A stretch of DNA of 64,000 nucleotides, from the NCBI GenBank assembly GCA_003134995.1, contig PLDC01000026.1:1-64000 (forward strand). The letters run 5' to 3'. The position numbers and the translations under genes are program-made. The notes under the pieces were generated by a model. The model was not told the origin of the DNA, ran no database searches, and worked only from the letters and a program-made list of their open reading frames with translations. The stretch is from Acidobacteriaceae bacterium. GTDB lineage: Bacteria; Acidobacteriota; Terriglobia; Terriglobales; Acidobacteriaceae. Within the stretch, counting starts at the first letter, position 1, and every line of letters starts with the position of its first letter. Positions 1 through 64,000 of the stretch are shown here, in pieces.

Positions 1-611
1 ACTGCTACGTTGGTGACGTTGCCGTTGATTGTGCCGCTTCCGTTTGTCACGGTGCAGGTTTGTGTTGGGCTCGACGGTTGCGTCAGAACCGTCACGTTAT
101 ACGCGCTGCCACTGGGAACTCCAGTGAAGCTGAACGTTGTCGCTCCCGATGCGATGGTCTGCGTCGTTCCGCTGTTCTGCAGTTGCAGGCCTGTGCCTGC
201 TAGTCCTGAGATAGTGCCGCTGATGGTGTAGGTAGGAACCGCATTAACGCTGCAACTCACAGTGACGTCGGTCACGTTCGAGAGGGCCAGTCCGCTGCCG
301 TTCGTCACCGCGCAGGTCTCTCCTGCGGGCTGCGTCAGCACAGTGACGGCATAGTTGCTGCCGCTGTCGATTGGTGTACTGAAGGTGAAAGAGGCTTGGT
401 TGGCGCTGGCTGCAAGATTATCGCCGCTATTATTTTGCAGAACCAGACCTGTTGCCGTGAGACCGGCGATCGTGCCGCCGATGGTGTAGGTGGTTGGAGG
501 TGGGTGGTTGCCTCCTGTGCTTTGTACGCCTCCCATGCTTCCGCCGCCGCACGCAGAGAAAGACAGTGCCGTCCCAATCACAACCGACAGCGCAAGCAAA
601 CGCAACTTCAT
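1..611 (-). CDS. Repeat-containing lipoprotein, partial (runs off left edge)
   Basis: Reading the minus strand from an ATG at 611 gives an open frame to the window edge (203 codons and 2 bases). The N-terminus is a lipoprotein signal: MKLRLLALSVVIGTALSFSAC, with the lipobox FSAC near residue 21, followed by a Gly/Ser-rich linker. After it come two copies of an approximately 85-residue module, each starting YTI(G/S)GTI(A/S)GL and containing VTVLTQP and (C)xVTNGSG. These look like beta-sandwich modules of a surface-anchored protein. Function is unknown; the missing C-terminus could hold more modules or a catalytic domain. A perfect 14 bp palindrome lies just upstream of the start. Confidence 0.75.
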   Translation of the reverse strand, partial: MKLRLLALSVVIGTALSFSACGGGSMGGVQSTGGNHPPPTTYTIGGTIAGLTATGLVLQNNSGDNLAASANQASFTFSTPIDSGSNYAVTVLTQPAGETCAVTNGSGLALSNVTDVTVSCSVNAVPTYTISGTISGLAGTGLQLQNSGTTQTIASGATTFSFTGVPSGSAYNVTVLTQPSSPTQTCTVTNGSGTINGNVTNVA

Positions 612-629
612 CCATCCCCCAGTCCGGAT

Positions 630-643
630 CCCCCACGTGGGGG
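630..643. promoter_or_regulatory. Perfect 14 bp palindrome upstream of the lipoprotein gene
   Basis: The sequence CCCCCACGTGGGGG is a perfect inverted repeat centred on CACGTG, ending 18 bases upstream of the start codon of the minus-strand lipoprotein gene. It could be an operator or a small hairpin in the leader. No regulator is identified. Confidence 0.35.
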
Positions 644-765
644 CAAAGTGTACCCGAACACACGAACTCGTGCAATGACAGGGGAGTACTGCCGATTTTA
701 GCGGACTTCGGAGTTAAAGCAATGGCCCGAACTAGGGGGAGAAACAAGGACATGTACTAATTTCT

Positions 766-1350
766 CTAGTCGGCCTGGCGCAGAAGAAACTTGCGGGTTA
801 CGGTGCGGCCCTCGTGGATGGCTTGCACCAGCACGGATGAATCCGGCAAAGAGGATTCATCCAGCTCGAGCGAGATCTGGGCGATGCCGGTGGCGTCGGT
901 GAGTGTCTGGGTGTAGAAGGGCGCAGCGTCTGGGCGCGCGAAACGGCAGGTCAGGCGAGCGGAGGGAACGGCGCTTCCGGCCTCGGTGACGCGCAATTGC
1001 ATGGTGAGATTGCGGTTGGCGTGAATGGAGGCGGCGTTCTCCCATTGGACATCGAGCTGCTTGATGGCGGCGAGGGTTTCTGTTTCAGCGTGGTCGAGGA
1101 CGTTTTCGAGCTGGCCTTCGCGAATAGCTTCGAGCACGAGGCGATGCTGGTCGCGAAGTTGCTGCTCTTTCTGGGGATCGCCAAAGCCAGCCTGGGCGGC
1201 AGAGTTGGCATAGGAGATGGCCCGCTTGCCGACGCATCTTCCACGCACGAAGACTTGAGTCTGGAGCAGTTTTTCGCTCTCGCGCGCCTCGCTTTGCACG
1301 TGGTAGATGGTGTCGCCGTGTTTCACGTCGGTGTTAAATCCAAAAATCAT
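766..1350 (-). CDS. Hypothetical protein (194 aa)
   Basis: Not recognised as a named family. The N-terminal half (MIFGFNTDVKHGDTIYHVQS...) reads as a compact globular region with a charged helical stretch around residues 60-100. The C-terminal third (about 115-190) has alternating beta-like segments with TDATGIAQISLEL, reminiscent of an Ig-like or carboxypeptidase-regulatory-type fold, but this is inference. There is no signal peptide or membrane segment, so it is probably cytoplasmic. It is divergent from the nuo operon, and a palindromic repeat lies between them. It is kept as a real gene because the frame is long and the codon use looks normal. Confidence 0.65.
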   Translation of the reverse strand: MIFGFNTDVKHGDTIYHVQSEARESEKLLQTQVFVRGRCVGKRAISYANSAAQAGFGDPQKEQQLRDQHRLVLEAIREGQLENVLDHAETETLAAIKQLDVQWENAASIHANRNLTMQLRVTEAGSAVPSARLTCRFARPDAAPFYTQTLTDATGIAQISLELDESSLPDSSVLVQAIHEGRTVTRKFLLRQAD

Positions 1351-1362
1351 AAAGACAGTTGT

Positions 1363-1516
1363 AATTTGGCAATTTCGTAATTTGGTAATTTAACCTGGCT
1401 GAATGTTGAGAAGATCGCAAACGCCTTCGTTCGACCTCGTAATTCCTCGGGTTCCGCGGACATCTTAACCGCCCGTTCTCAGATTACAAATTACTAAATT
1501 ACAAAATTGCCAAATT
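1363..1516. repeat. Intergenic palindrome with 8 bp-period arms (AATTnnnn words)
   Basis: Arms 1363-1391 and 1488-1516 are inverted copies matching at 27 of 29 positions. Each arm is a chain of octamers beginning AATT (aatttggc, aatttcgt, aatttggt, aattt). About 96 bases of non-repeated sequence separate the arms. The element lies between the hypothetical gene and nuoA, so it may also hold the nuo promoter region. See the related elements at 5933, 8390, 9639, 16279, 52974 and 62688. Confidence 0.8.
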
Positions 1517-1604
1517 GTGACCGGTTCCCTTGACACTGCCGCTGATCAGCACCTAATCTAAAATGTTTAATCAAGCTTCGCGCGAATTATATATAGCCTC
1601 GCCT

Positions 1605-2081
1605 ATGCCCGACAATTATTTCGCCGGCTACCTGCCGATTCTGATCCATATTGTGCTGGTCGGCGGGCTCGCGACTGTCATTATCTCGCTTTCCTGGCTG
1701 ATCGGGGAGCGGAAACCGACTCGCGCCAAGATGGCCCCTTACGAATCGGGAATGGCGCCGGTGGGGGATGCGCGCGGGCGTTTCTCGGTGCAGTTCTACC
1801 TGGTGGCGATGCTCTTCATTTTGTTCGATGTTGAGGCAGTCTTTCTCTATCCCTGGGCGGTAATTCTGCGCGATTTGGGACACTTTGGGCTATGGGAGAT
1901 GCTCGTCTACATCGCCATTGTTCTGGTCGGCTTCTTTTATGTTTGGAAGAAGGGCGTTCTGGAGTGGGGTCCGGCGGCTGTGCGGTCGCAGGCAGCATCC
2001 GGTTTGCGAATCAATTTGCGTGATGTTCAATCTGGGGTGCAAGTTGATGTTCGATTCAATGACCAGCGAGGTGGAAGCTAG
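1605..2081 (+). CDS. nuoA: NADH-quinone oxidoreductase subunit A
   Basis: Small membrane subunit of complex I, at the interface between the peripheral and membrane arms. Three membrane segments are visible, with the conserved KMAPYESGM loop after the first and [12 protein letters not shown] in the second. The start at MPDNYF (1605) is preferred because the preceding 14 codons are not family-like, although an in-frame ATG exists at 1563. The protein has an unusual polar C-terminal tail of about 35 residues after the last helix (from about LEWGP), beyond the usual length near 120-125. It is first in a long operon; its stop overlaps the GTG start of nuoC by one base, and nuoB, usually next, is absent. 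Confidence 0.93.
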
Positions 2082-2578
2082 TGGCGTTGGCGCCAGCCAT
2101 TACCGATCTTGAGCAACTGAAGGGTCATCCGGCGTTGGCGCGGCTGCTGGCGTGGAATGCTTCGGCCGTTACGGGGGCGAAGTTCGATCGCGATGAGATG
2201 ACGATCTACATTGATCGCTCGAACCTTCGGGAGGCTTGTGCATTGCTGCGGGATGATGCGGAATGCACGTTCAACTATCTTTCCGACGTGACTTGCGTTG
2301 ACTGGTATCCAGCGGAGCCGCGGTTTGAAGTTGTTTATCATCTGCTCTCGATTTCTAAGAAAGAACGGGTACGTCTCAAAGTGCGGCTGGATAGTGCGAG
2401 CCCAGTTGTTGAATCACTGACTTCGTTGTGGCCCGGCGCTAATTATTTTGAGCGCGAAGTGTTTGACCTGTTCGGGATTCGGTTTACGGGGCATCCTTAT
2501 TTGAGGCGGCTTTTGATGCCGGAGGATTGGGAAGGTCATCCGCTGCGGAAGGATTATCCGGTGGAGGGCTACCGCTAG
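2081..2578 (+). CDS. nuoC: NADH-quinone oxidoreductase subunit C
   Basis: Peripheral-arm subunit (30 kDa type) that packs against NuoD. The signature region FEREVFDLFGIRFTGHP followed by LLMPEDWEGHPLRKDYP is near the C-terminus (about residues 122-161), as expected for a stand-alone NuoC rather than a NuoCD fusion. The start is GTG at 2081, overlapping the nuoA stop by one base, which suggests translational coupling. Length (165 aa) is normal. The gene follows nuoA directly without nuoB. Confidence 0.95.
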   Translation: MALAPAITDLEQLKGHPALARLLAWNASAVTGAKFDRDEMTIYIDRSNLREACALLRDDAECTFNYLSDVTCVDWYPAEPRFEVVYHLLSISKKERVRLKVRLDSASPVVESLTSLWPGANYFEREVFDLFGIRFTGHPYLRRLLMPEDWEGHPLRKDYPVEGYR

Positions 2579-2580
2579 TA

Positions 2581-3786
2581 ATGGCACATCTTGCACCCAC
2601 TCCCGTGCTCGAACCCGGTCAGGATCGAACGATGATCCTGAACATGGGGCCGCAGCATCCGTCGACGCACGGTGTGCTGCGCGTGCTGCTGGAGATTGAT
2701 GGCGAAACCATCGTGCGGATCATGCCGGACATTGGATTCCTGCATACCGGGATCGAAAAGACCTGCGAAGCGAAGTTTTATCAGCAAGTGGTGCCGCTGA
2801 CCGACCGAATCGACTATCTCTGCCCCATGACGAACAATCTTGCTTATGTGCTGGCGGTGGAAAAGCTGCTGGGGCTGGAGATTCCTCCAAAGGCGCAGTG
2901 GATGCGGGTGCTGATGAACGAGTTGACGCGCATCAACTCGCATCTGGTGTGGCTGGGCACGCACGCGATGGATATTGGCGCGCTGACGGTTTTTCTGTAT
3001 TGCTTCCGCGAGCGTGAAGAAATCTTGAATATGTTCGAGATGATTAGCGGACAGCGCATGATGACCTCGTACTTTCGCATAGGAGGGCTTGCGCTCGAAC
3101 CGCCTCTGGGATTCTTTGAGCGGGTTCGCGAATTCGCCGGGCGCTTTCCCGACAAGGTGGATGAGTACGAGAACCTGCTGACGGGAAATCCGATCTGGAT
3201 GATGCGGACTAAAGGCGTGGCGCAGCTCAGCGCGGAAGATGCGATTGCGTTGGGTGCGAGCGGGCCTACTCTGCGCGGGAGCGGCGTGGATATTGATTTG
3301 CGCCGCGATATGCCCTACTCGGGGTATGAGAATTTTAAGTTCAAGGTCCCTGTAGCGCAGGAGTGCGATGTGTTCGCGCGGTACATGTGCCGGGTGCGGG
3401 AACTGCGCGAATCGAACGAGATCGTGAAGCAGGCGCTCGATGGCATGCCGGAGGGACCTATCAAGGCCGATGCTCCCGGCATTGTGCTGCCCGACCGGGA
3501 GAAGATGAAGACGCAGATGGAAGCGCTCATCTATCACTTCAAGATTATTACCGAGGGCTTCGCAGTTCCGGCGGGTGAGGTTTACCAGGCGGTGGAATCT
3601 CCGCGCGGAGAGATGGGCTACTACATTGTGAGCGATGGCACAGCGAAACCGTATCGAGTGCATATGCGGGCGGCCTGCCTGGCTAATCTGCAGACGTTGC
3701 CCAAGATGTGCGAGGGACGGCTGATTGCGGACGTGGTGGCGGCGATTGGGAGCATTGACATTGTGCTGGGGGAGATCGATAGGTGA
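2581..3786 (+). CDS. nuoD: NADH-quinone oxidoreductase subunit D
   Basis: The 49 kDa-type subunit, which forms part of the quinone-binding site. It starts at MAHLAPTP, two bases after the nuoC stop; a longer in-frame ATG at 2527 lies inside nuoC and is unlikely. The N-terminal motif MGPQHPSTHGVLR (about residues 21-33) carries the conserved histidines lining the quinone pocket, and the C-terminus ends in the family-typical IGSIDIVLGEIDR. Length is 401 aa, as usual. Normally it contacts NuoB, which is not encoded here. Confidence 0.97.
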   Translation: MAHLAPTPVLEPGQDRTMILNMGPQHPSTHGVLRVLLEIDGETIVRIMPDIGFLHTGIEKTCEAKFYQQVVPLTDRIDYLCPMTNNLAYVLAVEKLLGLEIPPKAQWMRVLMNELTRINSHLVWLGTHAMDIGALTVFLYCFREREEILNMFEMISGQRMMTSYFRIGGLALEPPLGFFERVREFAGRFPDKVDEYENLLTGNPIWMMRTKGVAQLSAEDAIALGASGPTLRGSGVDIDLRRDMPYSGYENFKFKVPVAQECDVFARYMCRVRELRESNEIVKQALDGMPEGPIKADAPGIVLPDREKMKTQMEALIYHFKIITEGFAVPAGEVYQAVESPRGEMGYYIVSDGTAKPYRVHMRAACLANLQTLPKMCEGRLIADVVAAIGSIDIVLGEIDR

Positions 3787-3804
3787 TGTCGGGGGACTGA
3801 GCTG

Positions 3805-4047
3805 ATGTGTCCCGGAGCCGCACCGGTGTGGGAACAGGTCTTGATTAGTACGGCTGGGCCACCCATTATTGCCGTGCTTTGGCGTCTCCGTGCTAGGGGT
3901 TGGGCAAGAACGGTGCAGGGCGGAACGGTCAGTGAGAAAACGGAGAGACGCCAGAAAAAGGAGTTTTGGATTTTGCTGGTTGTGCTGTATGCCATAGTCA
4001 TCGGCGTGTTTATTTACAGCGCGTGGAAGTGTTCCCAGACGGGTTAG
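3805..4047 (+). CDS. Small single-pass membrane protein between nuoD and nuoE
   Basis: Unrecognised. The C-terminal half is a convincing short membrane protein: a charged stretch (SEKTERRQKKE) followed by one hydrophobic helix (FWILLVVLYAIVIGVFIYSAW) and a short tail with one Cys. The first 36 codons look non-coding in composition, so the true start may be the GTG at 3913, giving about 44 aa. It sits in the operon 18 bases after nuoD and 10 before nuoE. The positive-before-helix pattern suggests N-in orientation. It may be an accessory subunit or assembly peptide of complex I, which is inference from position only. Confidence 0.55.
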   Translation: MCPGAAPVWEQVLISTAGPPIIAVLWRLRARGWARTVQGGTVSEKTERRQKKEFWILLVVLYAIVIGVFIYSAWKCSQTG

Positions 4048-4057
4048 TTCGCACGAA

Positions 4058-4603
4058 ATGAAATTCTCCGAAGAATTCGAGGCGCGGTTTGCGGAGATGG
4101 TGCCGCATTATCCGACGAAGCGGTCGGCGCTGGTTCCTACCCTTCTTTATGCGCAGGATGAAGTTGGATTTTTGTCCGACGAGGTGATTGCGGAGCTTGC
4201 CGGGCGGCTTGATTTGACGGAGCTCGAAGTGCGCAACGTGATTAGCTATTACTCAATGCTCACGACGAAGCCGCGTGGCAAGTTTAATTTGCAAGTTTGT
4301 ACGAATATCAGCTGCCTGGTGCGGGGCGGTGAAGAAATTCTTCAGCACTGCGCGAAAAAGCTGGGCGTCGGGCACAAGGGAACGACGCCTGACGGTTTGT
4401 TCACTTTAGAAGAGGTCGAATGTATTGGGGCATGCAGTTGGGCTCCGGCGGCGCAGGTGAACTACGATTTTCACGAGAACTTGACTACAGAGAAGATGGA
4501 TCGGGTTTTGGACAAATGCTTAGCACAGGCCCAAGAACAATTGCAGCGCATCAAGTCTGTTGATTCCCTGGCCGACACATTGAGTCAAAGATCCGAGGGT
4601 TAG
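4058..4603 (+). CDS. nuoE: NADH-quinone oxidoreductase subunit E (2Fe-2S)
   Basis: The 24 kDa subunit of the NADH-oxidising module, with a thioredoxin-like fold carrying cluster N1a. The four ligands are visible: C81 and C86 (CTNISC) and C122 and C126 (CIGAC). The N-terminal helical part (YPTKRSALVPTLLYAQDEVGFLS) is typical of the family. The last 30 residues, Gln/Glu-rich and polar, go slightly beyond the usual end. It is 11 bases upstream of nuoF. Confidence 0.96.
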   Translation: MKFSEEFEARFAEMVPHYPTKRSALVPTLLYAQDEVGFLSDEVIAELAGRLDLTELEVRNVISYYSMLTTKPRGKFNLQVCTNISCLVRGGEEILQHCAKKLGVGHKGTTPDGLFTLEEVECIGACSWAPAAQVNYDFHENLTTEKMDRVLDKCLAQAQEQLQRIKSVDSLADTLSQRSEG

Positions 4604-4614
4604 ACGCCGTAAAT

Positions 4615-5937
4615 ATGGCATCTTTAGTTTCCCATCCCGATGAGGTAAAAGTCGTTACCCGCCGCTTTGGACTGGGCGCGACGAATATTGATCGCTACCT
4701 CGAACTGGACGGCTACAAGGCTGTGCAGAAGGCGCTTGGAATGGATGCGGACGCGATCATAAATGAGGTGAAGAACTCCGGGCTGCGCGGGCGCGGCGGG
4801 GCTGGGTTCTCGACCGGGATGAAGTGGTCGTTCGTGCCTAAGCAATCGGCCAAGCCGAAATATGTTTTGTGTAATGGCGATGAGAGCGAGCCTGGCACTT
4901 GCAAAGACCGGCTGATCTTCGAGCATGATCCGCACGCAGTAATCGAAGGAGTCATGATCGGCGGGCTGGCTGTGGGCGCGCGCAGCGGCTACATTTACAT
5001 CCGCGGCGAATATCGATACCTGTCGATCATCATGCAGAAGGCGATTCGCGACGCATATGCCAAGGGTTTTCTGGGCAAGAACATTTTCGGCAGCGGCCGC
5101 GATTTTGATATCTACTGGCACGGCGGCGCTGGAGCTTACGAGGTCGGCGAAGAGTCGGCGCTGATGGAATCGCTTGAGGGCAAGCGTGGTATTCCGCGGA
5201 TTCGGCCGCCATTTCCGGCTGTGGTTGGGCTTTGGGGCGGTCCGACGGTCATTAATAATGCGGAGACGCTGGCGAGTGTGCCGCACATTATGCTGGGCGG
5301 CGCGGAGTGGTATGCCAAGATTGGTCCTCCGAAGAATGGCGGCACGCGACTGTTCTGCCTTAGCGGGAATGTGGCGAAGCCCGGCGTATATGAACTGCCC
5401 ATGGGTTACAGCCTGAAGAAGATGATCTATGAAGTGGGCGGCGGGATTCCGAATGGGCGGTCGTTGAAGGCGGTTGTTCCGGGCGGATCTTCTACTCCTT
5501 GCCTGACTGCGGACGAGATCGACATCAACATGGATTTCGATTCGGTTGCGAAGGCTGGATCGATGCTGGGATCGGGTGGCGTAGTGGTGCTGGACGATCA
5601 GCAGTGTATCGTGAAGTTCGCTCTGCGGACGATGAAGTTTTATCAGCACGAGAGTTGCGGTTGGTGTATCCCTTGCCGCGAAGGCACGGACTGGCTGAAG
5701 AAAACTTTGATTCGTTTTCACTCGGGCGGCGGGGTGAAGAAAGACATCGACAACATGCAGTATCTCTCGGAGAACATGCTGGGGCGGACGTTTTGTCCGC
5801 TGGGAGATGCGGCGGCGATGCCGACGATTGCGTTCGTGAAGAAGTTCAGAAAAGAGTTTGAAGATCATTTGGACGGCCGGCCTTGCCCTTATGAAAAAGC
5901 GGGCGTGGCCGAAGAAATGGAAGCATTGAGTCATTGA
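4615..5937 (+). CDS. nuoF: NADH-quinone oxidoreductase subunit F (NADH/FMN, 4Fe-4S)
   Basis: The 51 kDa subunit that oxidises NADH and passes electrons from FMN to cluster N3. The nucleotide loop GLRGRGGAGFSTGMKW and the FMN-region GDESEPGTCKDR are in the first third. The 4Fe-4S ligands are C348, C351 and C354 (SCGWCIPCREG) and C394 (RTFCPLGD). Length (440 aa) is normal. A palindromic repeat overlaps the stop region and separates it from nuoG. Confidence 0.97.
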   Translation: MASLVSHPDEVKVVTRRFGLGATNIDRYLELDGYKAVQKALGMDADAIINEVKNSGLRGRGGAGFSTGMKWSFVPKQSAKPKYVLCNGDESEPGTCKDRLIFEHDPHAVIEGVMIGGLAVGARSGYIYIRGEYRYLSIIMQKAIRDAYAKGFLGKNIFGSGRDFDIYWHGGAGAYEVGEESALMESLEGKRGIPRIRPPFPAVVGLWGGPTVINNAETLASVPHIMLGGAEWYAKIGPPKNGGTRLFCLSGNVAKPGVYELPMGYSLKKMIYEVGGGIPNGRSLKAVVPGGSSTPCLTADEIDINMDFDSVAKAGSMLGSGGVVVLDDQQCIVKFALRTMKFYQHESCGWCIPCREGTDWLKKTLIRFHSGGGVKKDIDNMQYLSENMLGRTFCPLGDAAAMPTIAFVKKFRKEFEDHLDGRPCPYEKAGVAEEMEALSH

Positions 5938-6021
5938 GCGATTGGGTGATTTTGCGATTGAAAGTCAAAATCGTACGTCGATTTTCAATCGCTAAATCAC
6001 CCGATCACTCAATCGCTCAAT
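5933..6021. repeat. Intergenic palindrome with 8 bp-period arms (ATTGnnnn words), nuoF-nuoG
   Basis: Left arm about 5933-5966 and right arm 5980-6021 are inverted copies; over 34 aligned positions there are two mismatches. The right arm is longer by exactly 8 bases, one repeat word, which suggests word-wise expansion or loss. Words include attgagcg, attgggtg, attttgcg and attgaaag. It starts within the last codons of nuoF and ends 4 bases before the nuoG start. Confidence 0.8.
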
Positions 6022-6025
6022 ATTT

Positions 6026-8383
6026 ATGGCTGACGTAACACTTACAGTTGACGGCAAGAAGGTCACGGCTCCCGCGGGGACGCTGCTGATTGAGGCTTGC
6101 AAGACCGTGGGCATCGAAGTGCCTTCGTTTTGCTACTATCCGAATCTTTCTTTGCAGGGCGCTTGCCGCATGTGTCTGGTGAAGATCGAGAAAATGCCGA
6201 AACTGCAGACGGCGTGTACGACCGTGATCAGCGAAGGCATGATCGTTACCTCCGATAGCGAGGAGATCAAGCAGGCGCGGAAGTCGATGCTGGAGATGCT
6301 GCTGGGCAACCATCCTCTGGATTGCCCGGTGTGCGATGCCGGGGGCGAATGCGAACTGCAGGATATGACGTTCTCCTACGGCGCAGCCGAGTCGAAGTTC
6401 ATGGAGGCGAAGAATCATAAAGATGAGCAGCAGTGGTCGCCGGTGGTGTTTTTTGATCGGCCGCGCTGCATTCTCTGCTACCGCTGCGTGCGCGTCTGCG
6501 GCGAAGGCATGGATGTTTGGGCGCTGGGCGTGCAGAACCGCGGGGTGAGTTCGATTATCGCTCCTAATAAAGAAGATCACCTGGAGTGCGAAGAGTGCGG
6601 AATGTGCATCGACATCTGCCCGGTGGGCGCGCTCACTTCGGGCGCTTATCGCTATAAGACGCGTCCGTGGGAGATGAAGCATGTGGGCACGATCTGCACG
6701 CACTGCGGTGACGGCTGCAAGACTACGCTGGGCGTGCGCCGCGCCGACACCGGTATGGAGATCGTGCGCGGCGACAATCGCGACAAGAGCGGTACGAACG
6801 GGGACTTTCTTTGCATCAAGGGCCGTTACGCCTTCGATTTTGCGAATCATGAAGAACGGCTTACGCAGCCGCTGATTCGCAAAGAAGGCAAGCTGACTCC
6901 AGCAACGTGGGAAGAAGCGTTTCAGCTGATCGGAAAGAAGTTTGCGGAAGTGCGCGACCGCGATGGCGGGTCGGCGATTGGCGTGATCGGCTCGACTCGC
7001 ACGACAAACGAAGAATCCTATCTGCTTTCGAAATTTGCCCGCATGGTATTGAAGACGAACAATGTCGACCACCATCGCACCGCGGACTTCCCTGCTTTCG
7101 CGGCGGCGCTTCGCGGTAAGGCAGATGCCACAGCCAGCATGGCGGACGTATTCACTGCGCCTGCGATTCTTTTGATCGGAAATGATCCCACTGAGCAGCA
7201 CCCGCTGCTGGCGTGGCAGATTCGCAACAACGTTCGACTGCACCGCTCGCGGCTCTATGTGATCAATTCGCAGGCAATCAAATTGCGACGGCAGGCAACG
7301 AACTTCATGCAGATCCCCGCTGGAGCAGAAGGTAAGGTTGCGGCGTTTCTCGCCGGCGACGACGCTGCCGCGGATGCCATTATCAATTCATCGTCAACGA
7401 AAGATCAGTGGAACTCGCTGCGCGACACGTTGCGCGGCGAACAGAATCTAGTCATCGCGTTCGGTTCGGAAATCTTAGGCAGCGATCTTTCGAGCCTGGT
7501 GACGTTCGGTTCTGCAATCGCCGGAGCTAAGTTTGTTTGCCTCGCCGACTATGCCAACTCGCGCGGAGCAGCTGACATGGGCTTGTATCCCGATTTGCTT
7601 CCTGGATACCACCCGATCAGTGGCAGCAGCGAGTTTCATACAGAATGGGGCGAGATCCCGCAGGCGGCCGGACTCGATTTATCCGGCATGGTTGAGGCGG
7701 CAAGCACGAACAAGTTGAAGGCTCTGTACGTTGTTGGCTCAAATCCGATTGGGCGGTTGAAGATCGATTCATTCGCGTTCTCGAACAGCTTTGTCGTGGT
7801 GCAGGACATGTTCCTCACCGAGACCGCCGTGGTAGCGGACGTGGCGTTGCCCGCCGCGAATGCATACGAAAAGTCTGGTACGTTCACGAACACTTGCGGC
7901 GACCTGCAGTTAGTAAAGAAGGCCGGCGAGGTCACGGGTACGAAGGCGGACTTCGAGATGATCGTGCGCATCGCGGACGCAATGGGCTTTGACGTCCGCA
8001 AACTCGTGCCCATCGGCGGCGGCACTCATGCTGACATGGGGCAGTCGCGCGGGGCACAATCGGGCGAGGCCGACCGTCATGCGGTGTGGCTTGAGGCGCA
8101 TGGGTTGGAGCCTAAGCTGAGCCCGTTCGATCCCATGGCGATTCTGGATGAAATTCAGCGGCTGGTGCCGGGCTATGACGTTTCCCGCATGAATCTGCTG
8201 GCGGGCAACAGCCAGCATACCTCGCTCGCCAAGGCTGGGCCCGGAGTCGCGCACAGGCCTGAATCTATTTCTCCGGCAAACGATACTCTTTTTAGTTCTG
8301 GAACACTGGGACATTATTCGCGCGCGCTGAAGTCGGTCATGGAGAGTCACGAAGTGAAGCCGGCTGAAGTTGCGGCAGACTGA
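6026..8383 (+). CDS. nuoG: NADH-quinone oxidoreductase subunit G
   Basis: The 75 kDa subunit and electron wire of the peripheral arm. N-terminal ferredoxin domain: C36, C47, C50 and C64 for a 2Fe-2S cluster, then H96, C100, C103 and C109 (HPLDCPVCDAGGEC) for the His-ligated 4Fe-4S cluster. Next is a two-cluster-type segment with C148/C151/C154/C158 and C188/C191/C194/C198. A further set, C224, C227, C231 and C263, marks the start of the molybdopterin-oxidoreductase-like domain and would bind an N7-type cluster. The rest (about 280-785) is the MopB-like domain. The start lies just after the palindrome, and the weak leader may lower translation. Confidence 0.96.
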   Translation: MADVTLTVDGKKVTAPAGTLLIEACKTVGIEVPSFCYYPNLSLQGACRMCLVKIEKMPKLQTACTTVISEGMIVTSDSEEIKQARKSMLEMLLGNHPLDCPVCDAGGECELQDMTFSYGAAESKFMEAKNHKDEQQWSPVVFFDRPRCILCYRCVRVCGEGMDVWALGVQNRGVSSIIAPNKEDHLECEECGMCIDICPVGALTSGAYRYKTRPWEMKHVGTICTHCGDGCKTTLGVRRADTGMEIVRGDNRDKSGTNGDFLCIKGRYAFDFANHEERLTQPLIRKEGKLTPATWEEAFQLIGKKFAEVRDRDGGSAIGVIGSTRTTNEESYLLSKFARMVLKTNNVDHHRTADFPAFAAALRGKADATASMADVFTAPAILLIGNDPTEQHPLLAWQIRNNVRLHRSRLYVINSQAIKLRRQATNFMQIPAGAEGKVAAFLAGDDAAADAIINSSSTKDQWNSLRDTLRGEQNLVIAFGSEILGSDLSSLVTFGSAIAGAKFVCLADYANSRGAADMGLYPDLLPGYHPISGSSEFHTEWGEIPQAAGLDLSGMVEAASTNKLKALYVVGSNPIGRLKIDSFAFSNSFVVVQDMFLTETAVVADVALPAANAYEKSGTFTNTCGDLQLVKKAGEVTGTKADFEMIVRIADAMGFDVRKLVPIGGGTHADMGQSRGAQSGEADRHAVWLEAHGLEPKLSPFDPMAILDEIQRLVPGYDVSRMNLLAGNSQHTSLAKAGPGVAHRPESISPANDTLFSSGTLGHYSRALKSVMESHEVKPAEVAAD

Positions 8384-8389
8384 GAAGAG

Positions 8390-8516
8390 AATTTTGTAAT
8401 TGGGTAATTTGCAAATCCCACACCGCGTACTGAATGTTTAGGATTGCATCTCAGGAGAAAATCGTTTTTCAATTACGAAATTACTAAATTACTAAATTTC
8501 CCAATTACTCAATTAA
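8390..8516. repeat. Intergenic palindrome with 8 bp-period arms (AATTnnnn words), nuoG-nuoH
   Basis: The left arm (8390-8419) contains aattttgt, aattgggt and aatttgca. The right arm (about 8470-8516) contains aattacga, aattacta, aattacta, aatttccc and aattactc. The arms are imperfect inverted copies. The word family resembles the element upstream of nuoA. The right arm ends six bases before the nuoH start, so an upstream in-frame start at 8444 would translate the repeat and is judged false. Confidence 0.8.
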
Positions 8517-8521
8517 GCCAA

Positions 8522-9631
8522 ATGCCTTTGCCTCTTTCAATCTTCATACTCGTGTCGGTGATCAAGTCGGCGATCGTCCTCGGCGTGCTTCTCACCGCGG
8601 TCGCATACACGGTCTGGCTGGAGCGCAAAGTGGTTGGCCACATGCAGAATCGCTGGGGACCCACGCGGGTGGGGCCGTTTGGACTCTTGCAACCCGCGGC
8701 CGATGGCATCAAGTTTTTGTTTAAAGAAGATCTGACGCCGCCGCACGTTTACAAGCCCTTGTTTATCGCGGCGCCGATGATGGCGCTGATCTTTGCCTTG
8801 ACTTCGATTTCGGTGATTCCGTTTGGCAATAGCTTCACGTTCGGGCCATTCTCCGTACCCCAATTCCTGCCGTTCCACTACGAGATGCCGTTCCATTGGG
8901 GTGGTGCCGTAATTGGACCGTACAGCATTCCGTTCCAGATTACCGATGTCAACATCGGGCTGCTTATGATTCTCGGTGTTACCTCGATGGGCGTCTACGG
9001 TGTGGCGCTGGCAGGATGGTCGTCGAACAATAAGTATTCTTTGCTGGGCGGACTGCGAGCGAGTGCGCAGATGGTCAGCTACGAAATTGCGCTGGGGCTT
9101 TCGCTGGTTGGGGTGCTGATTCAATCCGGCAGCTTCAGCCTGCGCGCCATCGTCGACGCGCAGGGCGGGCATTTCTGGGGCTTCATTCCGCGGTGGAATA
9201 TTTTTCATTGGCAGTTCATCGGCTTCTTCATCTACTTGATGGCTGCGTATGCGGAGACAAACCGCATTCCCTTTGACTTGCCCGAAGCCGAAACTGAATT
9301 GGTCGCGGGATATCACACCGAATACAGCGCCATGAAGTTTGCCATGTTCTTCATGGCGGAATACACGAATATGATTACGGTGGGTTGCGTGGCCACGCTG
9401 TTGTTTTTCGGCGGATGGCACGGGCCGCTGTTTGGGCCTCCGCTGGTGCAGGCCTTGTTACCCGTGTTCTGGTTTGCGGCGAAGATTTTCTGTTTTCTGT
9501 TTCTGTATATCTGGGTGCGCGGGACGTTGCCGCGCTTCCGCTACGACCAACTGATGTCGTTTGGCTGGAAGTTTCTTTTGCCGCTGGCAATTGCGAATCT
9601 GGTGGCGACGGCAATTTTCGTAGCCTGGTGA
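8522..9631 (+). CDS. nuoH: NADH-quinone oxidoreductase subunit H
   Basis: Membrane subunit forming the quinone tunnel entrance with NuoB and NuoD. It starts at MPLPLSIF; codons before it come from the palindrome. Conserved regions are WLERKVVGHMQNRWGPTRVG and GLLQPAADGIKFLFKED near the N-terminus, and ETNRIPFDLPEAETELVAG followed by EYSAMKFAMFFMAEY in the middle. About eight hydrophobic helices are visible. The length (369 aa) is slightly above the usual 320-350 because of an extended periplasmic loop (about residues 100-150). Downstream, where nuoI normally lies, there is only a palindromic element. Confidence 0.96.
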   Translation: MPLPLSIFILVSVIKSAIVLGVLLTAVAYTVWLERKVVGHMQNRWGPTRVGPFGLLQPAADGIKFLFKEDLTPPHVYKPLFIAAPMMALIFALTSISVIPFGNSFTFGPFSVPQFLPFHYEMPFHWGGAVIGPYSIPFQITDVNIGLLMILGVTSMGVYGVALAGWSSNNKYSLLGGLRASAQMVSYEIALGLSLVGVLIQSGSFSLRAIVDAQGGHFWGFIPRWNIFHWQFIGFFIYLMAAYAETNRIPFDLPEAETELVAGYHTEYSAMKFAMFFMAEYTNMITVGCVATLLFFGGWHGPLFGPPLVQALLPVFWFAAKIFCFLFLYIWVRGTLPRFRYDQLMSFGWKFLLPLAIANLVATAIFVAW

Positions 9632-9638
9632 GGGAAGG

Positions 9639-9763
9639 CAGTAGCCAGCTGCCAGCCCCCTGTTGCCAGTAAGAGCGTGCGCGGCGTGAGGTCGAATCGT
9701 GTTGAAAATGACTGTTGAACCAACTGTGACTGGGAACTGGCAACCGGCAACTGGCAACTGATT
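9639..9763. repeat. Intergenic palindrome with 7 bp-period arms (AACTGGC-type words), nuoH-nuoJ
   Basis: The right arm reads as heptamers aactggc, aaccggc, aactggc, aactga. The left arm (9639-9670) is its imperfect inverted copy (24 of 32 positions). About 58 bases separate the arms. It occupies the whole nuoH-nuoJ gap, exactly the place of nuoI in standard operons. Confidence 0.75.
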
Positions 9764-9769
9764 TTGCAT

Positions 9770-10282
9770 ATGCATCTTTTCTTATTTCTGATGTTCGGAG
9801 CCGTTTGCGTGGGCGGGGCAATCAACCTGCTGGCGCAGCGGCATCCCATCACCAGTGCGCTGTCGCTGATCGCGGTAATGGCTGCGCTGGCTGGGGAGTA
9901 TCTGCTGCTCGGCGCAGAGTTTGTCGCGGCCGTGCAGGTGATTGTGTATGCCGGTGCGATCATGGTGCTGTTCGTGTTCGTCATCATGCTGCTGAATGCC
10001 GGCGAAGAGGAACAAACCAAGGGAAGCCGTGTCGCTATTCTGCTGGGCGTGCCCGGAATGTTAACTGGCGGCCTACTCATAGGGTGGGTAGTGTTGCGGC
10101 ACTCCGGGACTGAGTCGGTGCCGATCGGCGCGTTGCCCGGACATCCTACGGATATCGCCCAGCTTCTATTTCATGATTTTCTGTTGCCGTTCGAAGTCAC
10201 CTCGGTATTGATCCTGATCGCCATCATGGGCGCCGTGGTTCTGGCCAGCAAACCGGAAGCCTCGGCGGGGAAGGTGGGCTGA
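9770..10282 (+). CDS. nuoJ: NADH-quinone oxidoreductase subunit J
   Basis: Membrane subunit between NuoK and NuoA/H. Five hydrophobic helices are visible, with the family pattern [30 protein letters not shown] around residues 45-75, including the pi-bulge helix region. The ATG at 9770 is preferred to the TTG at 9764, which would only add two residues. The stop overlaps the nuoK ATG (TGATG). Length is 170 aa. Confidence 0.95.
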
Positions 10283-10596
10283 TGGTGCCATCGTATGTGC
10301 CCCTCTCGTACTACCTGCTGCTCAGTGGATTTCTGTTTGCGTGTGGCGTGGTCGGTTTTCTGATCAAGCGCAACATTATTACCATCTTCATGTCGATTGA
10401 GTTGATGTTGAACGGCGTGAATCTTTCGTTCGTGGCGTTCGCCGCACACTGGCACGCACTGGCTGGCCAGGTCTTCGTTTTCTTTGTGATGGTTGTGGCG
10501 GCTGCGGAAGCGGCCGTGGGACTGGCAATCATCATCGCCGTGTATCGCACGCGAGAGACGCTGAACGTCGATCAAGTGAACCTGCTCAAACTATGA
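10282..10596 (+). CDS. nuoK: NADH-quinone oxidoreductase subunit K
   Basis: Small three-helix antiporter-like subunit. The two intramembrane glutamates expected for proton transfer are in [13 protein letters not shown] and [12 protein letters not shown]. Length 104 aa is typical. It overlaps nuoJ by one base and nuoL by four (ATGA), indicating coupled translation. Confidence 0.96.
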
Positions 10597-12551
10597 ACCC
10601 GAACCTCAACCCGAATCTGAATCTCTGGGTGATCCCGATTCTGCCTCTGGCGGGGGCTGCGATCAACGGCTTTCTTGGGAAGAAGGCTTCGCGGGCGGGC
10701 GTTACCGCGGTTGCGCTCTTTTTCAGCGGAGCGGCTTTTGCCTGGGCTTTATTAGTCGCAGCGCGCTTCTCGTCGTTATCGCTTCCCTATCATGAGTTCT
10801 TCGCGCACTGGATCCGCATCACCGGCTTCAGTGCGGATTTTGCTTTTTATCTCGATCAACTTTCGCTGGTCATGTTGCTGGTGGTCACTGGCGTCGGATT
10901 CCTCATTCACGTCTACTCGGTCGGCTACATGTGGGACGATCCCAGCTACTACCGCTTCTTCAGCTATCTGAACCTGTTCATGTTTTTCATGCTGACGCTG
11001 GTGCTGGCCGGTAATTACCTGCAGATGTTCATTGGCTGGGAGGGGGTGGGGCTGGCGTCGTATTTGCTGATCGGGTTCTGGTTCACGAAAGATTCGGCGG
11101 CATCGGCGGGCAAGAAGGCGTTCATCGTCAATCGCATTGGCGATTTCGGATTTCTGATCGCACTGTTCTTGTTGATAAAACATTTTGGATCGCTGAATTT
11201 CGATCAGGTATTTGGCGCGGTGGTTCCCTTGCCCGTTGAGACTGCTGACGCGGGTCTGCTGACAGCGATCGGCATTCTGCTGATGGTCGGCGCTTGCGGC
11301 AAATCGGCGCAGATTCCGCTCTATGTGTGGCTTCCCGACGCGATGGAAGGTCCGACGCCGGTTTCTGCGTTGATCCATGCGGCTACGATGGTGACGGCGG
11401 GCGTCTACATGGTTTCGCGCTCGCATGTGATCTTTGAACGCGCGCCTTTCGCGCTGACGGTCGTGGCCATCATTGGCACGCTGACTGCATTTTTTGCTGC
11501 GACCATCGGCATTGCGCAGACTGACATCAAGAAAGTTCTCGCGTACTCGACCATCTCGCAGCTTGGCTACATGTTCATGGCCTGCGGCGTGGGGGCGTTT
11601 TCGGCGGGCATCTTCCACTTGATGACGCATGCGTTCTTCAAGGGCCTGCTGTTTCTGGGCGCAGGCTCCGTGATTCACGCGGTCGGCGGCGAGCAGGACA
11701 TGCGCAAGATGGGCGGCCTCAAATCGTTCATCCCCGTGACATTTGGGACCATGCTTATCGCGACCCTGGCGATTGCTGGAGTTCCGCCGCTGGCCGGCTT
11801 CTGGAGCAAGGATGAAATTCTGTGGAAGGCGTATCAGGTCAGCCCGGTCTATTGGGGAATCGGCGTGGTCACGGCGTTCATCACTTCCTTCTATATGTTT
11901 CGGCTGTTGTTCATGACGTTCTTCGGTGACTACCGCGGAGCCAAAGTGGATGCCCACGGGCACAGCTCCCACGGGCACGATGCTCACGGCCGCGGCGAGC
12001 CGCATGAGAGTCCGATGGTGATGCTGGTGCCGCTGATGATTCTGGCGCTGCTGTCGCTGGTCGGCGGCTTCGTCGGCTGGGGCAACCATTTCGAAAACTT
12101 TCTTGCGCCGGTGTTTGGGACGGCGGAAGCTGTCGACTCCGCAAGTCACAGCACGGAGCTTCTGCTGATGGGTGTGTCAGTGGCTGTCGCTCTTTTTGGA
12201 TGGTGGCTGGCGTATCTGCTTTACTGCAAGCGTCCCGAGCTTCCGCAGAAGATCGCCGACTCGCTCGGCAGCCTCTATCAGACGGTCGTTCATAAATACT
12301 ACATCGACGAGTTGTACGCAGCGGTTTTCGTTAAGCCGCTGATCGATGGATCGATGCGAATTCTCTGGCAGGATGTCGACCGGAAGATTATCGATGCTGC
12401 GGTGAATGACGCCGGCGACGGGGCGAAGCACGTTTCCGACGAAGTTCGGCATATGCAATCCGGCAACATTCGTTCATACGCGGGATGGATTTCGGCAGGC
12501 GCCGGCGTGGTGATTGCCCTCATGATCTGGATGTGGACGAAAGCGCGATGA
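10593..12551 (+). CDS. nuoL: NADH-quinone oxidoreductase subunit L
   Basis: The largest antiporter-like subunit, with the long lateral helix at its C-terminus. Conserved motifs include [19 protein letters not shown] with the key Glu, [21 protein letters not shown] with the broken-helix region, and [13 protein letters not shown] His-rich cytoplasmic or periplasmic loop ([18 protein letters not shown]) is near residue 455. Length 652 aa is normal. It overlaps nuoK and nuoM by four bases each. Confidence 0.97.
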
Positions 12552-14065
12552 AGACCGACGATCTCAATTCCATCATTCTCACGCTGGTGACGTTTGCGCC
12601 ACTGGCGGGCGGGTTGCTGCTGATGCTGCTACCGCGCCGCGACCGTGACATCCGGATTTTTGCGCTCGTCATTTCGCTGCTGACGTTTGTTCTGTCTTTG
12701 CATCTGCCGGTTTATTTTCACCGCTCGCATCCGGGATTCCAGTACGAGATCGACCGGCAATGGGTTTCTACTCCGAATATTCATTACCACATGGGCGTTG
12801 ACGGCATTTCGCTCTGGCTGGTGGTGCTCACTACATTCCTCACGCCGCTGTGCGTGTTGATTTCCTGGAATTCGATTCACGAGCGGGTAAAAGAATTTTT
12901 TATCCTGCTGCTGATTCTGGAGACGGCGCTGATCGGCGTCTTCACGTCGCTCGACTTGTTCCTCTTCTATTTCTTCTGGGAAGCCACGCTGATTCCGATG
13001 GCGTTGCTGATTGGAATCTTCGGCCATGAGCGCAAGGTGTATGCCGCGGTGAAGTTCTTCATGTACACCATGATCGGATCGGTGTTCATGCTGGCGGCGA
13101 TCTTGTGGCTCTACGCGCATACTGGCAGCTTTGACTTTGTCGTCATTCGCGACCAGATCGCGAGCGGCGGAGTGCCGAGCTTTCCGGCGGCCGCTCAATG
13201 GCTCTTTCTGGGATTCTTTTTGGCATTCGCGGTGAAGGTTCCGCTCTTCCCTTTTCATACGTGGTTGCCCGATGCTCACGTGGAAGCGCCCACGGCCGGT
13301 TCAGTGCTGCTGGCTGGCGTTTTGCTGAAGATGGGCACATATGGGTTGCTGCGCTTTAACCTGGGCCTGTTTCCCGAGCAAGCGCGGCGCAATGCTTCCT
13401 GGATCATGACGCTCGCCTTGATTGGCATTATTTATGGCGCGCTGGTCGCGATGGTGCAGCCCAACATGAAGAAGCTGATCGCGTACTCCTCGGTCAGCCA
13501 TCTTGGATTTGTTGTGCTGGGAATTTTCAGCTTCACGCAGGCCGGATTGAACGGTGCCATTTTCGTAATGCTTGCGCATGGGATTTCGACGGGCGGGTTG
13601 TTCATGCTGGCGGGGATTCTGCATGAACGGCGCCACACTTACGAGATTAGCGAGTTCGGCGGCCTCGCCTCGCGAATGCCTGTCTATGCCGCGTCTTATC
13701 TGGTGATCGTGCTGGCATCCGCGGGCCTGCCTCTGCTGAACGGCTTCATTGGTGAATTTCTCGTGTTGAGCGGTGCGTTTCAGGACAAAGCGGTTTACGG
13801 AATTCTCGGTGCTACTGGCATCATCTGGAGCGCGGTCTATCTGCTCTGGATGTATCAGCGCGTTTTCTACGGCAAGGTCACACATCCGGTGAACAATTCG
13901 CTGCGCGATCTTTCGGGATTCGAGAAATGGGCGGTCTGGCCTTGCGCAGCAGCGGCGCTGGTGATGGGCGTGGCTCCCATCATGTGGCTGGGCGCCATCG
14001 ATCCGGCGGTGCGGGCCGCGCTCGCTCCCTTCGCGCAAGTAGTCGGCAAGGTGGTGGGACAATGA
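12548..14065 (+). CDS. nuoM: NADH-quinone oxidoreductase subunit M
   Basis: Antiporter-like proton-pumping subunit. It starts at the ATG overlapping the nuoL stop by four bases. The conserved FFWEATLIPMALLIGIFG, FPFHTWLPDAHVEAPTAGSV and AYSSVSHLGFVVLG are visible, with the expected Glu and Lys in the channel helices. Around 14 membrane segments, 505 aa. It overlaps nuoN by four bases. Confidence 0.97.
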   Translation: MKTDDLNSIILTLVTFAPLAGGLLLMLLPRRDRDIRIFALVISLLTFVLSLHLPVYFHRSHPGFQYEIDRQWVSTPNIHYHMGVDGISLWLVVLTTFLTPLCVLISWNSIHERVKEFFILLLILETALIGVFTSLDLFLFYFFWEATLIPMALLIGIFGHERKVYAAVKFFMYTMIGSVFMLAAILWLYAHTGSFDFVVIRDQIASGGVPSFPAAAQWLFLGFFLAFAVKVPLFPFHTWLPDAHVEAPTAGSVLLAGVLLKMGTYGLLRFNLGLFPEQARRNASWIMTLALIGIIYGALVAMVQPNMKKLIAYSSVSHLGFVVLGIFSFTQAGLNGAIFVMLAHGISTGGLFMLAGILHERRHTYEISEFGGLASRMPVYAASYLVIVLASAGLPLLNGFIGEFLVLSGAFQDKAVYGILGATGIIWSAVYLLWMYQRVFYGKVTHPVNNSLRDLSGFEKWAVWPCAAAALVMGVAPIMWLGAIDPAVRAALAPFAQVVGKVVGQ

Positions 14066-15591
14066 GTGTGGCTTTCCTCCCAGGCGTCTTGCAGACGCTT
14101 CCACAGAATGCCGATTACGTCCGCATCCTGCCGGAGATTGTTCTCTCGGTCTTCGGCATGATTGTGATGGTGCTCGAGCCTTTGCTCGACGAAAAGACAG
14201 GCCAGAAGATTCTAGGGCTGATCGCATTGGCGGGCGCATTGGCGGGGCTTGCGGCGACTTGGTTCATGGCGCAGGTTCCGGGAGTGGCTTTCTGGAACAT
14301 GATTCGAGTCGACGGCTTCAGCGTTTTTTTTCACGTGCTGGTAATTGCGATTGCGGCCGTCGTCATCCTCAGCTCGTATGAATATATGGCCGTGCAGCGC
14401 ATTCGCGCCGGGGAATACTACGCTCTGATTCTCTTCGGAACGGTCGGCGTTGCGCTGATGTCGTCGGCGGTCGAGCTGGTATTGATTTTTATCGCGCTTG
14501 AAATTTCTTCTATCTCTTCCTATGTATTGGCGGGATTCCGTCGGCACGAGGCTGCCAGCGCCGAATCTTCTTTGAAATACTTTTTGCTGGGTTCCTTCGC
14601 AACGGCGTTCTTCCTTTATGGAGTGGCGTTGATGTTCGGCGCCACCGGATCGACCAACATTGATCTAATTGCGCAGGCGTTGCGGGCTGGTCCGATCCCA
14701 TTGCTGGCGTTTGTGGCCGTGGCATTGATGTTCGTAGGTTTGGGATTCAAAGTGGCAGCTGCGCCTTTTCACATCTGGACGCCGGACGTCTACGAAGGGG
14801 CGCCGGCTCCGATTGTCGGCTTTATGTCGACCGCGCCTAAAGCGGCGGCGTTTGCAGTGTTGCTGCGAGTGGTTTTCGTGATCAACGTGCATGCCATTTT
14901 CTGGGTCATCTGGATCGCGGCAGCGCTCTCCATGACTTTGGGCAATGTAAGCGCTTTCGTGCAGGACAATGTGAAGCGACTGCTGGCTTACTCCTCGATC
15001 GCGCACGCCGGGTACGTGCTGGTGGCATTTGCCGCCGCGCCTCAACTCGGAACCTCGGCGGTTATGTTTTACACTGCGGCCTATGCCGCGATGAATCTCG
15101 GTGCATTCGCCGTGGTTACTCATTTCGCCAACGCGGGCGAGCGCTATGTAACTCTCGAGGACTATGAAGGCCTGGGGCGCAGCTCCCCGCTGCTGGCCGC
15201 TACGCTCACCATTTTCTTGCTTTCACTGATTGGGATCCCGATGACCGGCGGCTTCTTTGCTAAGTTCTACGTGTTCAGCGCGGCCGTGAAAGCGAATTTG
15301 ATCTGGCTTACGATCATCGGCGTGCTCAACAGCGGCGTGGGCGCTTATTACTACCTGCGCATTATTGTGATGATGTATATGCGCGAATCGCGGAAGGAAA
15401 TTCCTGTAACTCCCACTCCACTGGCGCTGCGCGTGGCGCTGGCAGTCTGCCTCGTTGCGACCCTTTATCTTGGACTCTTTCCCGGCCGCGTGTTGCAGTA
15501 TGCGCAGGACTCCGCTCAGCAACTCGTTCCGCAGACCTCGCCCGGCGTTACGTCTTCCGCAAAAGTTCACACGGCTACAGAAACTTTCTGA
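14062..15591 (+). CDS. nuoN: NADH-quinone oxidoreductase subunit N
   Basis: Third antiporter-like subunit and last gene of the operon. Motifs: EYYALILFGTVGVALMSSA, FIALEISSISSYVLAGF, KVAAAPFHIWTPDVYEGAP and LLAYSSIAHAGYVLV. 509 aa. An ATG at 14062 overlapping the nuoM stop is chosen; a longer frame from 13927 lies within nuoM. The downstream end is convergent with pcm, with a short TC-repeat stretch (15592-15603) between and no clear intrinsic terminator. Confidence 0.97.
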   Translation: MSVAFLPGVLQTLPQNADYVRILPEIVLSVFGMIVMVLEPLLDEKTGQKILGLIALAGALAGLAATWFMAQVPGVAFWNMIRVDGFSVFFHVLVIAIAAVVILSSYEYMAVQRIRAGEYYALILFGTVGVALMSSAVELVLIFIALEISSISSYVLAGFRRHEAASAESSLKYFLLGSFATAFFLYGVALMFGATGSTNIDLIAQALRAGPIPLLAFVAVALMFVGLGFKVAAAPFHIWTPDVYEGAPAPIVGFMSTAPKAAAFAVLLRVVFVINVHAIFWVIWIAAALSMTLGNVSAFVQDNVKRLLAYSSIAHAGYVLVAFAAAPQLGTSAVMFYTAAYAAMNLGAFAVVTHFANAGERYVTLEDYEGLGRSSPLLAATLTIFLLSLIGIPMTGGFFAKFYVFSAAVKANLIWLTIIGVLNSGVGAYYYLRIIVMMYMRESRKEIPVTPTPLALRVALAVCLVATLYLGLFPGRVLQYAQDSAQQLVPQTSPGVTSSAKVHTATETF

Positions 15592-15632
15592 TCTCTCTCT
15601 CTCTTCGGATGTTCCGCTTTCTTAGACGCGCT

Positions 15633-16268
15633 TCATTCCTGACCGGGAACCAAAGGTACAAAGCGCACAAGCTCACGAAGAGAAGTCACGGCCTGGCCGT
15701 TGACCATGCGGATGAACTGCAGCTGTTGAGAGTCGGAAGATCCGATCGGAATGATCATTCGTCCTCCGTCGCGGAGTTGAGCGGGCAGAGCCGGAGGCAA
15801 ATGGAGAGCGGCGGCAGAAACGAGGATGGCGTCAAACGGAGCGCTGTCAGGAAGTCCGAGCGCGCCATCGCCGATGATGACATGGACATTGCGATAGCCA
15901 AGCGTAGAGAGAAGATTGCGGGCGCTCTCGGCGAGAGACACGTGCCGTTCGATGGAAAACACTTCTGCAGCAAGTTCCGCGAGCAGCGCGGCAGCGTAGC
16001 CGGAACCGGTTCCGACCTCGAGAACCTTGTCGTTCGGCGTGACCTGGAGAGATTCGAGCATGAGCGCAACAATATAAGGTTGAGAAATGGTTTGGCTGTC
16101 ACCGATGGGAAGCGGATGATCTTCGTAGGCCTGCGCACGGTTTGCTTCAGAGACAAATTCGTGCCGCGGTACGCGAAGCATGGCGTCAAGAACGCGCGTA
16201 TCGGAGATGCCGCGATCCCGGAGTTGAGAATCGACCATCAGTCGCCGAGCAGCGGTCGGATCAGGCAT
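15633..16268 (-). CDS. pcm: Protein-L-isoaspartate O-methyltransferase
   Basis: Repairs isoaspartyl damage in proteins with S-adenosylmethionine. The SAM-binding motif VLEVGTGSGYAAALLAEL is near residue 78, and the family hallmarks VPRHEFV and QTISQPYIVALM precede it. 211 aa from MPDPTAARRLM. An in-frame ATG at 16355 would translate the upstream palindrome and is rejected as the start. It is downstream of tamB on the same strand. Confidence 0.93.
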   Translation of the reverse strand: MPDPTAARRLMVDSQLRDRGISDTRVLDAMLRVPRHEFVSEANRAQAYEDHPLPIGDSQTISQPYIVALMLESLQVTPNDKVLEVGTGSGYAAALLAELAAEVFSIERHVSLAESARNLLSTLGYRNVHVIIGDGALGLPDSAPFDAILVSAAALHLPPALPAQLRDGGRMIIPIGSSDSQQLQFIRMVNGQAVTSLRELVRFVPLVPGQE

Positions 16269-16278
16269 AAGCGGTGGT

Positions 16279-16359
16279 TCAGTGGTCGGTGATCGATGGT
16301 CGATCCTCAGCAACCGGCGTTTTCTTACTGACCACTGATCACTGACCACCGACAACTGA
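16279..16359. repeat. Intergenic palindrome with 7 bp-period arms (CTGACCA-type words)
   Basis: The right arm (about 16327-16359) is a run of heptamers ctgacca, ctgatca, ctgacca, ccgacaa. The left arm (16279-16304) is an imperfect inverted copy (19 of 26). It fills the tamB-pcm gap and was probably the source of a false N-terminal extension of pcm. Confidence 0.7.
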
Positions 16360-16361
16360 TT

Positions 16362-19300
16362 TCATTTCTTGCGACGGCGGACCTGTATGTCGAAGCTGAC
16401 GACGCCGTTCTGGTCGCGGTTACCGACGAGGGAAACGCTGCGATTGACATAATACTCCCCCTGAATAATCTGCTGCGAACTCTGAGAAACGTTGGTGGAG
16501 TAAGTGAGAGACAGATTATTAGCGAACTGCTGCTCGATCGTGATCTGGGGACCATTGCTGACAGGATTGGTGATGGTGGTAAGTCCCTGGGGATCGATTT
16601 TGATATTGCTGGCGCCGAACAAACGCTGAAATCGGCTGCTGGCCGTGTCGTTGATCGCCTGGTTGAGAATGAGATCGCTGGTCTGATCAGAGAAGCCGCC
16701 CTGGCCGGACTGCTCCTGAAGTTGCGCAGATTCTTCGTTCGTGCGACCCAGCGCGAGGAGCGCGATGATATCGGACTTGGGCAAAGGAGGTTCCGACCTG
16801 TAGTTGATATTGAGACGGTCGGGCGTGCCGGTAATCGTGATGTTGAGATCGTAACTTCTCACATGGCTGGAGGCCTGCAGATTGAGCTGAGGCTCGATGG
16901 CAACTGGATTGGAGAAAGTGATGTCCCCGCGCTCGAGTGTAAAACGGATGCCGTGGAAAGTGGCTTTGCCTTCCAGGATATCGACACGCCCTAGAACCGC
17001 GGGCCGAGCCACGGAGCCGCGCAGTCGAAGGTCGGCGTCTCCGGAAAGGCGAGCGATAGCGGTGCGCATTTGCAGTTCCGGCGCGGTCTGAACGTGAATA
17101 TCGAGCTTGACGTTATTGAGCGGCGAGTTGGCGACGGTAACCGTAGCAAACTGGCGGCTGCGCTGGAGATACGCGCTGAAATCGAATCCAGGTGTCACCG
17201 CAATTTTGGTAATACTGATGTCGCCTGACACGGTGGAGGCGGAACGGCTGCCGATCCAATGCAACTCAGTGTTAGCTGTGGAGCTAACGCCGGGCGGATA
17301 ACGCAAGCGAACATCCTTGCCGGTGGCGGTGAGATTGAAGTTGAACTGCCGGTTCACGTAATTGGCATCACCTTTCAGATCAACGGTTCCACCGCCAGTG
17401 CGGGCGGTAAGCGCCTCGATGTGGACGCGATCGCGAGTGAATAGAAGTGAGCCGTTGAGTTCACTGAGGCCGCTCGGGAGTCCCGCATATAAAAGCGCAC
17501 CGTTTGCCACCTGGAAATTGCCTTGCGGTGAAGGGTCAGCGAGCGTGCCGCCCACAGTCAGGTTCATGGTGACGAGGCCGGAGGCCGTGAAGTCCGAATC
17601 GAAACTGGAAAGTAGTTTCAGGTCGAGGCGACCGTTGGCTGTGAGATCGAGTGCGCGTGCGCCGGAAAGTTGAATGGATCCGTGCCCGGTGAGGTCAGTT
17701 CCGTCCCCTACAAGATGGAGTTGCTGGATGTTCACGGCCCGATCAGCCAGGGTGAATCGAATGGGATCTTGATTGCGTAGTTTTACATTCTCCAGGTCGA
17801 GCGCGAGCGCGCTCAGGTTGCCGGCGACGATCCATTGTGCGGGCTGGCGTAGTGGGCCACGCAAGTCGAAAGACCCGGTAACCGCGGAATGTCCCGTGAT
17901 TTGGCCGCCGAAGTAGGAGCGCCAGAGAGCATCGACATCCAGCTGATCGGTTTGAAACGACAGATGGGCAGGATAGCCATCGCGCAATTGCACGTCGCCG
18001 CTGACGATGAGAGAACCACGCTGAAAATTTGACTTACCGGTTAATTGAAGCCCGCTGCCCTGAGTGATGGCTTGCAGATCGAGTTCGCCAGCGAGTTCAT
18101 GGTCAAGGGTAAGGTCGCGCACGTGGAGCGTTCCGTCGATCGAGGGCGCACTGGCTGTACCCGAGGCTTTTACAACAAAGTCGGCGCGTCCCTCAGCGGG
18201 AAAACGATCCAGATGGATTTGTCGAACCTGTGCGAGATCGAAATTATTGCCGACGAGGTCAAGACGAAAAACGCTCGAGGACGGATTGTAGGCGGCGCTT
18301 CCGGTGACGACCGAATCGTCATGGAAGAGATGAATGTTATCGAAAAAGATTTCCCCTTGCGCCAGACGGTAAGCGGAATCGAATTGCCGAATGGTCTCCC
18401 CGTAAGCGGAGGCATTGTTGAGATGGAGCTGTCCTTCGAAGTGTGGATCGGAAAAGGTGCCCGCAGCCTGCACGAAAAAATCAGCATTACCCGTGATGGG
18501 ATAGTTGTACCCGAGCAGAGCCTGAATAGGCGCGACATCGGAGTTGTGGACGTTAGCGCGCAGAGTGAAAGCGCTGTCGCCAGTGAAATGGCCATGCTGA
18601 AGCGTGACGGTGGTGTCAAACTCTGCGGATGTGTCATCACGGCGCAAGGTCGCGTTGTGAAGAGCGATGCTCTGGAAAGAAAGCTGGACCGTGGCGGAAA
18701 GAGAATCCCATTTGGTTTGGAGTGGATGTGTCTTGGCCGTAGCGGGCAGCGTGATGTCGAAATCGTCGGCCTGCAGACTACCGGCGAACTGCGGTGACAA
18801 AACCGCACCACTCATGCTGCCATTGAAGGCAGCGTTGCCATTCAGTTCGACATCGTACATCGCCGGACCGCGAACAACGGTTACAAAGGGCAGCCAGTCT
18901 GCAAGACTGGAAGTGGAAACGGACAGGTGAACGGCGGATGACGCAGATAATGTGCCGGAGGCCTGGATGTGGGACGTGGGCGTGGTGAGGGTGAACTGCG
19001 GGAGATCGATGGAGTTGTCGACGGCGTGGTAAATACCTTTGGCGTGGGCGCTGATTCGCAAATGTCCGGGAACGTGGTGCTCGGGCGGAGTGAGGTCGAG
19101 CGCGAATTGGATTTCCGCATCGCGGGGAGTTCCCTTCCAGCGAGTTTCAAGTGTGCCCGAGGCGGATGCGGCTGGATGATAAGGCGGGAACGGATGAGTG
19201 GTAGCGTTCAGGGCTGCCGCTAAATCTTCTGCTGAAAGGTCGTGCAGATGAAGGAGAACGAACGCGCTTTGGATTGCAGGCACCTTGGTCTTCGGCGTTT

Positions 19301-20480
19301 TGACGCCGGACTTATTCGAAGACGGCGCAGCAGAAATAGTTGTGGTATCGAGATTTTTCCGGGCACTGGCCGACAAGTGCTGCCACGGCGCGAGCCAGTG
19401 ATCGAGTTCGGCATCGCCGGTAACGCTGCCGCCGAAAATCCTGGCTTGTAGTTTGGATAATTTGAGTTCCTGGTCGGTCACCGAGTAGTCGGCGTTGAGC
19501 GACGCTCTTGAGAACGCGACTTCACCGTTCTGCCAACTGAGGTCGCGAAGCGTGAGCAAGCCGTTGCTGGCGAATTGGTCCAGAGAGCCATCCGCGTGTC
19601 CCTTGAGTTCGAGCAAACCAGCGCGCAGATCGCGCCGACGGGCGATGGACGCGGCTTCGCCCAGATCCAACTGCGCATCATAAGACCCCTGAAAACGCGG
19701 ATGGCGAAAGTCTGTGATCTGGCCGCTGGCCGAAAAATGAGAGTGACCGGAATTCCACTTGAGCGAGGGAACGGCCGCCGAGTCAGATTCAATGCTGAAT
19801 TCCGCCGTGGTCATCCATGCGAACGGACGGCAGTCCATGAGTTTCGTGTCGACCAGGCCGAGCAGTAGGCGGCCGTCGTAGCGGCGGTGCAGGAAGGCAT
19901 AATCCATCTGGAGCGAAGCGTCGCGAGCAACAAAATCCACGGGGATGGTCTGATCGTCCCAGAGAATCTGACCATGGCGGAGTTCGAAGCGATTGATGGA
20001 AAGATTAAAGAGTCGCTCGACAGCGGTTTCACCTGAGTCGCCAGTGGCTTTACGCTGAGGAAAATTAGTAGTGCCGTCGGGATAGAAAGCGACGTGCACG
20101 GTTGGCTGATCGAGGATGACTTCGTTAAAACCGAACTCACTGCGCAGAAGTGAAATGACCTTCAACCGCGCTACGATGCGGTCCACGTGAGCCAAGGGAA
20201 CATCGAGAGCCTTCTCGCGGCCGTGGACGGTGATGGCCCGCACATCGACCTGCAAGCGAAACGGAGTGGTGTGGATGCTGCCAATTTCGACGCGGCCGCC
20301 GGTAATGCGCTCCACTTCGGCAACGAGGCGGCGGCGCACGAGCGACTGGAATGATTCTGTGTTGACGTAGATGAGCAGGCCAAGGGCGCTGAGCGCGCCG
20401 ATCACGGTTACGATCAGGAGATATTTCCACCAACGGCGTCGTGGCTTAGTGAAGCGCTGCTTCGCTGCGATTGGACTCAC
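16362..20480 (-). CDS. tamB: Translocation/assembly module TamB (DUF490) family protein
   Basis: Very large periplasmic protein (1372 aa) anchored by one N-terminal membrane helix (about 20-40, YLLIVTVIGALSALGLLIYV). The long middle is repetitive beta-rich AsmA/TamB-like sequence, expected to form a lipid-conducting groove between the membranes. The C-terminal region (about 1230-1372) has the family pattern, including PPLPKSDIIALLALG, LSLTYSTNVS and a basic end. The start is GTG at 20480, overlapping the stop of the SurA-like gene by four bases. With the Omp85 gene upstream, this resembles the TamA-TamB arrangement. Confidence 0.88.
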   Translation of the reverse strand: MSPIAAKQRFTKPRRRWWKYLLIVTVIGALSALGLLIYVNTESFQSLVRRRLVAEVERITGGRVEIGSIHTTPFRLQVDVRAITVHGREKALDVPLAHVDRIVARLKVISLLRSEFGFNEVILDQPTVHVAFYPDGTTNFPQRKATGDSGETAVERLFNLSINRFELRHGQILWDDQTIPVDFVARDASLQMDYAFLHRRYDGRLLLGLVDTKLMDCRPFAWMTTAEFSIESDSAAVPSLKWNSGHSHFSASGQITDFRHPRFQGSYDAQLDLGEAASIARRRDLRAGLLELKGHADGSLDQFASNGLLTLRDLSWQNGEVAFSRASLNADYSVTDQELKLSKLQARIFGGSVTGDAELDHWLAPWQHLSASARKNLDTTTISAAPSSNKSGVKTPKTKVPAIQSAFVLLHLHDLSAEDLAAALNATTHPFPPYHPAASASGTLETRWKGTPRDAEIQFALDLTPPEHHVPGHLRISAHAKGIYHAVDNSIDLPQFTLTTPTSHIQASGTLSASSAVHLSVSTSSLADWLPFVTVVRGPAMYDVELNGNAAFNGSMSGAVLSPQFAGSLQADDFDITLPATAKTHPLQTKWDSLSATVQLSFQSIALHNATLRRDDTSAEFDTTVTLQHGHFTGDSAFTLRANVHNSDVAPIQALLGYNYPITGNADFFVQAAGTFSDPHFEGQLHLNNASAYGETIRQFDSAYRLAQGEIFFDNIHLFHDDSVVTGSAAYNPSSSVFRLDLVGNNFDLAQVRQIHLDRFPAEGRADFVVKASGTASAPSIDGTLHVRDLTLDHELAGELDLQAITQGSGLQLTGKSNFQRGSLIVSGDVQLRDGYPAHLSFQTDQLDVDALWRSYFGGQITGHSAVTGSFDLRGPLRQPAQWIVAGNLSALALDLENVKLRNQDPIRFTLADRAVNIQQLHLVGDGTDLTGHGSIQLSGARALDLTANGRLDLKLLSSFDSDFTASGLVTMNLTVGGTLADPSPQGNFQVANGALLYAGLPSGLSELNGSLLFTRDRVHIEALTARTGGGTVDLKGDANYVNRQFNFNLTATGKDVRLRYPPGVSSTANTELHWIGSRSASTVSGDISITKIAVTPGFDFSAYLQRSRQFATVTVANSPLNNVKLDIHVQTAPELQMRTAIARLSGDADLRLRGSVARPAVLGRVDILEGKATFHGIRFTLERGDITFSNPVAIEPQLNLQASSHVRSYDLNITITGTPDRLNINYRSEPPLPKSDIIALLALGRTNEESAQLQEQSGQGGFSDQTSDLILNQAINDTASSRFQRLFGASNIKIDPQGLTTITNPVSNGPQITIEQQFANNLSLTYSTNVSQSSQQIIQGEYYVNRSVSLVGNRDQNGVVSFDIQVRRRKK

Positions 20481-21193
20481 CGCGATTGCACTCCCGGGTC
20501 ATTCGCAGAGGATGTGACGCCGGGGATGCGGACCTGCCCTTCGGAGCGCAACGTTTGCAACCAGGAGACGAGCAACTCGCTCACCTTCTGCTCGGTGAGC
20601 AATTCGCGAATCCTGCCGGAAACTTCCGCGAGCGAGACTTCGGATGCCCCGGACTGCTTCAACTTGGGAACAAACTGTTCGCGGTAATAAGCCTCGATGG
20701 ACTTGGAGTCGATCTGGACCGTTGGACGAAGACGGGCTTCGACCAGGCGCATCAGATCGATCTGCTGGCGGACGCGGCCAAGAAAATCCTTCTCCGTAAG
20801 GTGGTAGTTCGCAAGAAGAGCCTGCCAAGCCTCGCTGGATTCGGCCTGGGGATATTGCTTGCGCGCCTCGGCGACACGGGCAGCAGCTTCGGCGTCGGTG
20901 GCGTGGAGGAAATCGGCGGACTTCATTTGCTCGCGCAGAAGTTCCTGATCAATGAGGCGATCCAGAACGGCGCGGCGGTCATCGTCAGTGAACTGCGCGA
21001 GAGTGCGATTGGTGAGCAGAGCCTCATAGCAAAGGGCTTCATCCCAATCGGATTGCAAAATAATGCGGCCATTGACGGTGGCGACGATGCGGTCGATTAC
21101 TTCGGCCGAAGCGCGCCCGGGCGCAAGCGAGAGTACAGACACTAAGAGCGCGAGCACGACGACAGGGATCGTTATCTTGACTCGAACTCTCAT
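20477..21193 (-). CDS. SurA-like periplasmic chaperone, without a PPIase domain
   Basis: An N-terminal signal sequence (about residues 1-30, ending near ASAEV) precedes a SurA N-terminal-type domain starting IDRIVATVNGRIILQSDW. The remaining sequence is helical, with LLDRLIDQELLREQ-like and YYREQFVPKL segments. No parvulin domain is seen; total length is only 238 aa, against about 430 in SurA with two parvulin domains. It is likely to bind unfolded outer-membrane proteins. It is sandwiched between bamA/tamA-like and tamB, with a shared ATG/stop region at 21193. Confidence 0.82.
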   Translation of the reverse strand: MRVRVKITIPVVVLALLVSVLSLAPGRASAEVIDRIVATVNGRIILQSDWDEALCYEALLTNRTLAQFTDDDRRAVLDRLIDQELLREQMKSADFLHATDAEAAARVAEARKQYPQAESSEAWQALLANYHLTEKDFLGRVRQQIDLMRLVEARLRPTVQIDSKSIEAYYREQFVPKLKQSGASEVSLAEVSGRIRELLTEQKVSELLVSWLQTLRSEGQVRIPGVTSSANDPGVQSR

Positions 21194-24100
21194 TAAAATG
21201 GCTGACCTATGCTGAAAAAGAAGTTAAAGGGCCGCAGATGCTGCGTCTCAAAATACAGAGCCTGGCCGCTAGTCGGCCCGCTGGTCGAAAAGACGGTTCC
21301 CTGAAAATATCCGGTTGGATTCAGATTGTACCCGAAGTCAAAGCGTAAAGGGCCAATGGGCGTCTTGTAACGCAAACCAAGGCCCACCGCGTGAGAAGTG
21401 TAGTCGTAACCGCTGTTATTGAAGTAGGTTTCGCACGCCGTATCCATCACGCCGCTGGATGGCACACATTGCGTTGGGTCAGGCTGGTGCCACCGCACCA
21501 GGCCTTTGAGCATGTCGTGACCGGCGGTGAAGACGTTGCCCATATCGTGAAAAACGGCGAAGCCGAAGCCTTCCCCGAGAAAGGGCAGGCTCACCTGCGG
21601 AAAGCGCAGTTCCTCGCTGTTAACAAACAGCGCAGTACCTCCCACGGGAAAACCGGAATCGGGATCGCGGGGTCCTGCTTGATTTAACCCAAAACCTCGG
21701 TGAGAGTTGCCACCACCGGCAAAGAAAACTTCAGGCAGCGGGATCACCGAAATGCCCGCTGGACATGAGTTAAGGCTTAATCCACTGAGTTGGCAGGCTC
21801 CCGGTGGCAGAACCTGCGAACCTTGATAAACCTGCTCTAATCCTAACGTGGTGGAGCGGGCAAAAACGAATTTGTGCTTGGGCGGACCAAAGGCGTAGTA
21901 AGTCGAATCCTGCCCCAAAGCCCGAGCGAAATTCGCCTGAGAACCGAAGTAACCGGATGCAGCAGAACCATCCAGCGTGAAGTACTGGCCCTTCGTACTC
22001 TCGAGAGGATTGTCCCGTTGGTCGCGGATGAAAGTGAAGCCCGGACCGCCCACGCGTGCGGGCAGTGAAAACAAGCTGAACTCAGCGGGCGAAAAGTTCT
22101 CAGCCAAGTGGCTCGCCTTCACGTAGCGGTAATCGAACCGGTAGGTGATCGAAGTGGAGTGATTGAGTTGCGGCTTTCCGATTTGCTGCCGGAGATCGAT
22201 CTTTCCTTCTTCGCGTTGTGAGGTGAAGGTAGCTACGTCCAGACTGTTGTCGTAAAAAATCGTGTAAAAAACCTTGAAGCGTTGCTGATTGAAGAGCTTG
22301 GGAATTTCATAACTGATGAGGCCGCGCTGCTGCAGTCGTCCAACGTGAGACTGGAAGGTCAGGGTCTGGTCGCGGCCACCCATGTTGAGGCGGGTGATGT
22401 CGAAACCAACGCGCGGGCTTACACCGGTAGACCCTGTGGGAGCCGTTGTTCCTGAGGGCAGCCCGGTTTCGAATTCTAAGCCGACACCATAGGTAAAAGT
22501 GTAGCGCTTGGCCTCCTGCATTTGGACGAGAACATTCTTGCGTGGTTCGGAGCCCTCGGGATTCTGCACAGCCGTATCGACCTGGCTGAAGATGCCAAGT
22601 TCATAGAGCTTGCTCTGCGTTTCCAGAAGATCCTGCTGGCTGAGCGGCTGGCCAGCCACTTCCTGAATCTCGCGCTGCACGATGTAGTCGCGAGTGTGCT
22701 CAAGCCCGGCGACCATCACTTGGTTCACAAAGAATTGTTCGCCCTCCAGGACTGTGAACGTCACATCCTCGCGATTAGGCTGGCTGGACGAAGGCTTGGT
22801 AGTGATTTCAAGGGTAGCGTTCGAAAAACCGTGGTTGAAGTAGTAATTGAGAATGAACTCGCGATCGTGGGCGAGATTCTGTTCAGAGTAGGGCTGGCCT
22901 GGCTCGGTTTGCACCTCGTGGAACTTGTCTCGCTGAACGAACTGGTTCCCTACAATTTGAAACTCCCCCACCAGGGTCTGCGGCCCCTCATCGATCTGCA
23001 CGTGAACAGCGAGCTGATTCTTCGAGCCCTTGTAGTTGTCATCGACCTTGGTACGAATCTGCACCTGGCGATATCCGTTGGCGCGGTATTGCGCTTCGAG
23101 AACGGCGACATCGTTTTTCAAAAGCTCCCCGCTGTAGCGTCCGTGGTTGAAAAAGCGTCCGGCAGGCTGCACCTGCATGTACGACTTGAGTTTTGCCGTG
23201 TCCAAAAAGTTCTTGTTGCCGCTGATCGCGACCAGAGCCAACTTGTGCACGGAGCCGGGATTGACATGGTAAGTAACGTGAATCGCGTCCAGGCTGGTGT
23301 CCTTCTTCACGTCGACGCTGGCGTCGAAGTAGCCCCGGCTCTGCAGGTAGTCGAGCAGATTGCGCTTGCCCTCATTCAGGAGATCGTCGTCGAGAGCATT
23401 CTCCTCATAGACCGGCACTTGCCTTTTCAAAACGCCGCGGCCGATGCGAAAGCCTTGCGCAGTGATGAGGACCACCGGCCCAGGCTCGATCAGATACGTG
23501 TAATCGACGGCATTCGTTTCGGCGCGGTACCTCTGTTCTGCGATCAACACCTGCGCCAGCACGCGCTGCTGCTTCTGAAACTTCTTGCGCAAGTACTGAA
23601 GCGAATTGGTGATACGTACAGCCGTAACGCGCTCGCCGGGGTGCATCCTGGCGATGTCCTCCAATTGTTCCTGGGAGAAAGCTGAATGTCCGGTAGCTTT
23701 CACCTCGCCAATGTGGGCAGGTTCTCCGGGCGTGATGTGGAAGAGAATGTCCACCTGCTGGATAGCGGCGTTCGCAGTGCTCTCAGCGGTGACTCGGGCG
23801 CGATAAAACCCGTTCTCCTGCATGAGTTGCCGAACATTCTGCAAAGCCCGGTCGAGTTTATCGAGCGTGTAAAGTTCGCCGAGTTGGAACTTACCGGCAT
23901 TGAGAATCTGGTTAGGGTTGGGGTGACTGGGAGCGCCTTCCACATCAACCGCGCCCACAAAGAAGTTGATCGAGGTGGTGAAAGTGAGCAGTACATCCGA
24001 GCCCGTTGGTTTCACTTCAGCCTGGATGTCGGCAAACCGTCCCGTGGCGAAGAGGGCGCGGATGCTGTCGCGGACCTGGTCGCGATCGAGTGGCTGGCCA

Positions 24101-24339
24101 GATTTCTGTGGAAGCATTTGCAGCAAATGATCTTTATCTTGTATGCCCGGCAGATCGATGGAGCGCACGTTGCGTCCGGCGTAAGCCGACATAGCGTCGA
24201 GAGCGGAGGAGGACTGCGCGGTTTGCACTTCCCGAGAGATTTGCGCGGACGAAGACGCAGACGCAGGCGATTCGGCTGACGCAGCCGGACCGAGCGAGAG
24301 CATGATCAAGATAAGCAATGACGCGTACCGTCTCAGCAA
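21193..24339 (-). CDS. BamA/TamA (Omp85) family outer-membrane assembly protein
   Basis: A signal peptide (YASLLILIMLSLGPAASA) is followed by several POTRA-type repeats (about residues 60-620) and a C-terminal 16-strand-type barrel (about 640-1048). The barrel has the Omp85 loop-6 motif HRGFGLNQ and ends in a terminal Phe. The TTG at 24339 is chosen because AAGGAC lies 5 bases upstream and the signal peptide follows directly; an in-frame ATG at 24549 would add a non-signal-like extension overlapping the divergent gene. 1048 aa. Adjacent tamB favours TamA, while length and several POTRA domains also fit BamA; this cannot be settled here. Confidence 0.9.
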   Translation of the reverse strand: MLRRYASLLILIMLSLGPAASAESPASASSSAQISREVQTAQSSSALDAMSAYAGRNVRSIDLPGIQDKDHLLQMLPQKSGQPLDRDQVRDSIRALFATGRFADIQAEVKPTGSDVLLTFTTSINFFVGAVDVEGAPSHPNPNQILNAGKFQLGELYTLDKLDRALQNVRQLMQENGFYRARVTAESTANAAIQQVDILFHITPGEPAHIGEVKATGHSAFSQEQLEDIARMHPGERVTAVRITNSLQYLRKKFQKQQRVLAQVLIAEQRYRAETNAVDYTYLIEPGPVVLITAQGFRIGRGVLKRQVPVYEENALDDDLLNEGKRNLLDYLQSRGYFDASVDVKKDTSLDAIHVTYHVNPGSVHKLALVAISGNKNFLDTAKLKSYMQVQPAGRFFNHGRYSGELLKNDVAVLEAQYRANGYRQVQIRTKVDDNYKGSKNQLAVHVQIDEGPQTLVGEFQIVGNQFVQRDKFHEVQTEPGQPYSEQNLAHDREFILNYYFNHGFSNATLEITTKPSSSQPNREDVTFTVLEGEQFFVNQVMVAGLEHTRDYIVQREIQEVAGQPLSQQDLLETQSKLYELGIFSQVDTAVQNPEGSEPRKNVLVQMQEAKRYTFTYGVGLEFETGLPSGTTAPTGSTGVSPRVGFDITRLNMGGRDQTLTFQSHVGRLQQRGLISYEIPKLFNQQRFKVFYTIFYDNSLDVATFTSQREEGKIDLRQQIGKPQLNHSTSITYRFDYRYVKASHLAENFSPAEFSLFSLPARVGGPGFTFIRDQRDNPLESTKGQYFTLDGSAASGYFGSQANFARALGQDSTYYAFGPPKHKFVFARSTTLGLEQVYQGSQVLPPGACQLSGLSLNSCPAGISVIPLPEVFFAGGGNSHRGFGLNQAGPRDPDSGFPVGGTALFVNSEELRFPQVSLPFLGEGFGFAVFHDMGNVFTAGHDMLKGLVRWHQPDPTQCVPSSGVMDTACETYFNNSGYDYTSHAVGLGLRYKTPIGPLRFDFGYNLNPTGYFQGTVFSTSGPTSGQALYFETQHLRPFNFFFSIGQPF

Positions 24340-24492
24340 ATAATGTCCTTGAGCCCGTTGCCTGAATTCGATGAAGCTTGGAACGCCGGCGTTGTCCGCC
24401 TCGCGGCGGCGAAAACAGTCCAGCCACATATAATAAAGGTTTTGCGGGTCGGAACCGGTGACCTCCTTGAGGCTAGCGTAAGAAGGACAGGT

Positions 24493-25542
24493 GTGGAGAA
24501 GAGTCAGGGCGTGGAAAAGGAAAAGTTCGAAGAACGGTACTCGCGGCAAATTCTGTTTCGCGGAATCGGCGCCGAGGGCCAGCAGCAGCTGGCGGCGGGA
24601 CGAATTGCCATTGTGGGTTGCGGAGCGACCGGGTCTGCGCTGGCATCGTTGCTTGCGCGCGCGGGAGTCGGCACGCTGCGGATTATCGATCGCGACTACG
24701 TGGAGTCGAGCAATCTGCAGCGGCAGTCTCTATTCGACGAAAAGGATGCCGCCGAATCGGTTCCCAAGGCCATTGCCGCGGCGCGAAAGATCGCAGCCTT
24801 TAATTCGGAGATCGTGGTCGAGCCGCAGGTCGAAGATGTAATCCCGGGAAATATTAATGCGCTACTTGAGGGGATGGATGTAATCCTCGATGGAACAGAC
24901 AATTTTGAAACTCGATATCTGCTCAATGATTATGCCGTGAAAAATTCTTTGCCGTGGATTTATGCGGCGGCAGTGGGCAGCTATGGAGTGACACTGAATG
25001 TATTGCCCGGCAAGTCGGCGTGCCTCGCATGCATCTTTCCAGAAACGCCGCGGGGAATGGTCGAGACCTGTGAGACCTCCGGCATTTTGAATACAGCTGT
25101 AAACGTGGTGGCATCGATCGCGGCCACCGAAGCGATGAAGCTGCTGATCGGCGGCGCAGTTGCGGAGCAACTGCGAAAGACATTGTGGTCGTTGGATGTC
25201 TGGAACAATCAGCAGACGGAGATAGCGGCGGCAGTTCCGCGGCCGGGATGTCGCGCGTGTGGAGAGCGGGAATTCGTGCATCTGGCGGGTGAGGGACGTC
25301 CGCACATCACGATGTGCGGAAGAAACTCGGTGCAGATTCACGAACGCGCCAGGCCCATTGATTTTGCTGAGATGCAACAGCGGCTGGAAGCCCACGGGAT
25401 GGTGCGGCACAACGAATTCGTCCTGAAGTTTTGGCGCGAGCCTTATGAGATGACGCTGTTCCCCGATGGCCGGGCCATTATTAAAGGAACGACTGACACC
25501 GGCGTTGCGCGTAGTTTGTATGCACGTTATGTCGGAAGCTGA
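24493..25542 (+). CDS. ThiF/MoeB/HesA-type adenylyltransferase (E1-like)
   Basis: Adenylates the C-terminus of a small ubiquitin-like sulfur carrier (ThiS/MoaD type). The nucleotide-binding loop IVGCGATGSALAS is near residue 40; the acidic and Arg residues RIIDRDYVESSNLQRQ and the DGTDNFETRYLLND motif follow. Two Cys pairs (C177/C180 and C253/C256) fit the structural zinc. The extra C-terminal 70 residues resemble a small ThiS-like or regulatory segment, not a rhodanese. The GTG at 24493 is preferred because AAGGA lies 5 bases upstream. It cannot be decided between thiamin and molybdopterin roles without partner genes. Confidence 0.88.
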   Translation: MEKSQGVEKEKFEERYSRQILFRGIGAEGQQQLAAGRIAIVGCGATGSALASLLARAGVGTLRIIDRDYVESSNLQRQSLFDEKDAAESVPKAIAAARKIAAFNSEIVVEPQVEDVIPGNINALLEGMDVILDGTDNFETRYLLNDYAVKNSLPWIYAAAVGSYGVTLNVLPGKSACLACIFPETPRGMVETCETSGILNTAVNVVASIAATEAMKLLIGGAVAEQLRKTLWSLDVWNNQQTEIAAAVPRPGCRACGEREFVHLAGEGRPHITMCGRNSVQIHERARPIDFAEMQQRLEAHGMVRHNEFVLKFWREPYEMTLFPDGRAIIKGTTDTGVARSLYARYVGS

Positions 25543-25551
25543 AGTCGGACG

Positions 25552-25579
25552 AAAAAAGGCGCGACCCGAAGGCCGCGCC
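25552..25579 (-). terminator. Intrinsic terminator of the S53 peptidase gene
   Basis: On the minus strand the sequence forms a 9 bp GC-rich stem with a TTCG tetraloop (GGCGCGGCC-TTCG-GGTCGCGCC, one G-T pair), followed directly by TTTTTT. It sits 17 bases after the peptidase stop codon. This is the clearest terminator in the window. Confidence 0.85.
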
Positions 25580-25595
25580 ACATCGCGCCCCAGAA

Positions 25596-27221
25596 CTAAG
25601 TACCAGTCTTCATCGCTTTTTGCCCCGGCACACCCAACGCTGCCGCAATCGCTGCCCCGATCGGCGATCCCAGCCCCGTACACGCACTCCATCCCGGACC
25701 CACCGTATAGGCTCCATTGTTGCCCGAGGTGATGCTGTTGAAATCACCTTTAGGATTTTGATAGATCAGCGGGTTGATAAAGCCAACCGGCTTCCCCATG
25801 CTCTCGTTAATCAGCGCGATCAAGCCAGCCCACAGCGGAGCTACTGCGCTGGTTCCTCCGATCACGTCCGGCTGCCCATCGACCAGCGTAACGTAACCAG
25901 TATTTGGATCGGCATCGCCCGCCACATCCGGAACGCCACGGCCAACATTGTGAGTCGGGTTGGCCGAAGCCGGGACACCCGCCGCGTTCTGCCAACTTGG
26001 AAGCGGAAAAACATCGCTGATGCCGCCTCCGGTTGCGCCTTCATTATTTGCCAGCTCGTTCCATACCACTTCGCTGGCGATGGTATTGCCTGAAGCCATC
26101 AACTCCGTGCCTCCACAAGCGAGGACATTCGGACTGGATGCCGGGAAATCGACGTGATTCAGCCCGTCGGTTACTCCGTCGGTCGAGCCATCGTCTCCGG
26201 CCGCAACGCAAACCGTTACGCCCATTGCTCCGGCAGATTGAAATGCCTCATCCATGGAAGTCATTGCCTGCTGCGTCCACGACGATTCAGGACCACCCCA
26301 ACTGATCGAGACGATCGACGGGTTATTGGTGGTGTCGTGCACGGCAGTTGTGATCGCGTTCAGAAAGCCGGCGTCCGTGTTGTCGGCGAAGTAGACGACG
26401 ATCTTCGCCGCGGGTGCGATCGATCCGGCCACTTCAATATCCAGCATCACCTCGCCGTCCGGCCCGTTCGGATCTCCGGTTGGACTGTTGCTGCCGTTGC
26501 CGACCGAAACCGCAGATACGGTTGGCGTCTGGGTGAGGTTAAGTTGCTTCCAGTAATTCGTCAGATCGGTAGGGTTATATCCGCCGCCCAACTCGATCAG
26601 CGCGATACATTCTCCCGAGCCATTTTCATTCGTGGGAAAGTCGTAGAACGTGGCGACTTGCGGCGGCGTGTAAGATTCTCCCTGCGCTTGCGCGGCGGGA
26701 CGGATGCCACCGGCTCCGCGCCGCCTACGAAAATGCGGCTTCGCCTGCGGACGATTATCCAGGCCAAAGACGCCCTCGACCACATCCTGCAATTCCGGCG
26801 GAAGCTGGACCGTGCCAGTACGTCCGCGATACTGGCCGCTCGGGTGGTCATATTGTTTCAGTTCGACGCCGAACGCCTCATTCATCGCAGTCACGGTTCC
26901 GGAAAGAATGACGGTCCGGCGGGCTGCGCTCTTTTCCTTTACTGTGAGTTTGTGTTGGCGGGCAAATGCCTCGACCCGGGCAATGCTGTCGGCATCCGCG
27001 CCATGAAGTTGCTCGTATTCTTTACGGCTGAAAATCTTCCGTTCCGCGACCGGCTTCTTGTATTCATTGGGATCGACAATCGGCTTCTTCCCGGCACGGG
27101 ATCGCAAACGAATTGTCACATCTACTATTTCGCTGGGATTGGCTGGACCTATCTCTCGCGCTCCTTTTAACGGGGCGCGCTCACTACCGGCAAGTTGAAA
27201 CGTTTTATTCGGAGTGGACAT
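25596..27221 (-). CDS. S53 family (sedolisin/kumamolisin-type) peptidase
   Basis: Acid-active serine-carboxyl endopeptidase, expected to be exported or self-processed. Prodomain about residues 20-175 (pro-kumamolisin type, with YEQLHGADADSIARVEAFA). The catalytic set is visible: E257 and D261 (DGEVMLDIEVAG), D343 (AAGDDGS) as oxyanion Asp, and S458 in GGTSAVAPLWAG. The C-terminal Asp/Gly-rich segment resembles the calcium site. The start at MSTPNK (27221) has AAAGGAG 4 bases upstream. No classical signal peptide is visible, as in several kumamolisins. 541 aa. Confidence 0.93.
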   Translation of the reverse strand: MSTPNKTFQLAGSERAPLKGAREIGPANPSEIVDVTIRLRSRAGKKPIVDPNEYKKPVAERKIFSRKEYEQLHGADADSIARVEAFARQHKLTVKEKSAARRTVILSGTVTAMNEAFGVELKQYDHPSGQYRGRTGTVQLPPELQDVVEGVFGLDNRPQAKPHFRRRRGAGGIRPAAQAQGESYTPPQVATFYDFPTNENGSGECIALIELGGGYNPTDLTNYWKQLNLTQTPTVSAVSVGNGSNSPTGDPNGPDGEVMLDIEVAGSIAPAAKIVVYFADNTDAGFLNAITTAVHDTTNNPSIVSISWGGPESSWTQQAMTSMDEAFQSAGAMGVTVCVAAGDDGSTDGVTDGLNHVDFPASSPNVLACGGTELMASGNTIASEVVWNELANNEGATGGGISDVFPLPSWQNAAGVPASANPTHNVGRGVPDVAGDADPNTGYVTLVDGQPDVIGGTSAVAPLWAGLIALINESMGKPVGFINPLIYQNPKGDFNSITSGNNGAYTVGPGWSACTGLGSPIGAAIAAALGVPGQKAMKTGT

Positions 27222-27480
27222 AAATCTCCTTTCGTTCGAGCCTAGCCGAACGCGAATCAAGGCAGGGCGAAGCTACCACCGGAGTCCTTTCGCGAAACTC
27301 TAGTCAGGGAAGGAGCCGAGCCTTTTGCAATGATTCGAATCGATGCTGGCCCGTTGGACGCAGGCAAAGTTAGCACAGCGCGGCAAGGAATCAAGATGTT
27401 GTTAGTGCCTGTTACGAAACGCGAACAGGCATCGGGGTCAAAATGGTACATCTCAATACGCACGTTTCAGTGCGCACGTC
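27222..27480. other. Intergenic region with a small hairpin
   Basis: It lies between the TonB-like gene and the S53 gene, both on the minus strand, so it should contain the peptidase promoter. A perfect 8 bp stem (27406-27413 with 27424-27431, TGCCTGTT/AACAGGCA) is present, without a T-tract on either strand. Short near-repeats of GCACGT(T/C)TCAGT occur at about 27460-27485. No gene was seen. Confidence 0.5.
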
Positions 27481-28464
27481 TCAGTACAAATGAAAGTCGA
27501 CCTCGACTGCAATTTCCACTGCCACGTCACGCCCATCTTTCTTGCCCGGCTCGAACTTCCAGTTCTTCACTGACTCAATCGCTTTCTCGTCGAGGCCCAT
27601 GCCGAGAGCGCTTAGTACACGAATTTTTGTTGGATGTCCGTTGGCATCCACGACCAGCCCCAGAAGACAGTTCCCCTGGTACTTCGCCTTGCGCGCTTCT
27701 TCAGAAAACTCAGGATCAGTCTGATAAATAACTCGCGGTGCCGTCATTCCCTTGCCCATGCGAAAGCTGCCATCGCCTGTACCCGCCTCGTGACCCGGAC
27801 CGACACCGCGCCCGTCTCCCGGGCCGACCCCGCCGAGACGGCCGTCGCCCATGCCGCCCAGTTTCCCCGGTCCATTCGATGGAATGACCGCGGTAGATTT
27901 CGGGTCGCCAAGGTTTGGCATATCGCTCATGGCGATCTTGATGTCCTGCGGAACAATCACTGTAGGCTCAACCGGCAGCTTTGGAGTTAGGTTTCGTGGC
28001 ACTGCCGACGGAGGCGTAAGCTGTTCCATCGAAAACTTCGGCAACCGGCCCACGGAAGCTTTAAGCACGTCACCATCGCCACCCCCGCCGCCTCCGCCTG
28101 CCTGAGTCTTCGCCGGCTTCAGCGGATAGTCATCCGGAACAATCAATCTGGTCACAGCCCGCGGTTTAGGTACGGCCGGAATCGGACGGCGCACTGTGAT
28201 AAACGTCGCGCCGATAATCAAACCCAACACCACGACGTGAGCCGCGGTTGAACCGAGAACGCCATTCTTCCTGTAGTCGTAGAACCCCCAAATCTCCTTC
28301 ACTGGGATTGCCTGGGATTCCAGTTTGAGCGGGGGAAGCTTTTCAGGAAAGAAACGATCTTCGAGTCCGTGAAACAGCGACTTCCACAGAGGCTGACTCA
28401 GGTCGGACAGAAGATGAAGTTCCGGCTCGTTGCGAGGCTGCAGATTGCCTTCGGCGTACACCAT
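27481..28464 (-). CDS. TonB-domain protein with N-terminal cytoplasmic part
   Basis: Energy-transducing TonB-like protein. The order is: a cytoplasmic region of about 70 residues, one membrane helix (about 72-90, STAAHVVVLGLIIGATFITV), a Pro/Gly-rich periplasmic linker (about 100-245, with a run of Gly near residue 123 and GDGRLGGVGPGDGRG), then a C-terminal TonB domain (about 250-327, PEFSEEARKAKYQGNCLLGLV and WKFEPGKKDG). The long N-terminal cytoplasmic segment is unusual for classic TonB and common in acidobacterial TonB-family proteins (family knowledge). It is divergent from the S1 gene; the frame starts overlap but the S1 start is 200 bases downstream. Confidence 0.88.
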   Translation of the reverse strand: MVYAEGNLQPRNEPELHLLSDLSQPLWKSLFHGLEDRFFPEKLPPLKLESQAIPVKEIWGFYDYRKNGVLGSTAAHVVVLGLIIGATFITVRRPIPAVPKPRAVTRLIVPDDYPLKPAKTQAGGGGGGGDGDVLKASVGRLPKFSMEQLTPPSAVPRNLTPKLPVEPTVIVPQDIKIAMSDMPNLGDPKSTAVIPSNGPGKLGGMGDGRLGGVGPGDGRGVGPGHEAGTGDGSFRMGKGMTAPRVIYQTDPEFSEEARKAKYQGNCLLGLVVDANGHPTKIRVLSALGMGLDEKAIESVKNWKFEPGKKDGRDVAVEIAVEVDFHLY

Positions 28465-28664
28465 TGATTCTCCTATTCGATTCTTCGCTGGTGGGTCGGA
28501 ACAGGCGCGTTCTTACCGTACCCCTTTATACAGATTGGAGGTTGTTCCCCATAAGTTGCCTGCCGAGTGTGAATTTCGTTGTGACTCCGAGCAACGAACC
28601 CGGATTCTGGTATTCTGAGTTTCGTTGTGCCTTCATCCCAAACTTAGTTCTTCCTGAATTAATC

Positions 28665-30392
28665 ATGGCAAACCCGAGCATTCCAGAATCCCAAACAAGT
28701 GTTGAATCCGCCGTCGCGCCCGATGAGTCGTTCAGCGACCTCCTTTCACAATATGACAAGAGCCATTCGCGCAAACGCGACGACGGCAGCAAGCAGCTTG
28801 TCGGCACGGTAATTGTTGTTACCGCCGACTCGGTGTTGCTCGACATCGGCTTCAAGAGCGAAGGCATTCTGCCGTTGGCTGTCTTGCAGTCCGCCGGAGA
28901 AACTGTGAAGCCCGGTGATAAGATGCCGGTCTCAGTCACAGGCCGCGATCCCGAAGGCTACTACCAACTCACACGCGCTAAAGTCGAGCGGCCAAAAGAT
29001 TGGTCGGCTTTGGAAAAGGCTTTCGCCGACAAGGCAACCATCGTGGGCACGGTGACTGGCGTGATCAAGGGCGGGCTAAGCGTAGATGTAGGCGTGCGCG
29101 CATTCATGCCGGCCTCGCGCAGCGGAGCGCATGACGCCGCCGAGATGGAGAAGCTCGTCGAGCAGGAAATTCTCTGCCGCATCATCAAGCTCGACGTCGC
29201 AGAAGAGGACCTGGTGGTCGATCGCCGCGTTGTGGTCGAAGAGGAAGAACGCTCGGTGAAAGAGCGACGCTACTCCGAGATGAAAGAAGGCGACACCGTG
29301 AGTGGAACTGTGCGCAGCCTCACTGACTACGGCGCGTTCGTCGACCTCGGCGGTGTGGACGCCTTGCTGCACGTGAGTGACATCGCCTGGAGTCGCATCA
29401 GCAAGCCTGCGGACGTGCTCTCGGTAGGACAGCAGATCGAAGTCAAAGTTCTCAAGATTTCCACCGAGGCGGATAAGCGCCGCATTTCCGTAGGCATGAA
29501 ACAGTTGTTGCCGCATCCCTGGGACGCGGTCGCCGGAAAGTACAACGTGGGCGAACGCGTGCGCGGCACGGTCACGCGCGTCGCCGAGTTCGGAGCGTTC
29601 GTCGAGTTGGAGCTGGGCATTGAAGGCCTGATCCACGTTTCCGAAATGTCGTGGGGAAAGAAAATGCGGAGCGCCAGCACACTGGTAAAGCCGGGCGAGG
29701 TTGTGGACGCGGTGATCCTCGGCGTGAACACTGCCGAGCGCCGCATGTCCCTCGGCCTGAAACAGACGCTGGGCGATCCGTGGGCCGAAGTGCCGGAGCG
29801 CTTCCCCGTGGGCTCAGCCATCGAAGGACCAGTTGTCAGCATCATGAAGTTCGGCGCGTTCGTGCAGCTCGCCGAAGGCGTCGAGGGCATGATTCACATC
29901 AGCGAGATGAGCGCTGACAAGCGCATCAACCATCCTCAAGAAGTGGTGAGGCTAGGCCAGCTCGTTAAAGCTCAAGTTCTCGCCATTGACACAGAAAAAC
30001 GGCAATTGCGCCTGAGCATGAAGCAACTGGTGCCGAGCGGCCTCGACGAGTACATCGTCGAACACAAGGAAGGCGATGTAGTCACCGGCCGCATCGTTGA
30101 GGCTACAGGAGAACGAGCGCGCGTAGAACTCGGCGAAGGCATCCACGCCAGCTGCCGCATGGGTACGGCAAGTTCAGCATCGCCGAAGAAAACGCCAACG
30201 CCGGAGTCATCCGAGGCAAACAACGCAAAGCCCGATTTATCCTCGCTAGGTTCGATGCTACAAGCGCGATGGAAAGGTGGAACACCGGCCGAGGGAGCGA
30301 AGCCGGATCCAGTTCAAGCCGGACAAATTCGCAAATTCAAAATCACAAAGCTGGACACGGCGACGAAGAAGATTGAATTAGAGCCGGCCTAG
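28665..30392 (+). CDS. rpsA: 30S ribosomal protein S1
   Basis: mRNA-binding ribosomal protein. The start MANPSIPESQ at 28665 follows a non-family-like upstream frame. Multiple S1 (OB-fold) domains are visible: one ending near GYYQLTRAK, one with IVGTVTGVIKGGLSVDVG, then clear copies containing VSGTVRSLTDYGAFVDLGG, VRGTVTRVAEFGAFVELELG and IEGPVVSIMKFGAFVQLAEG, and a last one at DVVTGRIVEATGERARVELG. 575 aa, close to the six-domain length. The C-terminal tail is linker-rich. Here the gene is single and divergent from the TonB-like gene. Confidence 0.95.
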   Translation: MANPSIPESQTSVESAVAPDESFSDLLSQYDKSHSRKRDDGSKQLVGTVIVVTADSVLLDIGFKSEGILPLAVLQSAGETVKPGDKMPVSVTGRDPEGYYQLTRAKVERPKDWSALEKAFADKATIVGTVTGVIKGGLSVDVGVRAFMPASRSGAHDAAEMEKLVEQEILCRIIKLDVAEEDLVVDRRVVVEEEERSVKERRYSEMKEGDTVSGTVRSLTDYGAFVDLGGVDALLHVSDIAWSRISKPADVLSVGQQIEVKVLKISTEADKRRISVGMKQLLPHPWDAVAGKYNVGERVRGTVTRVAEFGAFVELELGIEGLIHVSEMSWGKKMRSASTLVKPGEVVDAVILGVNTAERRMSLGLKQTLGDPWAEVPERFPVGSAIEGPVVSIMKFGAFVQLAEGVEGMIHISEMSADKRINHPQEVVRLGQLVKAQVLAIDTEKRQLRLSMKQLVPSGLDEYIVEHKEGDVVTGRIVEATGERARVELGEGIHASCRMGTASSASPKKTPTPESSEANNAKPDLSSLGSMLQARWKGGTPAEGAKPDPVQAGQIRKFKITKLDTATKKIELEPA

Positions 30393-30425
30393 CGGATTCC
30401 GGCGACGACACGCTGGAAAAATGTC

Positions 30426-30500
30426 TGGCTGCCCCCCAGGGATTCGAACCCCGATAGCCTGCTCCAGAGGCAGGTGTCCTAGCCGTTGAACGAGGGGGCA
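30426..30500 (-). tRNA. tRNA-Gln (anticodon CTG)
   Basis: The minus strand folds as a complete tRNA of 75 nt with encoded CCA. The acceptor stem pairs TGCCCCC with GGGGGCA, the D stem pairs GTTC with GGAC, the anticodon stem pairs CCTGC with GCAGG around loop CTCTGGA, and the T arm has CGGGG-TTCGAAT-CCCTG. The loop gives anticodon CTG, reading CAG. The weak first U-A pair fits Gln identity. It is downstream of rpsA, on the opposite strand. Confidence 0.95.
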
Positions 30501-30627
30501 GTGATTTTGGTTGGAGCCAATCCATCCAGCCCGTTCTGATTCTACGTTTCAAGGCAAAGAGCGGTCAACACTTTCTGCGTTCTCCGCGCGTAGAATCGGA
30601 TTGAGCTTGCCCGTAAGGGAGAAAACC

Positions 30628-31239
30628 ATGTCATCCGTGCTAGGGAACATTTCCGAGCTGGGTGCCGATTATGCCGAGGTCGCCCGCCAATCGCTCGAAG
30701 CCGAGCGATGTGCACTCCTCGTAATCGATATCCAGCAAAAACTCCTCCCGCCGATTTTTCACAAAGACGAACTCGTGCGCAACGCGAAGTTGCTCATCCG
30801 CGCGGCAGAGGTGCTCAAGATTCCCGCGGTCGTGACCACGCAATACTCGAAGGGACTCGGGCCGACCGTCCCCGAGATCGCTTCCCTGCTGCCGGAAACC
30901 GACGCCATCGATAAAGATCGATTCTCCTGTTTCGGCAGCGAAATGTTTTGTAATCTGCTCAAGCGGCTTCCGGGCAACCGCAACACGCTGCTGCTCTGCG
31001 GCATGGAAAGCCACATCTGCGTGATGCAGACAGCCCTGGCCGCGCTGCGCGAAGGCTACATCGTGCACGTCGCTTCGGATGCAGTCAGCTCGCGAACCGA
31101 ATGGAATTGGAAGATCGGCCTGGAAAGAATGCGCGCCGCAGGAGCGGTGATTTCATCCACTGAAATGATGATCTACGAACTGATGCGCTCCTCGTCGTCA
31201 CCGGCATTCAAAGAGATGCTCCCGCATTTAAAGGGATGA
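30628..31239 (+). CDS. Isochorismatase-like cysteine hydrolase
   Basis: Cytoplasmic hydrolase with the isochorismatase fold. The catalytic Asp is in CALLVIDIQQKLLP (about residue 34), a Lys follows later, and the Cys is in LLLCGMESHICVMQTAL (about residue 130). Substrate unknown; members include nicotinamidases and amidases, but without the loop features of nicotinamidase. AAGGGAGAA precedes the ATG at 30628. 203 aa, single gene. Confidence 0.88.
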   Translation: MSSVLGNISELGADYAEVARQSLEAERCALLVIDIQQKLLPPIFHKDELVRNAKLLIRAAEVLKIPAVVTTQYSKGLGPTVPEIASLLPETDAIDKDRFSCFGSEMFCNLLKRLPGNRNTLLLCGMESHICVMQTALAALREGYIVHVASDAVSSRTEWNWKIGLERMRAAGAVISSTEMMIYELMRSSSSPAFKEMLPHLKG

Positions 31240-31270
31240 AGATCGGTCGTCATCCCAGAGTGAGAAGAGG

Positions 31271-31375
31271 TTGTCGTCCCGAAGCGTAGCGAGGGACCGC
31301 TGGTGTTTGCCCGCAGCGGCACGAAGGATGGCGCCGACAAGAACCAATATCCCTCGCTTCGCGTCGGGATGACAA
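31271..31375. repeat. Intergenic palindrome, GGGATGACAA class
   Basis: Arms 31271-31296 and 31350-31375 are inverted copies matching at 23 of 26 positions. An inner hairpin pairs 31297-31302 (CCGCTG) with 31314-31319. The right end GGGATGACAA recurs at the ends of the repeats at 44823 and 45629. It lies between the hydrolase gene and the kinase gene, which converge, so it may act as a terminator for both. Confidence 0.75.
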
Positions 31376-31409
31376 AAATGTTCTTGCCGATTTAAAGGTC
31401 GCAGCAACG

Positions 31410-32456
31410 CTAGCTCGCTTCCGGCTCCTTCTTCTTCACTCGCACGACGGTGATCTTCGCGATGCCCTCTTCGAACGCGGGCGGCTTTAACTTCGCGGCC
31501 ATGCGGCGCATCACGTCTTCTGGAACCACACGGTCGCGGCGCTGGTGGCGCTCAATGCAGACCTCAAGCGGCACGTCAAAAAAGACCGCGTGCACTTCAT
31601 ACTGATAATCCTTCGCCAGCTTAATCCAGTGTTGGCGCTCCTGCGGCGTGAGGTTCGTCGCATCCACATAATTCATAGGACGCTTGGCGATGAGCCGCCC
31701 TTTCAACATGGAGCGCAAGTTGGAAAAGACAAGATCCTGAAAACGCTGCTCGCGAACATCATCAAAGAGCAACGTGCGCACCATGTCGCTCGAAAGCGGG
31801 ACGATGTTGTGCCGTTTGAACCATGAACTCTTGCCCGAGCCCGGCAAACCAATCGCGAGCACGACCACGCCTTTCGGCGGACGCTGCGCGGGTGCAGGTA
31901 TTGCCGGAGCTTGCGGCGCTGCCGCGACAACCGGCGGAGTCGGCGCCTGAGCTTCTGCATCGCCGGTGTCCGGAAGTTCGTCCTCATCCTCTACTGGCCC
32001 GGCTGGGATCGATCCTTTAACGGCAGCGGGAGCAAAGGCTTGAGCGACTGCCTGCTCGCGACCACGACCACCGCGTCCGCGCCCACCGCGGCGACGCCGC
32101 CCGCGGCTAGCGTTCGAAGAACGGACTGGGACTGACGCGGCAGACGACACTTCCGCCGGCTGTTCATCTGACGGCAGACCTGCTGCTAGCTCAGGTTCAG
32201 ACAACCGATGTTCGGACGACTGCGGTTGAGGCGGTCGTTCTACGGAACTCGCGCGCGCTCTGCGACCGGGCCGAGCCTCGGGCGGAGGTGGTGGTGCCGG
32301 AATGTCGGATTCAATTTTGGCGCCTTCAGGCGCTGCACCGGCCGCCTGTTCCGCGTCGAAATACGCTGGCTGCAAAGGCGGAGGTGCAGGCTGATCGGAA
32401 GCTTCTGCGGGAGTCTTTTTGCGGCGTTGCATCCGCTCGCGCATCCATTTACGCAT
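31410..32456 (-). CDS. Polynucleotide-kinase-like P-loop ATPase with Arg/Gly-rich N-terminal region
   Basis: The C-terminal half (about 200-345) is a P-loop kinase domain of the AAA_33 / polynucleotide-kinase type: Walker A IGLPGSGKSSW, SSDMVRTLLFDD, a lid with CIERHQRRDRVVPEDVMRRM. The N-terminal 200 residues are low-complexity: Pro/Ala/Glu-rich with an Arg/Gly-rich box (RGRRRRGGRGRGGRGRE, about residues 118-135) typical of RNA-binding tails. This suggests an RNA- or nucleic-acid-acting kinase; substrate unknown. 348 aa, minus strand, divergent from the PPOX gene. Confidence 0.82.
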   Translation of the reverse strand: MRKWMRERMQRRKKTPAEASDQPAPPPLQPAYFDAEQAAGAAPEGAKIESDIPAPPPPPEARPGRRARASSVERPPQPQSSEHRLSEPELAAGLPSDEQPAEVSSAASVPVRSSNASRGRRRRGGRGRGGRGREQAVAQAFAPAAVKGSIPAGPVEDEDELPDTGDAEAQAPTPPVVAAAPQAPAIPAPAQRPPKGVVVLAIGLPGSGKSSWFKRHNIVPLSSDMVRTLLFDDVREQRFQDLVFSNLRSMLKGRLIAKRPMNYVDATNLTPQERQHWIKLAKDYQYEVHAVFFDVPLEVCIERHQRRDRVVPEDVMRRMAAKLKPPAFEEGIAKITVVRVKKKEPEAS

Positions 32457-32556
32457 GTACGGCTTTTAACACAAAGCGGGGGTAGTATCAATCTGCGAAG
32501 GGGTGGGCGAACCAGACGCGACAGCCGACTTCGAATAGAGCTATTACAATATCGCC

Positions 32557-32919
32557 ATGCCCAACGCAATCCCTTCCGAGATCAGCGGACAGAAATACAT
32601 CTCTCTCGGCACGTTTCGCAAGAGCGGGGTGAAGGTTCCAACGCCGGTATGGTTTGGAGAAGATGGCGACAATCTTTACGTGATGACGCTCAGCAAAATG
32701 GGCAAGACGAAGCGCGTTCGCAACAATCCGCAGGTAACGGTTGCTCCCTGCACAATTCACGGAAAACTGACTGGGCCCGAGATCGCGGCGTTGGCGCGCA
32801 TTCTGCCTCCTGAAGAACATGCGCACGCGCGGAAGACCGTCAACCGGAAATACTTGCTGGCGCGGCTCTCTTCGCCCTTCAGCCGGGCAGATGTGTTCCT
32901 GGAAATAAGCTTCCCGTAA
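32557..32919 (+). CDS. PPOX-class (pyridoxamine 5'-phosphate oxidase-like) flavin/F420 protein
   Basis: Small split-barrel flavoprotein-type fold. The pattern SGVKVPTPVWFGEDGDNLYVMT followed by GKTKRVRNNPQVTVAPC matches the PPOX-class F420-dependent reductase family. 120 aa. No signal peptide. Substrate unknown. Confidence 0.85.
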   Translation: MPNAIPSEISGQKYISLGTFRKSGVKVPTPVWFGEDGDNLYVMTLSKMGKTKRVRNNPQVTVAPCTIHGKLTGPEIAALARILPPEEHAHARKTVNRKYLLARLSSPFSRADVFLEISFP

Positions 32920-33080
32920 GACTCATCGATGACCGCCGCCGGCGAGTTCCCGACGGGAAGGCCGAGCCTTACGTAATCGAGCTTGGATCATTTACGCCGC
33001 TCCCGCGTCCTGCTAACATCATCTGTCTGCATACCGGTTGGAACGATTTCTGATATTGCACTCATAAGAACGGAGACACT

Positions 33081-34091
33081 ATGGCAATCAAAGTTGGCAT
33101 TAACGGATTCGGCCGTATCGGCCGCAATGTGCTGCGGACCTCGCTCAACGATCCCAACCTGGAATTCGTCGCCGTCAACGATCTCACCGATCCGAAGACG
33201 CTCGCCCACCTGTTGAAATACGATTCCATTCTCGGCAACCTGCCAAACAAAATCAGCGCGACCGCCGACGGCATTCAGATCGATAACAAGACCATTAAGG
33301 TTTTTAAGGAACGAGATCCCGGAGCTTTGCCCTGGGAGTCTGTGGGCGCACAGGTGGTGGTCGAGTCGACTGGACATTTCACCGACGCCAACGACGCCAA
33401 GAAGCACCTGCGCGGAACGGTGAAGAAGGTGATCATCTCCGCCCCGGCAAAGAATGAGGACATCACTCTGGTGCTGGGCGTGAACCATGAGAAATACGAC
33501 GGCGCTAAACATCACATTATTTCGAACGCTTCGTGTACGACGAACTGCCTGGCGCCGATCGCCAAAGTTATCAATGACGAATTCAAAATCGTCAGCGGGA
33601 CGATGACCACGATTCACTCCTACACCAACGATCAGGTGATTCTCGACTTCCCGCACAAAGACTTGCGGCGGGCGCGCGCGGCGGCGATTAACATGATTCC
33701 GACTTCTACCGGCGCGGCCAAAGCCTTAAAGCTTGTGCTTCCCGAACTAGCCGGGAAACTCGATGGCTTCTCGATGCGCGTGCCTACGCCGAACGTTTCG
33801 GTGGTCGACCTCGTGGTGTGGGTGGAAAAGAAAACGACAAAAGAAGAAGTAAACTCTGTGCTGAAAAAAGCATCTGAGAGCGGACCATTGAAGGGCTACC
33901 TGGGCTTTGAAGAGAACGAGTTGGTGTCGTCGGATTTCAAGGGCGATTCGCGGTCTTCGATCGTCGATGCGCCCTCGACCCTGGTGGTGGGCGGCAATTG
34001 CGTCAAAGTGATCTCCTGGTACGACAATGAATGGGGATACTCCTGCCGCGTGCGTGATCTGATTCACTATATCGGCGACAAGGGTTTGTAG
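33081..34091 (+). CDS. gap: Glyceraldehyde-3-phosphate dehydrogenase
   Basis: NAD-dependent oxidative phosphorylation of glyceraldehyde 3-phosphate. The Rossmann motif GINGFGRIGRN starts at residue 7 and the catalytic Cys is C152 in SNASCTTNCLAP. 336 aa. It is first of a glycolytic group with pgk, a macro-domain gene and tpiA. A GC-rich hairpin follows. Confidence 0.97.
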   Translation: MAIKVGINGFGRIGRNVLRTSLNDPNLEFVAVNDLTDPKTLAHLLKYDSILGNLPNKISATADGIQIDNKTIKVFKERDPGALPWESVGAQVVVESTGHFTDANDAKKHLRGTVKKVIISAPAKNEDITLVLGVNHEKYDGAKHHIISNASCTTNCLAPIAKVINDEFKIVSGTMTTIHSYTNDQVILDFPHKDLRRARAAAINMIPTSTGAAKALKLVLPELAGKLDGFSMRVPTPNVSVVDLVVWVEKKTTKEEVNSVLKKASESGPLKGYLGFEENELVSSDFKGDSRSSIVDAPSTLVVGGNCVKVISWYDNEWGYSCRVRDLIHYIGDKGL

Positions 34092-34096
34092 TTTGT

Positions 34097-34119
34097 AACG
34101 CCGGCGTCTCGCCGGCGTT
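34097..34119 (+). terminator. GC-rich hairpin after gap
   Basis: A perfect 10 bp stem (AACGCCGGCG / CGCCGGCGTT) with loop TCT lies 6 bases after the gap stop. The T-tract is short (TTT then AGG), so it may attenuate rather than end transcription into pgk. Downstream, 34150-34215 holds two similar segments (CCTGAGCTAGTCGAAGG and CCTGAGACGAAAGTCGAAGG) of a common dispersed repeat type. Confidence 0.5.
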
Positions 34120-34253
34120 TAGGTGTGCGGGCCGGCACGCCCGCATGCTTGCCCTGAGCTAGTCGAAGGGCCAGCCGCCGGAACCTGTCCTGAGACGAAA
34201 GTCGAAGGAACGGCGGCGCTGATTTCATCGCTTAAATAAGGACGAACCAGCCA

Positions 34254-35465
34254 ATGTCCAAGCTTTCCATCCGTGATTTGCCTCTGAACGGCACCCGCAT
34301 CCTGATGCGCGTTGACTTCAACGTCCCTCTGGAAGACGGCCGCGTGATCGATGACACGCGCATCCGCGAAACCCTGCCCTCCATCGAGTACGCCCTGCGG
34401 CACGGCGCGAGGCTGATTCTGGCTTCGCATCTCGGGCGGCCCAAAGGCAAACCCAATCCCAAGATGAGCCTCAAGCCGGTTGCCGAGCGGCTGCGCATGG
34501 TGCTCGATAAAGAACTGGCGCGCGGCGAGAACGTAGGCTTCTGCCCCGATTGTGTTGGGCCTGAGGCGGAAGAAGTCGCTACTCAACTGGAGAAAGGCCA
34601 GACCCTGCTTCTTGAGAACCTGCGCTTTCACGCCGAAGAAGAAGCCAACGACGAGAAGTTCTCCAAACAACTGGCGAGTCTGGCGGAGTTCTACGTGAAT
34701 GATGCGTTCGGCGCGGCGCACCGGGCGCACGCCTCCACAGTGGGGATTACAAAGTTCATATCCAAGTCAGCAGCGGGATTGCTGATGGAAAAAGAGCTGA
34801 AGTATCTGGGCAAGGCGCTGGAACATCCGGAAGCGCCGTTTGTGGCGATCCTCGGCGGTGCGAAGGTCAGCGACAAGATCGGAGTGATTCGCAATCTGAT
34901 GACGAAGGTCGATTCGCTGATCATCGGCGGCGGCATGGCGTACACGTTCCTGAAAGCGCAAGGGCAGGAGATTGGCAAGTCCTTGCTTGAGGCCGATAAG
35001 GTTGACTTGGCGCGAGAGTTGCTGAAAGAAGCGAAGGAGCGGAACGTGAAGTTCCTGCTGCCGGTCGATCACGTGGTAGCGATGAAGCCGGAGGCAAACG
35101 CAGTAGTGCAGCGGATCGGCGAAGGCCAGCCCATTCCGGCTGATCGCATGGCGCTCGATATCGGCGCTAAGACGATCGAACTGTTCTCCGAGGAGATCTC
35201 TCGCGCGCGCACCATCGTGTGGAACGGGCCGATGGGCGTGTTCGAGGTTCCGGGATTCTCGCGCGGGACTGTCAAGATCGCGCAGGCCGTGGCGGAAAAC
35301 GTAGGCGCGATCTCGATTGTGGGCGGCGGTGACACGGTCTCGGCCGTGCACAGCGCCGAGGTCGCGGATAAGATCACGCACATCTCGACTGGCGGCGGCG
35401 CGTCGCTCGAGTTTCTGGAAGGCAAGAAGCTTCCCGGGGTCGAAGCCCTTACGGACAAAAAGTGA
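34254..35465 (+). CDS. pgk: Phosphoglycerate kinase
   Basis: Transfers phosphate from 1,3-bisphosphoglycerate to ADP. Conserved: MRVDFNVPL near residue 18, [22 protein letters not shown], and the C-terminal [11 protein letters not shown] nucleotide site. 403 aa. The stop overlaps the possible GTG start of the macro-domain gene by four bases. Confidence 0.97.
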
Positions 35466-36148
35466 TTGTTCTGGATACGGGCGTGCGCGATTTCACAATT
35501 CGACTCGTGCTGCATCGGGCCGGGGCTGCGGGGAGCGGCGTGGAAACGAGCGGCGTCGAGATAATTAAGACCATCGAGCTTCACGGTCCGGTCGACATCA
35601 CTCGCGAAACCACCGATGCAATCGTGAATGCAGCCAACTCGTCTCTGCTTGGCGGAGGCGGCGTGGATGGCGCAATTCATGATGCCGGCGGACCTACAAT
35701 ACTGGCCGAATGCCGGCAGATTGTGAGCAAGATTGGGAGTTTGCCTGCGGGAAAAGCTGTGATCACTTCCGGCGGCAACCTCTCTGCTCAACATGTGATC
35801 CATACGGTGGGCCCGATCTATCGCGGCGGACAGAACGCTGAAGCGGACGACCTGGCGAGTTGTCATCGCGAATCGATTCGCCTCGCCGATGAGCACGGCC
35901 TTCAGTCGTTATCCTTTCCTGCCATTTCGACTGGGGCTTATGGCTATCCGGTTTCAGAAGCTGCGCCCATCGCGATCGCCGCTGCGGTTGAGGCTTTGGG
36001 TGCTGCTCAGCATGTGAAGCTCGTTCGATTTATTCTGTTTGATGTCTCCACTTTGAAAGCGTATGCGCGAACTGCTGAGAGGTTCGCGAACTCAGACTCC
36101 GCTTCATCTTCATCTTTATCCTGCAAAATCGAGAAGGGACCTTCATGA
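35462..36148 (+). CDS. Macro-domain protein (ADP-ribose / O-acetyl-ADP-ribose deacetylase-like)
   Basis: Macro domain at about residues 37-205. Hallmarks: [20 protein letters not shown] with the catalytic-type Asn and Asp, [12 protein letters not shown], and [18 protein letters not shown]. This matches the MacroD-type hydrolases acting on ADP-ribosyl or O-acetyl-ADP-ribose. The N-terminal 30 codons look atypical, so the GTG at 35540 (after GGGGAGCGGC) is an alternative start. Its stop overlaps the tpiA ATG by four bases, so it is translated together with tpiA in a glycolytic operon, which is unusual. Confidence 0.88.
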
Positions 36149-36894
36149 GAAAGAAGTTGATTGCCGCCAATTGGAAGATGAACAAAACCCCGGACGAAAC
36201 TCGCGCCTTCTTCCGCGAGTTTCTGCCTTTGGTCGCCGGTCATACACGCGACGAGATAGTGGTCTGCCCGCCCTACACCAGCGCGGCTGCGGCGCTCGAG
36301 GCGGCGATTGGGTCGAGTGTCGCGATCGGCGTGCAGAACGTGCACTGGAAGGCCGATGGCGCTTTTACTGGGGAGATATCGGCTCCGATGTTGTTGAGCC
36401 TCGGCGTGACGCACGTGATCGTCGGGCACTCGGAGCGGCGGCAATACTTTGGCGAAACCGATGACACGGTGAACCTGCGGCTGAAGACCGCGCTGGAAGC
36501 CGGGCTCACGGCGATCTGTTGCGTCGGCGAAGTGCTCGAAGAGCGCGAGGCCGGGCTCACCGACGATGTGCTGCGGCGGCAATGCGTGCGTGCCTTCCAT
36601 GCAATCTCCGCCAAGAAGGCGGCGAAGATGACAGTGGCGTACGAGCCGGTGTGGGCGATTGGCACGGGCAAGACGGCCACGCCAGAGCTGGCGGCGGCGG
36701 CTCATGCGGTGATCCGGCGGGAGGCTGCGGAGGTGTTTGGCGAAGAGTTCGCCGCGGGACTGCGCATTCTTTATGGGGGATCGGTGAAGCCGGATAACGC
36801 TTCCACTTTGATGGCACAGGAAGAGATTGATGGTGCGCTGGTGGGCGGTGCGTCGCTGGATGCGAAATCGTTGGCGGGGATTGTGAAGTACTGA
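36145..36894 (+). CDS. tpiA: Triose-phosphate isomerase
   Basis: Interconverts dihydroxyacetone phosphate and glyceraldehyde 3-phosphate. Catalytic residues are in the motifs AANWKMNK (Lys), IVGHSERR (His) and VAYEPVWAIGTGKTA (Glu), with the phosphate-binding ILYGGSVKPDN. 249 aa. Start overlaps the macro-domain gene by four bases. Confidence 0.97.
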   Translation: MRKKLIAANWKMNKTPDETRAFFREFLPLVAGHTRDEIVVCPPYTSAAAALEAAIGSSVAIGVQNVHWKADGAFTGEISAPMLLSLGVTHVIVGHSERRQYFGETDDTVNLRLKTALEAGLTAICCVGEVLEEREAGLTDDVLRRQCVRAFHAISAKKAAKMTVAYEPVWAIGTGKTATPELAAAAHAVIRREAAEVFGEEFAAGLRILYGGSVKPDNASTLMAQEEIDGALVGGASLDAKSLAGIVKY

Positions 36895-37629
36895 ACTGAT
36901 TCCGGCTCACCGAGCAGTATATCTGTAAGATAATTTATGCGTTCATCAGCATAACTAATGTCGCATCGTGCCGTCCCTGACGGGACTCTATTCAGCTTAG
37001 GAATTCGTTCCCGGCACTGCCGTGCCGGGCTTTCACATGCCGCCCTTCGGGCTGGATTTTGGTCCGGATAGAATATTTTGGCATGCCTGCCGTTAAAATC
37101 TCTGGAATCAATTAGTTATGCGCTTTGGATACCACTTTAATCCGGCTAAAATATTGATTCTAAATATTTTACCCGTAAAATGCTTGATCTAAAGGACTTA
37201 GCTTGGGTGCTCTTGGACTAAGTCCTTTGTAATCAGTTGGCCACCCCGGGGGTACAACGGGCGTTAAATCTAAAATATTGGGAGTAGAGGGCTTGCAGGA
37301 AAAATCTTGATGCCGGGTCAGTTATCCGATTGCTATTTTTATGTCAAAGAGCTAATGCTTTAACAAATATTAGAAACCTTCTTGCGGGTCGGAGTCAAGG
37401 GAATTCTGCGGAAGCCGACGCGCGAGCTTTCATTCAAAAAGATGTGGCCATCGCCTTGACACTAAAAAATGGCCGGATTATAGTTCTGGCTCCTCCCCGA
37501 GTGAGAGTAGCTCTCACGTCTTCAACTGATTATTGAGTGTCGGCCTAGCATCCACTCCGCCTGGGCTCGGTCGAAACCTCACTGTCATCGCTTAGAAATC
37601 ACGTGTCGAAATCTGTAGGAGCGCTCGAA
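36895..37629. other. Long, AT-richer intergenic region with hairpins
   Basis: No convincing gene. From 36965 it holds a repeat-type sequence with GTGCCGTCCCTGACGGGAC and CCCGGCACTGCCGTGCCGGG hairpins and GCCCTTCGGGC. Then an AT-rich part has a perfect stem 37148-37155/37163-37170 (AAAATATT) and a perfect 11 bp stem 37191-37201/37218-37228 (AAAGGACTTAG). A GTGAGAG/CTCTCAC stem is at 37501-37517. A 68-codon frame at 37330-37536 has no family resemblance. Composition differs from neighbours, which may indicate acquired or regulatory sequence upstream of the first repeat-protein gene. Confidence 0.5.
37191..37228. promoter_or_regulatory. 11 bp perfect hairpin in leader region
   Basis: AAAGGACTTAG (37191-37201) pairs with CTAAGTCCTTT (37218-37228) around a 16-base loop. 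It lies about 400 bases before the repeat-protein gene. A stem this long is unlikely in random sequence. Role unknown: terminator without T-tract, attenuator or operator. Confidence 0.45.
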
Positions 37630-38850
37630 ATGCGAAGCCAGAGAATCTTTGGTCGATGGGCTGTGGCATTGACTCTGTTTGCCGCCGCCACTATGACGGG
37701 GCCACGCGCTGTCGCGCAAGAGAAGGTGCTGCACAGTTTCGGCAGCGGCACGGATGGCAACGAGCCGACAGCTGGGGTGGTCTTCGATAGCAGCGGGAAC
37801 CTGTATGGCACAACGGAGGACGGCGGCGCTTATGGGTATGGCTCAGTTTTCGAGTTGTTGCCAAGAGCGGGTGGGGGATGGACGGAGCGCATCGTGCACA
37901 ACTTCGGCAGCGGGCAGGACGGAGGCGGTGCGATCGGCCGGTTGCTCTATGCCGGCGGCAATCTCTATGGCACTACAGCCAACGGAGGCTCTCACGGTTA
38001 CGGCGTGGTGTTCGAATTGATGCCCAAGGCGGTTGGTGGTTGGGAAGAAAAGATTCTGCATGAATTCGGCAGCAACGGTACGGATGGATGCGCGCCGTTG
38101 GCAGGATTAATTCTGGATGGATCGGGAAATCTTTACGGGACGACTTACTCATGCGGCGCTTTCGGCTACGGAACGGTGTTCGAGCTGACTCCGGATACAG
38201 GCGGGGGCTGGGTGGAAAGGATTCTGCATGACTTCGCTGACAACGGCAGCGATGGATACTCTCCTGAGGCCAGCCTTATCTTTGATTCCTACGGCAACCT
38301 GTACGGCACGACTCTTCTGGGCGGGGTTTACGACGACGGAATTGTATTTGAGTTAGCGAAGACCGGCGGCGAATGGGAGGAGACGGTGTTGTGCAGCTTC
38401 GATTATGCGGACGGGGCAAATCTCCAGGGAAGCCTGCTCTTCGACTCTGCGGGGAATCTCTACGGCACGACAAGCTCGGGCGGCGAGGGTTATGGGACGG
38501 TTTTCGAATTGACTCCGGCCAGGGGCGGGGGATGGGCCGAGTCGGTTGTGCATTTATTCCAGAACGGCAAAGACGGGGACGACCCTATCTCTGGCCTCAT
38601 CCTCGACCACGCCGGCAATCTCTATGGCACGACCGTCGGAGGGGGCACGTATGGTTCCGGGACAGTGTTTGAATTGTCGCCCACGGCGGGAACCTGGACA
38701 GAATCGATACTGCATAACTTCGGCTCGAGCGGCGACGGGGTAAACCCAGGCTTTGGCGTGCTGGTCTTCGATGGCGCCGGCAATCTTTATGGAACGACGT
38801 TTGGCGGCGGGATCTACGGCGACGGCACGGTTTTTGAAATCGCGCGGTAG
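37630..38850 (+). CDS. Secreted seven-repeat protein, Gloeo/Verruco (GloVer) repeat family, copy 1
   Basis: A signal peptide (residues about 1-28, ending RAVAQ) is followed by seven repeats of about 53 residues each, with core GNLYGTTxxGGxxGxGxVFEL. Copies read with TEDGG, TANGG, TYSCG, TLLGG, TSSGG, TVGGG and TFGGG after GNLYGTT. The protein ends exactly after the last VFEIAR, with no anchor domain. Seven equal repeats suggest a seven-bladed beta-propeller (inference). TAGGAGCG precedes the ATG at 37630. 406 aa; ligand unknown. It is first of a tandem set. Confidence 0.87.
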   Translation: MRSQRIFGRWAVALTLFAAATMTGPRAVAQEKVLHSFGSGTDGNEPTAGVVFDSSGNLYGTTEDGGAYGYGSVFELLPRAGGGWTERIVHNFGSGQDGGGAIGRLLYAGGNLYGTTANGGSHGYGVVFELMPKAVGGWEEKILHEFGSNGTDGCAPLAGLILDGSGNLYGTTYSCGAFGYGTVFELTPDTGGGWVERILHDFADNGSDGYSPEASLIFDSYGNLYGTTLLGGVYDDGIVFELAKTGGEWEETVLCSFDYADGANLQGSLLFDSAGNLYGTTSSGGEGYGTVFELTPARGGGWAESVVHLFQNGKDGDDPISGLILDHAGNLYGTTVGGGTYGSGTVFELSPTAGTWTESILHNFGSSGDGVNPGFGVLVFDGAGNLYGTTFGGGIYGDGTVFEIAR

Positions 38851-38896
38851 AGGCATTCTGGATGACTGCTCGGCGCGAGTTTGTGGAGGATTTCCC

Positions 38897-40264
38897 ATGC
38901 GAAGCAAAAAACTTTCTGACATTTTGATTTTGGTGTTGCCCATGTTTGCACTCGCCACGATTCTGCGCGGCACGAGCGCGGCGGCGCGACTCACCCTAGG
39001 GAGAATAACTATGCGCGGCAAGAAAGTTTCCATCGGCATGACGGCGGTATTGACAGCACTTACGGCAGGTCTTCTCATGACAGGCACGGGCGCGGCGGCG
39101 CAGACGGAGACGGTGCTCTACTCTTTCGACAGCCCGTCCGGCTACGGGCCGCTTGCCGGATTGACGTTCGATGGCGCGGGCAATCTTTTCGGCGCTACCG
39201 CTTATGGCGGCATCCGTTCAACTGCTCCCGGTACCATTTTTAAGTTGGCGCCTGCCAGCGGCGAGGATTGGACGCCCACATGGCTGGAGGAGTACGGCTA
39301 TGGCAAGGGCGGACCCAGCGCTGTGATTTTCGATGCCGCGGGAAATCTTTACTTCGTTACAGCGGGCGGCGGCGCTTTTAGCGGCGGAGTTGTATACGAG
39401 TTAATGCCGCAGGCGGGTGGCGGCTGGTCGGAGAAGCGGCTGTATTCATTCGGCGAGGGCAAGCCGACGGATGGAGTGGGTCCGAACGGCCCGCTGGTGT
39501 TCGATTCGGCGGGAAACCTTTATGGCACGACGTATGTGGGCGGTGGTTATGCCACCGGGTTTGGAACCGTTTTTGAGTTGACGCCGGGAACGGATGGAGC
39601 CTGGACGGAGAAGACATTGCACAGCTTCGGCGCGGGCACGGATGGCTACCATCCCGAGGGCAACCTGATCGTGGATGGAGCCGGCAATCTTTACGGCACA
39701 ACCAGCGCTGGCGGGGTTTATGGCGAGGGAACAGTTTTCGAATTGACGCGCGAGGCGGGCGGAGGGTTCGGGGAGAAGATTCTGCATAGCTTCGAGCCTT
39801 CGATCGGCGACGGATCGCAGCCGCAATACGGATTGCTGCTTGATAGTGCCGGAAATCTTTATGGCACGACGCGCTACGGTGGGCCCACCGGCGATACCGG
39901 GACGGTGTTTGAATTATCGCCGCAAGCGGACGGGAAGTGGACCGAGAAGATTCTGGATGGCTTTCAAAGTGGAAACAACAGCCAACCGTGCGGCAACCTG
40001 ATCTTCGACAAAGCCGGCAATCTTTATGGGACGACTTTGCTGGGTGGTCCGGGAGCTTGCTCGAACGGGTGCGGAACGGTCTATGAGCTGACACCGAACA
40101 CGCGCGGCGGCTGGACCGAAAATGTGTTGCATAACTTCGGGGTTGGATCGGATGGGGCGCATCCCTATGACGGGCTCATCGTTGATGCGGCCGGGAATCT
40201 GTATGGGACTACCAACGGCGGCGGGGCTTATGGGTGGGGGACGGTGTTTGAGATTACGCCGTAG
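38897..40264 (+). CDS. Secreted seven-repeat protein, GloVer family, copy 2 (two possible starts)
   Basis: Same architecture: seven repeats ending in VFEITP (GNLFGATAYGG, GNLYFVTAGGG, then GNLYGTT with YVGG, SAGG, RYGG, LLGG, NGGG). The frame has two leader peptides in a row: ATG 38897 (MRSKKLSDILILVLPMFALA, preceded by GGAGG) and ATG 39011 (MRGKKVSIGMTAVLTALTAG, preceded by AGGGAG, ending GAAAQ). The second has the better signal peptide and gives 417 aa; the first 38 codons resemble the leader of the broken copy at 40310. 455 aa from the first start. Confidence 0.85.
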   Translation: MRSKKLSDILILVLPMFALATILRGTSAAARLTLGRITMRGKKVSIGMTAVLTALTAGLLMTGTGAAAQTETVLYSFDSPSGYGPLAGLTFDGAGNLFGATAYGGIRSTAPGTIFKLAPASGEDWTPTWLEEYGYGKGGPSAVIFDAAGNLYFVTAGGGAFSGGVVYELMPQAGGGWSEKRLYSFGEGKPTDGVGPNGPLVFDSAGNLYGTTYVGGGYATGFGTVFELTPGTDGAWTEKTLHSFGAGTDGYHPEGNLIVDGAGNLYGTTSAGGVYGEGTVFELTREAGGGFGEKILHSFEPSIGDGSQPQYGLLLDSAGNLYGTTRYGGPTGDTGTVFELSPQADGKWTEKILDGFQSGNNSQPCGNLIFDKAGNLYGTTLLGGPGACSNGCGTVYELTPNTRGGWTENVLHNFGVGSDGAHPYDGLIVDAAGNLYGTTNGGGAYGWGTVFEITP

Positions 40265-40309
40265 CAACTGAAAGATAACGTGCACGGGGCCGCATTCACG
40301 AGCACCGCA

Positions 40310-40813
40310 ATGCGAAGCGACAAACTTTTCCGCGTAGTATTTTGATGTTGACCATGTTTGCTGTGGTCACGGTTATGGTTGGCGTGCGGGCGTGCGGGCG
40401 GCCGCGCGGACGGAAACCGTACTGTATAACTTCGGTTCCAACAACGAAGGAGTGTACGTTCCCTGCTGAGCTTTCCCTTCGACAGAGTACGAGCCCTGTT
40501 GCAACTCCGTTGTCGGCGCTCGGGGCAAGCTAGCACGATGCAATCACGGGCCGCGCAGCCCACAGTCTTGGTGAGGCCCTGCTTGCACTCAACTTACTAA
40601 ACTACCTAAGTAACTTATCTTTTTCTCTTGACAACTCATTAGCCGTGAAGTATTTTGAATTTCCCCGAGTGAGAAGCTGCTCCTAGCTCGACTGCCCTGT
40701 TCAATTTCGATGGTACGGATCGCTCCGGACCTGCCTTCTGGGAATTCTATCGTCGATGCCGCGGGAAATTTATGACGGAACGGGTAACGGCATCGAGTAC
40801 GCCGGCGGGTGGT
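40310..40813 (+). pseudogene. Decayed GloVer-repeat gene, fragments only
   Basis: A leader similar to that of copy 2 starts at ATG 40310 (MRSDKLFRVVF) and hits a stop at once. Beyond a frame change it continues as MLTMFAVVTVMV and, in another frame, TETVLYNFGSNNEG, the standard beginning of a repeat region, then a stop. A second fragment at 40700-40813 reads FNFDGTDRSGPAFW, then with a frame change NSIVDAAGNL and, after another, GTGNGIEYAGGW, a recognisable repeat. The sequence between is unrelated. This is a pseudogene between copies 2 and 3. Confidence 0.72.
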
Positions 40814-40908
40814 CGATTCGCGCCTCAGCCGCGGAGGCGCTCGGGAGCATCTGATTGTCGCTACTTCTTTCCCCGGTTCAAAATCGACGGCACACTTTAG
40901 GAGGGTTT

Positions 40909-42213
40909 ATGCAAGACACGAGAAACTCGATCGGAATGACGGCGCTATTGGCGGCTGTCGCGATGTTTCTGCTTATGACGCCTGCGCTGGCTGCTGCACA
41001 GACTGAAACGGTGTTGTATGCCTTCGGCGACAGCCCGAGTTTCGCGTACGGTGACAATCCTACATGGAACGTGACTCTCGACTCGGCGGGAAATGTCTAT
41101 GGCACTACGAACGGGGCTGGAAGCTTCGTCGAGGCCAACGGCACAGTATTCGAGTTGACGCCATCGAGTGGTGGAACCTGGACGCCGAAGGTGCTGGCGA
41201 ATTTCGGCGCCAGCGTGGGCCATCCCAACGGCGGCGTGATCTTTGATGGCGCCGGAAATCTTTATGGGGTGACGGTGGGCGGGGGCGGTTATCTGGGAGG
41301 CGTGGTTTACGAACTTTCACCTCAGGAGGGCGGTGGTTGGACCGAGAAGTGGCTGCATCAGTTCGGGCAGGGGACGGATGGTTCGGCTGCCGTCGGCAAC
41401 CTGGCATTCGATTCGGCCGGAAACCTTTATGGCGTTACCGTTCAAGGCGGTACTTATGGCTTGGGCACCGTTTACGAATTGATCCCGCAGGAGGGCGGAT
41501 TTTGGACTGAGAAGGTCCTGCACAACTTCAGCGGCACGGGCGCGGATGGAGCAACTCCCGAGGCCGGAGTAATCTTTGACTCTGCCGGAAACCTCTACGG
41601 CACGACGCTCTCCGGCGGCGCCAACCAATACCACACGGAGGGCAGTTATTCTGGAACGGTGTTCGAGTTAATGCCGGCGGGCGGCGAGTGGACGGAAAAG
41701 ATTTTGTATAGCTTTCCGCAGATTAAATACGATGCGACCGGCCCGTTCGCCAGCGTGGTCTTCGACGCTGCCGGCAATCTTTACGGCACGACCTCTTCGG
41801 GTGGGCAGTACTTCAGCAACGGAACCGTGTTTGAGTTGTCACCGAATGCGGAAGGAGCTTGGACTGAGACGATTCTGCACAGCTTTGGCCGTGATAGCTC
41901 CGATGGAGCCGCGCCGTATGGCAACCTGATCATCGATAGCACCGGCAGCTTGTATGGCACGACGAGCCAAGGCGGCAAATACGGATGTCTTTGTTCGTTC
42001 GTGGGCGGCACGGTGTTCAAGCTGACGCCTGGGTCTGGTGGAACGTGGACGGAGAGGATCCTGCACGACTTCGGCAATGGAGGCGACGGGAACTATCCGC
42101 TCGACGGATTGGCGATGGATGCCTCGGGTGATCTTTTTGGCACGACGAGGTTAGGCGGCATTGCCGGGGATGGCGGAAGCGGGCCGGGGGCGGTGTTTGA
42201 GGTTGTGAAGTAG
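40909..42213 (+). CDS. Secreted seven-repeat protein, GloVer family, copy 3
   Basis: A signal peptide (MQDTRNSIGMTALLAAVAMF... ending ALAAAQ, about 31 residues) then seven repeats: GNVYGTTNGAG, GNLYGVTVGGG, GNLYGVTVQGG, GNLYGTTLSGG, GNLYGTTSSGG, GSLYGTTSQGG, GDLFGTTRLGG, ending VFEVVK. A strong AGGAGGG ribosome-binding site 5 bases upstream fixes the ATG at 40909. 434 aa. Repeat words differ from copies 1 and 2, so the duplication is not recent. Confidence 0.87.
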   Translation: MQDTRNSIGMTALLAAVAMFLLMTPALAAAQTETVLYAFGDSPSFAYGDNPTWNVTLDSAGNVYGTTNGAGSFVEANGTVFELTPSSGGTWTPKVLANFGASVGHPNGGVIFDGAGNLYGVTVGGGGYLGGVVYELSPQEGGGWTEKWLHQFGQGTDGSAAVGNLAFDSAGNLYGVTVQGGTYGLGTVYELIPQEGGFWTEKVLHNFSGTGADGATPEAGVIFDSAGNLYGTTLSGGANQYHTEGSYSGTVFELMPAGGEWTEKILYSFPQIKYDATGPFASVVFDAAGNLYGTTSSGGQYFSNGTVFELSPNAEGAWTETILHSFGRDSSDGAAPYGNLIIDSTGSLYGTTSQGGKYGCLCSFVGGTVFKLTPGSGGTWTERILHDFGNGGDGNYPLDGLAMDASGDLFGTTRLGGIAGDGGSGPGAVFEVVK

Positions 42214-42551
42214 TCTGTGAGCGCGGCGGCAGCGGTTGAGCGACGAGAAAGCAGGTTCCTCCGCTCCGCCGGCGCTGGCGCTCCGGCTCCGGTCTGGATG
42301 ACGTCAATTTTGGATCGCTGGCGCTCCGGCTCCGGTCTGAATGACAGGTAGTGGAAGCTCTGCATTACCGCGCTGCCCCGATGCCGCCTATAGAATTCCC
42401 CGGCCGATGGCAGTGCTGACTAGCTAGGGATCCTTCGACTGCGTTTGTGTTTCGCGTTCGCGAAGCACAAACTGCGCTCAGGATGACAGGGAATCTGCTA
42501 ATCTTCCTGCTTCGCAATTGGGTTCAATTCTGCTGAAGATCGAGAGTGGGG
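42214..42551. repeat. Intergenic region with direct repeats and a hairpin
   Basis: Two 29-base direct repeats (42274-42302 and 42317-42345, GCTGGCGCTCCGGCTCCGGTCTG(G/A)ATGAC) differ at one position. Further on, a hairpin pairs 42443-42456 with 42459-42472 (GTTTGTGTTTCGCG), enclosed by CCTTCGACTGC and GCGCTCAGGATGACAGG. The ATGACA end is shared with the other elements of this class. No gene seen. Confidence 0.65.
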
Positions 42552-43847
42552 ATGACGGAAACTGTGCGTCCTGAGCTTGTGCGTCCTGAACCGGGCCGGA
42601 TGTACCGGTGGCTGGTGTTGATTTTTGTCAGCCTGGCCATGTTTGGGAGTTACTACGTCTACGACGCGCTTAGTCCGCTGGCGGATGTTCTCAAACAACA
42701 GCTTGGGTTCACCGATCTGGATATTGGATTTCTGCAGGCGATTTACAGCTTTCCTAACATTTTCACGGTGGTGATTGGCGGCTTCATCATTGACCGGATC
42801 GGGCTGCGGAAGTCGCTGATGATCTTTGGCGTGCTTTGTTTTGTTGGTCCGGCGATTACGGTGATGTCCAGGCATCTCTCGGTTATGGCCGCGGGACGGT
42901 TTGTTTTTGGGGTGGGCGCGGAATCGCTGAATGTTGCTGTGATTACCGCACTGGCGCGGTGGTTCAAAGGCAAGGAACTTAGCTTCGCATTTGGATTGAA
43001 CCTGACGGCCTCTCGATTAGGAACTTTTGCGGCGTTGAATTCTCCTACCTGGGCACGATGGGCTTATGCCAGCTGGCGAACTCCGTTTCTGATTGCGCTG
43101 GCTTTCGCGGCGCTTTGTGTGGTGGGCGCGGCGGTTTACTGGTTTATGGAAGCGTGGGCCGAGAAAAACTACAGTCTGGGAGCGGTTTCTACCGACAAGG
43201 TTGTGTTCGCCGACTTGTGGAAGTTCGGCGTGAGTTACTGGCTGATTGTCGCGCTCTGCATTGTCTTCTATTCGGCGATCTTCCCTTTTCAGACTTTCGC
43301 GGTGAAGTTTTTCATGGAGGCGCATGGAACATCGCGGGAGTTTGGCGGGTTCTTGTCCAGCATGCTGACTTTGTTCGCCATGATCGCTACGCCTCTGTTT
43401 GGCCTATGGGTTGATCGCGTTGGTAAACGGGCGCTCTTGATGATGTTTGGATCGGTACTGCTCATTCCCGTGTATCTGATGATGGCTTATACGCAGATCA
43501 ACCTTTACATACCGATGGTGATGATGGGGGTTGCGTTTTCGCTGATTCCGGCGGTGATGTGGCCTTCGGTGGCTTACATTGTCGATCAATCCAAGCTGGG
43601 GACGGCTTATGGGTTGATGACGATGATCCAGAACATCGGGCTGTTCGGGCTGAACTTGCTGGTGGGATGGGCTAATGAATACAGCCATGCCGATGCGTCG
43701 AACCCGGCCGGATACCGGCTTGGTATGTGGATCTTCTCTGTTCTGGGGTTGCTAGGCGTGCTGTTTGCGTTTCTGCTGCGGCAGCGGGAAATGGGACCTT
43801 CTGGGCATGGGCTGGAGACTATTACTACGGCCAAGGGTGCGGCTTAG
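42552..43847 (+). CDS. Major facilitator superfamily transporter
   Basis: Twelve predicted membrane helices in two halves. The MFS loop 2-3 motif appears as GGFIIDRIGLRKSLMIFG and the equivalent in the second half as GLWVDRVGKRALLMMFG. N-terminal helix starts at about residue 18 (YRWLVLIFVSLAMFGSYYVY). Substrate cannot be told from sequence. ATG at 42552 is preferred to GTG at 42546. 431 aa; the neighbours give no clue. Confidence 0.85.
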   Translation: MTETVRPELVRPEPGRMYRWLVLIFVSLAMFGSYYVYDALSPLADVLKQQLGFTDLDIGFLQAIYSFPNIFTVVIGGFIIDRIGLRKSLMIFGVLCFVGPAITVMSRHLSVMAAGRFVFGVGAESLNVAVITALARWFKGKELSFAFGLNLTASRLGTFAALNSPTWARWAYASWRTPFLIALAFAALCVVGAAVYWFMEAWAEKNYSLGAVSTDKVVFADLWKFGVSYWLIVALCIVFYSAIFPFQTFAVKFFMEAHGTSREFGGFLSSMLTLFAMIATPLFGLWVDRVGKRALLMMFGSVLLIPVYLMMAYTQINLYIPMVMMGVAFSLIPAVMWPSVAYIVDQSKLGTAYGLMTMIQNIGLFGLNLLVGWANEYSHADASNPAGYRLGMWIFSVLGLLGVLFAFLLRQREMGPSGHGLETITTAKGAA

Positions 43848-44097
43848 TATTTTAGACCACTAAAATCTTTACCACAGAGGGAACTGAGGAACGCACAGAG
43901 TTACACAGGGTAGAGCAAGAGCTACCAATTTACGAAGATTGCTACTCTTCTTCTCGGTTGGGGTTTACGTTGTGGGGGATTCCGATGCATTCAAGTGTGC
44001 GATGGCAAAGGGTTTCTGGCGGGGGCGGGGTTGGGATCGGGGTTGGCAATACGCCTTCTAAGATTGGTAGAAATAGTCTGATATTCTGGAGGTGAGG
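43848..44097. other. Intergenic region before sigma factor
   Basis: Contains a single-arm run of near-repeats (ACCACAGAGGGAACTGAGGAACGCACAGAGTT..., about 43871-43905) of the dispersed word type, without an evident inverted partner. The sigma-factor promoter should be near 44040-44085. No gene seen. Confidence 0.4.
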
Positions 44098-44802
44098 ATG
44101 CCCTTGCCTTCGCACCAAAGTCACGCAAACAGTACAACACAAACTACTTATGCCGCATCCCAACGAGTGCGGCCGGAAACAGGCGATTTGACCGAGCCAC
44201 GACAGCAACAGGGTGCCGAGCCTAGCGAAGCCGACCTGATCCAACGGGCCAAGCTAGGGGATGCGGAAGCGTTCCAGGCGCTCTACGATAAGCACAAGCG
44301 GCGGGTATATTCGCTGTGTCTGCGGATGACTGCAAATACGGCAGAGGCGGAAGATCTGGCGCAGGAAGCGTTCCTGCAGCTGTATCGCAAGATCGCTACG
44401 TTTCGGGGTGAGTCGGCATTTTCGACGTGGTTGCACCGGCTTTCGGTCAACGTCGTGCTGATGCATTTGCGGAAGAAGAGTCTTCCATCGGTTTCGCTGG
44501 AAGAGATGACCCAGGGCGGCGAGGAAGAATCTCCGAAGAAAGATTTCGGAGCGGATGATGTGGCGCTGACCGGGTCCATCGACCGGATGCAGCTGCAACG
44601 GGCGGTGGAAAGTCTGCCTCCCGGCTATCGAATGATTTTTGTGCTTCACGACATTGAAGGATACGAGCATAATGAGATCGCGAAAATCGCGGGATGCTCG
44701 ATCGGCAATAGCAAGTCGCAGTTGCACAAGGCGCGCATGAAGTTGCGCGACCTGCTCAAGATGAATAGAGCCGAAAAGGCCGGGAAGTCTCGGGTGGGTT
44801 AG
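44098..44802 (+). CDS. ECF-type RNA polymerase sigma factor (sigma-70 family, RpoE-like)
   Basis: Sigma region 2 lies at about residues 60-125 (AFQALYDKHKRRVYSLCLRM, DLAQEAFLQLYRKI, FRGESAFSTWLHRLSVN) and region 4 at about 165-215 (AVESLPPGYRMIFVLHDIEGYEH, EIAKIAGCSIGNSKSQLHKAR). The N-terminal 45 residues are disordered. GGAGGTG overlaps the ATG approach. 234 aa. Followed by an anti-sigma gene and a DUF4097 gene, so it likely answers an envelope signal (inference). Confidence 0.92.
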   Translation: MPLPSHQSHANSTTQTTYAASQRVRPETGDLTEPRQQQGAEPSEADLIQRAKLGDAEAFQALYDKHKRRVYSLCLRMTANTAEAEDLAQEAFLQLYRKIATFRGESAFSTWLHRLSVNVVLMHLRKKSLPSVSLEEMTQGGEEESPKKDFGADDVALTGSIDRMQLQRAVESLPPGYRMIFVLHDIEGYEHNEIAKIAGCSIGNSKSQLHKARMKLRDLLKMNRAEKAGKSRVG

Positions 44803-44822
44803 GCAAGCAGTAAATGATGCTA

Positions 44823-44927
44823 AGGAAGCGAGCCAAACGCGCGATTATTGTGTCGCCAAGGACGCGACACTTCGCGCGGCTCGCCCAGATCCCTCGCGGC
44901 GCGAAAAACGCTTGCTCGGGATGACAA
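44823..44927. repeat. 105 bp dispersed repeat, copy 1
   Basis: Aligns without gaps to 45629-45733 with 13 differences in 105 positions, 12 of them transitions. Inner inverted parts GCGAGCC...CGCGCGA and TCGCGCGGCTCGC can form a hairpin, and it ends GGGATGACAA like the palindrome at 31271. It lies between sigma and anti-sigma genes. Confidence 0.85.
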
Positions 44928-44996
44928 CTTGAACCTGAGCAGGGGCGTAAGAGTTGCGGTGAGAGTTGAAGTCGCAACAAAACTTGGGGAGAAGTT

Positions 44997-45617
44997 ATGA
45001 CGTGCGTTGAGCTGCACCAGAGCTTGGCGGAACAGGAAGACGTAGGCAGTTGGGAGCAGAGAACCCATCTGCGCGAGTGTCCGGCGTGCTCTACGCTGGT
45101 GAGAGAATTGAATCTGATTGTGGCGGCGGCCGGCCAACTGCAAGAGGCAGACGAACCCAGTCCTCGAGTGTGGAATTCCATTGAAGCGGCATTGCGGCAA
45201 GAGGGATTGATTCGTCCGCAGCGGCCGTTTGTGTCTTCGTTTGGCGCGCGATGGGGCGCGGCGCGCTGGCTGGTGCCGGCGGCGGCGATGTTGTTGCTGG
45301 CTTTGGGAATCTATATGCGACGGGAGTCCCAGGCGGACCATGCAGCGCAGCAGGCTCTTGTGACCTCGATGGGGAACCAGGTAGCGAGTCAGTCTGACTT
45401 GAACGACGACGAGTTGATGCAAGAGGTCGCGGAAAACGAGCCCGCGATGAAAACGCAATATGCAGAGAATCTGCGGCAGGTGAATGAATCGATCCGCGAC
45501 GCACAGGGGCTGGTGAATGAGAGCCCGAATGATGCAGATGCCCGGCGCTCGCTGATGGACGCGTACCATCAGAAGTCCATGCTGTTTGAGATGGCGATGG
45601 ATCGGCCTTTGCCGTAG
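44997..45617 (+). CDS. Anti-sigma factor, zinc-finger type, membrane-anchored
   Basis: N-terminal zf-HC2-like motif: TCVELHQSLAEQ..., then HLRECPACSTL with the HxxxCxxC pattern at about residues 24-31. One membrane helix near 92-108 (LVPAAAMLLLALGIYM) separates a cytoplasmic and a periplasmic part. The periplasmic tail is charged and helical. GGGGAG lies 5 bases before the ATG. 206 aa. Proteins of this layout hold the sigma factor at the membrane. Confidence 0.85.
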   Translation: MTCVELHQSLAEQEDVGSWEQRTHLRECPACSTLVRELNLIVAAAGQLQEADEPSPRVWNSIEAALRQEGLIRPQRPFVSSFGARWGAARWLVPAAAMLLLALGIYMRRESQADHAAQQALVTSMGNQVASQSDLNDDELMQEVAENEPAMKTQYAENLRQVNESIRDAQGLVNESPNDADARRSLMDAYHQKSMLFEMAMDRPLP

Positions 45618-45628
45618 AGGCAGAGATG

Positions 45629-45733
45629 AGGAAGCGAGCCAAACGCGCGATTGTTGCATCGCAAAGAGCGCGACGCTTCGCGCGGCTCGCCCAGATTCCT
45701 CACGGCGCAAAGAACGCTTGTTCGGAATGACAA
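45629..45733. repeat. 105 bp dispersed repeat, copy 2
   Basis: Second copy of the element at 44823-44927, in the same orientation, between the anti-sigma gene and the DUF4097 gene. Together the two copies bracket the anti-sigma gene. Transition-dominated divergence suggests neutral decay after a duplication. Confidence 0.85.
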
Positions 45734-45755
45734 TTAGGGCTTGGGGGAGTTGTAT

Positions 45756-46619
45756 ATGGTGAGCGGACGTACCGTAAAACTCGTGGCGATTGGCGTGATC
45801 GTGGCGGGCACTCTGGTGGCCGAGAGCAAGAAAGAGTACCACTTCACGGTCGGACCGAAGGCGGGCGTATCGGTGATGAATCCGTATGGCTCGATCTCGG
45901 TGAAGCCGTCTTTGAACAACACCGTGGTGGTGAACGCGGTGTTGCACTCCGACAAAGTTGAAGTGGATAACAACCAGAACGGCAACCGCGTGGATATTCA
46001 GTCCCACCTGTTGGCCGGCGCTGACGCCGAATCGGGCCGAGTGGATTATGAAGTCTGGGTCCCCGCCGATGCGAGCGTAACCCTGCATTCGAGCACAGGG
46101 ACGTTGCGCGCGGAGAAACTGCATGGTGATGTCAGCCTGGAAGGCGCTGGAGCGGAAGTCGACGTTCGCGATGTCTCGGATGCACACGTGCATGTGAAAA
46201 CCATGAACGGGGCGGTGAATCTGGACAACATCAAAAATGGGCACGTTGAGGTTGACTCGCTGAGCGGCGAAGTTACGATGCGCAGCGTAAATGGGCCGCT
46301 GGTGCAGGTGGTTTCAACGAGTGGCCGCATCAACTACATTGGCGACTTCGGCAATAGCGGCGAATACCGGCTGTCGACGCATAGCGGCGATATCGAAGCG
46401 ACCATTCCGGAGTGGACCTCCGCCGACGTGAGCGCCCGCACCACGCGCGGAGAAGTGCATGACGATATTCCCCTGCAACCGAAAAATCACACCTGGTTTG
46501 CGGTCGATAAGGGACGTGCCTTTGCAGGTACCATGGGCAAGGTTGCCGTGTCCTCTACGGTAGTGCTGCGCTCCTTCAGTGGTAAAATCCATCTCAGAAA
46601 ACGCCCCGAAAACAAATAA
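45756..46619 (+). CDS. DUF4097-family secreted beta-helix-like protein
   Basis: Signal-like N-terminus (GRTVKLVAIGVIVAGTLVAES) then a repetitive beta-strand region, with ladder-like segments such as VDVRDVSDAHVHVKTMNGAVNLDNI and VEVDSLSGEVTMRSVNGPL, typical of DUF4097. Probably periplasmic or surface exposed. GGGGGAG precedes ATG 45756. 287 aa. Its place after sigma and anti-sigma genes suggests the regulon target or sensor. Confidence 0.82.
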   Translation: MVSGRTVKLVAIGVIVAGTLVAESKKEYHFTVGPKAGVSVMNPYGSISVKPSLNNTVVVNAVLHSDKVEVDNNQNGNRVDIQSHLLAGADAESGRVDYEVWVPADASVTLHSSTGTLRAEKLHGDVSLEGAGAEVDVRDVSDAHVHVKTMNGAVNLDNIKNGHVEVDSLSGEVTMRSVNGPLVQVVSTSGRINYIGDFGNSGEYRLSTHSGDIEATIPEWTSADVSARTTRGEVHDDIPLQPKNHTWFAVDKGRAFAGTMGKVAVSSTVVLRSFSGKIHLRKRPENK

Positions 46620-46684
46620 AGAAAACGAAGCGAAAAACGGATCGGCGTAAACGGTCTGCTCAGGGCCCGGCTAGAAAGGCGGGT

Positions 46685-47299
46685 GTGCGTAGCTCTACGG
46701 CTGGGTCGAACGACCGTCAGCCTCGAACGCGTGCCGTGTTCTTGATCGGCTTTATGGGCGCGGGCAAGAGCAGTGTTGGCCGCGCTTTGGGCGAGCTTTT
46801 GGGTTTGGCTTTTGAGGATCTCGATGAGCGCATCGAACGACGCGATGGCCGGACCGTGCCGGAGATATTTCGAGAATCGGGCGAATCAGAGTTTCGCCGG
46901 GCGGAACATGCGGCGTTGAAGGAATTGTTCAGTGAGTTGAGTGCCGGAGCTGAGAAAGTAGTCGCCCTTGGCGGTGGAGCTTTTGCGCAGAAGCATAATG
47001 CGCGTTTGATCGAGGCTGCGAACGTCTCGACAGTGTTCTTGGATACGGGCGTAGAGGAATTGTGGCGGCGTTGCCGCGAGCAGCATGGGACGGAGCGCCC
47101 GCTGCTTGGCAGCCTGGAAAGTTTTCGCAGTCTTTACGAAGCGCGACGGCCGCATTACTTGAAAGCATTGCTGCGGCAAGAGACCAGCGGGAAAACGATC
47201 GAAGAGATTGCGGCCGAGGTGGTCCGAGCGCTGGGCCTGGATCAAGAATCAGGTCGAGGTTTAAAACGAATCCGCGGAAGACGGGGTGAAAAGCAGTGA
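46685..47299 (+). CDS. aroK: Shikimate kinase
   Basis: Phosphorylates shikimate at the 3-hydroxyl in the chorismate pathway. P-loop IGFMGAGKSSVGRAL near residue 21, substrate-binding DLDERIERRDGRTVPEIF, EFRRAEHAAL, LGGGAF, and ERPLL lid region. GTG start at 46685 fits; about 16 leading residues are basic. The C-terminal tail (RIRGRRGEKQ) is basic. 204 aa. It overlaps the next gene by four bases. Confidence 0.92.
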   Translation: MRSSTAGSNDRQPRTRAVFLIGFMGAGKSSVGRALGELLGLAFEDLDERIERRDGRTVPEIFRESGESEFRRAEHAALKELFSELSAGAEKVVALGGGAFAQKHNARLIEAANVSTVFLDTGVEELWRRCREQHGTERPLLGSLESFRSLYEARRPHYLKALLRQETSGKTIEEIAAEVVRALGLDQESGRGLKRIRGRRGEKQ

Positions 47300-48039
47300 A
47301 TCTGACGGGGCGAATGCGATGCGGAGCAACGGTAGTTTTAGCCTGCGCGGCTTTGTTGTATGCCGGCGACAAGAAAGACAAGCCGCAAAAAGGCCCACAG
47401 AAAGTGGATTCGGGCGCATTCGGCGTTTTCGTCAAAGGCCAGCGCGTGGTCACTGAAAATTTCAGTGTCGAGCAGGACAATGGCATCAGCTTAGTGAAGT
47501 CGCAGTTGAAAGAGACTGGTTCGGCTGCATCGGGACAAAAATCGGAGTTGCAGATGACCAGCAGCGGCGAGTTGGTCCGCTACGATTGGAGCGACGGCGG
47601 CGGCTCACTGGTCGTAATTCCCAACAATGATTTCCTGCTGGAGAAGATCACGACCTCGGCTTCGACCAAGCCGGCGGAGCAGCCGTTTCTGATGCCGAGT
47701 ACTTCGGCGATTCTGGACAACAATTTTTTCGTCCACCGCGAGGTGCTGGCGTGGCGTTACCTGCAGACGAACTGCCACCCCGAGGGCGGCGAATTGCGCT
47801 GCCAGAAAGAACCGGGGGAATTTGGCGTACTGGTTCCGCAAGACCGAACCTCGCTGCGGGTCCGACTCGAACTGGTGGGAAGAGAAAAAGTTATGATCCG
47901 TGGAGCGGAACGCGAGTTGTTGCGGCTCAACTTGATGGGCGAGTCATTCTCCTGGGCGCTTTGGGTGGATGATAAAGACCAGTTCAAGCTGGTGCGAGTG
48001 ACGATTCCCGACGCTGGTACGGAGGTCGTGCGAGACTAG
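47296..48039 (+). CDS. Secreted hypothetical protein
   Basis: Not recognised. A hydrophobic N-terminus (ATVVLACAALLYA) indicates export, followed by a Lys/Gln-rich stretch and then a beta-rich domain of about 200 residues with two Cys (TNCHPEGGELRCQ). The GTG start overlaps the aroK stop by four bases, so translation is coupled. 247 aa. Role unknown; may be a periplasmic lipid- or envelope-associated protein. Confidence 0.7.
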   Translation: MNLTGRMRCGATVVLACAALLYAGDKKDKPQKGPQKVDSGAFGVFVKGQRVVTENFSVEQDNGISLVKSQLKETGSAASGQKSELQMTSSGELVRYDWSDGGGSLVVIPNNDFLLEKITTSASTKPAEQPFLMPSTSAILDNNFFVHREVLAWRYLQTNCHPEGGELRCQKEPGEFGVLVPQDRTSLRVRLELVGREKVMIRGAERELLRLNLMGESFSWALWVDDKDQFKLVRVTIPDAGTEVVRD

Positions 48040-48123
48040 CTGAATGTGGTGATGTTGCCACCGCTTGATTGGCGGATTTAGCTTCCGGTTTCTAGTTTGC
48101 AGTTTCTTGCCAGGTAAGCCACG

Positions 48124-49209
48124 ATGCCGGTGACGGATGGACGTACCGCGCGGGTTCTGATCACGGTGCTGTTGTTTGCGCTGGGCCTGGGGTTTCTCTA
48201 CGAAGCGCGGGCGACCTTGATTGCCTTCTTATTTGCCATTTTCTTTGCCTACCTGGTGAGTCCCGCGGTGTCGCGGCTGGAAAAACTTCTGCGTGGGCGT
48301 GGGCGCGCTATCGCGGTCATTTATCTAGTAATGCTTGGCCTGGTGGTGCTGTTCTTTGTTTCCATGGGACCGCGCATCGGACGCGAAGGCGCGCGCCTGG
48401 TGCGATCGCTTCCGGCCATGGATCAGTTAAGTTCCGGCCAAATCGCCGAACAACTCGGACAGCAATATGGATGGAACGCCAGAGTGGTTGATCTGCTTCG
48501 CGATTACCTGGCAAGCCACAGCGATGAAATTGGGAAAGTGGCGCAGACGGTGGGACTTCACGTAGCGGATGTGGCGAAACAGGCGTGGCTGCTGATTGTG
48601 GTGCCGCTGTTGTCGATCTTCTTCCTGAAGGATGGCCGGGGATTCAGCGAGATTGCGCTCGATCTGGTGCAGTCGCGACTGCAGCGCGAGATGCTGCAGG
48701 GAGTTCTCAGCGATCTGAATCAGATGCTCGTGCATTTCATTCGTGCGCAACTCACCCTGGCGGCGTTTACGTTCGTGATGTACTCAGCAGTACTCGCAAT
48801 GATGGGCGTGCAGAATGCGCTGGCGCTGGGAACGCTCGGCGGGATGCTGGAATTTATCCCAGTGCTGGGACCGCTTGCGGCTGCAGTGATCATTATAGGC
48901 GTGGCCTTGCTGACGAGTTACCAGCACTGGCTGGTGCTGATCGTGTTTCTCGGCGTGTGGCGGTTGATTCAGGATTATGTCTCTTCGCCGCGCATCATGG
49001 GGCGCAGCCTGGAACTGCATCCGCTGGCGGCGATTTTCGGAGTGATGGCGGGCGGTGAAGTAGCTGGCATTCTGGGTATTTTTCTTTCTATTCCCGTCAT
49101 GGCGAGCCTGCGAATCGTCTTCCGCCGCTGGCGGCTGTATGCGCAGAAAAGAAAGTTTGGTCCGCTCAATGAGTATGTGCGGGACGGGCAGGTTGGGATA
49201 GAGAAGTAG
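48124..49209 (+). CDS. AI-2E (PerM) family transporter
   Basis: Membrane permease with about eight helices. Family features: FLFAIFFAYLVSPAVSRLEKLL near the N-terminus, LLSIFFLKDGRGF, and the C-terminal GGMLEFIPVLGPLAAA and LVIFLGVWRLIQDYVSSPRIMG. Members transport autoinducer-2 or act as Na+/H+ exchangers, so the substrate is open. 361 aa, ATG at 48124. Convergent with galT. Confidence 0.9.
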   Translation: MPVTDGRTARVLITVLLFALGLGFLYEARATLIAFLFAIFFAYLVSPAVSRLEKLLRGRGRAIAVIYLVMLGLVVLFFVSMGPRIGREGARLVRSLPAMDQLSSGQIAEQLGQQYGWNARVVDLLRDYLASHSDEIGKVAQTVGLHVADVAKQAWLLIVVPLLSIFFLKDGRGFSEIALDLVQSRLQREMLQGVLSDLNQMLVHFIRAQLTLAAFTFVMYSAVLAMMGVQNALALGTLGGMLEFIPVLGPLAAAVIIIGVALLTSYQHWLVLIVFLGVWRLIQDYVSSPRIMGRSLELHPLAAIFGVMAGGEVAGILGIFLSIPVMASLRIVFRRWRLYAQKRKFGPLNEYVRDGQVGIEK

Positions 49210-49295
49210 GGCAGTTCTCAGTTCTTGGCTTTCAGCTATCAGCTATCAGCGTTCCGACTTCCCTTTCAATTTTTGGCGTTGGGTTCTGCCTTCTT
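49210..49295. repeat. Intergenic word repeat, single arm
   Basis: At 49215-49250 the gap holds direct near-repeats (TCAGCTATCAGCTATCAGCG). A similar run of gtttct-type heptamers is at about 48085-48112. No inverted partner was found, so this is a solitary arm. It lies between convergent genes. Confidence 0.4.
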
Positions 49296-50327
49296 TTAGA
49301 CGGTCGAGGCGCCTGCTCCGACTGCTTGCTCTGCTCTGACATTGCGCAGGAATTCCGCAGCGGCTTCCGGCAAAACTGTGTTGATGAACATGCCAGAACC
49401 CAGCTCGAAGCCGGCAACGCGTGTCAGGCGCGGGATCACGCTTACATACCAATGGAAGTGCCGCGCGCTCGCATAGTCGGATGGGCCGCTGCGGATGGTG
49501 AAATTAAGGTCGGGGTTTGCAAGTCCCACGTAGAGCTTGGCTAACAGACTCCGCAAAACGCGGCCGAAGTCCGCGATTTCCGTCGCCGAAATATCGCCGA
49601 AGCTGGCCATGTGGCGCAGGGGAAAGATATGAGTGGCGAACGGCGTCGCCGAGGCGAAGACCTCCATGGCCACGAAGTGCTCGCTCTCTTGGACGATGCG
49701 GGTCTGCTCGTCAACTTCTCGTTCCACCATGTGACAGAACATGCATTTTCCGTTGTCGTCGTAGTAGGCCAAAGCTTCGTGCAGTCGATGCCGCACCTGG
49801 CTGGGGATGACGGGCGTCGCGATGAGTTGAGAATGCGGATGTTGCTGGCTGGCGCCGGCATCGCTTCCGTGATTCTTGAAAATGGTGACGTGATTGATGC
49901 GGCGGTCCATGCTGAGGCGGGCGTAGCGCTCCTTGTAGACGCGGAGAATGCCGGCCACTTGTTCATCTCGCATCATCGCCATGCACACGGAATGATCGGG
50001 GCTGTCGATGATGACTTCGTGAAAGCCGAAGCCCTCGATGCGTCGCCACACGTCCTGCAGGCTTCGGGTGGGCTGGGTCGCGCTGTCGAGCGCGGCGAAC
50101 TTGTTGGGGATGACACGTATCGCCCAGGGCTCGGTGGCGTTCGCCGGAAATCGCATGACTTCAGTCGGAGTCTTGCTTTCGTTGCCGGGGCAGAAGGGAC
50201 AGTTTTCCGCAAAAGAGGGTACGGTCTGCGGGGAACGATGCGACGCCAAATCTTCTGGCCGTTTGGCGCGCTCAGTCGCGATGATCACCCATTCCTTCGT
50301 AAAGAAATTCTGGCGCAGCTCGGGCAT
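49296..50327 (-). CDS. galT: Galactose-1-phosphate uridylyltransferase
   Basis: Leloir-pathway enzyme moving UMP between UDP-glucose and galactose 1-phosphate. The catalytic HxHxQ motif is H163-P-H165-S-Q167 (ASQQHPHSQLIA). Zinc ligands C43 and C46 (CPFC) and H112 are present. GGAGGAC precedes ATG 50327. 343 aa; single gene on the minus strand, divergent from asd. The similar C-terminal HIT-like half is intact. Confidence 0.93.
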   Translation of the reverse strand: MPELRQNFFTKEWVIIATERAKRPEDLASHRSPQTVPSFAENCPFCPGNESKTPTEVMRFPANATEPWAIRVIPNKFAALDSATQPTRSLQDVWRRIEGFGFHEVIIDSPDHSVCMAMMRDEQVAGILRVYKERYARLSMDRRINHVTIFKNHGSDAGASQQHPHSQLIATPVIPSQVRHRLHEALAYYDDNGKCMFCHMVEREVDEQTRIVQESEHFVAMEVFASATPFATHIFPLRHMASFGDISATEIADFGRVLRSLLAKLYVGLANPDLNFTIRSGPSDYASARHFHWYVSVIPRLTRVAGFELGSGMFINTVLPEAAAEFLRNVRAEQAVGAGASTV

Positions 50328-50455
50328 GGCTGTCCTCCAACTTGGTCTATCGGCAGAGGAGCGGGGCGGCGCGGTGACGGAAGACCTGCGCCTTTCGCGG
50401 CGAGCGTAGGCGGCTTCGAATCACAATGGCTGTTGTAGAATCGAAGCACCCTCTT

Positions 50456-51514
50456 ATGAGCAATAAAATTGCTATCGGAATTCTGGGCGCTACCGGCGTG
50501 GTTGGGCAGAGGTTCATTCAGATGCTGGAGCGCCATCCATGGTTCGAAGTGGCGTGGCTCGCCGCCTCCGACCGTTCTGAAGGCAAGACCTACGGCGAAG
50601 CTGCGCGCTGGCGGCTGAAAACGGCGATTCCGGCAAACGTGGCCGCAATGAAAGTCTCTCCGGCTACGCCCGAGGGCGCGCCGAAGATTATTTTTGCCGC
50701 GCTCGATGCCTCGATTGCCGCCGAGATGGAGCCGCGCTTTGCCGAGGCGGGCTGCGCCGTGATTACGAATTCCAGCGCGCTGCGCATGCAGTCCGATGTG
50801 CCGCTCGTGATCCCCGAGGTGAATGCCGACCATATCAAGCTGATCGACACGCAGGCATGGCGCAAGAAATCGGGCGGATATGTTGTGACGAATCCGAACT
50901 GCTCAGCGATCGGCCTCGTGTTGGCGCTGGCGCCATTGCACCGGCGCTTCGGCCTCGAAGCGGTGATGGCCGTCACGATGCAAGCCGTAAGCGGCGCGGG
51001 TTATCCGGGCGTGGCTTCGCTCGACATTCTGGGCAACGTGATTCCTTATATCCGCAATGAAGAAGAAAAAATGGAAGAGGAAACCCAAAAGCTGCTGGGA
51101 AAGTTGAATGGAGCCGGAATTATTCCCGCGCCCTTCGCCATGAGCGCGCAGTGCAATCGTGTCGCGGTCGAAGATGGGCACACGGAATCGATTTCGATTC
51201 GCTTGAAAACCAAGGCGACGCGAGAAGAAATTATTGCAGCGTGGAACGACTATCGTGCCGAACCCCAAGAATTGAAGTTGCCGAGCGCGCCGGAGCGTCC
51301 GGTAGTTTACTTGGAAGCCGTCGATCGTCCGCAACCGCGGTTTGATGTTGATCTGGGAGCGGGCATGACGACGGCTGTCGGACGGCTTCGGCCTTGCAGC
51401 GTCCTGGATTGGAAGTTCACCGTGCTTTCGCACAACACCATTCGCGGAGCTGCCGGCGCGGCGGTGCTGAACGCGGAACTGCTCAAGGCTAAGGGCTACC
51501 TTGCGACTTCCTAG
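50456..51514 (+). CDS. asd: Aspartate-semialdehyde dehydrogenase
   Basis: NADPH-dependent reduction of aspartyl phosphate. The Rossmann motif ILGATGVVGQRF starts near residue 9 and the catalytic Cys is C149 in TNPNCSAIG. MSNKIAIG at 50456 fits the family start better than ATG 50426, and neither has a strong ribosome-binding site. 352 aa, of the archaeal/fungal-like form. It heads the lysine/diaminopimelate gene group. Confidence 0.94.
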   Translation: MSNKIAIGILGATGVVGQRFIQMLERHPWFEVAWLAASDRSEGKTYGEAARWRLKTAIPANVAAMKVSPATPEGAPKIIFAALDASIAAEMEPRFAEAGCAVITNSSALRMQSDVPLVIPEVNADHIKLIDTQAWRKKSGGYVVTNPNCSAIGLVLALAPLHRRFGLEAVMAVTMQAVSGAGYPGVASLDILGNVIPYIRNEEEKMEEETQKLLGKLNGAGIIPAPFAMSAQCNRVAVEDGHTESISIRLKTKATREEIIAAWNDYRAEPQELKLPSAPERPVVYLEAVDRPQPRFDVDLGAGMTTAVGRLRPCSVLDWKFTVLSHNTIRGAAGAAVLNAELLKAKGYLATS

Positions 51515-51577
51515 AATGCAAACTGAGCCGCGCCTCTACAAGCGGCGCTTCAATAATCCTGCAAGCGAGTCACGCCG

Positions 51578-52951
51578 ATGATCGTGATGAAATTCGGCGG
51601 CACTTCGGTGGAAGACGCGCGGGCCATCGAGCGCGTAGCCGCGATCGTGAAAGACCGTCTGCCGCAGCAGCCCGTCGTGGTGGTCAGCGCCATGGCCAAA
51701 GTTACTGACACGCTGCTTACCATGGCGCGTGCCGCGGGGGCCGGAGAGCGCAAGACGGCGCTCAAGCTTTGCCGGACGCTACAGGAACGGCACTACAACA
51801 CTGCGAGTGAATTGCTCGGCACGGCAATGTTCACCGACTTCCATTCGGAACTGGGAAGCGACTTCGAGGCGCTCGATGAATTATTGCGCGGCATTACGGC
51901 GGTCGGCGAAATTACCCCGCGCACTACCGATCACGTTGCAGCCTTCGGCGAGATGCTTTCCAGCAAGATTGTCGCCGCCGCTTTTGTGGCGCACGGATTG
52001 AATGGCGCGCACGTGGACTCGCGCGAGGTTCTCGTCACAGATAGCAACTACATGTCAGCGGCGCCGCAGCAGGAAGAGACTGCCGAGCGACTGCAATCGA
52101 AGGTGAAACCGCTGCTGGATTCCGGCAAAGTTCCGGTGATGGGCGGGTTTATTGGGGCGAACCGCGCAGGCATAACCACAACAATCGGCCGCGGCGGCTC
52201 CGATTTTTCTGCGGCGATTTTCGGTGCGGCTCTCGGCGCCGAGCGCATTGAGATCTGGACTGATGTGGACGGGATTCTCACCACCGATCCGCGAATTTGC
52301 CCGGAGGCGCGGCGCATCAAGGTAATTAGTTTCGACGAGGCGGCGGAACTGGCTTACTTCGGGGCGAAGGTACTGCATCCGGCGACGGTGCTACCCGCTA
52401 TTCAGAAAAACATTCCCGTGTACGTGTTGAATTCGCGGAATCCATCGTGCGAAGGGACTAAGATTACGACCCGCGCGCCGCAGGGAAAAAACATTTTCAA
52501 GGCGATTGCAGTGAAGAAGCGCATCACTATTGTGGACGTGGCTGCGCCGCGCATGTTGCTGGCTCACGGCTTTCTGCGCGCAATCTTCGAGGCCTTTGAC
52601 CGCCATCAGGTTGCGGTCGACGTGGTTTCTACTTCTGAAGTCAGCGTTTCCTTGACCGTGGATTCGAACTACGCCATCCCCGCCCTGGCCGCTGATCTGG
52701 CCAAATTGGCCGACGTGAAATATGAAGGGCGCAAGGCCATCGTGTGCCTGGTCGGCGAAAGCCTGCGCGACAAGCCGGGTATTGCCGCTCTGGTATTTGG
52801 CGAACTGAAAGACAAAAAGATTCGCATGATCTCGCAGGGCGCGTCAGAAATTAATCTGACGTTTGTGATCGAAGAGGACGAAGTGCCAGAGGTGATTCAG
52901 CGTCTGCACAGCACATTTTTTGCGGACCTGGACCCGGAAGTGTACGCGTAG
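51578..52951 (+). CDS. lysC: Aspartokinase (monofunctional)
   Basis: Phosphorylates aspartate, first step to lysine, methionine and threonine. KFGGTSVEDA at the N-terminus, GRGGSDFSAA and TDVDGILTTDPR in the kinase domain, and a C-terminal pair of ACT-like domains (about 310-457) with GEIN-like QGASEINLTFVI for feedback control. 457 aa. It follows asd by 63 bases. Confidence 0.95.
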   Translation: MIVMKFGGTSVEDARAIERVAAIVKDRLPQQPVVVVSAMAKVTDTLLTMARAAGAGERKTALKLCRTLQERHYNTASELLGTAMFTDFHSELGSDFEALDELLRGITAVGEITPRTTDHVAAFGEMLSSKIVAAAFVAHGLNGAHVDSREVLVTDSNYMSAAPQQEETAERLQSKVKPLLDSGKVPVMGGFIGANRAGITTTIGRGGSDFSAAIFGAALGAERIEIWTDVDGILTTDPRICPEARRIKVISFDEAAELAYFGAKVLHPATVLPAIQKNIPVYVLNSRNPSCEGTKITTRAPQGKNIFKAIAVKKRITIVDVAAPRMLLAHGFLRAIFEAFDRHQVAVDVVSTSEVSVSLTVDSNYAIPALAADLAKLADVKYEGRKAIVCLVGESLRDKPGIAALVFGELKDKKIRMISQGASEINLTFVIEEDEVPEVIQRLHSTFFADLDPEVYA

Positions 52952-52973
52952 CTTCGAGAAAGTCACAAGCTCC

Positions 52974-53061
52974 TAACCGCGAAGGTCGCAAAGAAAGTCT
53001 GCGAAGTTCGCCAGAATTTCTTTGCGTTCTTCGCGGCTCTTCTTTGCGACCTTTGCGGTTA
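52974..53061. repeat. Intergenic palindrome, CGCAAAG/CGAAGGT word arms
   Basis: Arms 52974-52995 and 53040-53061 are inverted copies matching at 21 of 22 positions. The inside holds further related words (GCGAAGTTCGCC, TTGCGTTCTTCGCGG). It fills the lysC-dapB gap; the right end is 15 bases before the dapB start. Confidence 0.8.
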
Positions 53062-53076
53062 AAATGTTTTGACTTC

Positions 53077-53763
53077 ATGAACATTCTCGTTCTAGGCCGC
53101 GGAAAGACGGGATCGCTGGTGGCGGAGGTCGCGCGCCGGCGTGGCCACTCCGTACACGTAGCGGGCGCTGTCGAGAATGCTGCCTGCGCTGCACTCAACC
53201 CAGAAAAGCTCCGTGGAATCGACGTCGTGATCGATTTCACCGCTCCCTCTTGTGTCGTTGGCCATATCGAGGCCTGCGTTGCGGCGGGCAAGCACATGGT
53301 CGTCGGTACGACTGGCTGGCATGGAGAGGTCGATCGAATCCGCACATTGGTTGACAGTCACGGCACTGGATTCGTCCACGCTGCTAACTTTTCCATCGGG
53401 GTAAATTTATTTCTCGAGGTCGCGCGAGCGGCTGCCGCTGCTTTGCGGCACGATTACTCGGGACAAATCTTCGAGCGCCACCACGTTCAAAAGAAAGATG
53501 CGCCGTCCGGGACGGCGATCGCGCTCCAGCGCGTAATCCGAGAAGGCAGCGGTAACAACGAAGACCTCGAGATTACTTCCTTTCGCGAAGGGGATGTCGT
53601 GGGCCTGCACGAGGTCGTGCTTCAGTCTGATGCCGACAGAATTTATCTCTGTCACGATGCCAAGTCACGCCAAGGCTTCGCCGATGGCGCGGTACGCGCG
53701 GCCGAGTGGCTCGCCGGGAAAAAGGGCTTCTACGAGTTCAAGGATATTTGGCGGGAGTTGTAA
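53077..53763 (+). CDS. dapB: 4-hydroxy-tetrahydrodipicolinate reductase
   Basis: Reduces the DapA product with NAD(P)H. Dinucleotide motif MNILVLGRGKTGS at the N-terminus; VVIDFTAPS and VVGTTGW; and the substrate-site HHVQKKDAPSGTAIAL. 228 aa, shorter than the common 250-270. ATG at 53077 is right after the palindrome; the longer frame from 53044 covers the palindrome and is rejected. Confidence 0.93.
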   Translation: MNILVLGRGKTGSLVAEVARRRGHSVHVAGAVENAACAALNPEKLRGIDVVIDFTAPSCVVGHIEACVAAGKHMVVGTTGWHGEVDRIRTLVDSHGTGFVHAANFSIGVNLFLEVARAAAAALRHDYSGQIFERHHVQKKDAPSGTAIALQRVIREGSGNNEDLEITSFREGDVVGLHEVVLQSDADRIYLCHDAKSRQGFADGAVRAAEWLAGKKGFYEFKDIWREL

Positions 53764-53783
53764 AATGTACCTGCGTACTCGCC

Positions 53784-54233
53784 ATGACCAAGTCACGCCA
53801 CAGCCTCGATTGCGCGATTTCTGAATTCGCGTTGGGCAAGCTCTCCTATAGCGACCTACCGAATGTTGCCTGTGACGCTCTGGAGCTCGGGTTCGACGGC
53901 CCCGCAATCCGCCGTCTTGCTTCGCTTCAAAAACCGTCCTACTTCGGCGTGGGTGATTTGTTCGAGAAAGCGCTGAAGGAAATAGGCATCGAGCAATGGT
54001 CGAAACGGGACGCCGCGGTGTTTCTGGCAAAGGAGATAGGACGGGATATTCTCGCTGGAAGGAAGGAACCGTTAGCTGCAGCAGAAGAGATTTGGGGGCT
54101 ATGCGTCGCAGCCGACTATCCGAAGGAACTTGTTACTTTCGGCGGGTTGGATCGGGAATTTGATATTCCTGAGCTGATCGAGGAATGCCGAATCCTAGTC
54201 GCCGAACCTCAACGGACCTATTTTCCGGAGTGA
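53784..54233 (+). CDS. Hypothetical protein between dapB and dapA
   Basis: Not recognised. About 149 aa from ATG 53784, soluble, mostly helical by composition (EKALKEIGIEQWSKRDAAVFLAKEIG), with no signal peptide or membrane segment. Starts 20 bases after dapB and ends 38 before dapA. Its genomic position may be incidental. An upstream in-frame start at 53706 would overlap dapB. Confidence 0.65.
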   Translation: MTKSRHSLDCAISEFALGKLSYSDLPNVACDALELGFDGPAIRRLASLQKPSYFGVGDLFEKALKEIGIEQWSKRDAAVFLAKEIGRDILAGRKEPLAAAEEIWGLCVAADYPKELVTFGGLDREFDIPELIEECRILVAEPQRTYFPE

Positions 54234-54271
54234 ACGTTTCCCTTCGCCCCCATTCGCGCTATCTTATAAAC

Positions 54272-55402
54272 ATGCAACTTCGTGGCTGTGGTACCGCGCT
54301 GGTCACTCCGTTTCATCAGGATGGTTCTATCGACGACGCTGCCCTGCGCAACCTGGTAGCGTGGCAGGTCGAGTCCGGCATAGATTTTCTCGTCCCTTGC
54401 GGAACCACGGGCGAGACGCCGACCCTCACGCACGACGAATGGCTGCACGTGATCGACACGACGATCGATGTCGTCGCGGGGCGCGTGCCCATCATGGCGG
54501 GCGCGACCTCCAACTCCACACGCGACGCGGTAGAAAAAGCTAAAGAGGTCGCCACGCGGCCTGGAGTTGACGTCATTCTCACCGCGTCTCCCTACTACAA
54601 CAAGCCGACTCAGGAGGGCCAGTACCGGCACTTCAAGGCAATCGCCGAGGCGGTGGGCGACAAGCCAATCATTCTTTACAACGTGCCCGGCCGCACTGGA
54701 GCGAATATTGAACCAGCAACGCTGGCGCGACTGGCGGAGGTTCCGAACATTGTGGGCGTGAAGGAAGCCAGCGGCAACATGGCGCAGATTGCCGAGGCGA
54801 TCAATGCTGTGCCGGAAACATTTTTGGTTTTTTCAGGGGATGACGCGGTTACGTTACCGGTGATCTCGCTAGGCGGTGTGGGGATCGTTTCGGTTGCGTC
54901 GAACGAGATTCCGCACGAGATGGCGAACATGACGCGGGCTGCGCTCAATAATGACTGGGCTGCGGCGCGCACGATTCATCGCAAGTATTTGCCGTTGATG
55001 CAGGCGAATTTTATCGAGTCGAACCCTTTGCCTGTGAAGGCGGTGCTCGCGATGATGGCCAAGATCGAAGAGAACTATCGTCTGCCGCTTTTGCCCATGC
55101 GCCGCGATACTCGTTCGAAGCTGCAGAAGATTGTGATGGAAGCCGGATTGATCGCCAAGCCGGCCGTGCCCGCGCCGGAAGCGGCGGAGTTCTACATCTA
55201 TGAAAACTGGACGGCTGGTCCGCATAAGATCGTGCTGCATCGCGGATCGTGCGGACAATGCAATCAGGGCAAGGGACGCCCGGCGGGTCACGATGCGAAT
55301 CACGCGCGCTGGCATGGACCGTATGCCACGCTCGCTGTAGGCCGCGAGAACGCCCATGGCATGACTGGCGTCCTGATTCGCAGCGAGTGCAAGTGCGTTT
55401 GA
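54272..55402 (+). CDS. dapA: 4-hydroxy-tetrahydrodipicolinate synthase with extra C-terminal domain
   Basis: Condenses pyruvate with aspartate semialdehyde. Core TIM barrel residues 1-294: GTTGETPTL, Y137 in YNVPGRTG, Schiff-base K164 in GVKEASGNM, all in place. The family usually ends near 290-300. Here a Pro/Ala linker (about 296-305) leads to an extra 70 residues with C327 and C330 (GSCGQCNQGKG), a WHGPYATL segment and C373/C375 at the end. The pattern looks like a small zinc- or nucleic-acid-binding module (inference). ATG at 54272 chosen by family alignment. 376 aa. Confidence 0.93.
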   Translation: MQLRGCGTALVTPFHQDGSIDDAALRNLVAWQVESGIDFLVPCGTTGETPTLTHDEWLHVIDTTIDVVAGRVPIMAGATSNSTRDAVEKAKEVATRPGVDVILTASPYYNKPTQEGQYRHFKAIAEAVGDKPIILYNVPGRTGANIEPATLARLAEVPNIVGVKEASGNMAQIAEAINAVPETFLVFSGDDAVTLPVISLGGVGIVSVASNEIPHEMANMTRAALNNDWAAARTIHRKYLPLMQANFIESNPLPVKAVLAMMAKIEENYRLPLLPMRRDTRSKLQKIVMEAGLIAKPAVPAPEAAEFYIYENWTAGPHKIVLHRGSCGQCNQGKGRPAGHDANHARWHGPYATLAVGRENAHGMTGVLIRSECKCV

Positions 55403-55417
55403 AAAATTACTGACTCA

Positions 55418-56248
55418 ATGCAATCCTTAAAAACTTCCATCGAACGCCTTGCCGCACTCGGCGAGGTTGAGCACAATCCCGAGGCGCGTCCAGCGTTTCT
55501 GGAATTCCGTGATGCGCTGACGCAGGGAAAGATACGCGCCGCAGAAAAAATCGACGGCCGCTGGGTCGTCAATACATGGGTGAAGCACGGCATTCTTCTG
55601 GGCTTCCGGCTTGGCGAACTGGCTGAGACGGGCTGCGATGCGCTCACGTTCGTGGATAAAGACACTTTTCCTGCCCGTAAGTTTTCGGTTGCCGATCGGG
55701 TACGCGTCGTGCCGGGCGGATCGTCCGTGCGCATGGGAAGCTACGTTGCGCCGTCGGTGATCTGCATGCCGCCGATGTTCATCAACGTGGGAGCTTACGT
55801 TGATGAGGGAACGATGGTCGATTCGCATGCGCTGGTGGGGTCGTGCGCACAAGTCGGGAAGCGGGTCCACCTTAGCGCGGCGGCGCAGATTGGCGGCGTG
55901 CTCGAACCGGTGAATGCCGCACCCGTGATCATTGAAGACGACGTGCTGGTGGGCGGCAATTGCGGAATCTATGAAGGCACGCTGGTGCGCGCGCGGGCAG
56001 TGCTGGGCGCGGGAACGATCTTGACGCGTTCGACGCCGCTTTATGACCTGGTGCGCGGAGAAGTTTATCGCGCGACCGCAGAATCAGTGCTCGAAGTTCC
56101 CGAAGGCGCGGTGGTCGTGCCGGGATCGCGCGCAGTGAAAAAAGGTGCGGCGGCTGACTCAGGAATCTCTTTATACACGCCGGTGATCGTGAAGTACCGC
56201 GACGAAAAGACCGACCGTGGTATCGAGTTGGAAGACTGGCTGCGGTGA
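55418..56248 (+). CDS. dapD: 2,3,4,5-tetrahydropyridine-2,6-dicarboxylate N-succinyltransferase
   Basis: Succinyl-transfer step of the succinylase branch of the diaminopimelate pathway. Left-handed beta-helix hexapeptide region about 105-220 ([39 protein letters not shown]). 276 aa, typical. It follows dapA by 15 bases, so the organism uses the succinylated route. Confidence 0.94.
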
Positions 56249-56343
56249 TTGGCCCCACTCGATTGCACTACTGAAATTCAACCCAACAGCAGATTCCTCT
56301 CTTGTCTCGCGGCGCGGCTTCGCCTGCGTTCGGCATGAAAACC

Positions 56344-56994
56344 TTAGCTGACACTTACCGCAAGCTTTCCCGCGCCATCGAGCCCCACCTGAACCTGCGC
56401 CAACTTCTCTACCACTCCATCGGCTTCGTCAAGTGCTGACGCCGGATAAGTGCTGGCCAACGCGACCACCTTCATCCCCGCCGTGTGCGCGGATTCGATT
56501 CCGGCCGGCGCGTCTTCGATTACCAGACACTGCTGCGGATTCACGCCCAACAACTCTGCGCCCTTCAAATACGGCTCTGGATGCGGCTTTCCGTTGACAA
56601 CATCATCTGCGGTGATCATGAACTTAGGAAGGGGTATCCCGAAAAGACGCAGCCGCGCGCTGGCCAGAAGACGAGTGCCGGAGGTGACCACGCACCACCG
56701 TCCCGCAGGAATCGCGTGCACAAGTTCGATTGCCCCCGGCATGGCGATGACGCCGTCGCGATCGTCTGCTTCGCGGCTTTCGAGCTTGCGCACTTCCGCC
56801 TCCGCATCGAGATCAGGAGCGACGGCTCGAATCACTTCGATAGTGCGGACGCCGTGGGCGACTGCCATTACTTTGTCGCCATCAATTCCCTGCTCGCGGG
56901 CCCAGGCGCGCCATTGCCGCTCGACTGAGCGAGTAGAGTCGACGAGGACTCCGTCGAGATCGAACAGAACGGCGGCGCAGCGAAAGATTGTCAT
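56344..56994 (-). CDS. HAD-superfamily phosphatase
   Basis: Haloacid-dehalogenase-type hydrolase of the beta-phosphoglucomutase / 2-phosphoglycolate phosphatase type. Motif I is D12-x-D14 in LFDLDGVLVDS, motif II VVTSGT, motif III KPHPEPYLKGAELLG and motif IV VIEDAPAGIESA. 216 aa. Substrate not decidable from sequence. Confidence 0.9.
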   Translation of the reverse strand: MTIFRCAAVLFDLDGVLVDSTRSVERQWRAWAREQGIDGDKVMAVAHGVRTIEVIRAVAPDLDAEAEVRKLESREADDRDGVIAMPGAIELVHAIPAGRWCVVTSGTRLLASARLRLFGIPLPKFMITADDVVNGKPHPEPYLKGAELLGVNPQQCLVIEDAPAGIESAHTAGMKVVALASTYPASALDEADGVVEKLAQVQVGLDGAGKLAVSVS

Positions 56995-57015
56995 TCTTTT
57001 TTTATCACAGAGAGG

Positions 57016-57717
57016 CTAGCCGAGCCGTGCGGGTAAAGTTTGCGGGGCTGCATCCAACGTTGCGTGAGCTTGCTCGCGAAGTTGCAAATGCCGCCGGCGG
57101 AAGTGGGCCTTGGCGCGTTCGCCCCAGGCGCGCACGAACCAATAGTTCAAACCCGCGCCGATAGCGGAACTCACGAGCGGAATCATGCGTCCCGCCCACT
57201 TCTCCACGACTTCGGCGCTGGCACGCGCCGCGATGCTGCGAATCACCCGCGGGACGAATTTGTTGACCACTTCTTTTTCCAGCAGTTCGCGGCTGATGTC
57301 GACTCCCGCGGCGCTAGCGGCGGCAATCCAGCGTTCGGCGATTTCGCCGTCGCTATTAAATTGAAAACCATAAACCAGGCTCAGCTTCTGAATGGTGCGC
57401 ATGGTAATCGCCGACAAAATTCCGAGATCAGGGAGAATCGTGATGAGCCCGCCCAAGCCAAAACCCGCGCCTTCGGCCGCAGCAAGCTTCATGGCGCTGC
57501 GAATTACATCGTCAGCCACCGCGTCAAGCTCGCCCATCTCAAGCGAATACGTTCCGTGATAACCGCTGATGGGCATACGGTATGCGGTGCGCAATTGCAC
57601 AAGAAATTTTTCCGGATCGACCTGCACCGTGGAATAGGCGCGAGTCAGTCCCTTGACCAGCGATTTTTCGACGCGCGTGCGAAGCCACGATTTGGAATCC
57701 GTCGCCATTAGTTTCAC
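57016..57717 (-). CDS. EcsC-family protein
   Basis: About 233 aa with hydrophobic central stretches (GAGFGLGGLITILPDLGILSAITMRTI) and IPLVSSAIGAGLNYWF, matching the EcsC family of membrane-associated proteins. A start at 57708 (MATDSK) is equally possible. Its role is unclear; the gene lies divergent from the ribonuclease J gene. Confidence 0.8.
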   Translation of the reverse strand: MKLMATDSKSWLRTRVEKSLVKGLTRAYSTVQVDPEKFLVQLRTAYRMPISGYHGTYSLEMGELDAVADDVIRSAMKLAAAEGAGFGLGGLITILPDLGILSAITMRTIQKLSLVYGFQFNSDGEIAERWIAAASAAGVDISRELLEKEVVNKFVPRVIRSIAARASAEVVEKWAGRMIPLVSSAIGAGLNYWFVRAWGERAKAHFRRRHLQLREQAHATLDAAPQTLPARLG

Positions 57718-57814
57718 CTTAACTCAGTGCGCGGGAGAAAGCTATCGGGCGCGGGCCGTAGACGCATCCTTCCGTGCGGTGCGACACACCGTCTGTGCTA
57801 GCATCAAATATCTG

Positions 57815-59479
57815 ATGCCAACTGGAAAATTGCAGATTATCCCCCTCGGGGGCCTCGGCGAGTTCGGTATGAACTGCATGGCCGTACGCTGGGGTGACGA
57901 CATTATTGTGATCGATGCGGGCCTCATGTTCCCTGAGGCTGAATTGCTCGGCGTCGATATCGTGGTCCCGGATATTTCTTATCTCATTGAGAACCGGCAG
58001 CGGGTGCGGGGCATACTCCTCACCCATGGCCACGAAGATCACATCGGCGCGCTGCCCTGGATTCTTTCCGAACTCAACGTGCCGGTGTGGGGCACGGAGT
58101 TCACGCTTGCGTACGTCGAAGATAAACTCGACGAGCACGGACTGCTTGAAGACGCCAACCTGAACGAGATGCAGGCCGGCGAGCGCTTCAAGCTCGGCCC
58201 GTTCACGATTCATCCAATTCGAGTCACGCACAGCCTCGTCGATTGCGTTGCGCTCGCCATTCACACCCCGCTCGGCGTGATCATTCATACTGGCGATTTC
58301 AAAGTCGATCCCACTCCGACTGACAATCATTTGTTCGATCTGCACGCCTTCGCGGAATACGGCAAGCAGGGCGTGCTGGCGCTGTTTCAGGATTCCACCA
58401 ACGTCGAGCGTAAAGGTTACACACCCAGCGAGCGCGCCGTTCGGCGCAAGTTTGACGAAGTGTTCGCGCACACGCAGCGACGGCTTTTCATTTCATGCTT
58501 CTCTTCATCGATTCACCGCATCCGGCTGGCCGTTGAATTGGCTCATCAGCACGGACGCAAGGTGGCCTTCATCGGCCGTTCCATGAACAACTCCGCTGAG
58601 ATCGCCGAGGATCTGGGCTACCTGGAAATTCCCGAGGGACTCGTCATCAATCCCGGCGAGATGAAGAATTTTCCGCCGGAAAAAGTTTGCGTGATGATCA
58701 GCGGAACTCAGGGCGAGCCCATGTCCGCGCTCTCGCGCGCCGCGGTCGACAACCACAAGCACGCGAAGATCGAGAAGGGTGACACCGTCGTGCTCTCGTC
58801 GCGCATCATCCCCGGCAACGAGAAGACGATTTACCGCATGATCGATCACCTCTTCCGCCGCGAGGCGTATGTAATTTACGAAGACGGCACGACGCCTCCA
58901 ATTCATGTCAGCGGACACGGCAGCCAGGAAGAACTGAAGCTTATTATCAACCTAGTGAGGCCGAAGTATTTTATTCCCATTCACGGCGAATACCGGCAAC
59001 TGAAGCTGCACGCCGAAATGGCCGGAGCCATGCATAGCTCGGTAGGAAAAGTAATTCTGATCGAGAGTGGAGACGTTCTCGAGTTCGACGAACACAACGC
59101 CCGCAAGGCCGGACGCGTCAATGTGGGCCGCGTCTGCATCGATTCCGGCTCGCGCACCGACGTGGTTGAGGATTTAATCATCAAAGACCGGCGGCATTTG
59201 AGCGAAGACGGCATCGTGCTACCCATTATCGCTATCAACAAGCTTACCGGCCGAGTCGAAACCGCGCCAGAGATTGTCACGCGCGGCTTCAATCCCGGAG
59301 ACGACGGCCTGATGGATGGTGCCAAGCGCATCGTGGAAGATACGTTGGCGCACTCCAGCGAAGAAGAAAAAGCCGACTACGGCGTGATCAAAGAAAAAAT
59401 TCGCGCGGACTTGAAGCGTTACATTTCCAAGCAAACCCAGAAACGGCCGCTGATCATGCCGGTCATACTGGAGATCTGA
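57815..59479 (+). CDS. rnj: Ribonuclease J
   Basis: Metallo-beta-lactamase/beta-CASP RNase of mRNA and rRNA processing. The metal site is H71-G-H73-E-D75-H76 (THGHEDHIG); later HTGDFKVDPTP, SSRIIPGNE and HGEYRQL are visible, the last from the beta-CASP/second metal region. 554 aa from MPTGKLQIIPLGG. The earlier in-frame ATG at 57653 overlaps the divergent gene. The last 72 bases are duplicated downstream at 60043-60115. Confidence 0.95.
   Translation: MPTGKLQIIPLGGLGEFGMNCMAVRWGDDIIVIDAGLMFPEAELLGVDIVVPDISYLIENRQRVRGILLTHGHEDHIGALPWILSELNVPVWGTEFTLAYVEDKLDEHGLLEDANLNEMQAGERFKLGPFTIHPIRVTHSLVDCVALAIHTPLGVIIHTGDFKVDPTPTDNHLFDLHAFAEYGKQGVLALFQDSTNVERKGYTPSERAVRRKFDEVFAHTQRRLFISCFSSSIHRIRLAVELAHQHGRKVAFIGRSMNNSAEIAEDLGYLEIPEGLVINPGEMKNFPPEKVCVMISGTQGEPMSALSRAAVDNHKHAKIEKGDTVVLSSRIIPGNEKTIYRMIDHLFRREAYVIYEDGTTPPIHVSGHGSQEELKLIINLVRPKYFIPIHGEYRQLKLHAEMAGAMHSSVGKVILIESGDVLEFDEHNARKAGRVNVGRVCIDSGSRTDVVEDLIIKDRRHLSEDGIVLPIIAINKLTGRVETAPEIVTRGFNPGDDGLMDGAKRIVEDTLAHSSEEEKADYGVIKEKIRADLKRYISKQTQKRPLIMPVILEI
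59406..59477 (+). repeat. Direct repeat copy 1 (3' end of rnj)
   Basis: The last coding stretch of the RNase J gene. It is repeated at 60043-60115 with few substitutions and a one-base indel; see that entry. Confidence 0.85.
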
Positions 59480-59575
59480 CCTCGCGGCACATTGCTCGTG
59501 GGAACAGCTCCCGGGACGTAGGATGTTGTTCTCGGCCCATGGCAGCAGTGTTAGTATCTGCGAAGGAGAAGCCCA

Positions 59576-59767
59576 ATGACCGGAATTCAGTTCATCACCG
59601 ACGAAGCGGGCCAGAAAAAAGCGGTCGTCATCGACCTCAAGAAGCACAAGGCTCTTTGGGAAGACCTCGAGGATGTGCTGGTTTCCCGTTCCCGGCGGCA
59701 CGAAAAACGCATCCCGCTCGCCAGGGTAAAGGCGGATCTCGTCAAGAGCGGAAAACTTCGTGGCTAG
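59576..59767 (+). CDS. Putative antitoxin of a RelBE/ParDE-type pair
   Basis: A 63 aa protein (TGIQFITDEAGQKKAVVIDLKKHKALWEDL). Overlaps the toxin start by eight bases, the typical antitoxin-toxin order. A beta-strand then helices fits a Phd/RelB-like DNA-binding antitoxin, though no clear family match could be made. AAGGAGAAG lies 5 bases before the ATG. Confidence 0.7.
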   Translation: MTGIQFITDEAGQKKAVVIDLKKHKALWEDLEDVLVSRSRRHEKRIPLARVKADLVKSGKLRG

Positions 59768-60023
59768 CTATGATGTCGCGCTAACGGCGAGCGCGGCAAA
59801 AGAACTCAAGAAACTACCTGCTCAATTGATCGCGCGCATCGTTCCGCGCCTGGAAAGTCTCGCAGCCAATCCACGGCCACCAGGCTGCAAGAAAATGCAA
59901 GGCGGAGACCGTGAGTGGCGCATTCGGATAGGCGACTACCGCGCTGTCTACACCGTCGATGACACGAAATTGCTGGTGGAGGTGACGCGCATCCGTCACC
60001 GGAGCGGAGTGTACGAACGCTGA
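59760..60023 (+). CDS. RelE/ParE-family toxin
   Basis: 87 aa with the RelE/ParE pattern: ALTASAAKELKKLP, a helix pair, KKMQGGDREWRIRIGDYRAVYTVDD and a C-terminal IRHRSGVYER. Typical mRNA interferase or gyrase-inhibitor fold; target unknown. Sits right after the antitoxin and before the duplicated rnj end. Confidence 0.85.
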   Translation: MASYDVALTASAAKELKKLPAQLIARIVPRLESLAANPRPPGCKKMQGGDREWRIRIGDYRAVYTVDDTKLLVEVTRIRHRSGVYER

Positions 60024-60042
60024 TGGCAAGCACAGGCGCGGA

Positions 60043-60115
60043 CGGACTTTAAGCCGTTATATTTCTAAGCAGACCCAGAAACGGCCGCTGATCATGCCGG
60101 TGATACTGGAGATCT
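60043..60115 (+). repeat. Direct repeat copy 2 (duplicated 3' end of rnj)
   Basis: Aligns with 59406-59477 over its whole length, the last 35 bases differing at only one position. It is out of frame with any gene and has a stop in the former reading frame. The toxin-antitoxin pair lies exactly between the copies, so the pair probably inserted at the 3' end of rnj with duplication, or a displaced old end remains. Confidence 0.82.
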
Positions 60116-60198
60116 AGGTCGGAGCGTAATGGGCTGTATTGGAAATTCATCTCCGCCAAATGCTATACTTGCATTCGCTTTAATGGTGAGGTGACTTC

Positions 60199-60954
60199 AT
60201 GAAACCCTACGCCTTGCTAGCCGTATCCCTCCTTCTCGCCTGCACCTTGGCGGCTCAAGAGTCCGACGAGCCATCCCGCGGACCTGACGGAGGCACCCGG
60301 TTTCGCGTCCACGGCATACAGATCCTTCCCGCCACTGCAAGGCCGTTCTCAGGCCGCGACAACATAGAGTGGACGCGCAACATCGAGGACGGGAGCGTGG
60401 TCACGACACATCTCTTTGCCACCCTTGCGAGGGACAGCCAGGGCCGAATCTACCGCGAACACGTCACATTCGTCCCCGCCAACAGCAATCAGCCATCCAG
60501 ACGAATCGACATGGTGCTGCTGGACCCAGTCACTCACACGGGCACAACCTGCATTATTGCAACCAGGCAGTGCACCATCACCAACTATTACACTCCCACT
60601 TCGTTTACTCCGCCTCCTGTTGGCCCCTTCGACAAGGGAACCCGGTCCCTGGCCCGCGAGAGCCTGGGAACCGACTCTATCGACGGTTTCAATGTCGTTG
60701 GCACGCGTGAGACGATTTCCATTAACCTCGGTGTGGTCGGAAATAGCCAGCCGCTCGTTACCACAAGAGAGTTCTGGTATTCTCCCGACCTTCAAGTAAA
60801 CTTGTCCGTCACCCGCAAGGACCCGAGGGAAGGCACGCAGGTGATTCACATAGTCGATCTTTCGCGCTCTGAACCGGATCCGGCAATGTTCCAGGTTCCC
60901 GCTGGCTTTGTCGTTCAAGATCTCCGGCGCGGAAACACGAAGACCGAACAGTGA
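60199..60954 (+). CDS. Secreted hypothetical protein
   Basis: Signal peptide of about 20 residues (YALLAVSLLLACTLAAQ; the Cys could make it a lipoprotein, but the lipobox is weak). The rest is a 230-residue beta-rich domain with one Cys pair (TCIIATRQCTI). Resembles hypothetical proteins common in Acidobacteriota, function unknown (family knowledge, not verified here). GGTGAGGTG precedes the ATG. 251 aa. Confidence 0.7.
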   Translation: MKPYALLAVSLLLACTLAAQESDEPSRGPDGGTRFRVHGIQILPATARPFSGRDNIEWTRNIEDGSVVTTHLFATLARDSQGRIYREHVTFVPANSNQPSRRIDMVLLDPVTHTGTTCIIATRQCTITNYYTPTSFTPPPVGPFDKGTRSLARESLGTDSIDGFNVVGTRETISINLGVVGNSQPLVTTREFWYSPDLQVNLSVTRKDPREGTQVIHIVDLSRSEPDPAMFQVPAGFVVQDLRRGNTKTEQ

Positions 60955-60981
60955 TCGGTAATAAGGAGAGACAACCCGGCT

Positions 60982-61410
60982 CTAGCTAAGCGGATTCTTC
61001 CACCGCAACCCCGGGAACCGCGCGAAGTCCCGGTCCGCTGAATAAAGCACGCCACCATATTCCATTGTCAGTGCCGCGATCTCGGCGTCGCTCACTCGAG
61101 GACCCGCCGCCCGCCCTTCGATCACCATCCGCCGAAACAACGGCCAATAAGCGACACCCGGCGTCAGAACCTGTACGTTGGGATGCGCCAGCCAGAGGTC
61201 GACGATCCGTGCCGCTTGCTCCAGATCAAAGCGTTCGGCAGGCAACTTGGGATTGGTCATAACCCGCAGGAAGGCAGAAACCACCTGCCAGGGCAGCCCG
61301 ACCACCTCAATGCTCGACAGCGTGTTTTCGAGCCATGCACGTGCACGCGCGTGATGAGACGAATCTCTGTTATACGAGTAGATGAGAAGGTTCGCGTCGA
61401 GTACGATCAC
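60982..61410 (-). CDS. vapC: VapC-family PIN-domain toxin
   Basis: PIN-domain RNase. The acidic residues are in IVLDANLLIYSYN (Asp near residue 4), a Glu/Asp in the middle, VSDAEIAALTMEYGG and the C-terminal YSADRDFARFPGLRW. 142 aa. Start overlaps the antitoxin stop region by four bases. Confidence 0.88.
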   Translation of the reverse strand: MIVLDANLLIYSYNRDSSHHARARAWLENTLSSIEVVGLPWQVVSAFLRVMTNPKLPAERFDLEQAARIVDLWLAHPNVQVLTPGVAYWPLFRRMVIEGRAAGPRVSDAEIAALTMEYGGVLYSADRDFARFPGLRWKNPLS

Positions 61411-61637
61411 CGGTAGTCCGGGCCTTCGAGGTACTCGAGTAATTCCTCCACTTTGTCGAAGTCAGGAAGGCCTAGATTGATGGGTGTCACCTTGAATGGC
61501 TTCCTCGGAGGCTGTTTCGTCGTCAACCCCAGGCGCAGGTACCGGTTCACCACCTGCTTGAACGGCTCCCCGGTCTTCCGGACTTCCTTGTTCAACAGGG
61601 CCGCGACGTCCTCGTCGAGAGTAAGAGTGGTTCGCAC
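61407..61637 (-). CDS. vapB: VapB-type antitoxin
   Basis: 76 aa; N-terminal RTTLTLDEDVAALLNKEVRKTGEPFKQVVNRYLRLGL is a ribbon-helix-helix pattern, followed by a flexible C-terminal part that would wrap the toxin. Upstream of vapC in the same operon with a four-base overlap. Confidence 0.85.
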   Translation of the reverse strand: MRTTLTLDEDVAALLNKEVRKTGEPFKQVVNRYLRLGLTTKQPPRKPFKVTPINLGLPDFDKVEELLEYLEGPDYR

Positions 61638-61711
61638 ATCATGATGCTAATTCACAAGACATCATGATGTCAAGACTACTCTCCGTGCGGCCAATGGTAC
61701 ATTGGAAGCTT

Positions 61712-62695
61712 ATGCCCATGGTCGGCCTCGCAGATATCCAAGAAGCACAATCCCGGCTGCGCGATATCGCCACCCGCACTCGCCTGATCGAATTCAGTCA
61801 TCCAGAATCCAACTTTCGCCGCCTTTTCCTGAAGCCCGAAAACCAGCAGCCCATCGGCGCCTTCAAACTTCGCGGAGCCTATAACAAGATCGCATCCCTC
61901 TCTGAAAAAGATCGTAACCGTGGGGTCATTACCTACTCCAGCGGCAACCACGCACAGGGCGTGGCCTATGCTGCGCGGGCTCTAGGCGTGAAGGCTGTCA
62001 TTGTCATGCCGCAGAACGCTCCGGCGATTAAGCGCGAGGCCACGGCGGCACTGGGCGCTGAAATTGTTTTCGTCGGCCCGGGCAGCGCCGAGCGCCAGAG
62101 CAAGGCTGAGGAACTGGCGGCGCAGCACGGATATGTAATCGTGCCTCCATACAATGATGAACAGATCATCGCCGGCCAGGGCACGATCGGATTAGAAATT
62201 CTCGAAGACTTGCCGGAGGTCGAAACGGCTTTCGCTCCGGTCGGCGGCGGAGGCATGATCAGCGGCGTTGCCACTGCCATCAAGCTGAGCAAGCCTTCGG
62301 TCAAAATAATCGGAGTGGAACCGGAACTCGCCGGCGACGCGCGGGCCAGTTTCCGCGCAGGAAAGATCGTTCAATTCCCTGCCGATGAAGTTGTGCACAC
62401 GATTGCCGATGGGCTGCGCACGCAAAGCATCGGCCCCATCAACTTCGAGCACATTCGCCGCTACGTCGACGACATCGTCACCGTGAGTGAAGATGAAATC
62501 CGCGAAGCAGTTCGACTGCTGGCGGCGAATCCGAACACTGTGGCCGAGCCCAGCGGAGCCGTGTCTGTAGCGGGATTTCTGTTCCATCGCGATCAGCTTC
62601 CGGAAACGAAGATCAATGTCGCCATCATCAGCGGCGGCAACATCGACCCGAAGATGCTGGAAGAATTTCGGCGAAGAACGCGGCAGAGCAATTAG
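61712..62695 (+). CDS. Threonine/serine dehydratase (PLP, fold type II)
   Basis: Deaminates threonine to 2-oxobutyrate (or serine). The PLP Lys lies in IGAFKLRGAYNK, the pyridoxal phosphate loop in SSGNHAQGVAYA, and the glycine-rich loop VGGGGMISGVATAI. 327 aa; no C-terminal ACT regulatory domain, so it is like the catabolic form. ATG 61712 chosen; leading Met positions at 61664 are upstream of it. Confidence 0.9.
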   Translation: MPMVGLADIQEAQSRLRDIATRTRLIEFSHPESNFRRLFLKPENQQPIGAFKLRGAYNKIASLSEKDRNRGVITYSSGNHAQGVAYAARALGVKAVIVMPQNAPAIKREATAALGAEIVFVGPGSAERQSKAEELAAQHGYVIVPPYNDEQIIAGQGTIGLEILEDLPEVETAFAPVGGGGMISGVATAIKLSKPSVKIIGVEPELAGDARASFRAGKIVQFPADEVVHTIADGLRTQSIGPINFEHIRRYVDDIVTVSEDEIREAVRLLAANPNTVAEPSGAVSVAGFLFHRDQLPETKINVAIISGGNIDPKMLEEFRRRTRQSN

Positions 62696-62782
62696 CAAGC
62701 AATTAGCGGCTTCGCAATCCTCCTCCTCGACTAAGCGTAAGAACTCAGAACGGCTGATTGCTAATCGCCAATTGCTAATTGC
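62688..62782. repeat. Intergenic palindrome, GCAATTA-type words
   Basis: Left arm (62688-62719) and right arm (62756-62782) are partially inverted copies, built of gcaatta/gcaaattagc-type words. The left arm overlaps the stop codon of the dehydratase gene. Confidence 0.65.
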
Positions 62783-62795
62783 TTCGTTTGCGCGA

Positions 62796-63017
62796 TCACT
62801 TCATGCGTCCAGCCAAGACCCAGCGTCGCAACGCAACCACGGACCACACAGCCTCGACCAATCCGAACGGCCACGCTCCCTGCAGAAAACCGTAGACGGA
62901 GCCGAGCGCGCATGATCCGGCAAAGGCGAGGATGAACCACCGACTGCGCGCTTCGAGCGAATAGCAAACCAGCATCGCCGTTACGGCAAACAGACCGAAG
63001 ATAGATAAGGGCGTCAC
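62796..63017 (-). CDS. Small hypothetical membrane protein
   Basis: 73 aa with two or three hydrophobic segments (LFAVTAMLVCYSLEARSRWFILAFAGSCALGSVYGF and LVEAVWSVVALRRW). Unrecognised; possibly an inner-membrane protein. ATG at 63017. Confidence 0.65.
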   Translation of the reverse strand: MTPLSIFGLFAVTAMLVCYSLEARSRWFILAFAGSCALGSVYGFLQGAWPFGLVEAVWSVVALRRWVLAGRMK

Positions 63018-63276
63018 AAAAGGTGTCCTACCTCAGCCACGTTCACGCACGACCCATCCTACCAAAGGCTAACCTCTCCAAACCGTCGGTACGACGCGCA
63101 TGGAATATTGCGAGACGAGGCCCGCAACCGAGCGGAACGTTGACCACCCGCGGCCCGAGAAGAGTACGGAACTGAGGAGTCCTCCGTTCTGTCTGGTGAC
63201 GGCAAATCATTTGATCGGATATGGCTTCAGCTGGCGTGATATCATGCGCGGAAGCAACGCATTTCCAGGCTCGCTT

Positions 63277-64000
63277 ATGCCGGACGAAGCCAGTTGGCGT
63301 AACATCGAACCAGTCCTGAAGTGGGCCGGCGTGGCGTACATGTTCGGTTTTCTTATAATAATGGTGCACACCTACCGGCTAGGCATACCTACATTGCAGC
63401 TTGTTGAGCCGATCAACATATGGATCGGCGCCCCATTGGCAGTCGTAGCCTTCTTTCTAGATAAGATTTACGTTGCCAGTAAGCGAGCGGTCGGCACCCT
63501 GGTCCAATCGCTCAAAGAAGCGGGAGGGATCCGCGAGCAATTCGACAAGAACAGCGACAACTTAGAAGACCTCTTTCTTCAAATCGTTGATTTCTGGCTT
63601 GGCTCGCTCGCTCTGTTCGCGGCGCCGTTTGGACTAGCGGGGCCGATGAAGCAATTGTATAGGCGGGCTTTTAGGGCCTATATCAACTTGGTAAAGAGGA
63701 TCGCCAAGACCGACCCGCTCGCCTTTCTGAACGCCGACGCGGGGGGCGCAGGCCGAGAACGACTGCTAAACAGCGTTGCGCCCACCCTCAAGTGGACCCT
63801 GCGAGTCGCCGCCGTCGCCCACTTCGTAAACGTCGCCATCTACATCGTTTGTATCTTTCTCGCGTGTTGGCTATATGTTGAAGTGTTCCCTAGCATCCCG
63901 CAAACTCTGGGTGGGGGCCGTCCCCTCGCAGTGGAACTGCTTGTCTCCCCCGATATGCTGCCTCAGGGGAAAGAGTTCGAGGGCTGGAGAACGGAGGGAC
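63277..64000 (+). CDS. Membrane protein, partial (runs off right edge)
   Basis: A frame runs from ATG 63277 (MPDEASWRNIEPVLKW) to the window end without stop. Hydrophobic helices at about residues 15-32 (AGVAYMFGFLIIMVHTY), 45-65, 110-130, 175-205. In-frame ATGs at 63244 and 63100 are possible alternative starts, but none has a good ribosome-binding site. Unrecognised; perhaps a membrane protein with a cytoplasmic middle and an exported C-terminal part. Confidence 0.6.
   Translation, partial: MPDEASWRNIEPVLKWAGVAYMFGFLIIMVHTYRLGIPTLQLVEPINIWIGAPLAVVAFFLDKIYVASKRAVGTLVQSLKEAGGIREQFDKNSDNLEDLFLQIVDFWLGSLALFAAPFGLAGPMKQLYRRAFRAYINLVKRIAKTDPLAFLNADAGGAGRERLLNSVAPTLKWTLRVAAVAHFVNVAIYIVCIFLACWLYVEVFPSIPQTLGGGRPLAVELLVSPDMLPQGKEFEGWRTEG

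Follow-up and report, generated by a model that had tools for sequence, protein, structure and literature searches.

The seven intergenic palindromes of the window (the whole 64,000-nucleotide stretch analysed) are very probably ORF-less forms of dispersed S23 elements, of which a complete copy would carry the gene of an S23 four-helix-bundle protein (PF05635 / TIGR02436) between an array of 7- or 8-bp words and the inverted copy of that array. As a whole, we think it likely that these ORF-less S23 word-array elements work like REPIN-RAYT pairs, in which case each protein lineage would have a private word, all of the words would be built on one oriented core (about YYRGTNN), and protein and word would be inherited or exchanged as one unit. 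A literature search found no report linking word-hairpins to S23 genes.

Each arm was aligned with the reverse complement of its partner and the score was compared with those of 1000 dinucleotide shuffles of both arms, and all seven palindromes were confirmed as real, with the one at 62688 marginal. Element 1 lies between a minus-strand ORF and nuoA, with a left arm of 8-bp words AATTTGGY (1363..1391, plus strand) and a right arm of inverse words (1488..1516, minus strand) pairing with a score of 25 (fraction of shuffles reaching the score 0). The words of element 1 belong to a family also seen in S23-flanking arms. In the nuoF/nuoG spacer, the left arm of element 2 (5925..5966, plus strand; 8-bp words of the GATTGAGT type) contains the nuoF stop codon and the right arm (5980..6021, minus strand) ends 4 bp upstream of the nuoG start codon, with a score of 30 (fraction 0). 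Element 3, between nuoG and nuoH, has 8-bp words AATTGGGT in its left arm (8390..8410, plus strand) and a longer right array (8471..8515, minus strand) of AATTACTA, and the pairing of 8390-8410 with 8494-8514 scored 15 (fraction 0.002). Element 4, in the nuoH/nuoJ spacer, pairs 7-bp words AGTTGCC (9639..9675, plus strand) with ACTGGCA words (9724..9760, minus strand) at a score of 17 (fraction 0). The left arm of element 5 (16279..16301, plus strand; 7-bp words AGTGGTC) shares bases with the 3' end of the ORF at 15609-16292 and its right arm (16330..16352, minus strand) belongs to an array at 16327-16359; this pairing scored 15 (fraction 0.003), and the genome scan favoured a different, overlapping one (16225-16309). 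Element 6, following the aspartate kinase gene, has arms at 52974..53011 (plus strand; words of about 9 bp, CGCAAAGGT) and 53024..53061 (minus strand) with a score of 24 (fraction 0); its words are closer to 9 bp than to 7-8 bp and fell below the periodicity cut of the genome scan, and none like them occurred in the S23-flanking arms listed for the genus and wider-phyla samples. The marginal element 7 has AGCAATT words on the left (62687..62707, plus strand), enclosing the stop of the ORF at 61664-62695, and GCTAATT words on the right (62753..62783, minus strand), with a weak pairing of 62687-62698 with 62772-62783 (score 12, fraction 0.014) below the genome-scan cut. Rfam gave no match at the palindromes and no rRNA match was found in the window.

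A sequence-only reading of this DNA had proposed that all seven sites share one design, inverted arms of short words, and that the 7-8 bp word period is kept while the word differs by site, and the arm alignments bore out both points. Its statement that every site has a different, unrelated word fails for 1363, 5933 and 8390, which share one 8-bp family (AATTGAGT / GATTGAGT type), with other words at 9639, 16279, 52974 and 62688, and the arms at 5933, described as differing by exactly one word, instead pair without gaps over 42 nt with 6 scattered mismatches. A comparison with shuffled sequence, which it had named as a possible refutation, upheld the observation in a 464-kb sample of this genome (the window and 20 further stretches, each of 20 kb). 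Inverted repeats scoring at least 18 numbered 28, compared with 0 in one dinucleotide-shuffled copy and 2 when the unreversed complement served as control; at a score of at least 15 there were 48, of which 27 had periodic arms, and the one shuffled copy gave 7, none periodic. The 27 periodic palindromes had periods of 7 bp (16), 8 bp (9) and 9 bp (2), so that they are not strictly heptameric, although tandem degenerate 7-bp words between genes, as in cyanobacterial STRRs, are found among them. The words of 19 of the 27 matched S23-flanking arms, mostly those of genes in other genomes and not of the three resident ones, from all of which the words of most own-genome palindromes are absent today. 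The other 8 matched no S23-flanking arm found; 6 of these form a CACAGAG / CACGGAG / CGCAGAG / CGCCGAG group with 8-9-bp words, and the arms listed for the genus, wider-phyla, phylum and named-record samples included none from an S23 gene with words of the CACAGAG / CGCAAAG group.

The three genes of this genome over the PF05635 cut-off (S23 / four-helix-bundle) are all surrounded by inverted 7-mer arrays, with a different word at each. PF05635 was over cut-off in at least 39 of 41 genus genomes; TIGR02436 was over cut-off in all 4 S23 proteins checked, placing the ORF of the complete form in the S23 family by both models, and one S23 protein matched PDB 2gsc (E 1e-22). The genus set comprised 80 loci (72 high-scoring among the matches listed plus 8 nuo-spacer loci), 2 of which were dropped for short flanks. 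Arms scored at least 16 at 47 of the remaining 78 loci among the matches listed, compared with 71 of 1540 mismatched arm pairs, and at 37 of 67 among those matches once the loci that had prompted the idea (8 nuo, 3 own) were removed. Control values were 7/4000 for random positions and 2/138 for other small ORFs. Similarly, with the best locus taken from each of about 30 genomes of the phylum, periodic arms were present at 27 of 29 S23 loci (two of which, L299 and L301, have near-identical arms) and at 0 of 29 PIN-domain control loci. The wider-phyla sample (the best 80 of at least 585 confirmed stretches) shares several Acidobacteria with the genus sample, so its non-acidobacterial loci, 32 of 47 with arrays, provide the more independent count. 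Ten genomes from named records gave 24 of 30 loci flanked, in a set that includes ten seed genomes already represented in the wider-phyla sample. Mismatched pairs reached 56/1486 (wider), 86/844 (phylum) and 28/577 (named-record), values above zero because some elements have words in common. A period of 7 or 14 was found in 78 of 96 arm pairs. Scores below 16 were obtained at 31 of the 78 genus loci and 15 of the 47 non-acidobacterial ones, where some arrays were short or one-sided and several loci had none. The loci that were inspected closely all sit in spacers of protein genes (nuo, dprA-topA and prfA).

In the heptamer lineages tested, purifying selection acts on the ORF, with median dN/dS of 0.065-0.124 (37 usable of 84 pairs); the 8-bp lineage to which the nuo elements of the window belong yielded 0 usable pairs of 10. 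With one query protein, S23 matches were found in 0 of 50,697 phage records and in 37 of 72,556 plasmid records, 8 of which were looked at. For two of four S23 proteins the DGR Avd model gave a weak match short of its cut-off (2.2e-07 and 8e-05), a slight likeness to that protein. The genome has two RT matches. In ORF-bearing elements the lengths of left and right arrays showed no tight coupling (Spearman -0.14 in the 52 genus elements and 0.35 in 57 of the wide set), and independent slippage with coupled arm length was not supported. As to whether the arms co-vary, a test suggested by the sequence-only reading, they stay largely complementary despite the change of word between species.

The words themselves are related, contrary to their description as unrelated sequences. 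Read inwards from the left end, the 75 heptamer words share an oriented core of about YYRGTNN, with G in 75 of 75 and R before it in 70, and the information of this core was 4.76 bits compared with 3.33-3.47 in 8 letter shuffles and 3.64-4.03 in 8 random-strand sets. The 24 non-acidobacterial words alone had A in 22 and G at the position after A in 18. RG exceeded CY in 52 of 59 left arms of the wide set and was the rarer in 3, a bias that was weaker in the genus (32 of 54, with 15 reversed).

On this common core, the word follows the protein. Words are clade-specific on the four-helix-bundle protein tree, and at 60% protein identity or more the words differed by no more than one mismatch in 59 of 88 genus pairs, compared with 9 of 780 below 60%. 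In the dprA-topA spacer, where 30 species were examined and 26 scored for both traits, four protein subtypes and four word classes were concordant in 26 of 26 species, the word class being the majority of the last two letters of RGCYNNN words (defined after the data were seen; outermost left word omitted where possible; L255 mixed, 3 to 2) and the subtypes of L277 and L278 being assigned by hand, with some ORFs truncated. Subtype and word class each require 13 changes on the topA tree, which is partly resolved (10 of 27 inner branches open), and four well-supported sister pairs on it differ in subtype and word alike.

The agreement would also be expected if the element moved as one block and the protein did not read its word, an alternative that we consider unlikely, though the strongest of those weighed. 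Whole-allele replacement by recombination at dprA-topA would give the same complete concordance; words diverge fast below about 60% identity, and many of the high-identity pairs are one-site orthologues. Against such linkage without recognition, many phyla show the same association, with words that vary around a common core, S23 paralogs in the same genome rarely match in word (1 of 35 pairs within one mismatch), and purifying selection acts on the ORF in those lineages that were tested.

The same nuo spacers that hold palindromes in the window hold, in sister species, word arms enclosing an S23 / four-helix-bundle ORF (PF05635). At the element 2 site, the nuoF/nuoG spacer, an S23 ORF lies between such arms in sister species; the nuoG tree joins the window and the ORF-bearing L048 as sisters (95), and likewise L018, with a palindrome, and L051, with an ORF (100). 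A palindrome without ORF occupies the topA site in L257. In the nuoH/nuoJ spacer, the element 4 site, sister species have palindromes of the same design made of other words, and the word differs between species though no ORF is present; homology of the loops between word classes, seen in two of the 36 pairs tested (both cross-class; p 0.0066 and 0.027), is only suggestive of a word changed in place. Among 11 nuoCD/nuoE loci, 4 were empty, 3 had arms and an ORF and 4 had other sequence, an arrangement compatible with a 3-bp target duplication, as in miniature inverted-repeat transposable elements, but one that would overlap the stop and start codons, and no unambiguous target duplication was found among the empty-site pairs examined.

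Several hairpins within the nuo operon abut start and stop codons, as would suit intercistronic processing or stability hairpins selected for base pairing and cut by RNase III like rRNA intervening sequences; in the available part of PMC4990558, the S23-bearing intervening sequence of Coxiella is described as excised by that enzyme. Such a function at the RNA level, although compatible with the reading of the palindromes as ORF-less S23 elements, is improbable as their explanation, as it leaves the private words unexplained, and the absence of the element from the same spacers in sister species (the 4 empty nuoCD/nuoE loci) shows it to be dispensable there.

Palindromes were also scarce where the gene was absent. 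Sampled stretches of 8 genomes without PF05635 held 1 periodic palindrome in 279 kb, compared with 24 in the 400 kb sampled from 8 genomes that have the gene and 27 in the 464 kb of the own genome; the positive stretches came from contigs known to carry PF05635 (that of L418 holds such genes), and this comparison is neither phylogenetically independent nor curated, as the gene-less genomes represent a small number of lineages and several of the 24 palindromes look doubtful by eye. The sequence-only reading had invoked slippage and hairpin copying, which may keep the arms alike. Taken as the whole explanation, mutation of this kind, with slippage and within-hairpin template switching creating and homogenising palindromes anywhere between genes and the S23 gene a frequent passenger, would account for perfect and near-perfect arrays (L111 has about 22-25 AGTTCTC copies per arm) and for words that differ between species on both arms of one spacer together, and a heptamer-polymerase slippage hypothesis is cited in the accessible part of PMC4692102. 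These processes are insufficient alone because S23 flanking spans phyla (27 of 29 phylum loci, with none of the PIN loci), word tracks subtype at dprA-topA and gene-less stretches are nearly devoid of palindromes; the words moreover have an oriented core in common, and an origin by mutation only is disfavoured as very improbable. Mobilisation as REP/REPIN elements by RAYT tyrosine transposases is rejected, since inverted palindromes do surround 7 of the 8 Y1_Tnp matches in the genome but are non-periodic single sequences, with periodic arms at 0 of the 8, and the word arrays adjoin S23 genes instead.

Cyanobacterial STRR heptamers are degenerate 7-bp tandem words between genes, to our knowledge described as single arrays without a partner gene. 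They resemble the words of these palindromes, and degenerate 7-bp arrays flank most of the cyanobacterial S23 genes examined. Inverted pairing, thought by the sequence-only reading to set the palindromes apart from known classes, has precedents in the parts of two papers available. The intergenic 7-bp tandem words of Xanthomonas (GGGAATC) and Nostoc (GGGGATT) partly form inverted pairs, with such pairs at 70/186 arrays in Xcc, where they are convergent, and 75/183 in Xac (PMC4692102, whose main text has no occurrence of "S23" or "four helix"). The P6b stem of the Nostoc tRNA-Leu intron consists of complementary 7-nt repeats (Class I TDNGATT, Class II NNTGAGT) that have repeatedly switched class with the fold kept but, unlike the elements here, it lies inside a group I intron (PMC4476775, in part). 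The rRNA intervening sequences of Leptospira and Coxiella likewise carry an ORF of the S23 family in the loop that their paired ends enclose, but are located in 23S rRNA genes, whereas the loci closely inspected here are protein-gene spacers, where a word array forms either end, each protein lineage has a private word and ORF-less copies are many. In the available part of PMC4990558, the Coxiella element has 2-3 tandem GACAGAT heptamers directly before its S23 ORF, strain-variable in number, and that ORF is described as in reductive evolution, in contrast to the purifying selection seen here. In organisation the elements resemble REPIN-RAYT, for which the accessible part of PMC3116915 describes dispersed ORF-less inverted doublets able to form hairpins, a dedicated protein gene with the same repeat around it, and matched repeat and protein lineages with distinctive single protein copies per genome. 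Here too word class is congruent with protein lineage, and ORF-less doublets share the repeat of a partner gene (the 19 of 27 above, mostly with genes of other genomes). The partners differ, being a Y1 (HUH) tyrosine transposase there and a four-helix bundle here, as do the repeats, one short palindrome with 16-mer REP cores (PMC3116915, same part) as against an array of 7-8-bp words.

As the arms can pair, an S23 word-array element in single-stranded DNA or RNA would form a stem whose loop contains the ORF (or a short remnant). That the S23 protein specifically recognises its word is, on balance, slightly favoured; it would bind its own word as DNA or hairpin and help to maintain or spread the element, in a role similar to that proposed for RAYT toward its REPINs. 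Rather more doubtful is hairpin-mediated word copying, by which slippage inside each arm, together with copying from one arm to the other, might keep words uniform. Most palindromes of this genome would be relics of elements whose own gene has been lost. The natural alleles at dprA-topA, with their four subtypes and four word classes, make protein-DNA specificity directly testable, and the elements offer a natural system for slippage and hairpin-templated copying, because many words on both arms of a hairpin of about 100 bp differ together between species.

Tentatively, and at somewhat less than even confidence, we propose that these are a very widespread and previously unrecognised class of prokaryotic element, in which S23 proteins would be the sequence-specific partners of private 7-bp arrays, whose ORF-less hairpins may underlie a large part of the heptamer excess and many otherwise unexplained intergenic palindromes in bacteria, and perhaps some archaea, including the cyanobacterial STRRs and the Xanthomonas and Nostoc heptamers. 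The finding bears on the function of the abundant S23 / four-helix-bundle proteins and on how the degenerate 7-bp tandem words of bacterial genomes, and the hairpins built from words, originate.

Arm-to-arm alignment at seven window sites (elements 1-7, at 1363, 5933, 8390, 9639, 16279, 52974 and 62688), each against 1000 local dinucleotide shuffles, left six of the seven inverted word palindromes claimed by the sequence-only reading clear of chance (a fraction of at most 0.003 reaching the real score), while that at 62688 exceeded most shuffles but was marginal (0.014). Tandem Repeats Finder gave 7-8-bp arrays at window 1361, 5925, 8471, 9729, 16327 and 62753. Across 464 kb of the own genome (the window and 20 further stretches), 28 inverted repeats scored at least 18, compared to none in one shuffled copy and 2 in an unreversed-complement control. 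At a score of at least 15 there were 48, of which 27 had periodic arms (7 bp in 16, 8 bp in 9 and 9 bp in 2), whereas the shuffled copy, a comparison of the kind proposed with the original claim, gave 7, none periodic. Window 31271-31375 holds a wordless palindrome of another, single-sequence family (TTGTCATCCCGAGCGAAGCGAGGGAT...), which recurs in own-genome stretches L053, L057, L061, L063 and L070, and window 37010-37053 matches Acido-Lenti-1 RNA (RF01687) above the gathering score.

By NCBIfam placement, element 1 lies upstream of nuoA and elements 2, 3 and 4 in the nuoF/nuoG, nuoG/nuoH and nuoH/nuoJ spacers, with arms overlapping stop codons and reaching up to start codons. For comparison 17 same-genus nuo loci were fetched (L-numbers denote fetched stretches), each spacer being covered by part of them. 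Among 12 readable nuoH/nuoJ spacers, including the window, a palindrome of this design was clear by eye in nine and one-sided, mixed or decayed in three, the word varying between species (AGTTCTC, AGTACTC, AGTTGCC, AGTGGTC, AGGGGTC). The nuoF/nuoG spacer held a bare word palindrome in the window, L018, L039 and L042; almost nothing in L044; other sequence in L041, L045 and L046; and an unrelated GC-rich palindrome (CGCCGGCGTCTCGCCGGC) in L036, L038 and L047, so that this spacer is reused by unrelated palindromes. In L037, L040, L043, L048 and L051 it held an ORF of ~115 aa between two word arms (that of L037 looks damaged). Of the 11 readable nuoCD/nuoE spacers, four were empty, with overlapping genes, three held arms together with an ORF, and four held other sequence.

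The ORF between the arms encodes an S23-family four-helix-bundle protein (PF05635), with TIGR02436 over cut-off in all four proteins tested, including one from nuoF/nuoG, and Xanthomonas 2gsc as the closest solved structure. Of 119 genomes sampled across the phylum, 58 had such a gene; there are three in the own genome, all outside the window and all surrounded by inverted 7-mer arrays, with a different word for each. Group medians of dN/dS were 0.065-0.124 (37 usable of 84 pairs, none of them from the 8-bp nuo group).

Association was scored by comparing the upstream flank with the reverse-complemented downstream flank (cut-off at least 16; at least 15 for plasmid loci). Among the matches listed, arms were present at 47/78 S23 loci of the genus, and at 37/67 once the loci that prompted the idea were removed. 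A wide contig sample, from the best 80 of at least 585 confirmed stretches, gave 53/75; its part outside the Acidobacteria gave 32/47, from Bacteroidota, Planctomycetota, Chloroflexi, Cyanobacteria, several Proteobacteria, Firmicutes, Cloacimonadota, one Methanophagales archaeon and others. Arms were likewise found at 27/29 loci across the phylum (best locus per genome), 24/30 in ten genomes reached via named records and 6/8 on plasmids. Mismatched-arm controls scored in 71/1540 (genus), 56/1486 (wide contig sample), 86/844 (phylum) and 28/577 (ten genomes), random positions in 7/4000, other small ORFs in 2/138 (both adjoining word arrays) and PIN-domain genes in 0/29 (one more was dropped for a short flank). 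The arm period was 7 or 14 in 36/44 genus and 42/52 wide arm pairs, and 8 in eight and seven. A small ORF, membrane-protein-like by eye and perhaps another cargo, lies between matching AGCTNTC arms at L057:12048-12318. In CRISPR loci of Pseudanabaena and Anabaena plasmids (L290, L292), cas6 and cas4 are separated by an S23 gene that has word arrays on its flanks.

The words had been called unrelated in sequence, which rotation alignment did not support: 75 heptamer consensuses yielded one oriented core, YYRGTNN (G in 75/75, preceding R in 70/75), of 4.76 bits versus 3.33-3.47 for eight letter shuffles and 3.64-4.03 for eight random-strand sets. Taken by themselves, the 24 words from outside the Acidobacteria had A in 22 and G at the next position in 18. 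RG steps outnumbered CY steps in the left arms of 52/59 wide elements (fewer in 3) and 32/54 genus elements (fewer in 15), and in 20/29 ORF-less arms from the own genome (fewer in 5).

Words and protein lineages correspond. Words were at most one mismatch apart in 59/88 genus pairs of at least 60% protein identity, compared to 9/780 pairs below 60%; same-genome paralogs had a common word in 1/35 pairs, and clade-specific words were visible on the protein tree. The best natural experiment on this matching is the dprA-topA spacer, examined in 30 species, where all 26 scorable elements were concordant in word class and protein subtype, the latter defined by first residues (R with ..TT in 12, Q with ..TC in 8, E with ..CT in 4, T/K with ..CG in 2). 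Each trait needed 13 changes on the partly unresolved topA tree, and the sister pairs L260/L262, L265/L266, L270/L272 and L271/L273 (SH-aLRT at least 95) differ in both.

On the nuoG tree the window, with its nuoF/nuoG palindrome, is sister (SH-aLRT 95) to L048, whose nuoF/nuoG spacer carries the ORF form; likewise L018 (palindrome) is sister to L051 (ORF form; SH-aLRT 100). At dprA-topA, L257 carries a bare palindrome, L258 a broken ORF, and L280 and L283 either no element or a scar. At prfA, S23 matches were present in 9/30 species, and where these had visible arms the words were GTCGTTG or GTCTTCG; of the other species several had bare AGTTCTC palindromes and others unrelated ones. Arms matched S23-flanking arms (score at least 12 and above 10 letter shuffles) in 19/27 own-genome periodic palindromes. 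Genomes with PF05635 gave 24 periodic palindromes in 400,000 bp (20 stretches, 8 genomes), those without it one, a 6-bp case, in 278,627 bp (15 stretches, 8 genomes); in the family to which the window belongs, the counts were 8 in 120 kb with PF05635 versus 0 in ~159 kb without. Related words of 8-9 bp (the group CACAGAG, CACGGAG, CGCAGAG, CGCCGAG, CGCAAAG), likewise arranged as inverted arms, occur at L053:9563, L054:11288, L054:16596, L055:12623, L057:15650, L063:12026 and window 52974; no S23 partner for this group was found among the S23-flanking arms compared.

S23 ORFs are already known in rRNA intervening sequences, as in Coxiella, where the text consulted (PMC4990558) places one within the loop of a stem that RNase III cuts, the ORF being preceded by 2-3 tandem heptamers that vary between strains, an arrangement that fits the present family. 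The sequence-only reading held that the closest known class, the cyanobacterial STRR heptamers, does not occur as inverted pairs; heptamer arrays paired in this way have been published for Xanthomonas (PMC4692102), in a paper whose main text mentions neither S23 nor four-helix proteins. In the Nostoc tRNA-Leu intron, according to PMC4476775, a stem is built of complementary heptamers whose class has shifted repeatedly. Among the matches listed from the open-licence literature we recognised no report linking S23 or four-helix genes with short tandem or heptanucleotide repeats.

The elements resemble REPIN-RAYT systems, as portrayed in the sections of PMC3116915 consulted, in having a conserved protein gene bordered by its own repeat, many inverted copies without the ORF, and matched lineages of protein and repeat. 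The own genome holds a second gene-plus-palindrome system, with eight RAYT-like Y1_Tnp matches (L353-L360), seven of them surrounded by inverted non-periodic palindromes; its protein is a Y1 transposase, whereas the partner of the word elements is a small helical-bundle protein. Slippage with arm-to-arm copying, the origin originally suggested, could plausibly keep the words uniform, but the left and right arrays are uncoupled in length. Because we know of no catalytic site in the S23 protein, our proposal is that it binds the arrays of words, most likely when these are folded into a hairpin of single-stranded DNA or of RNA, and that any copying would be left to host enzymes; movement of the element is likewise presumed.
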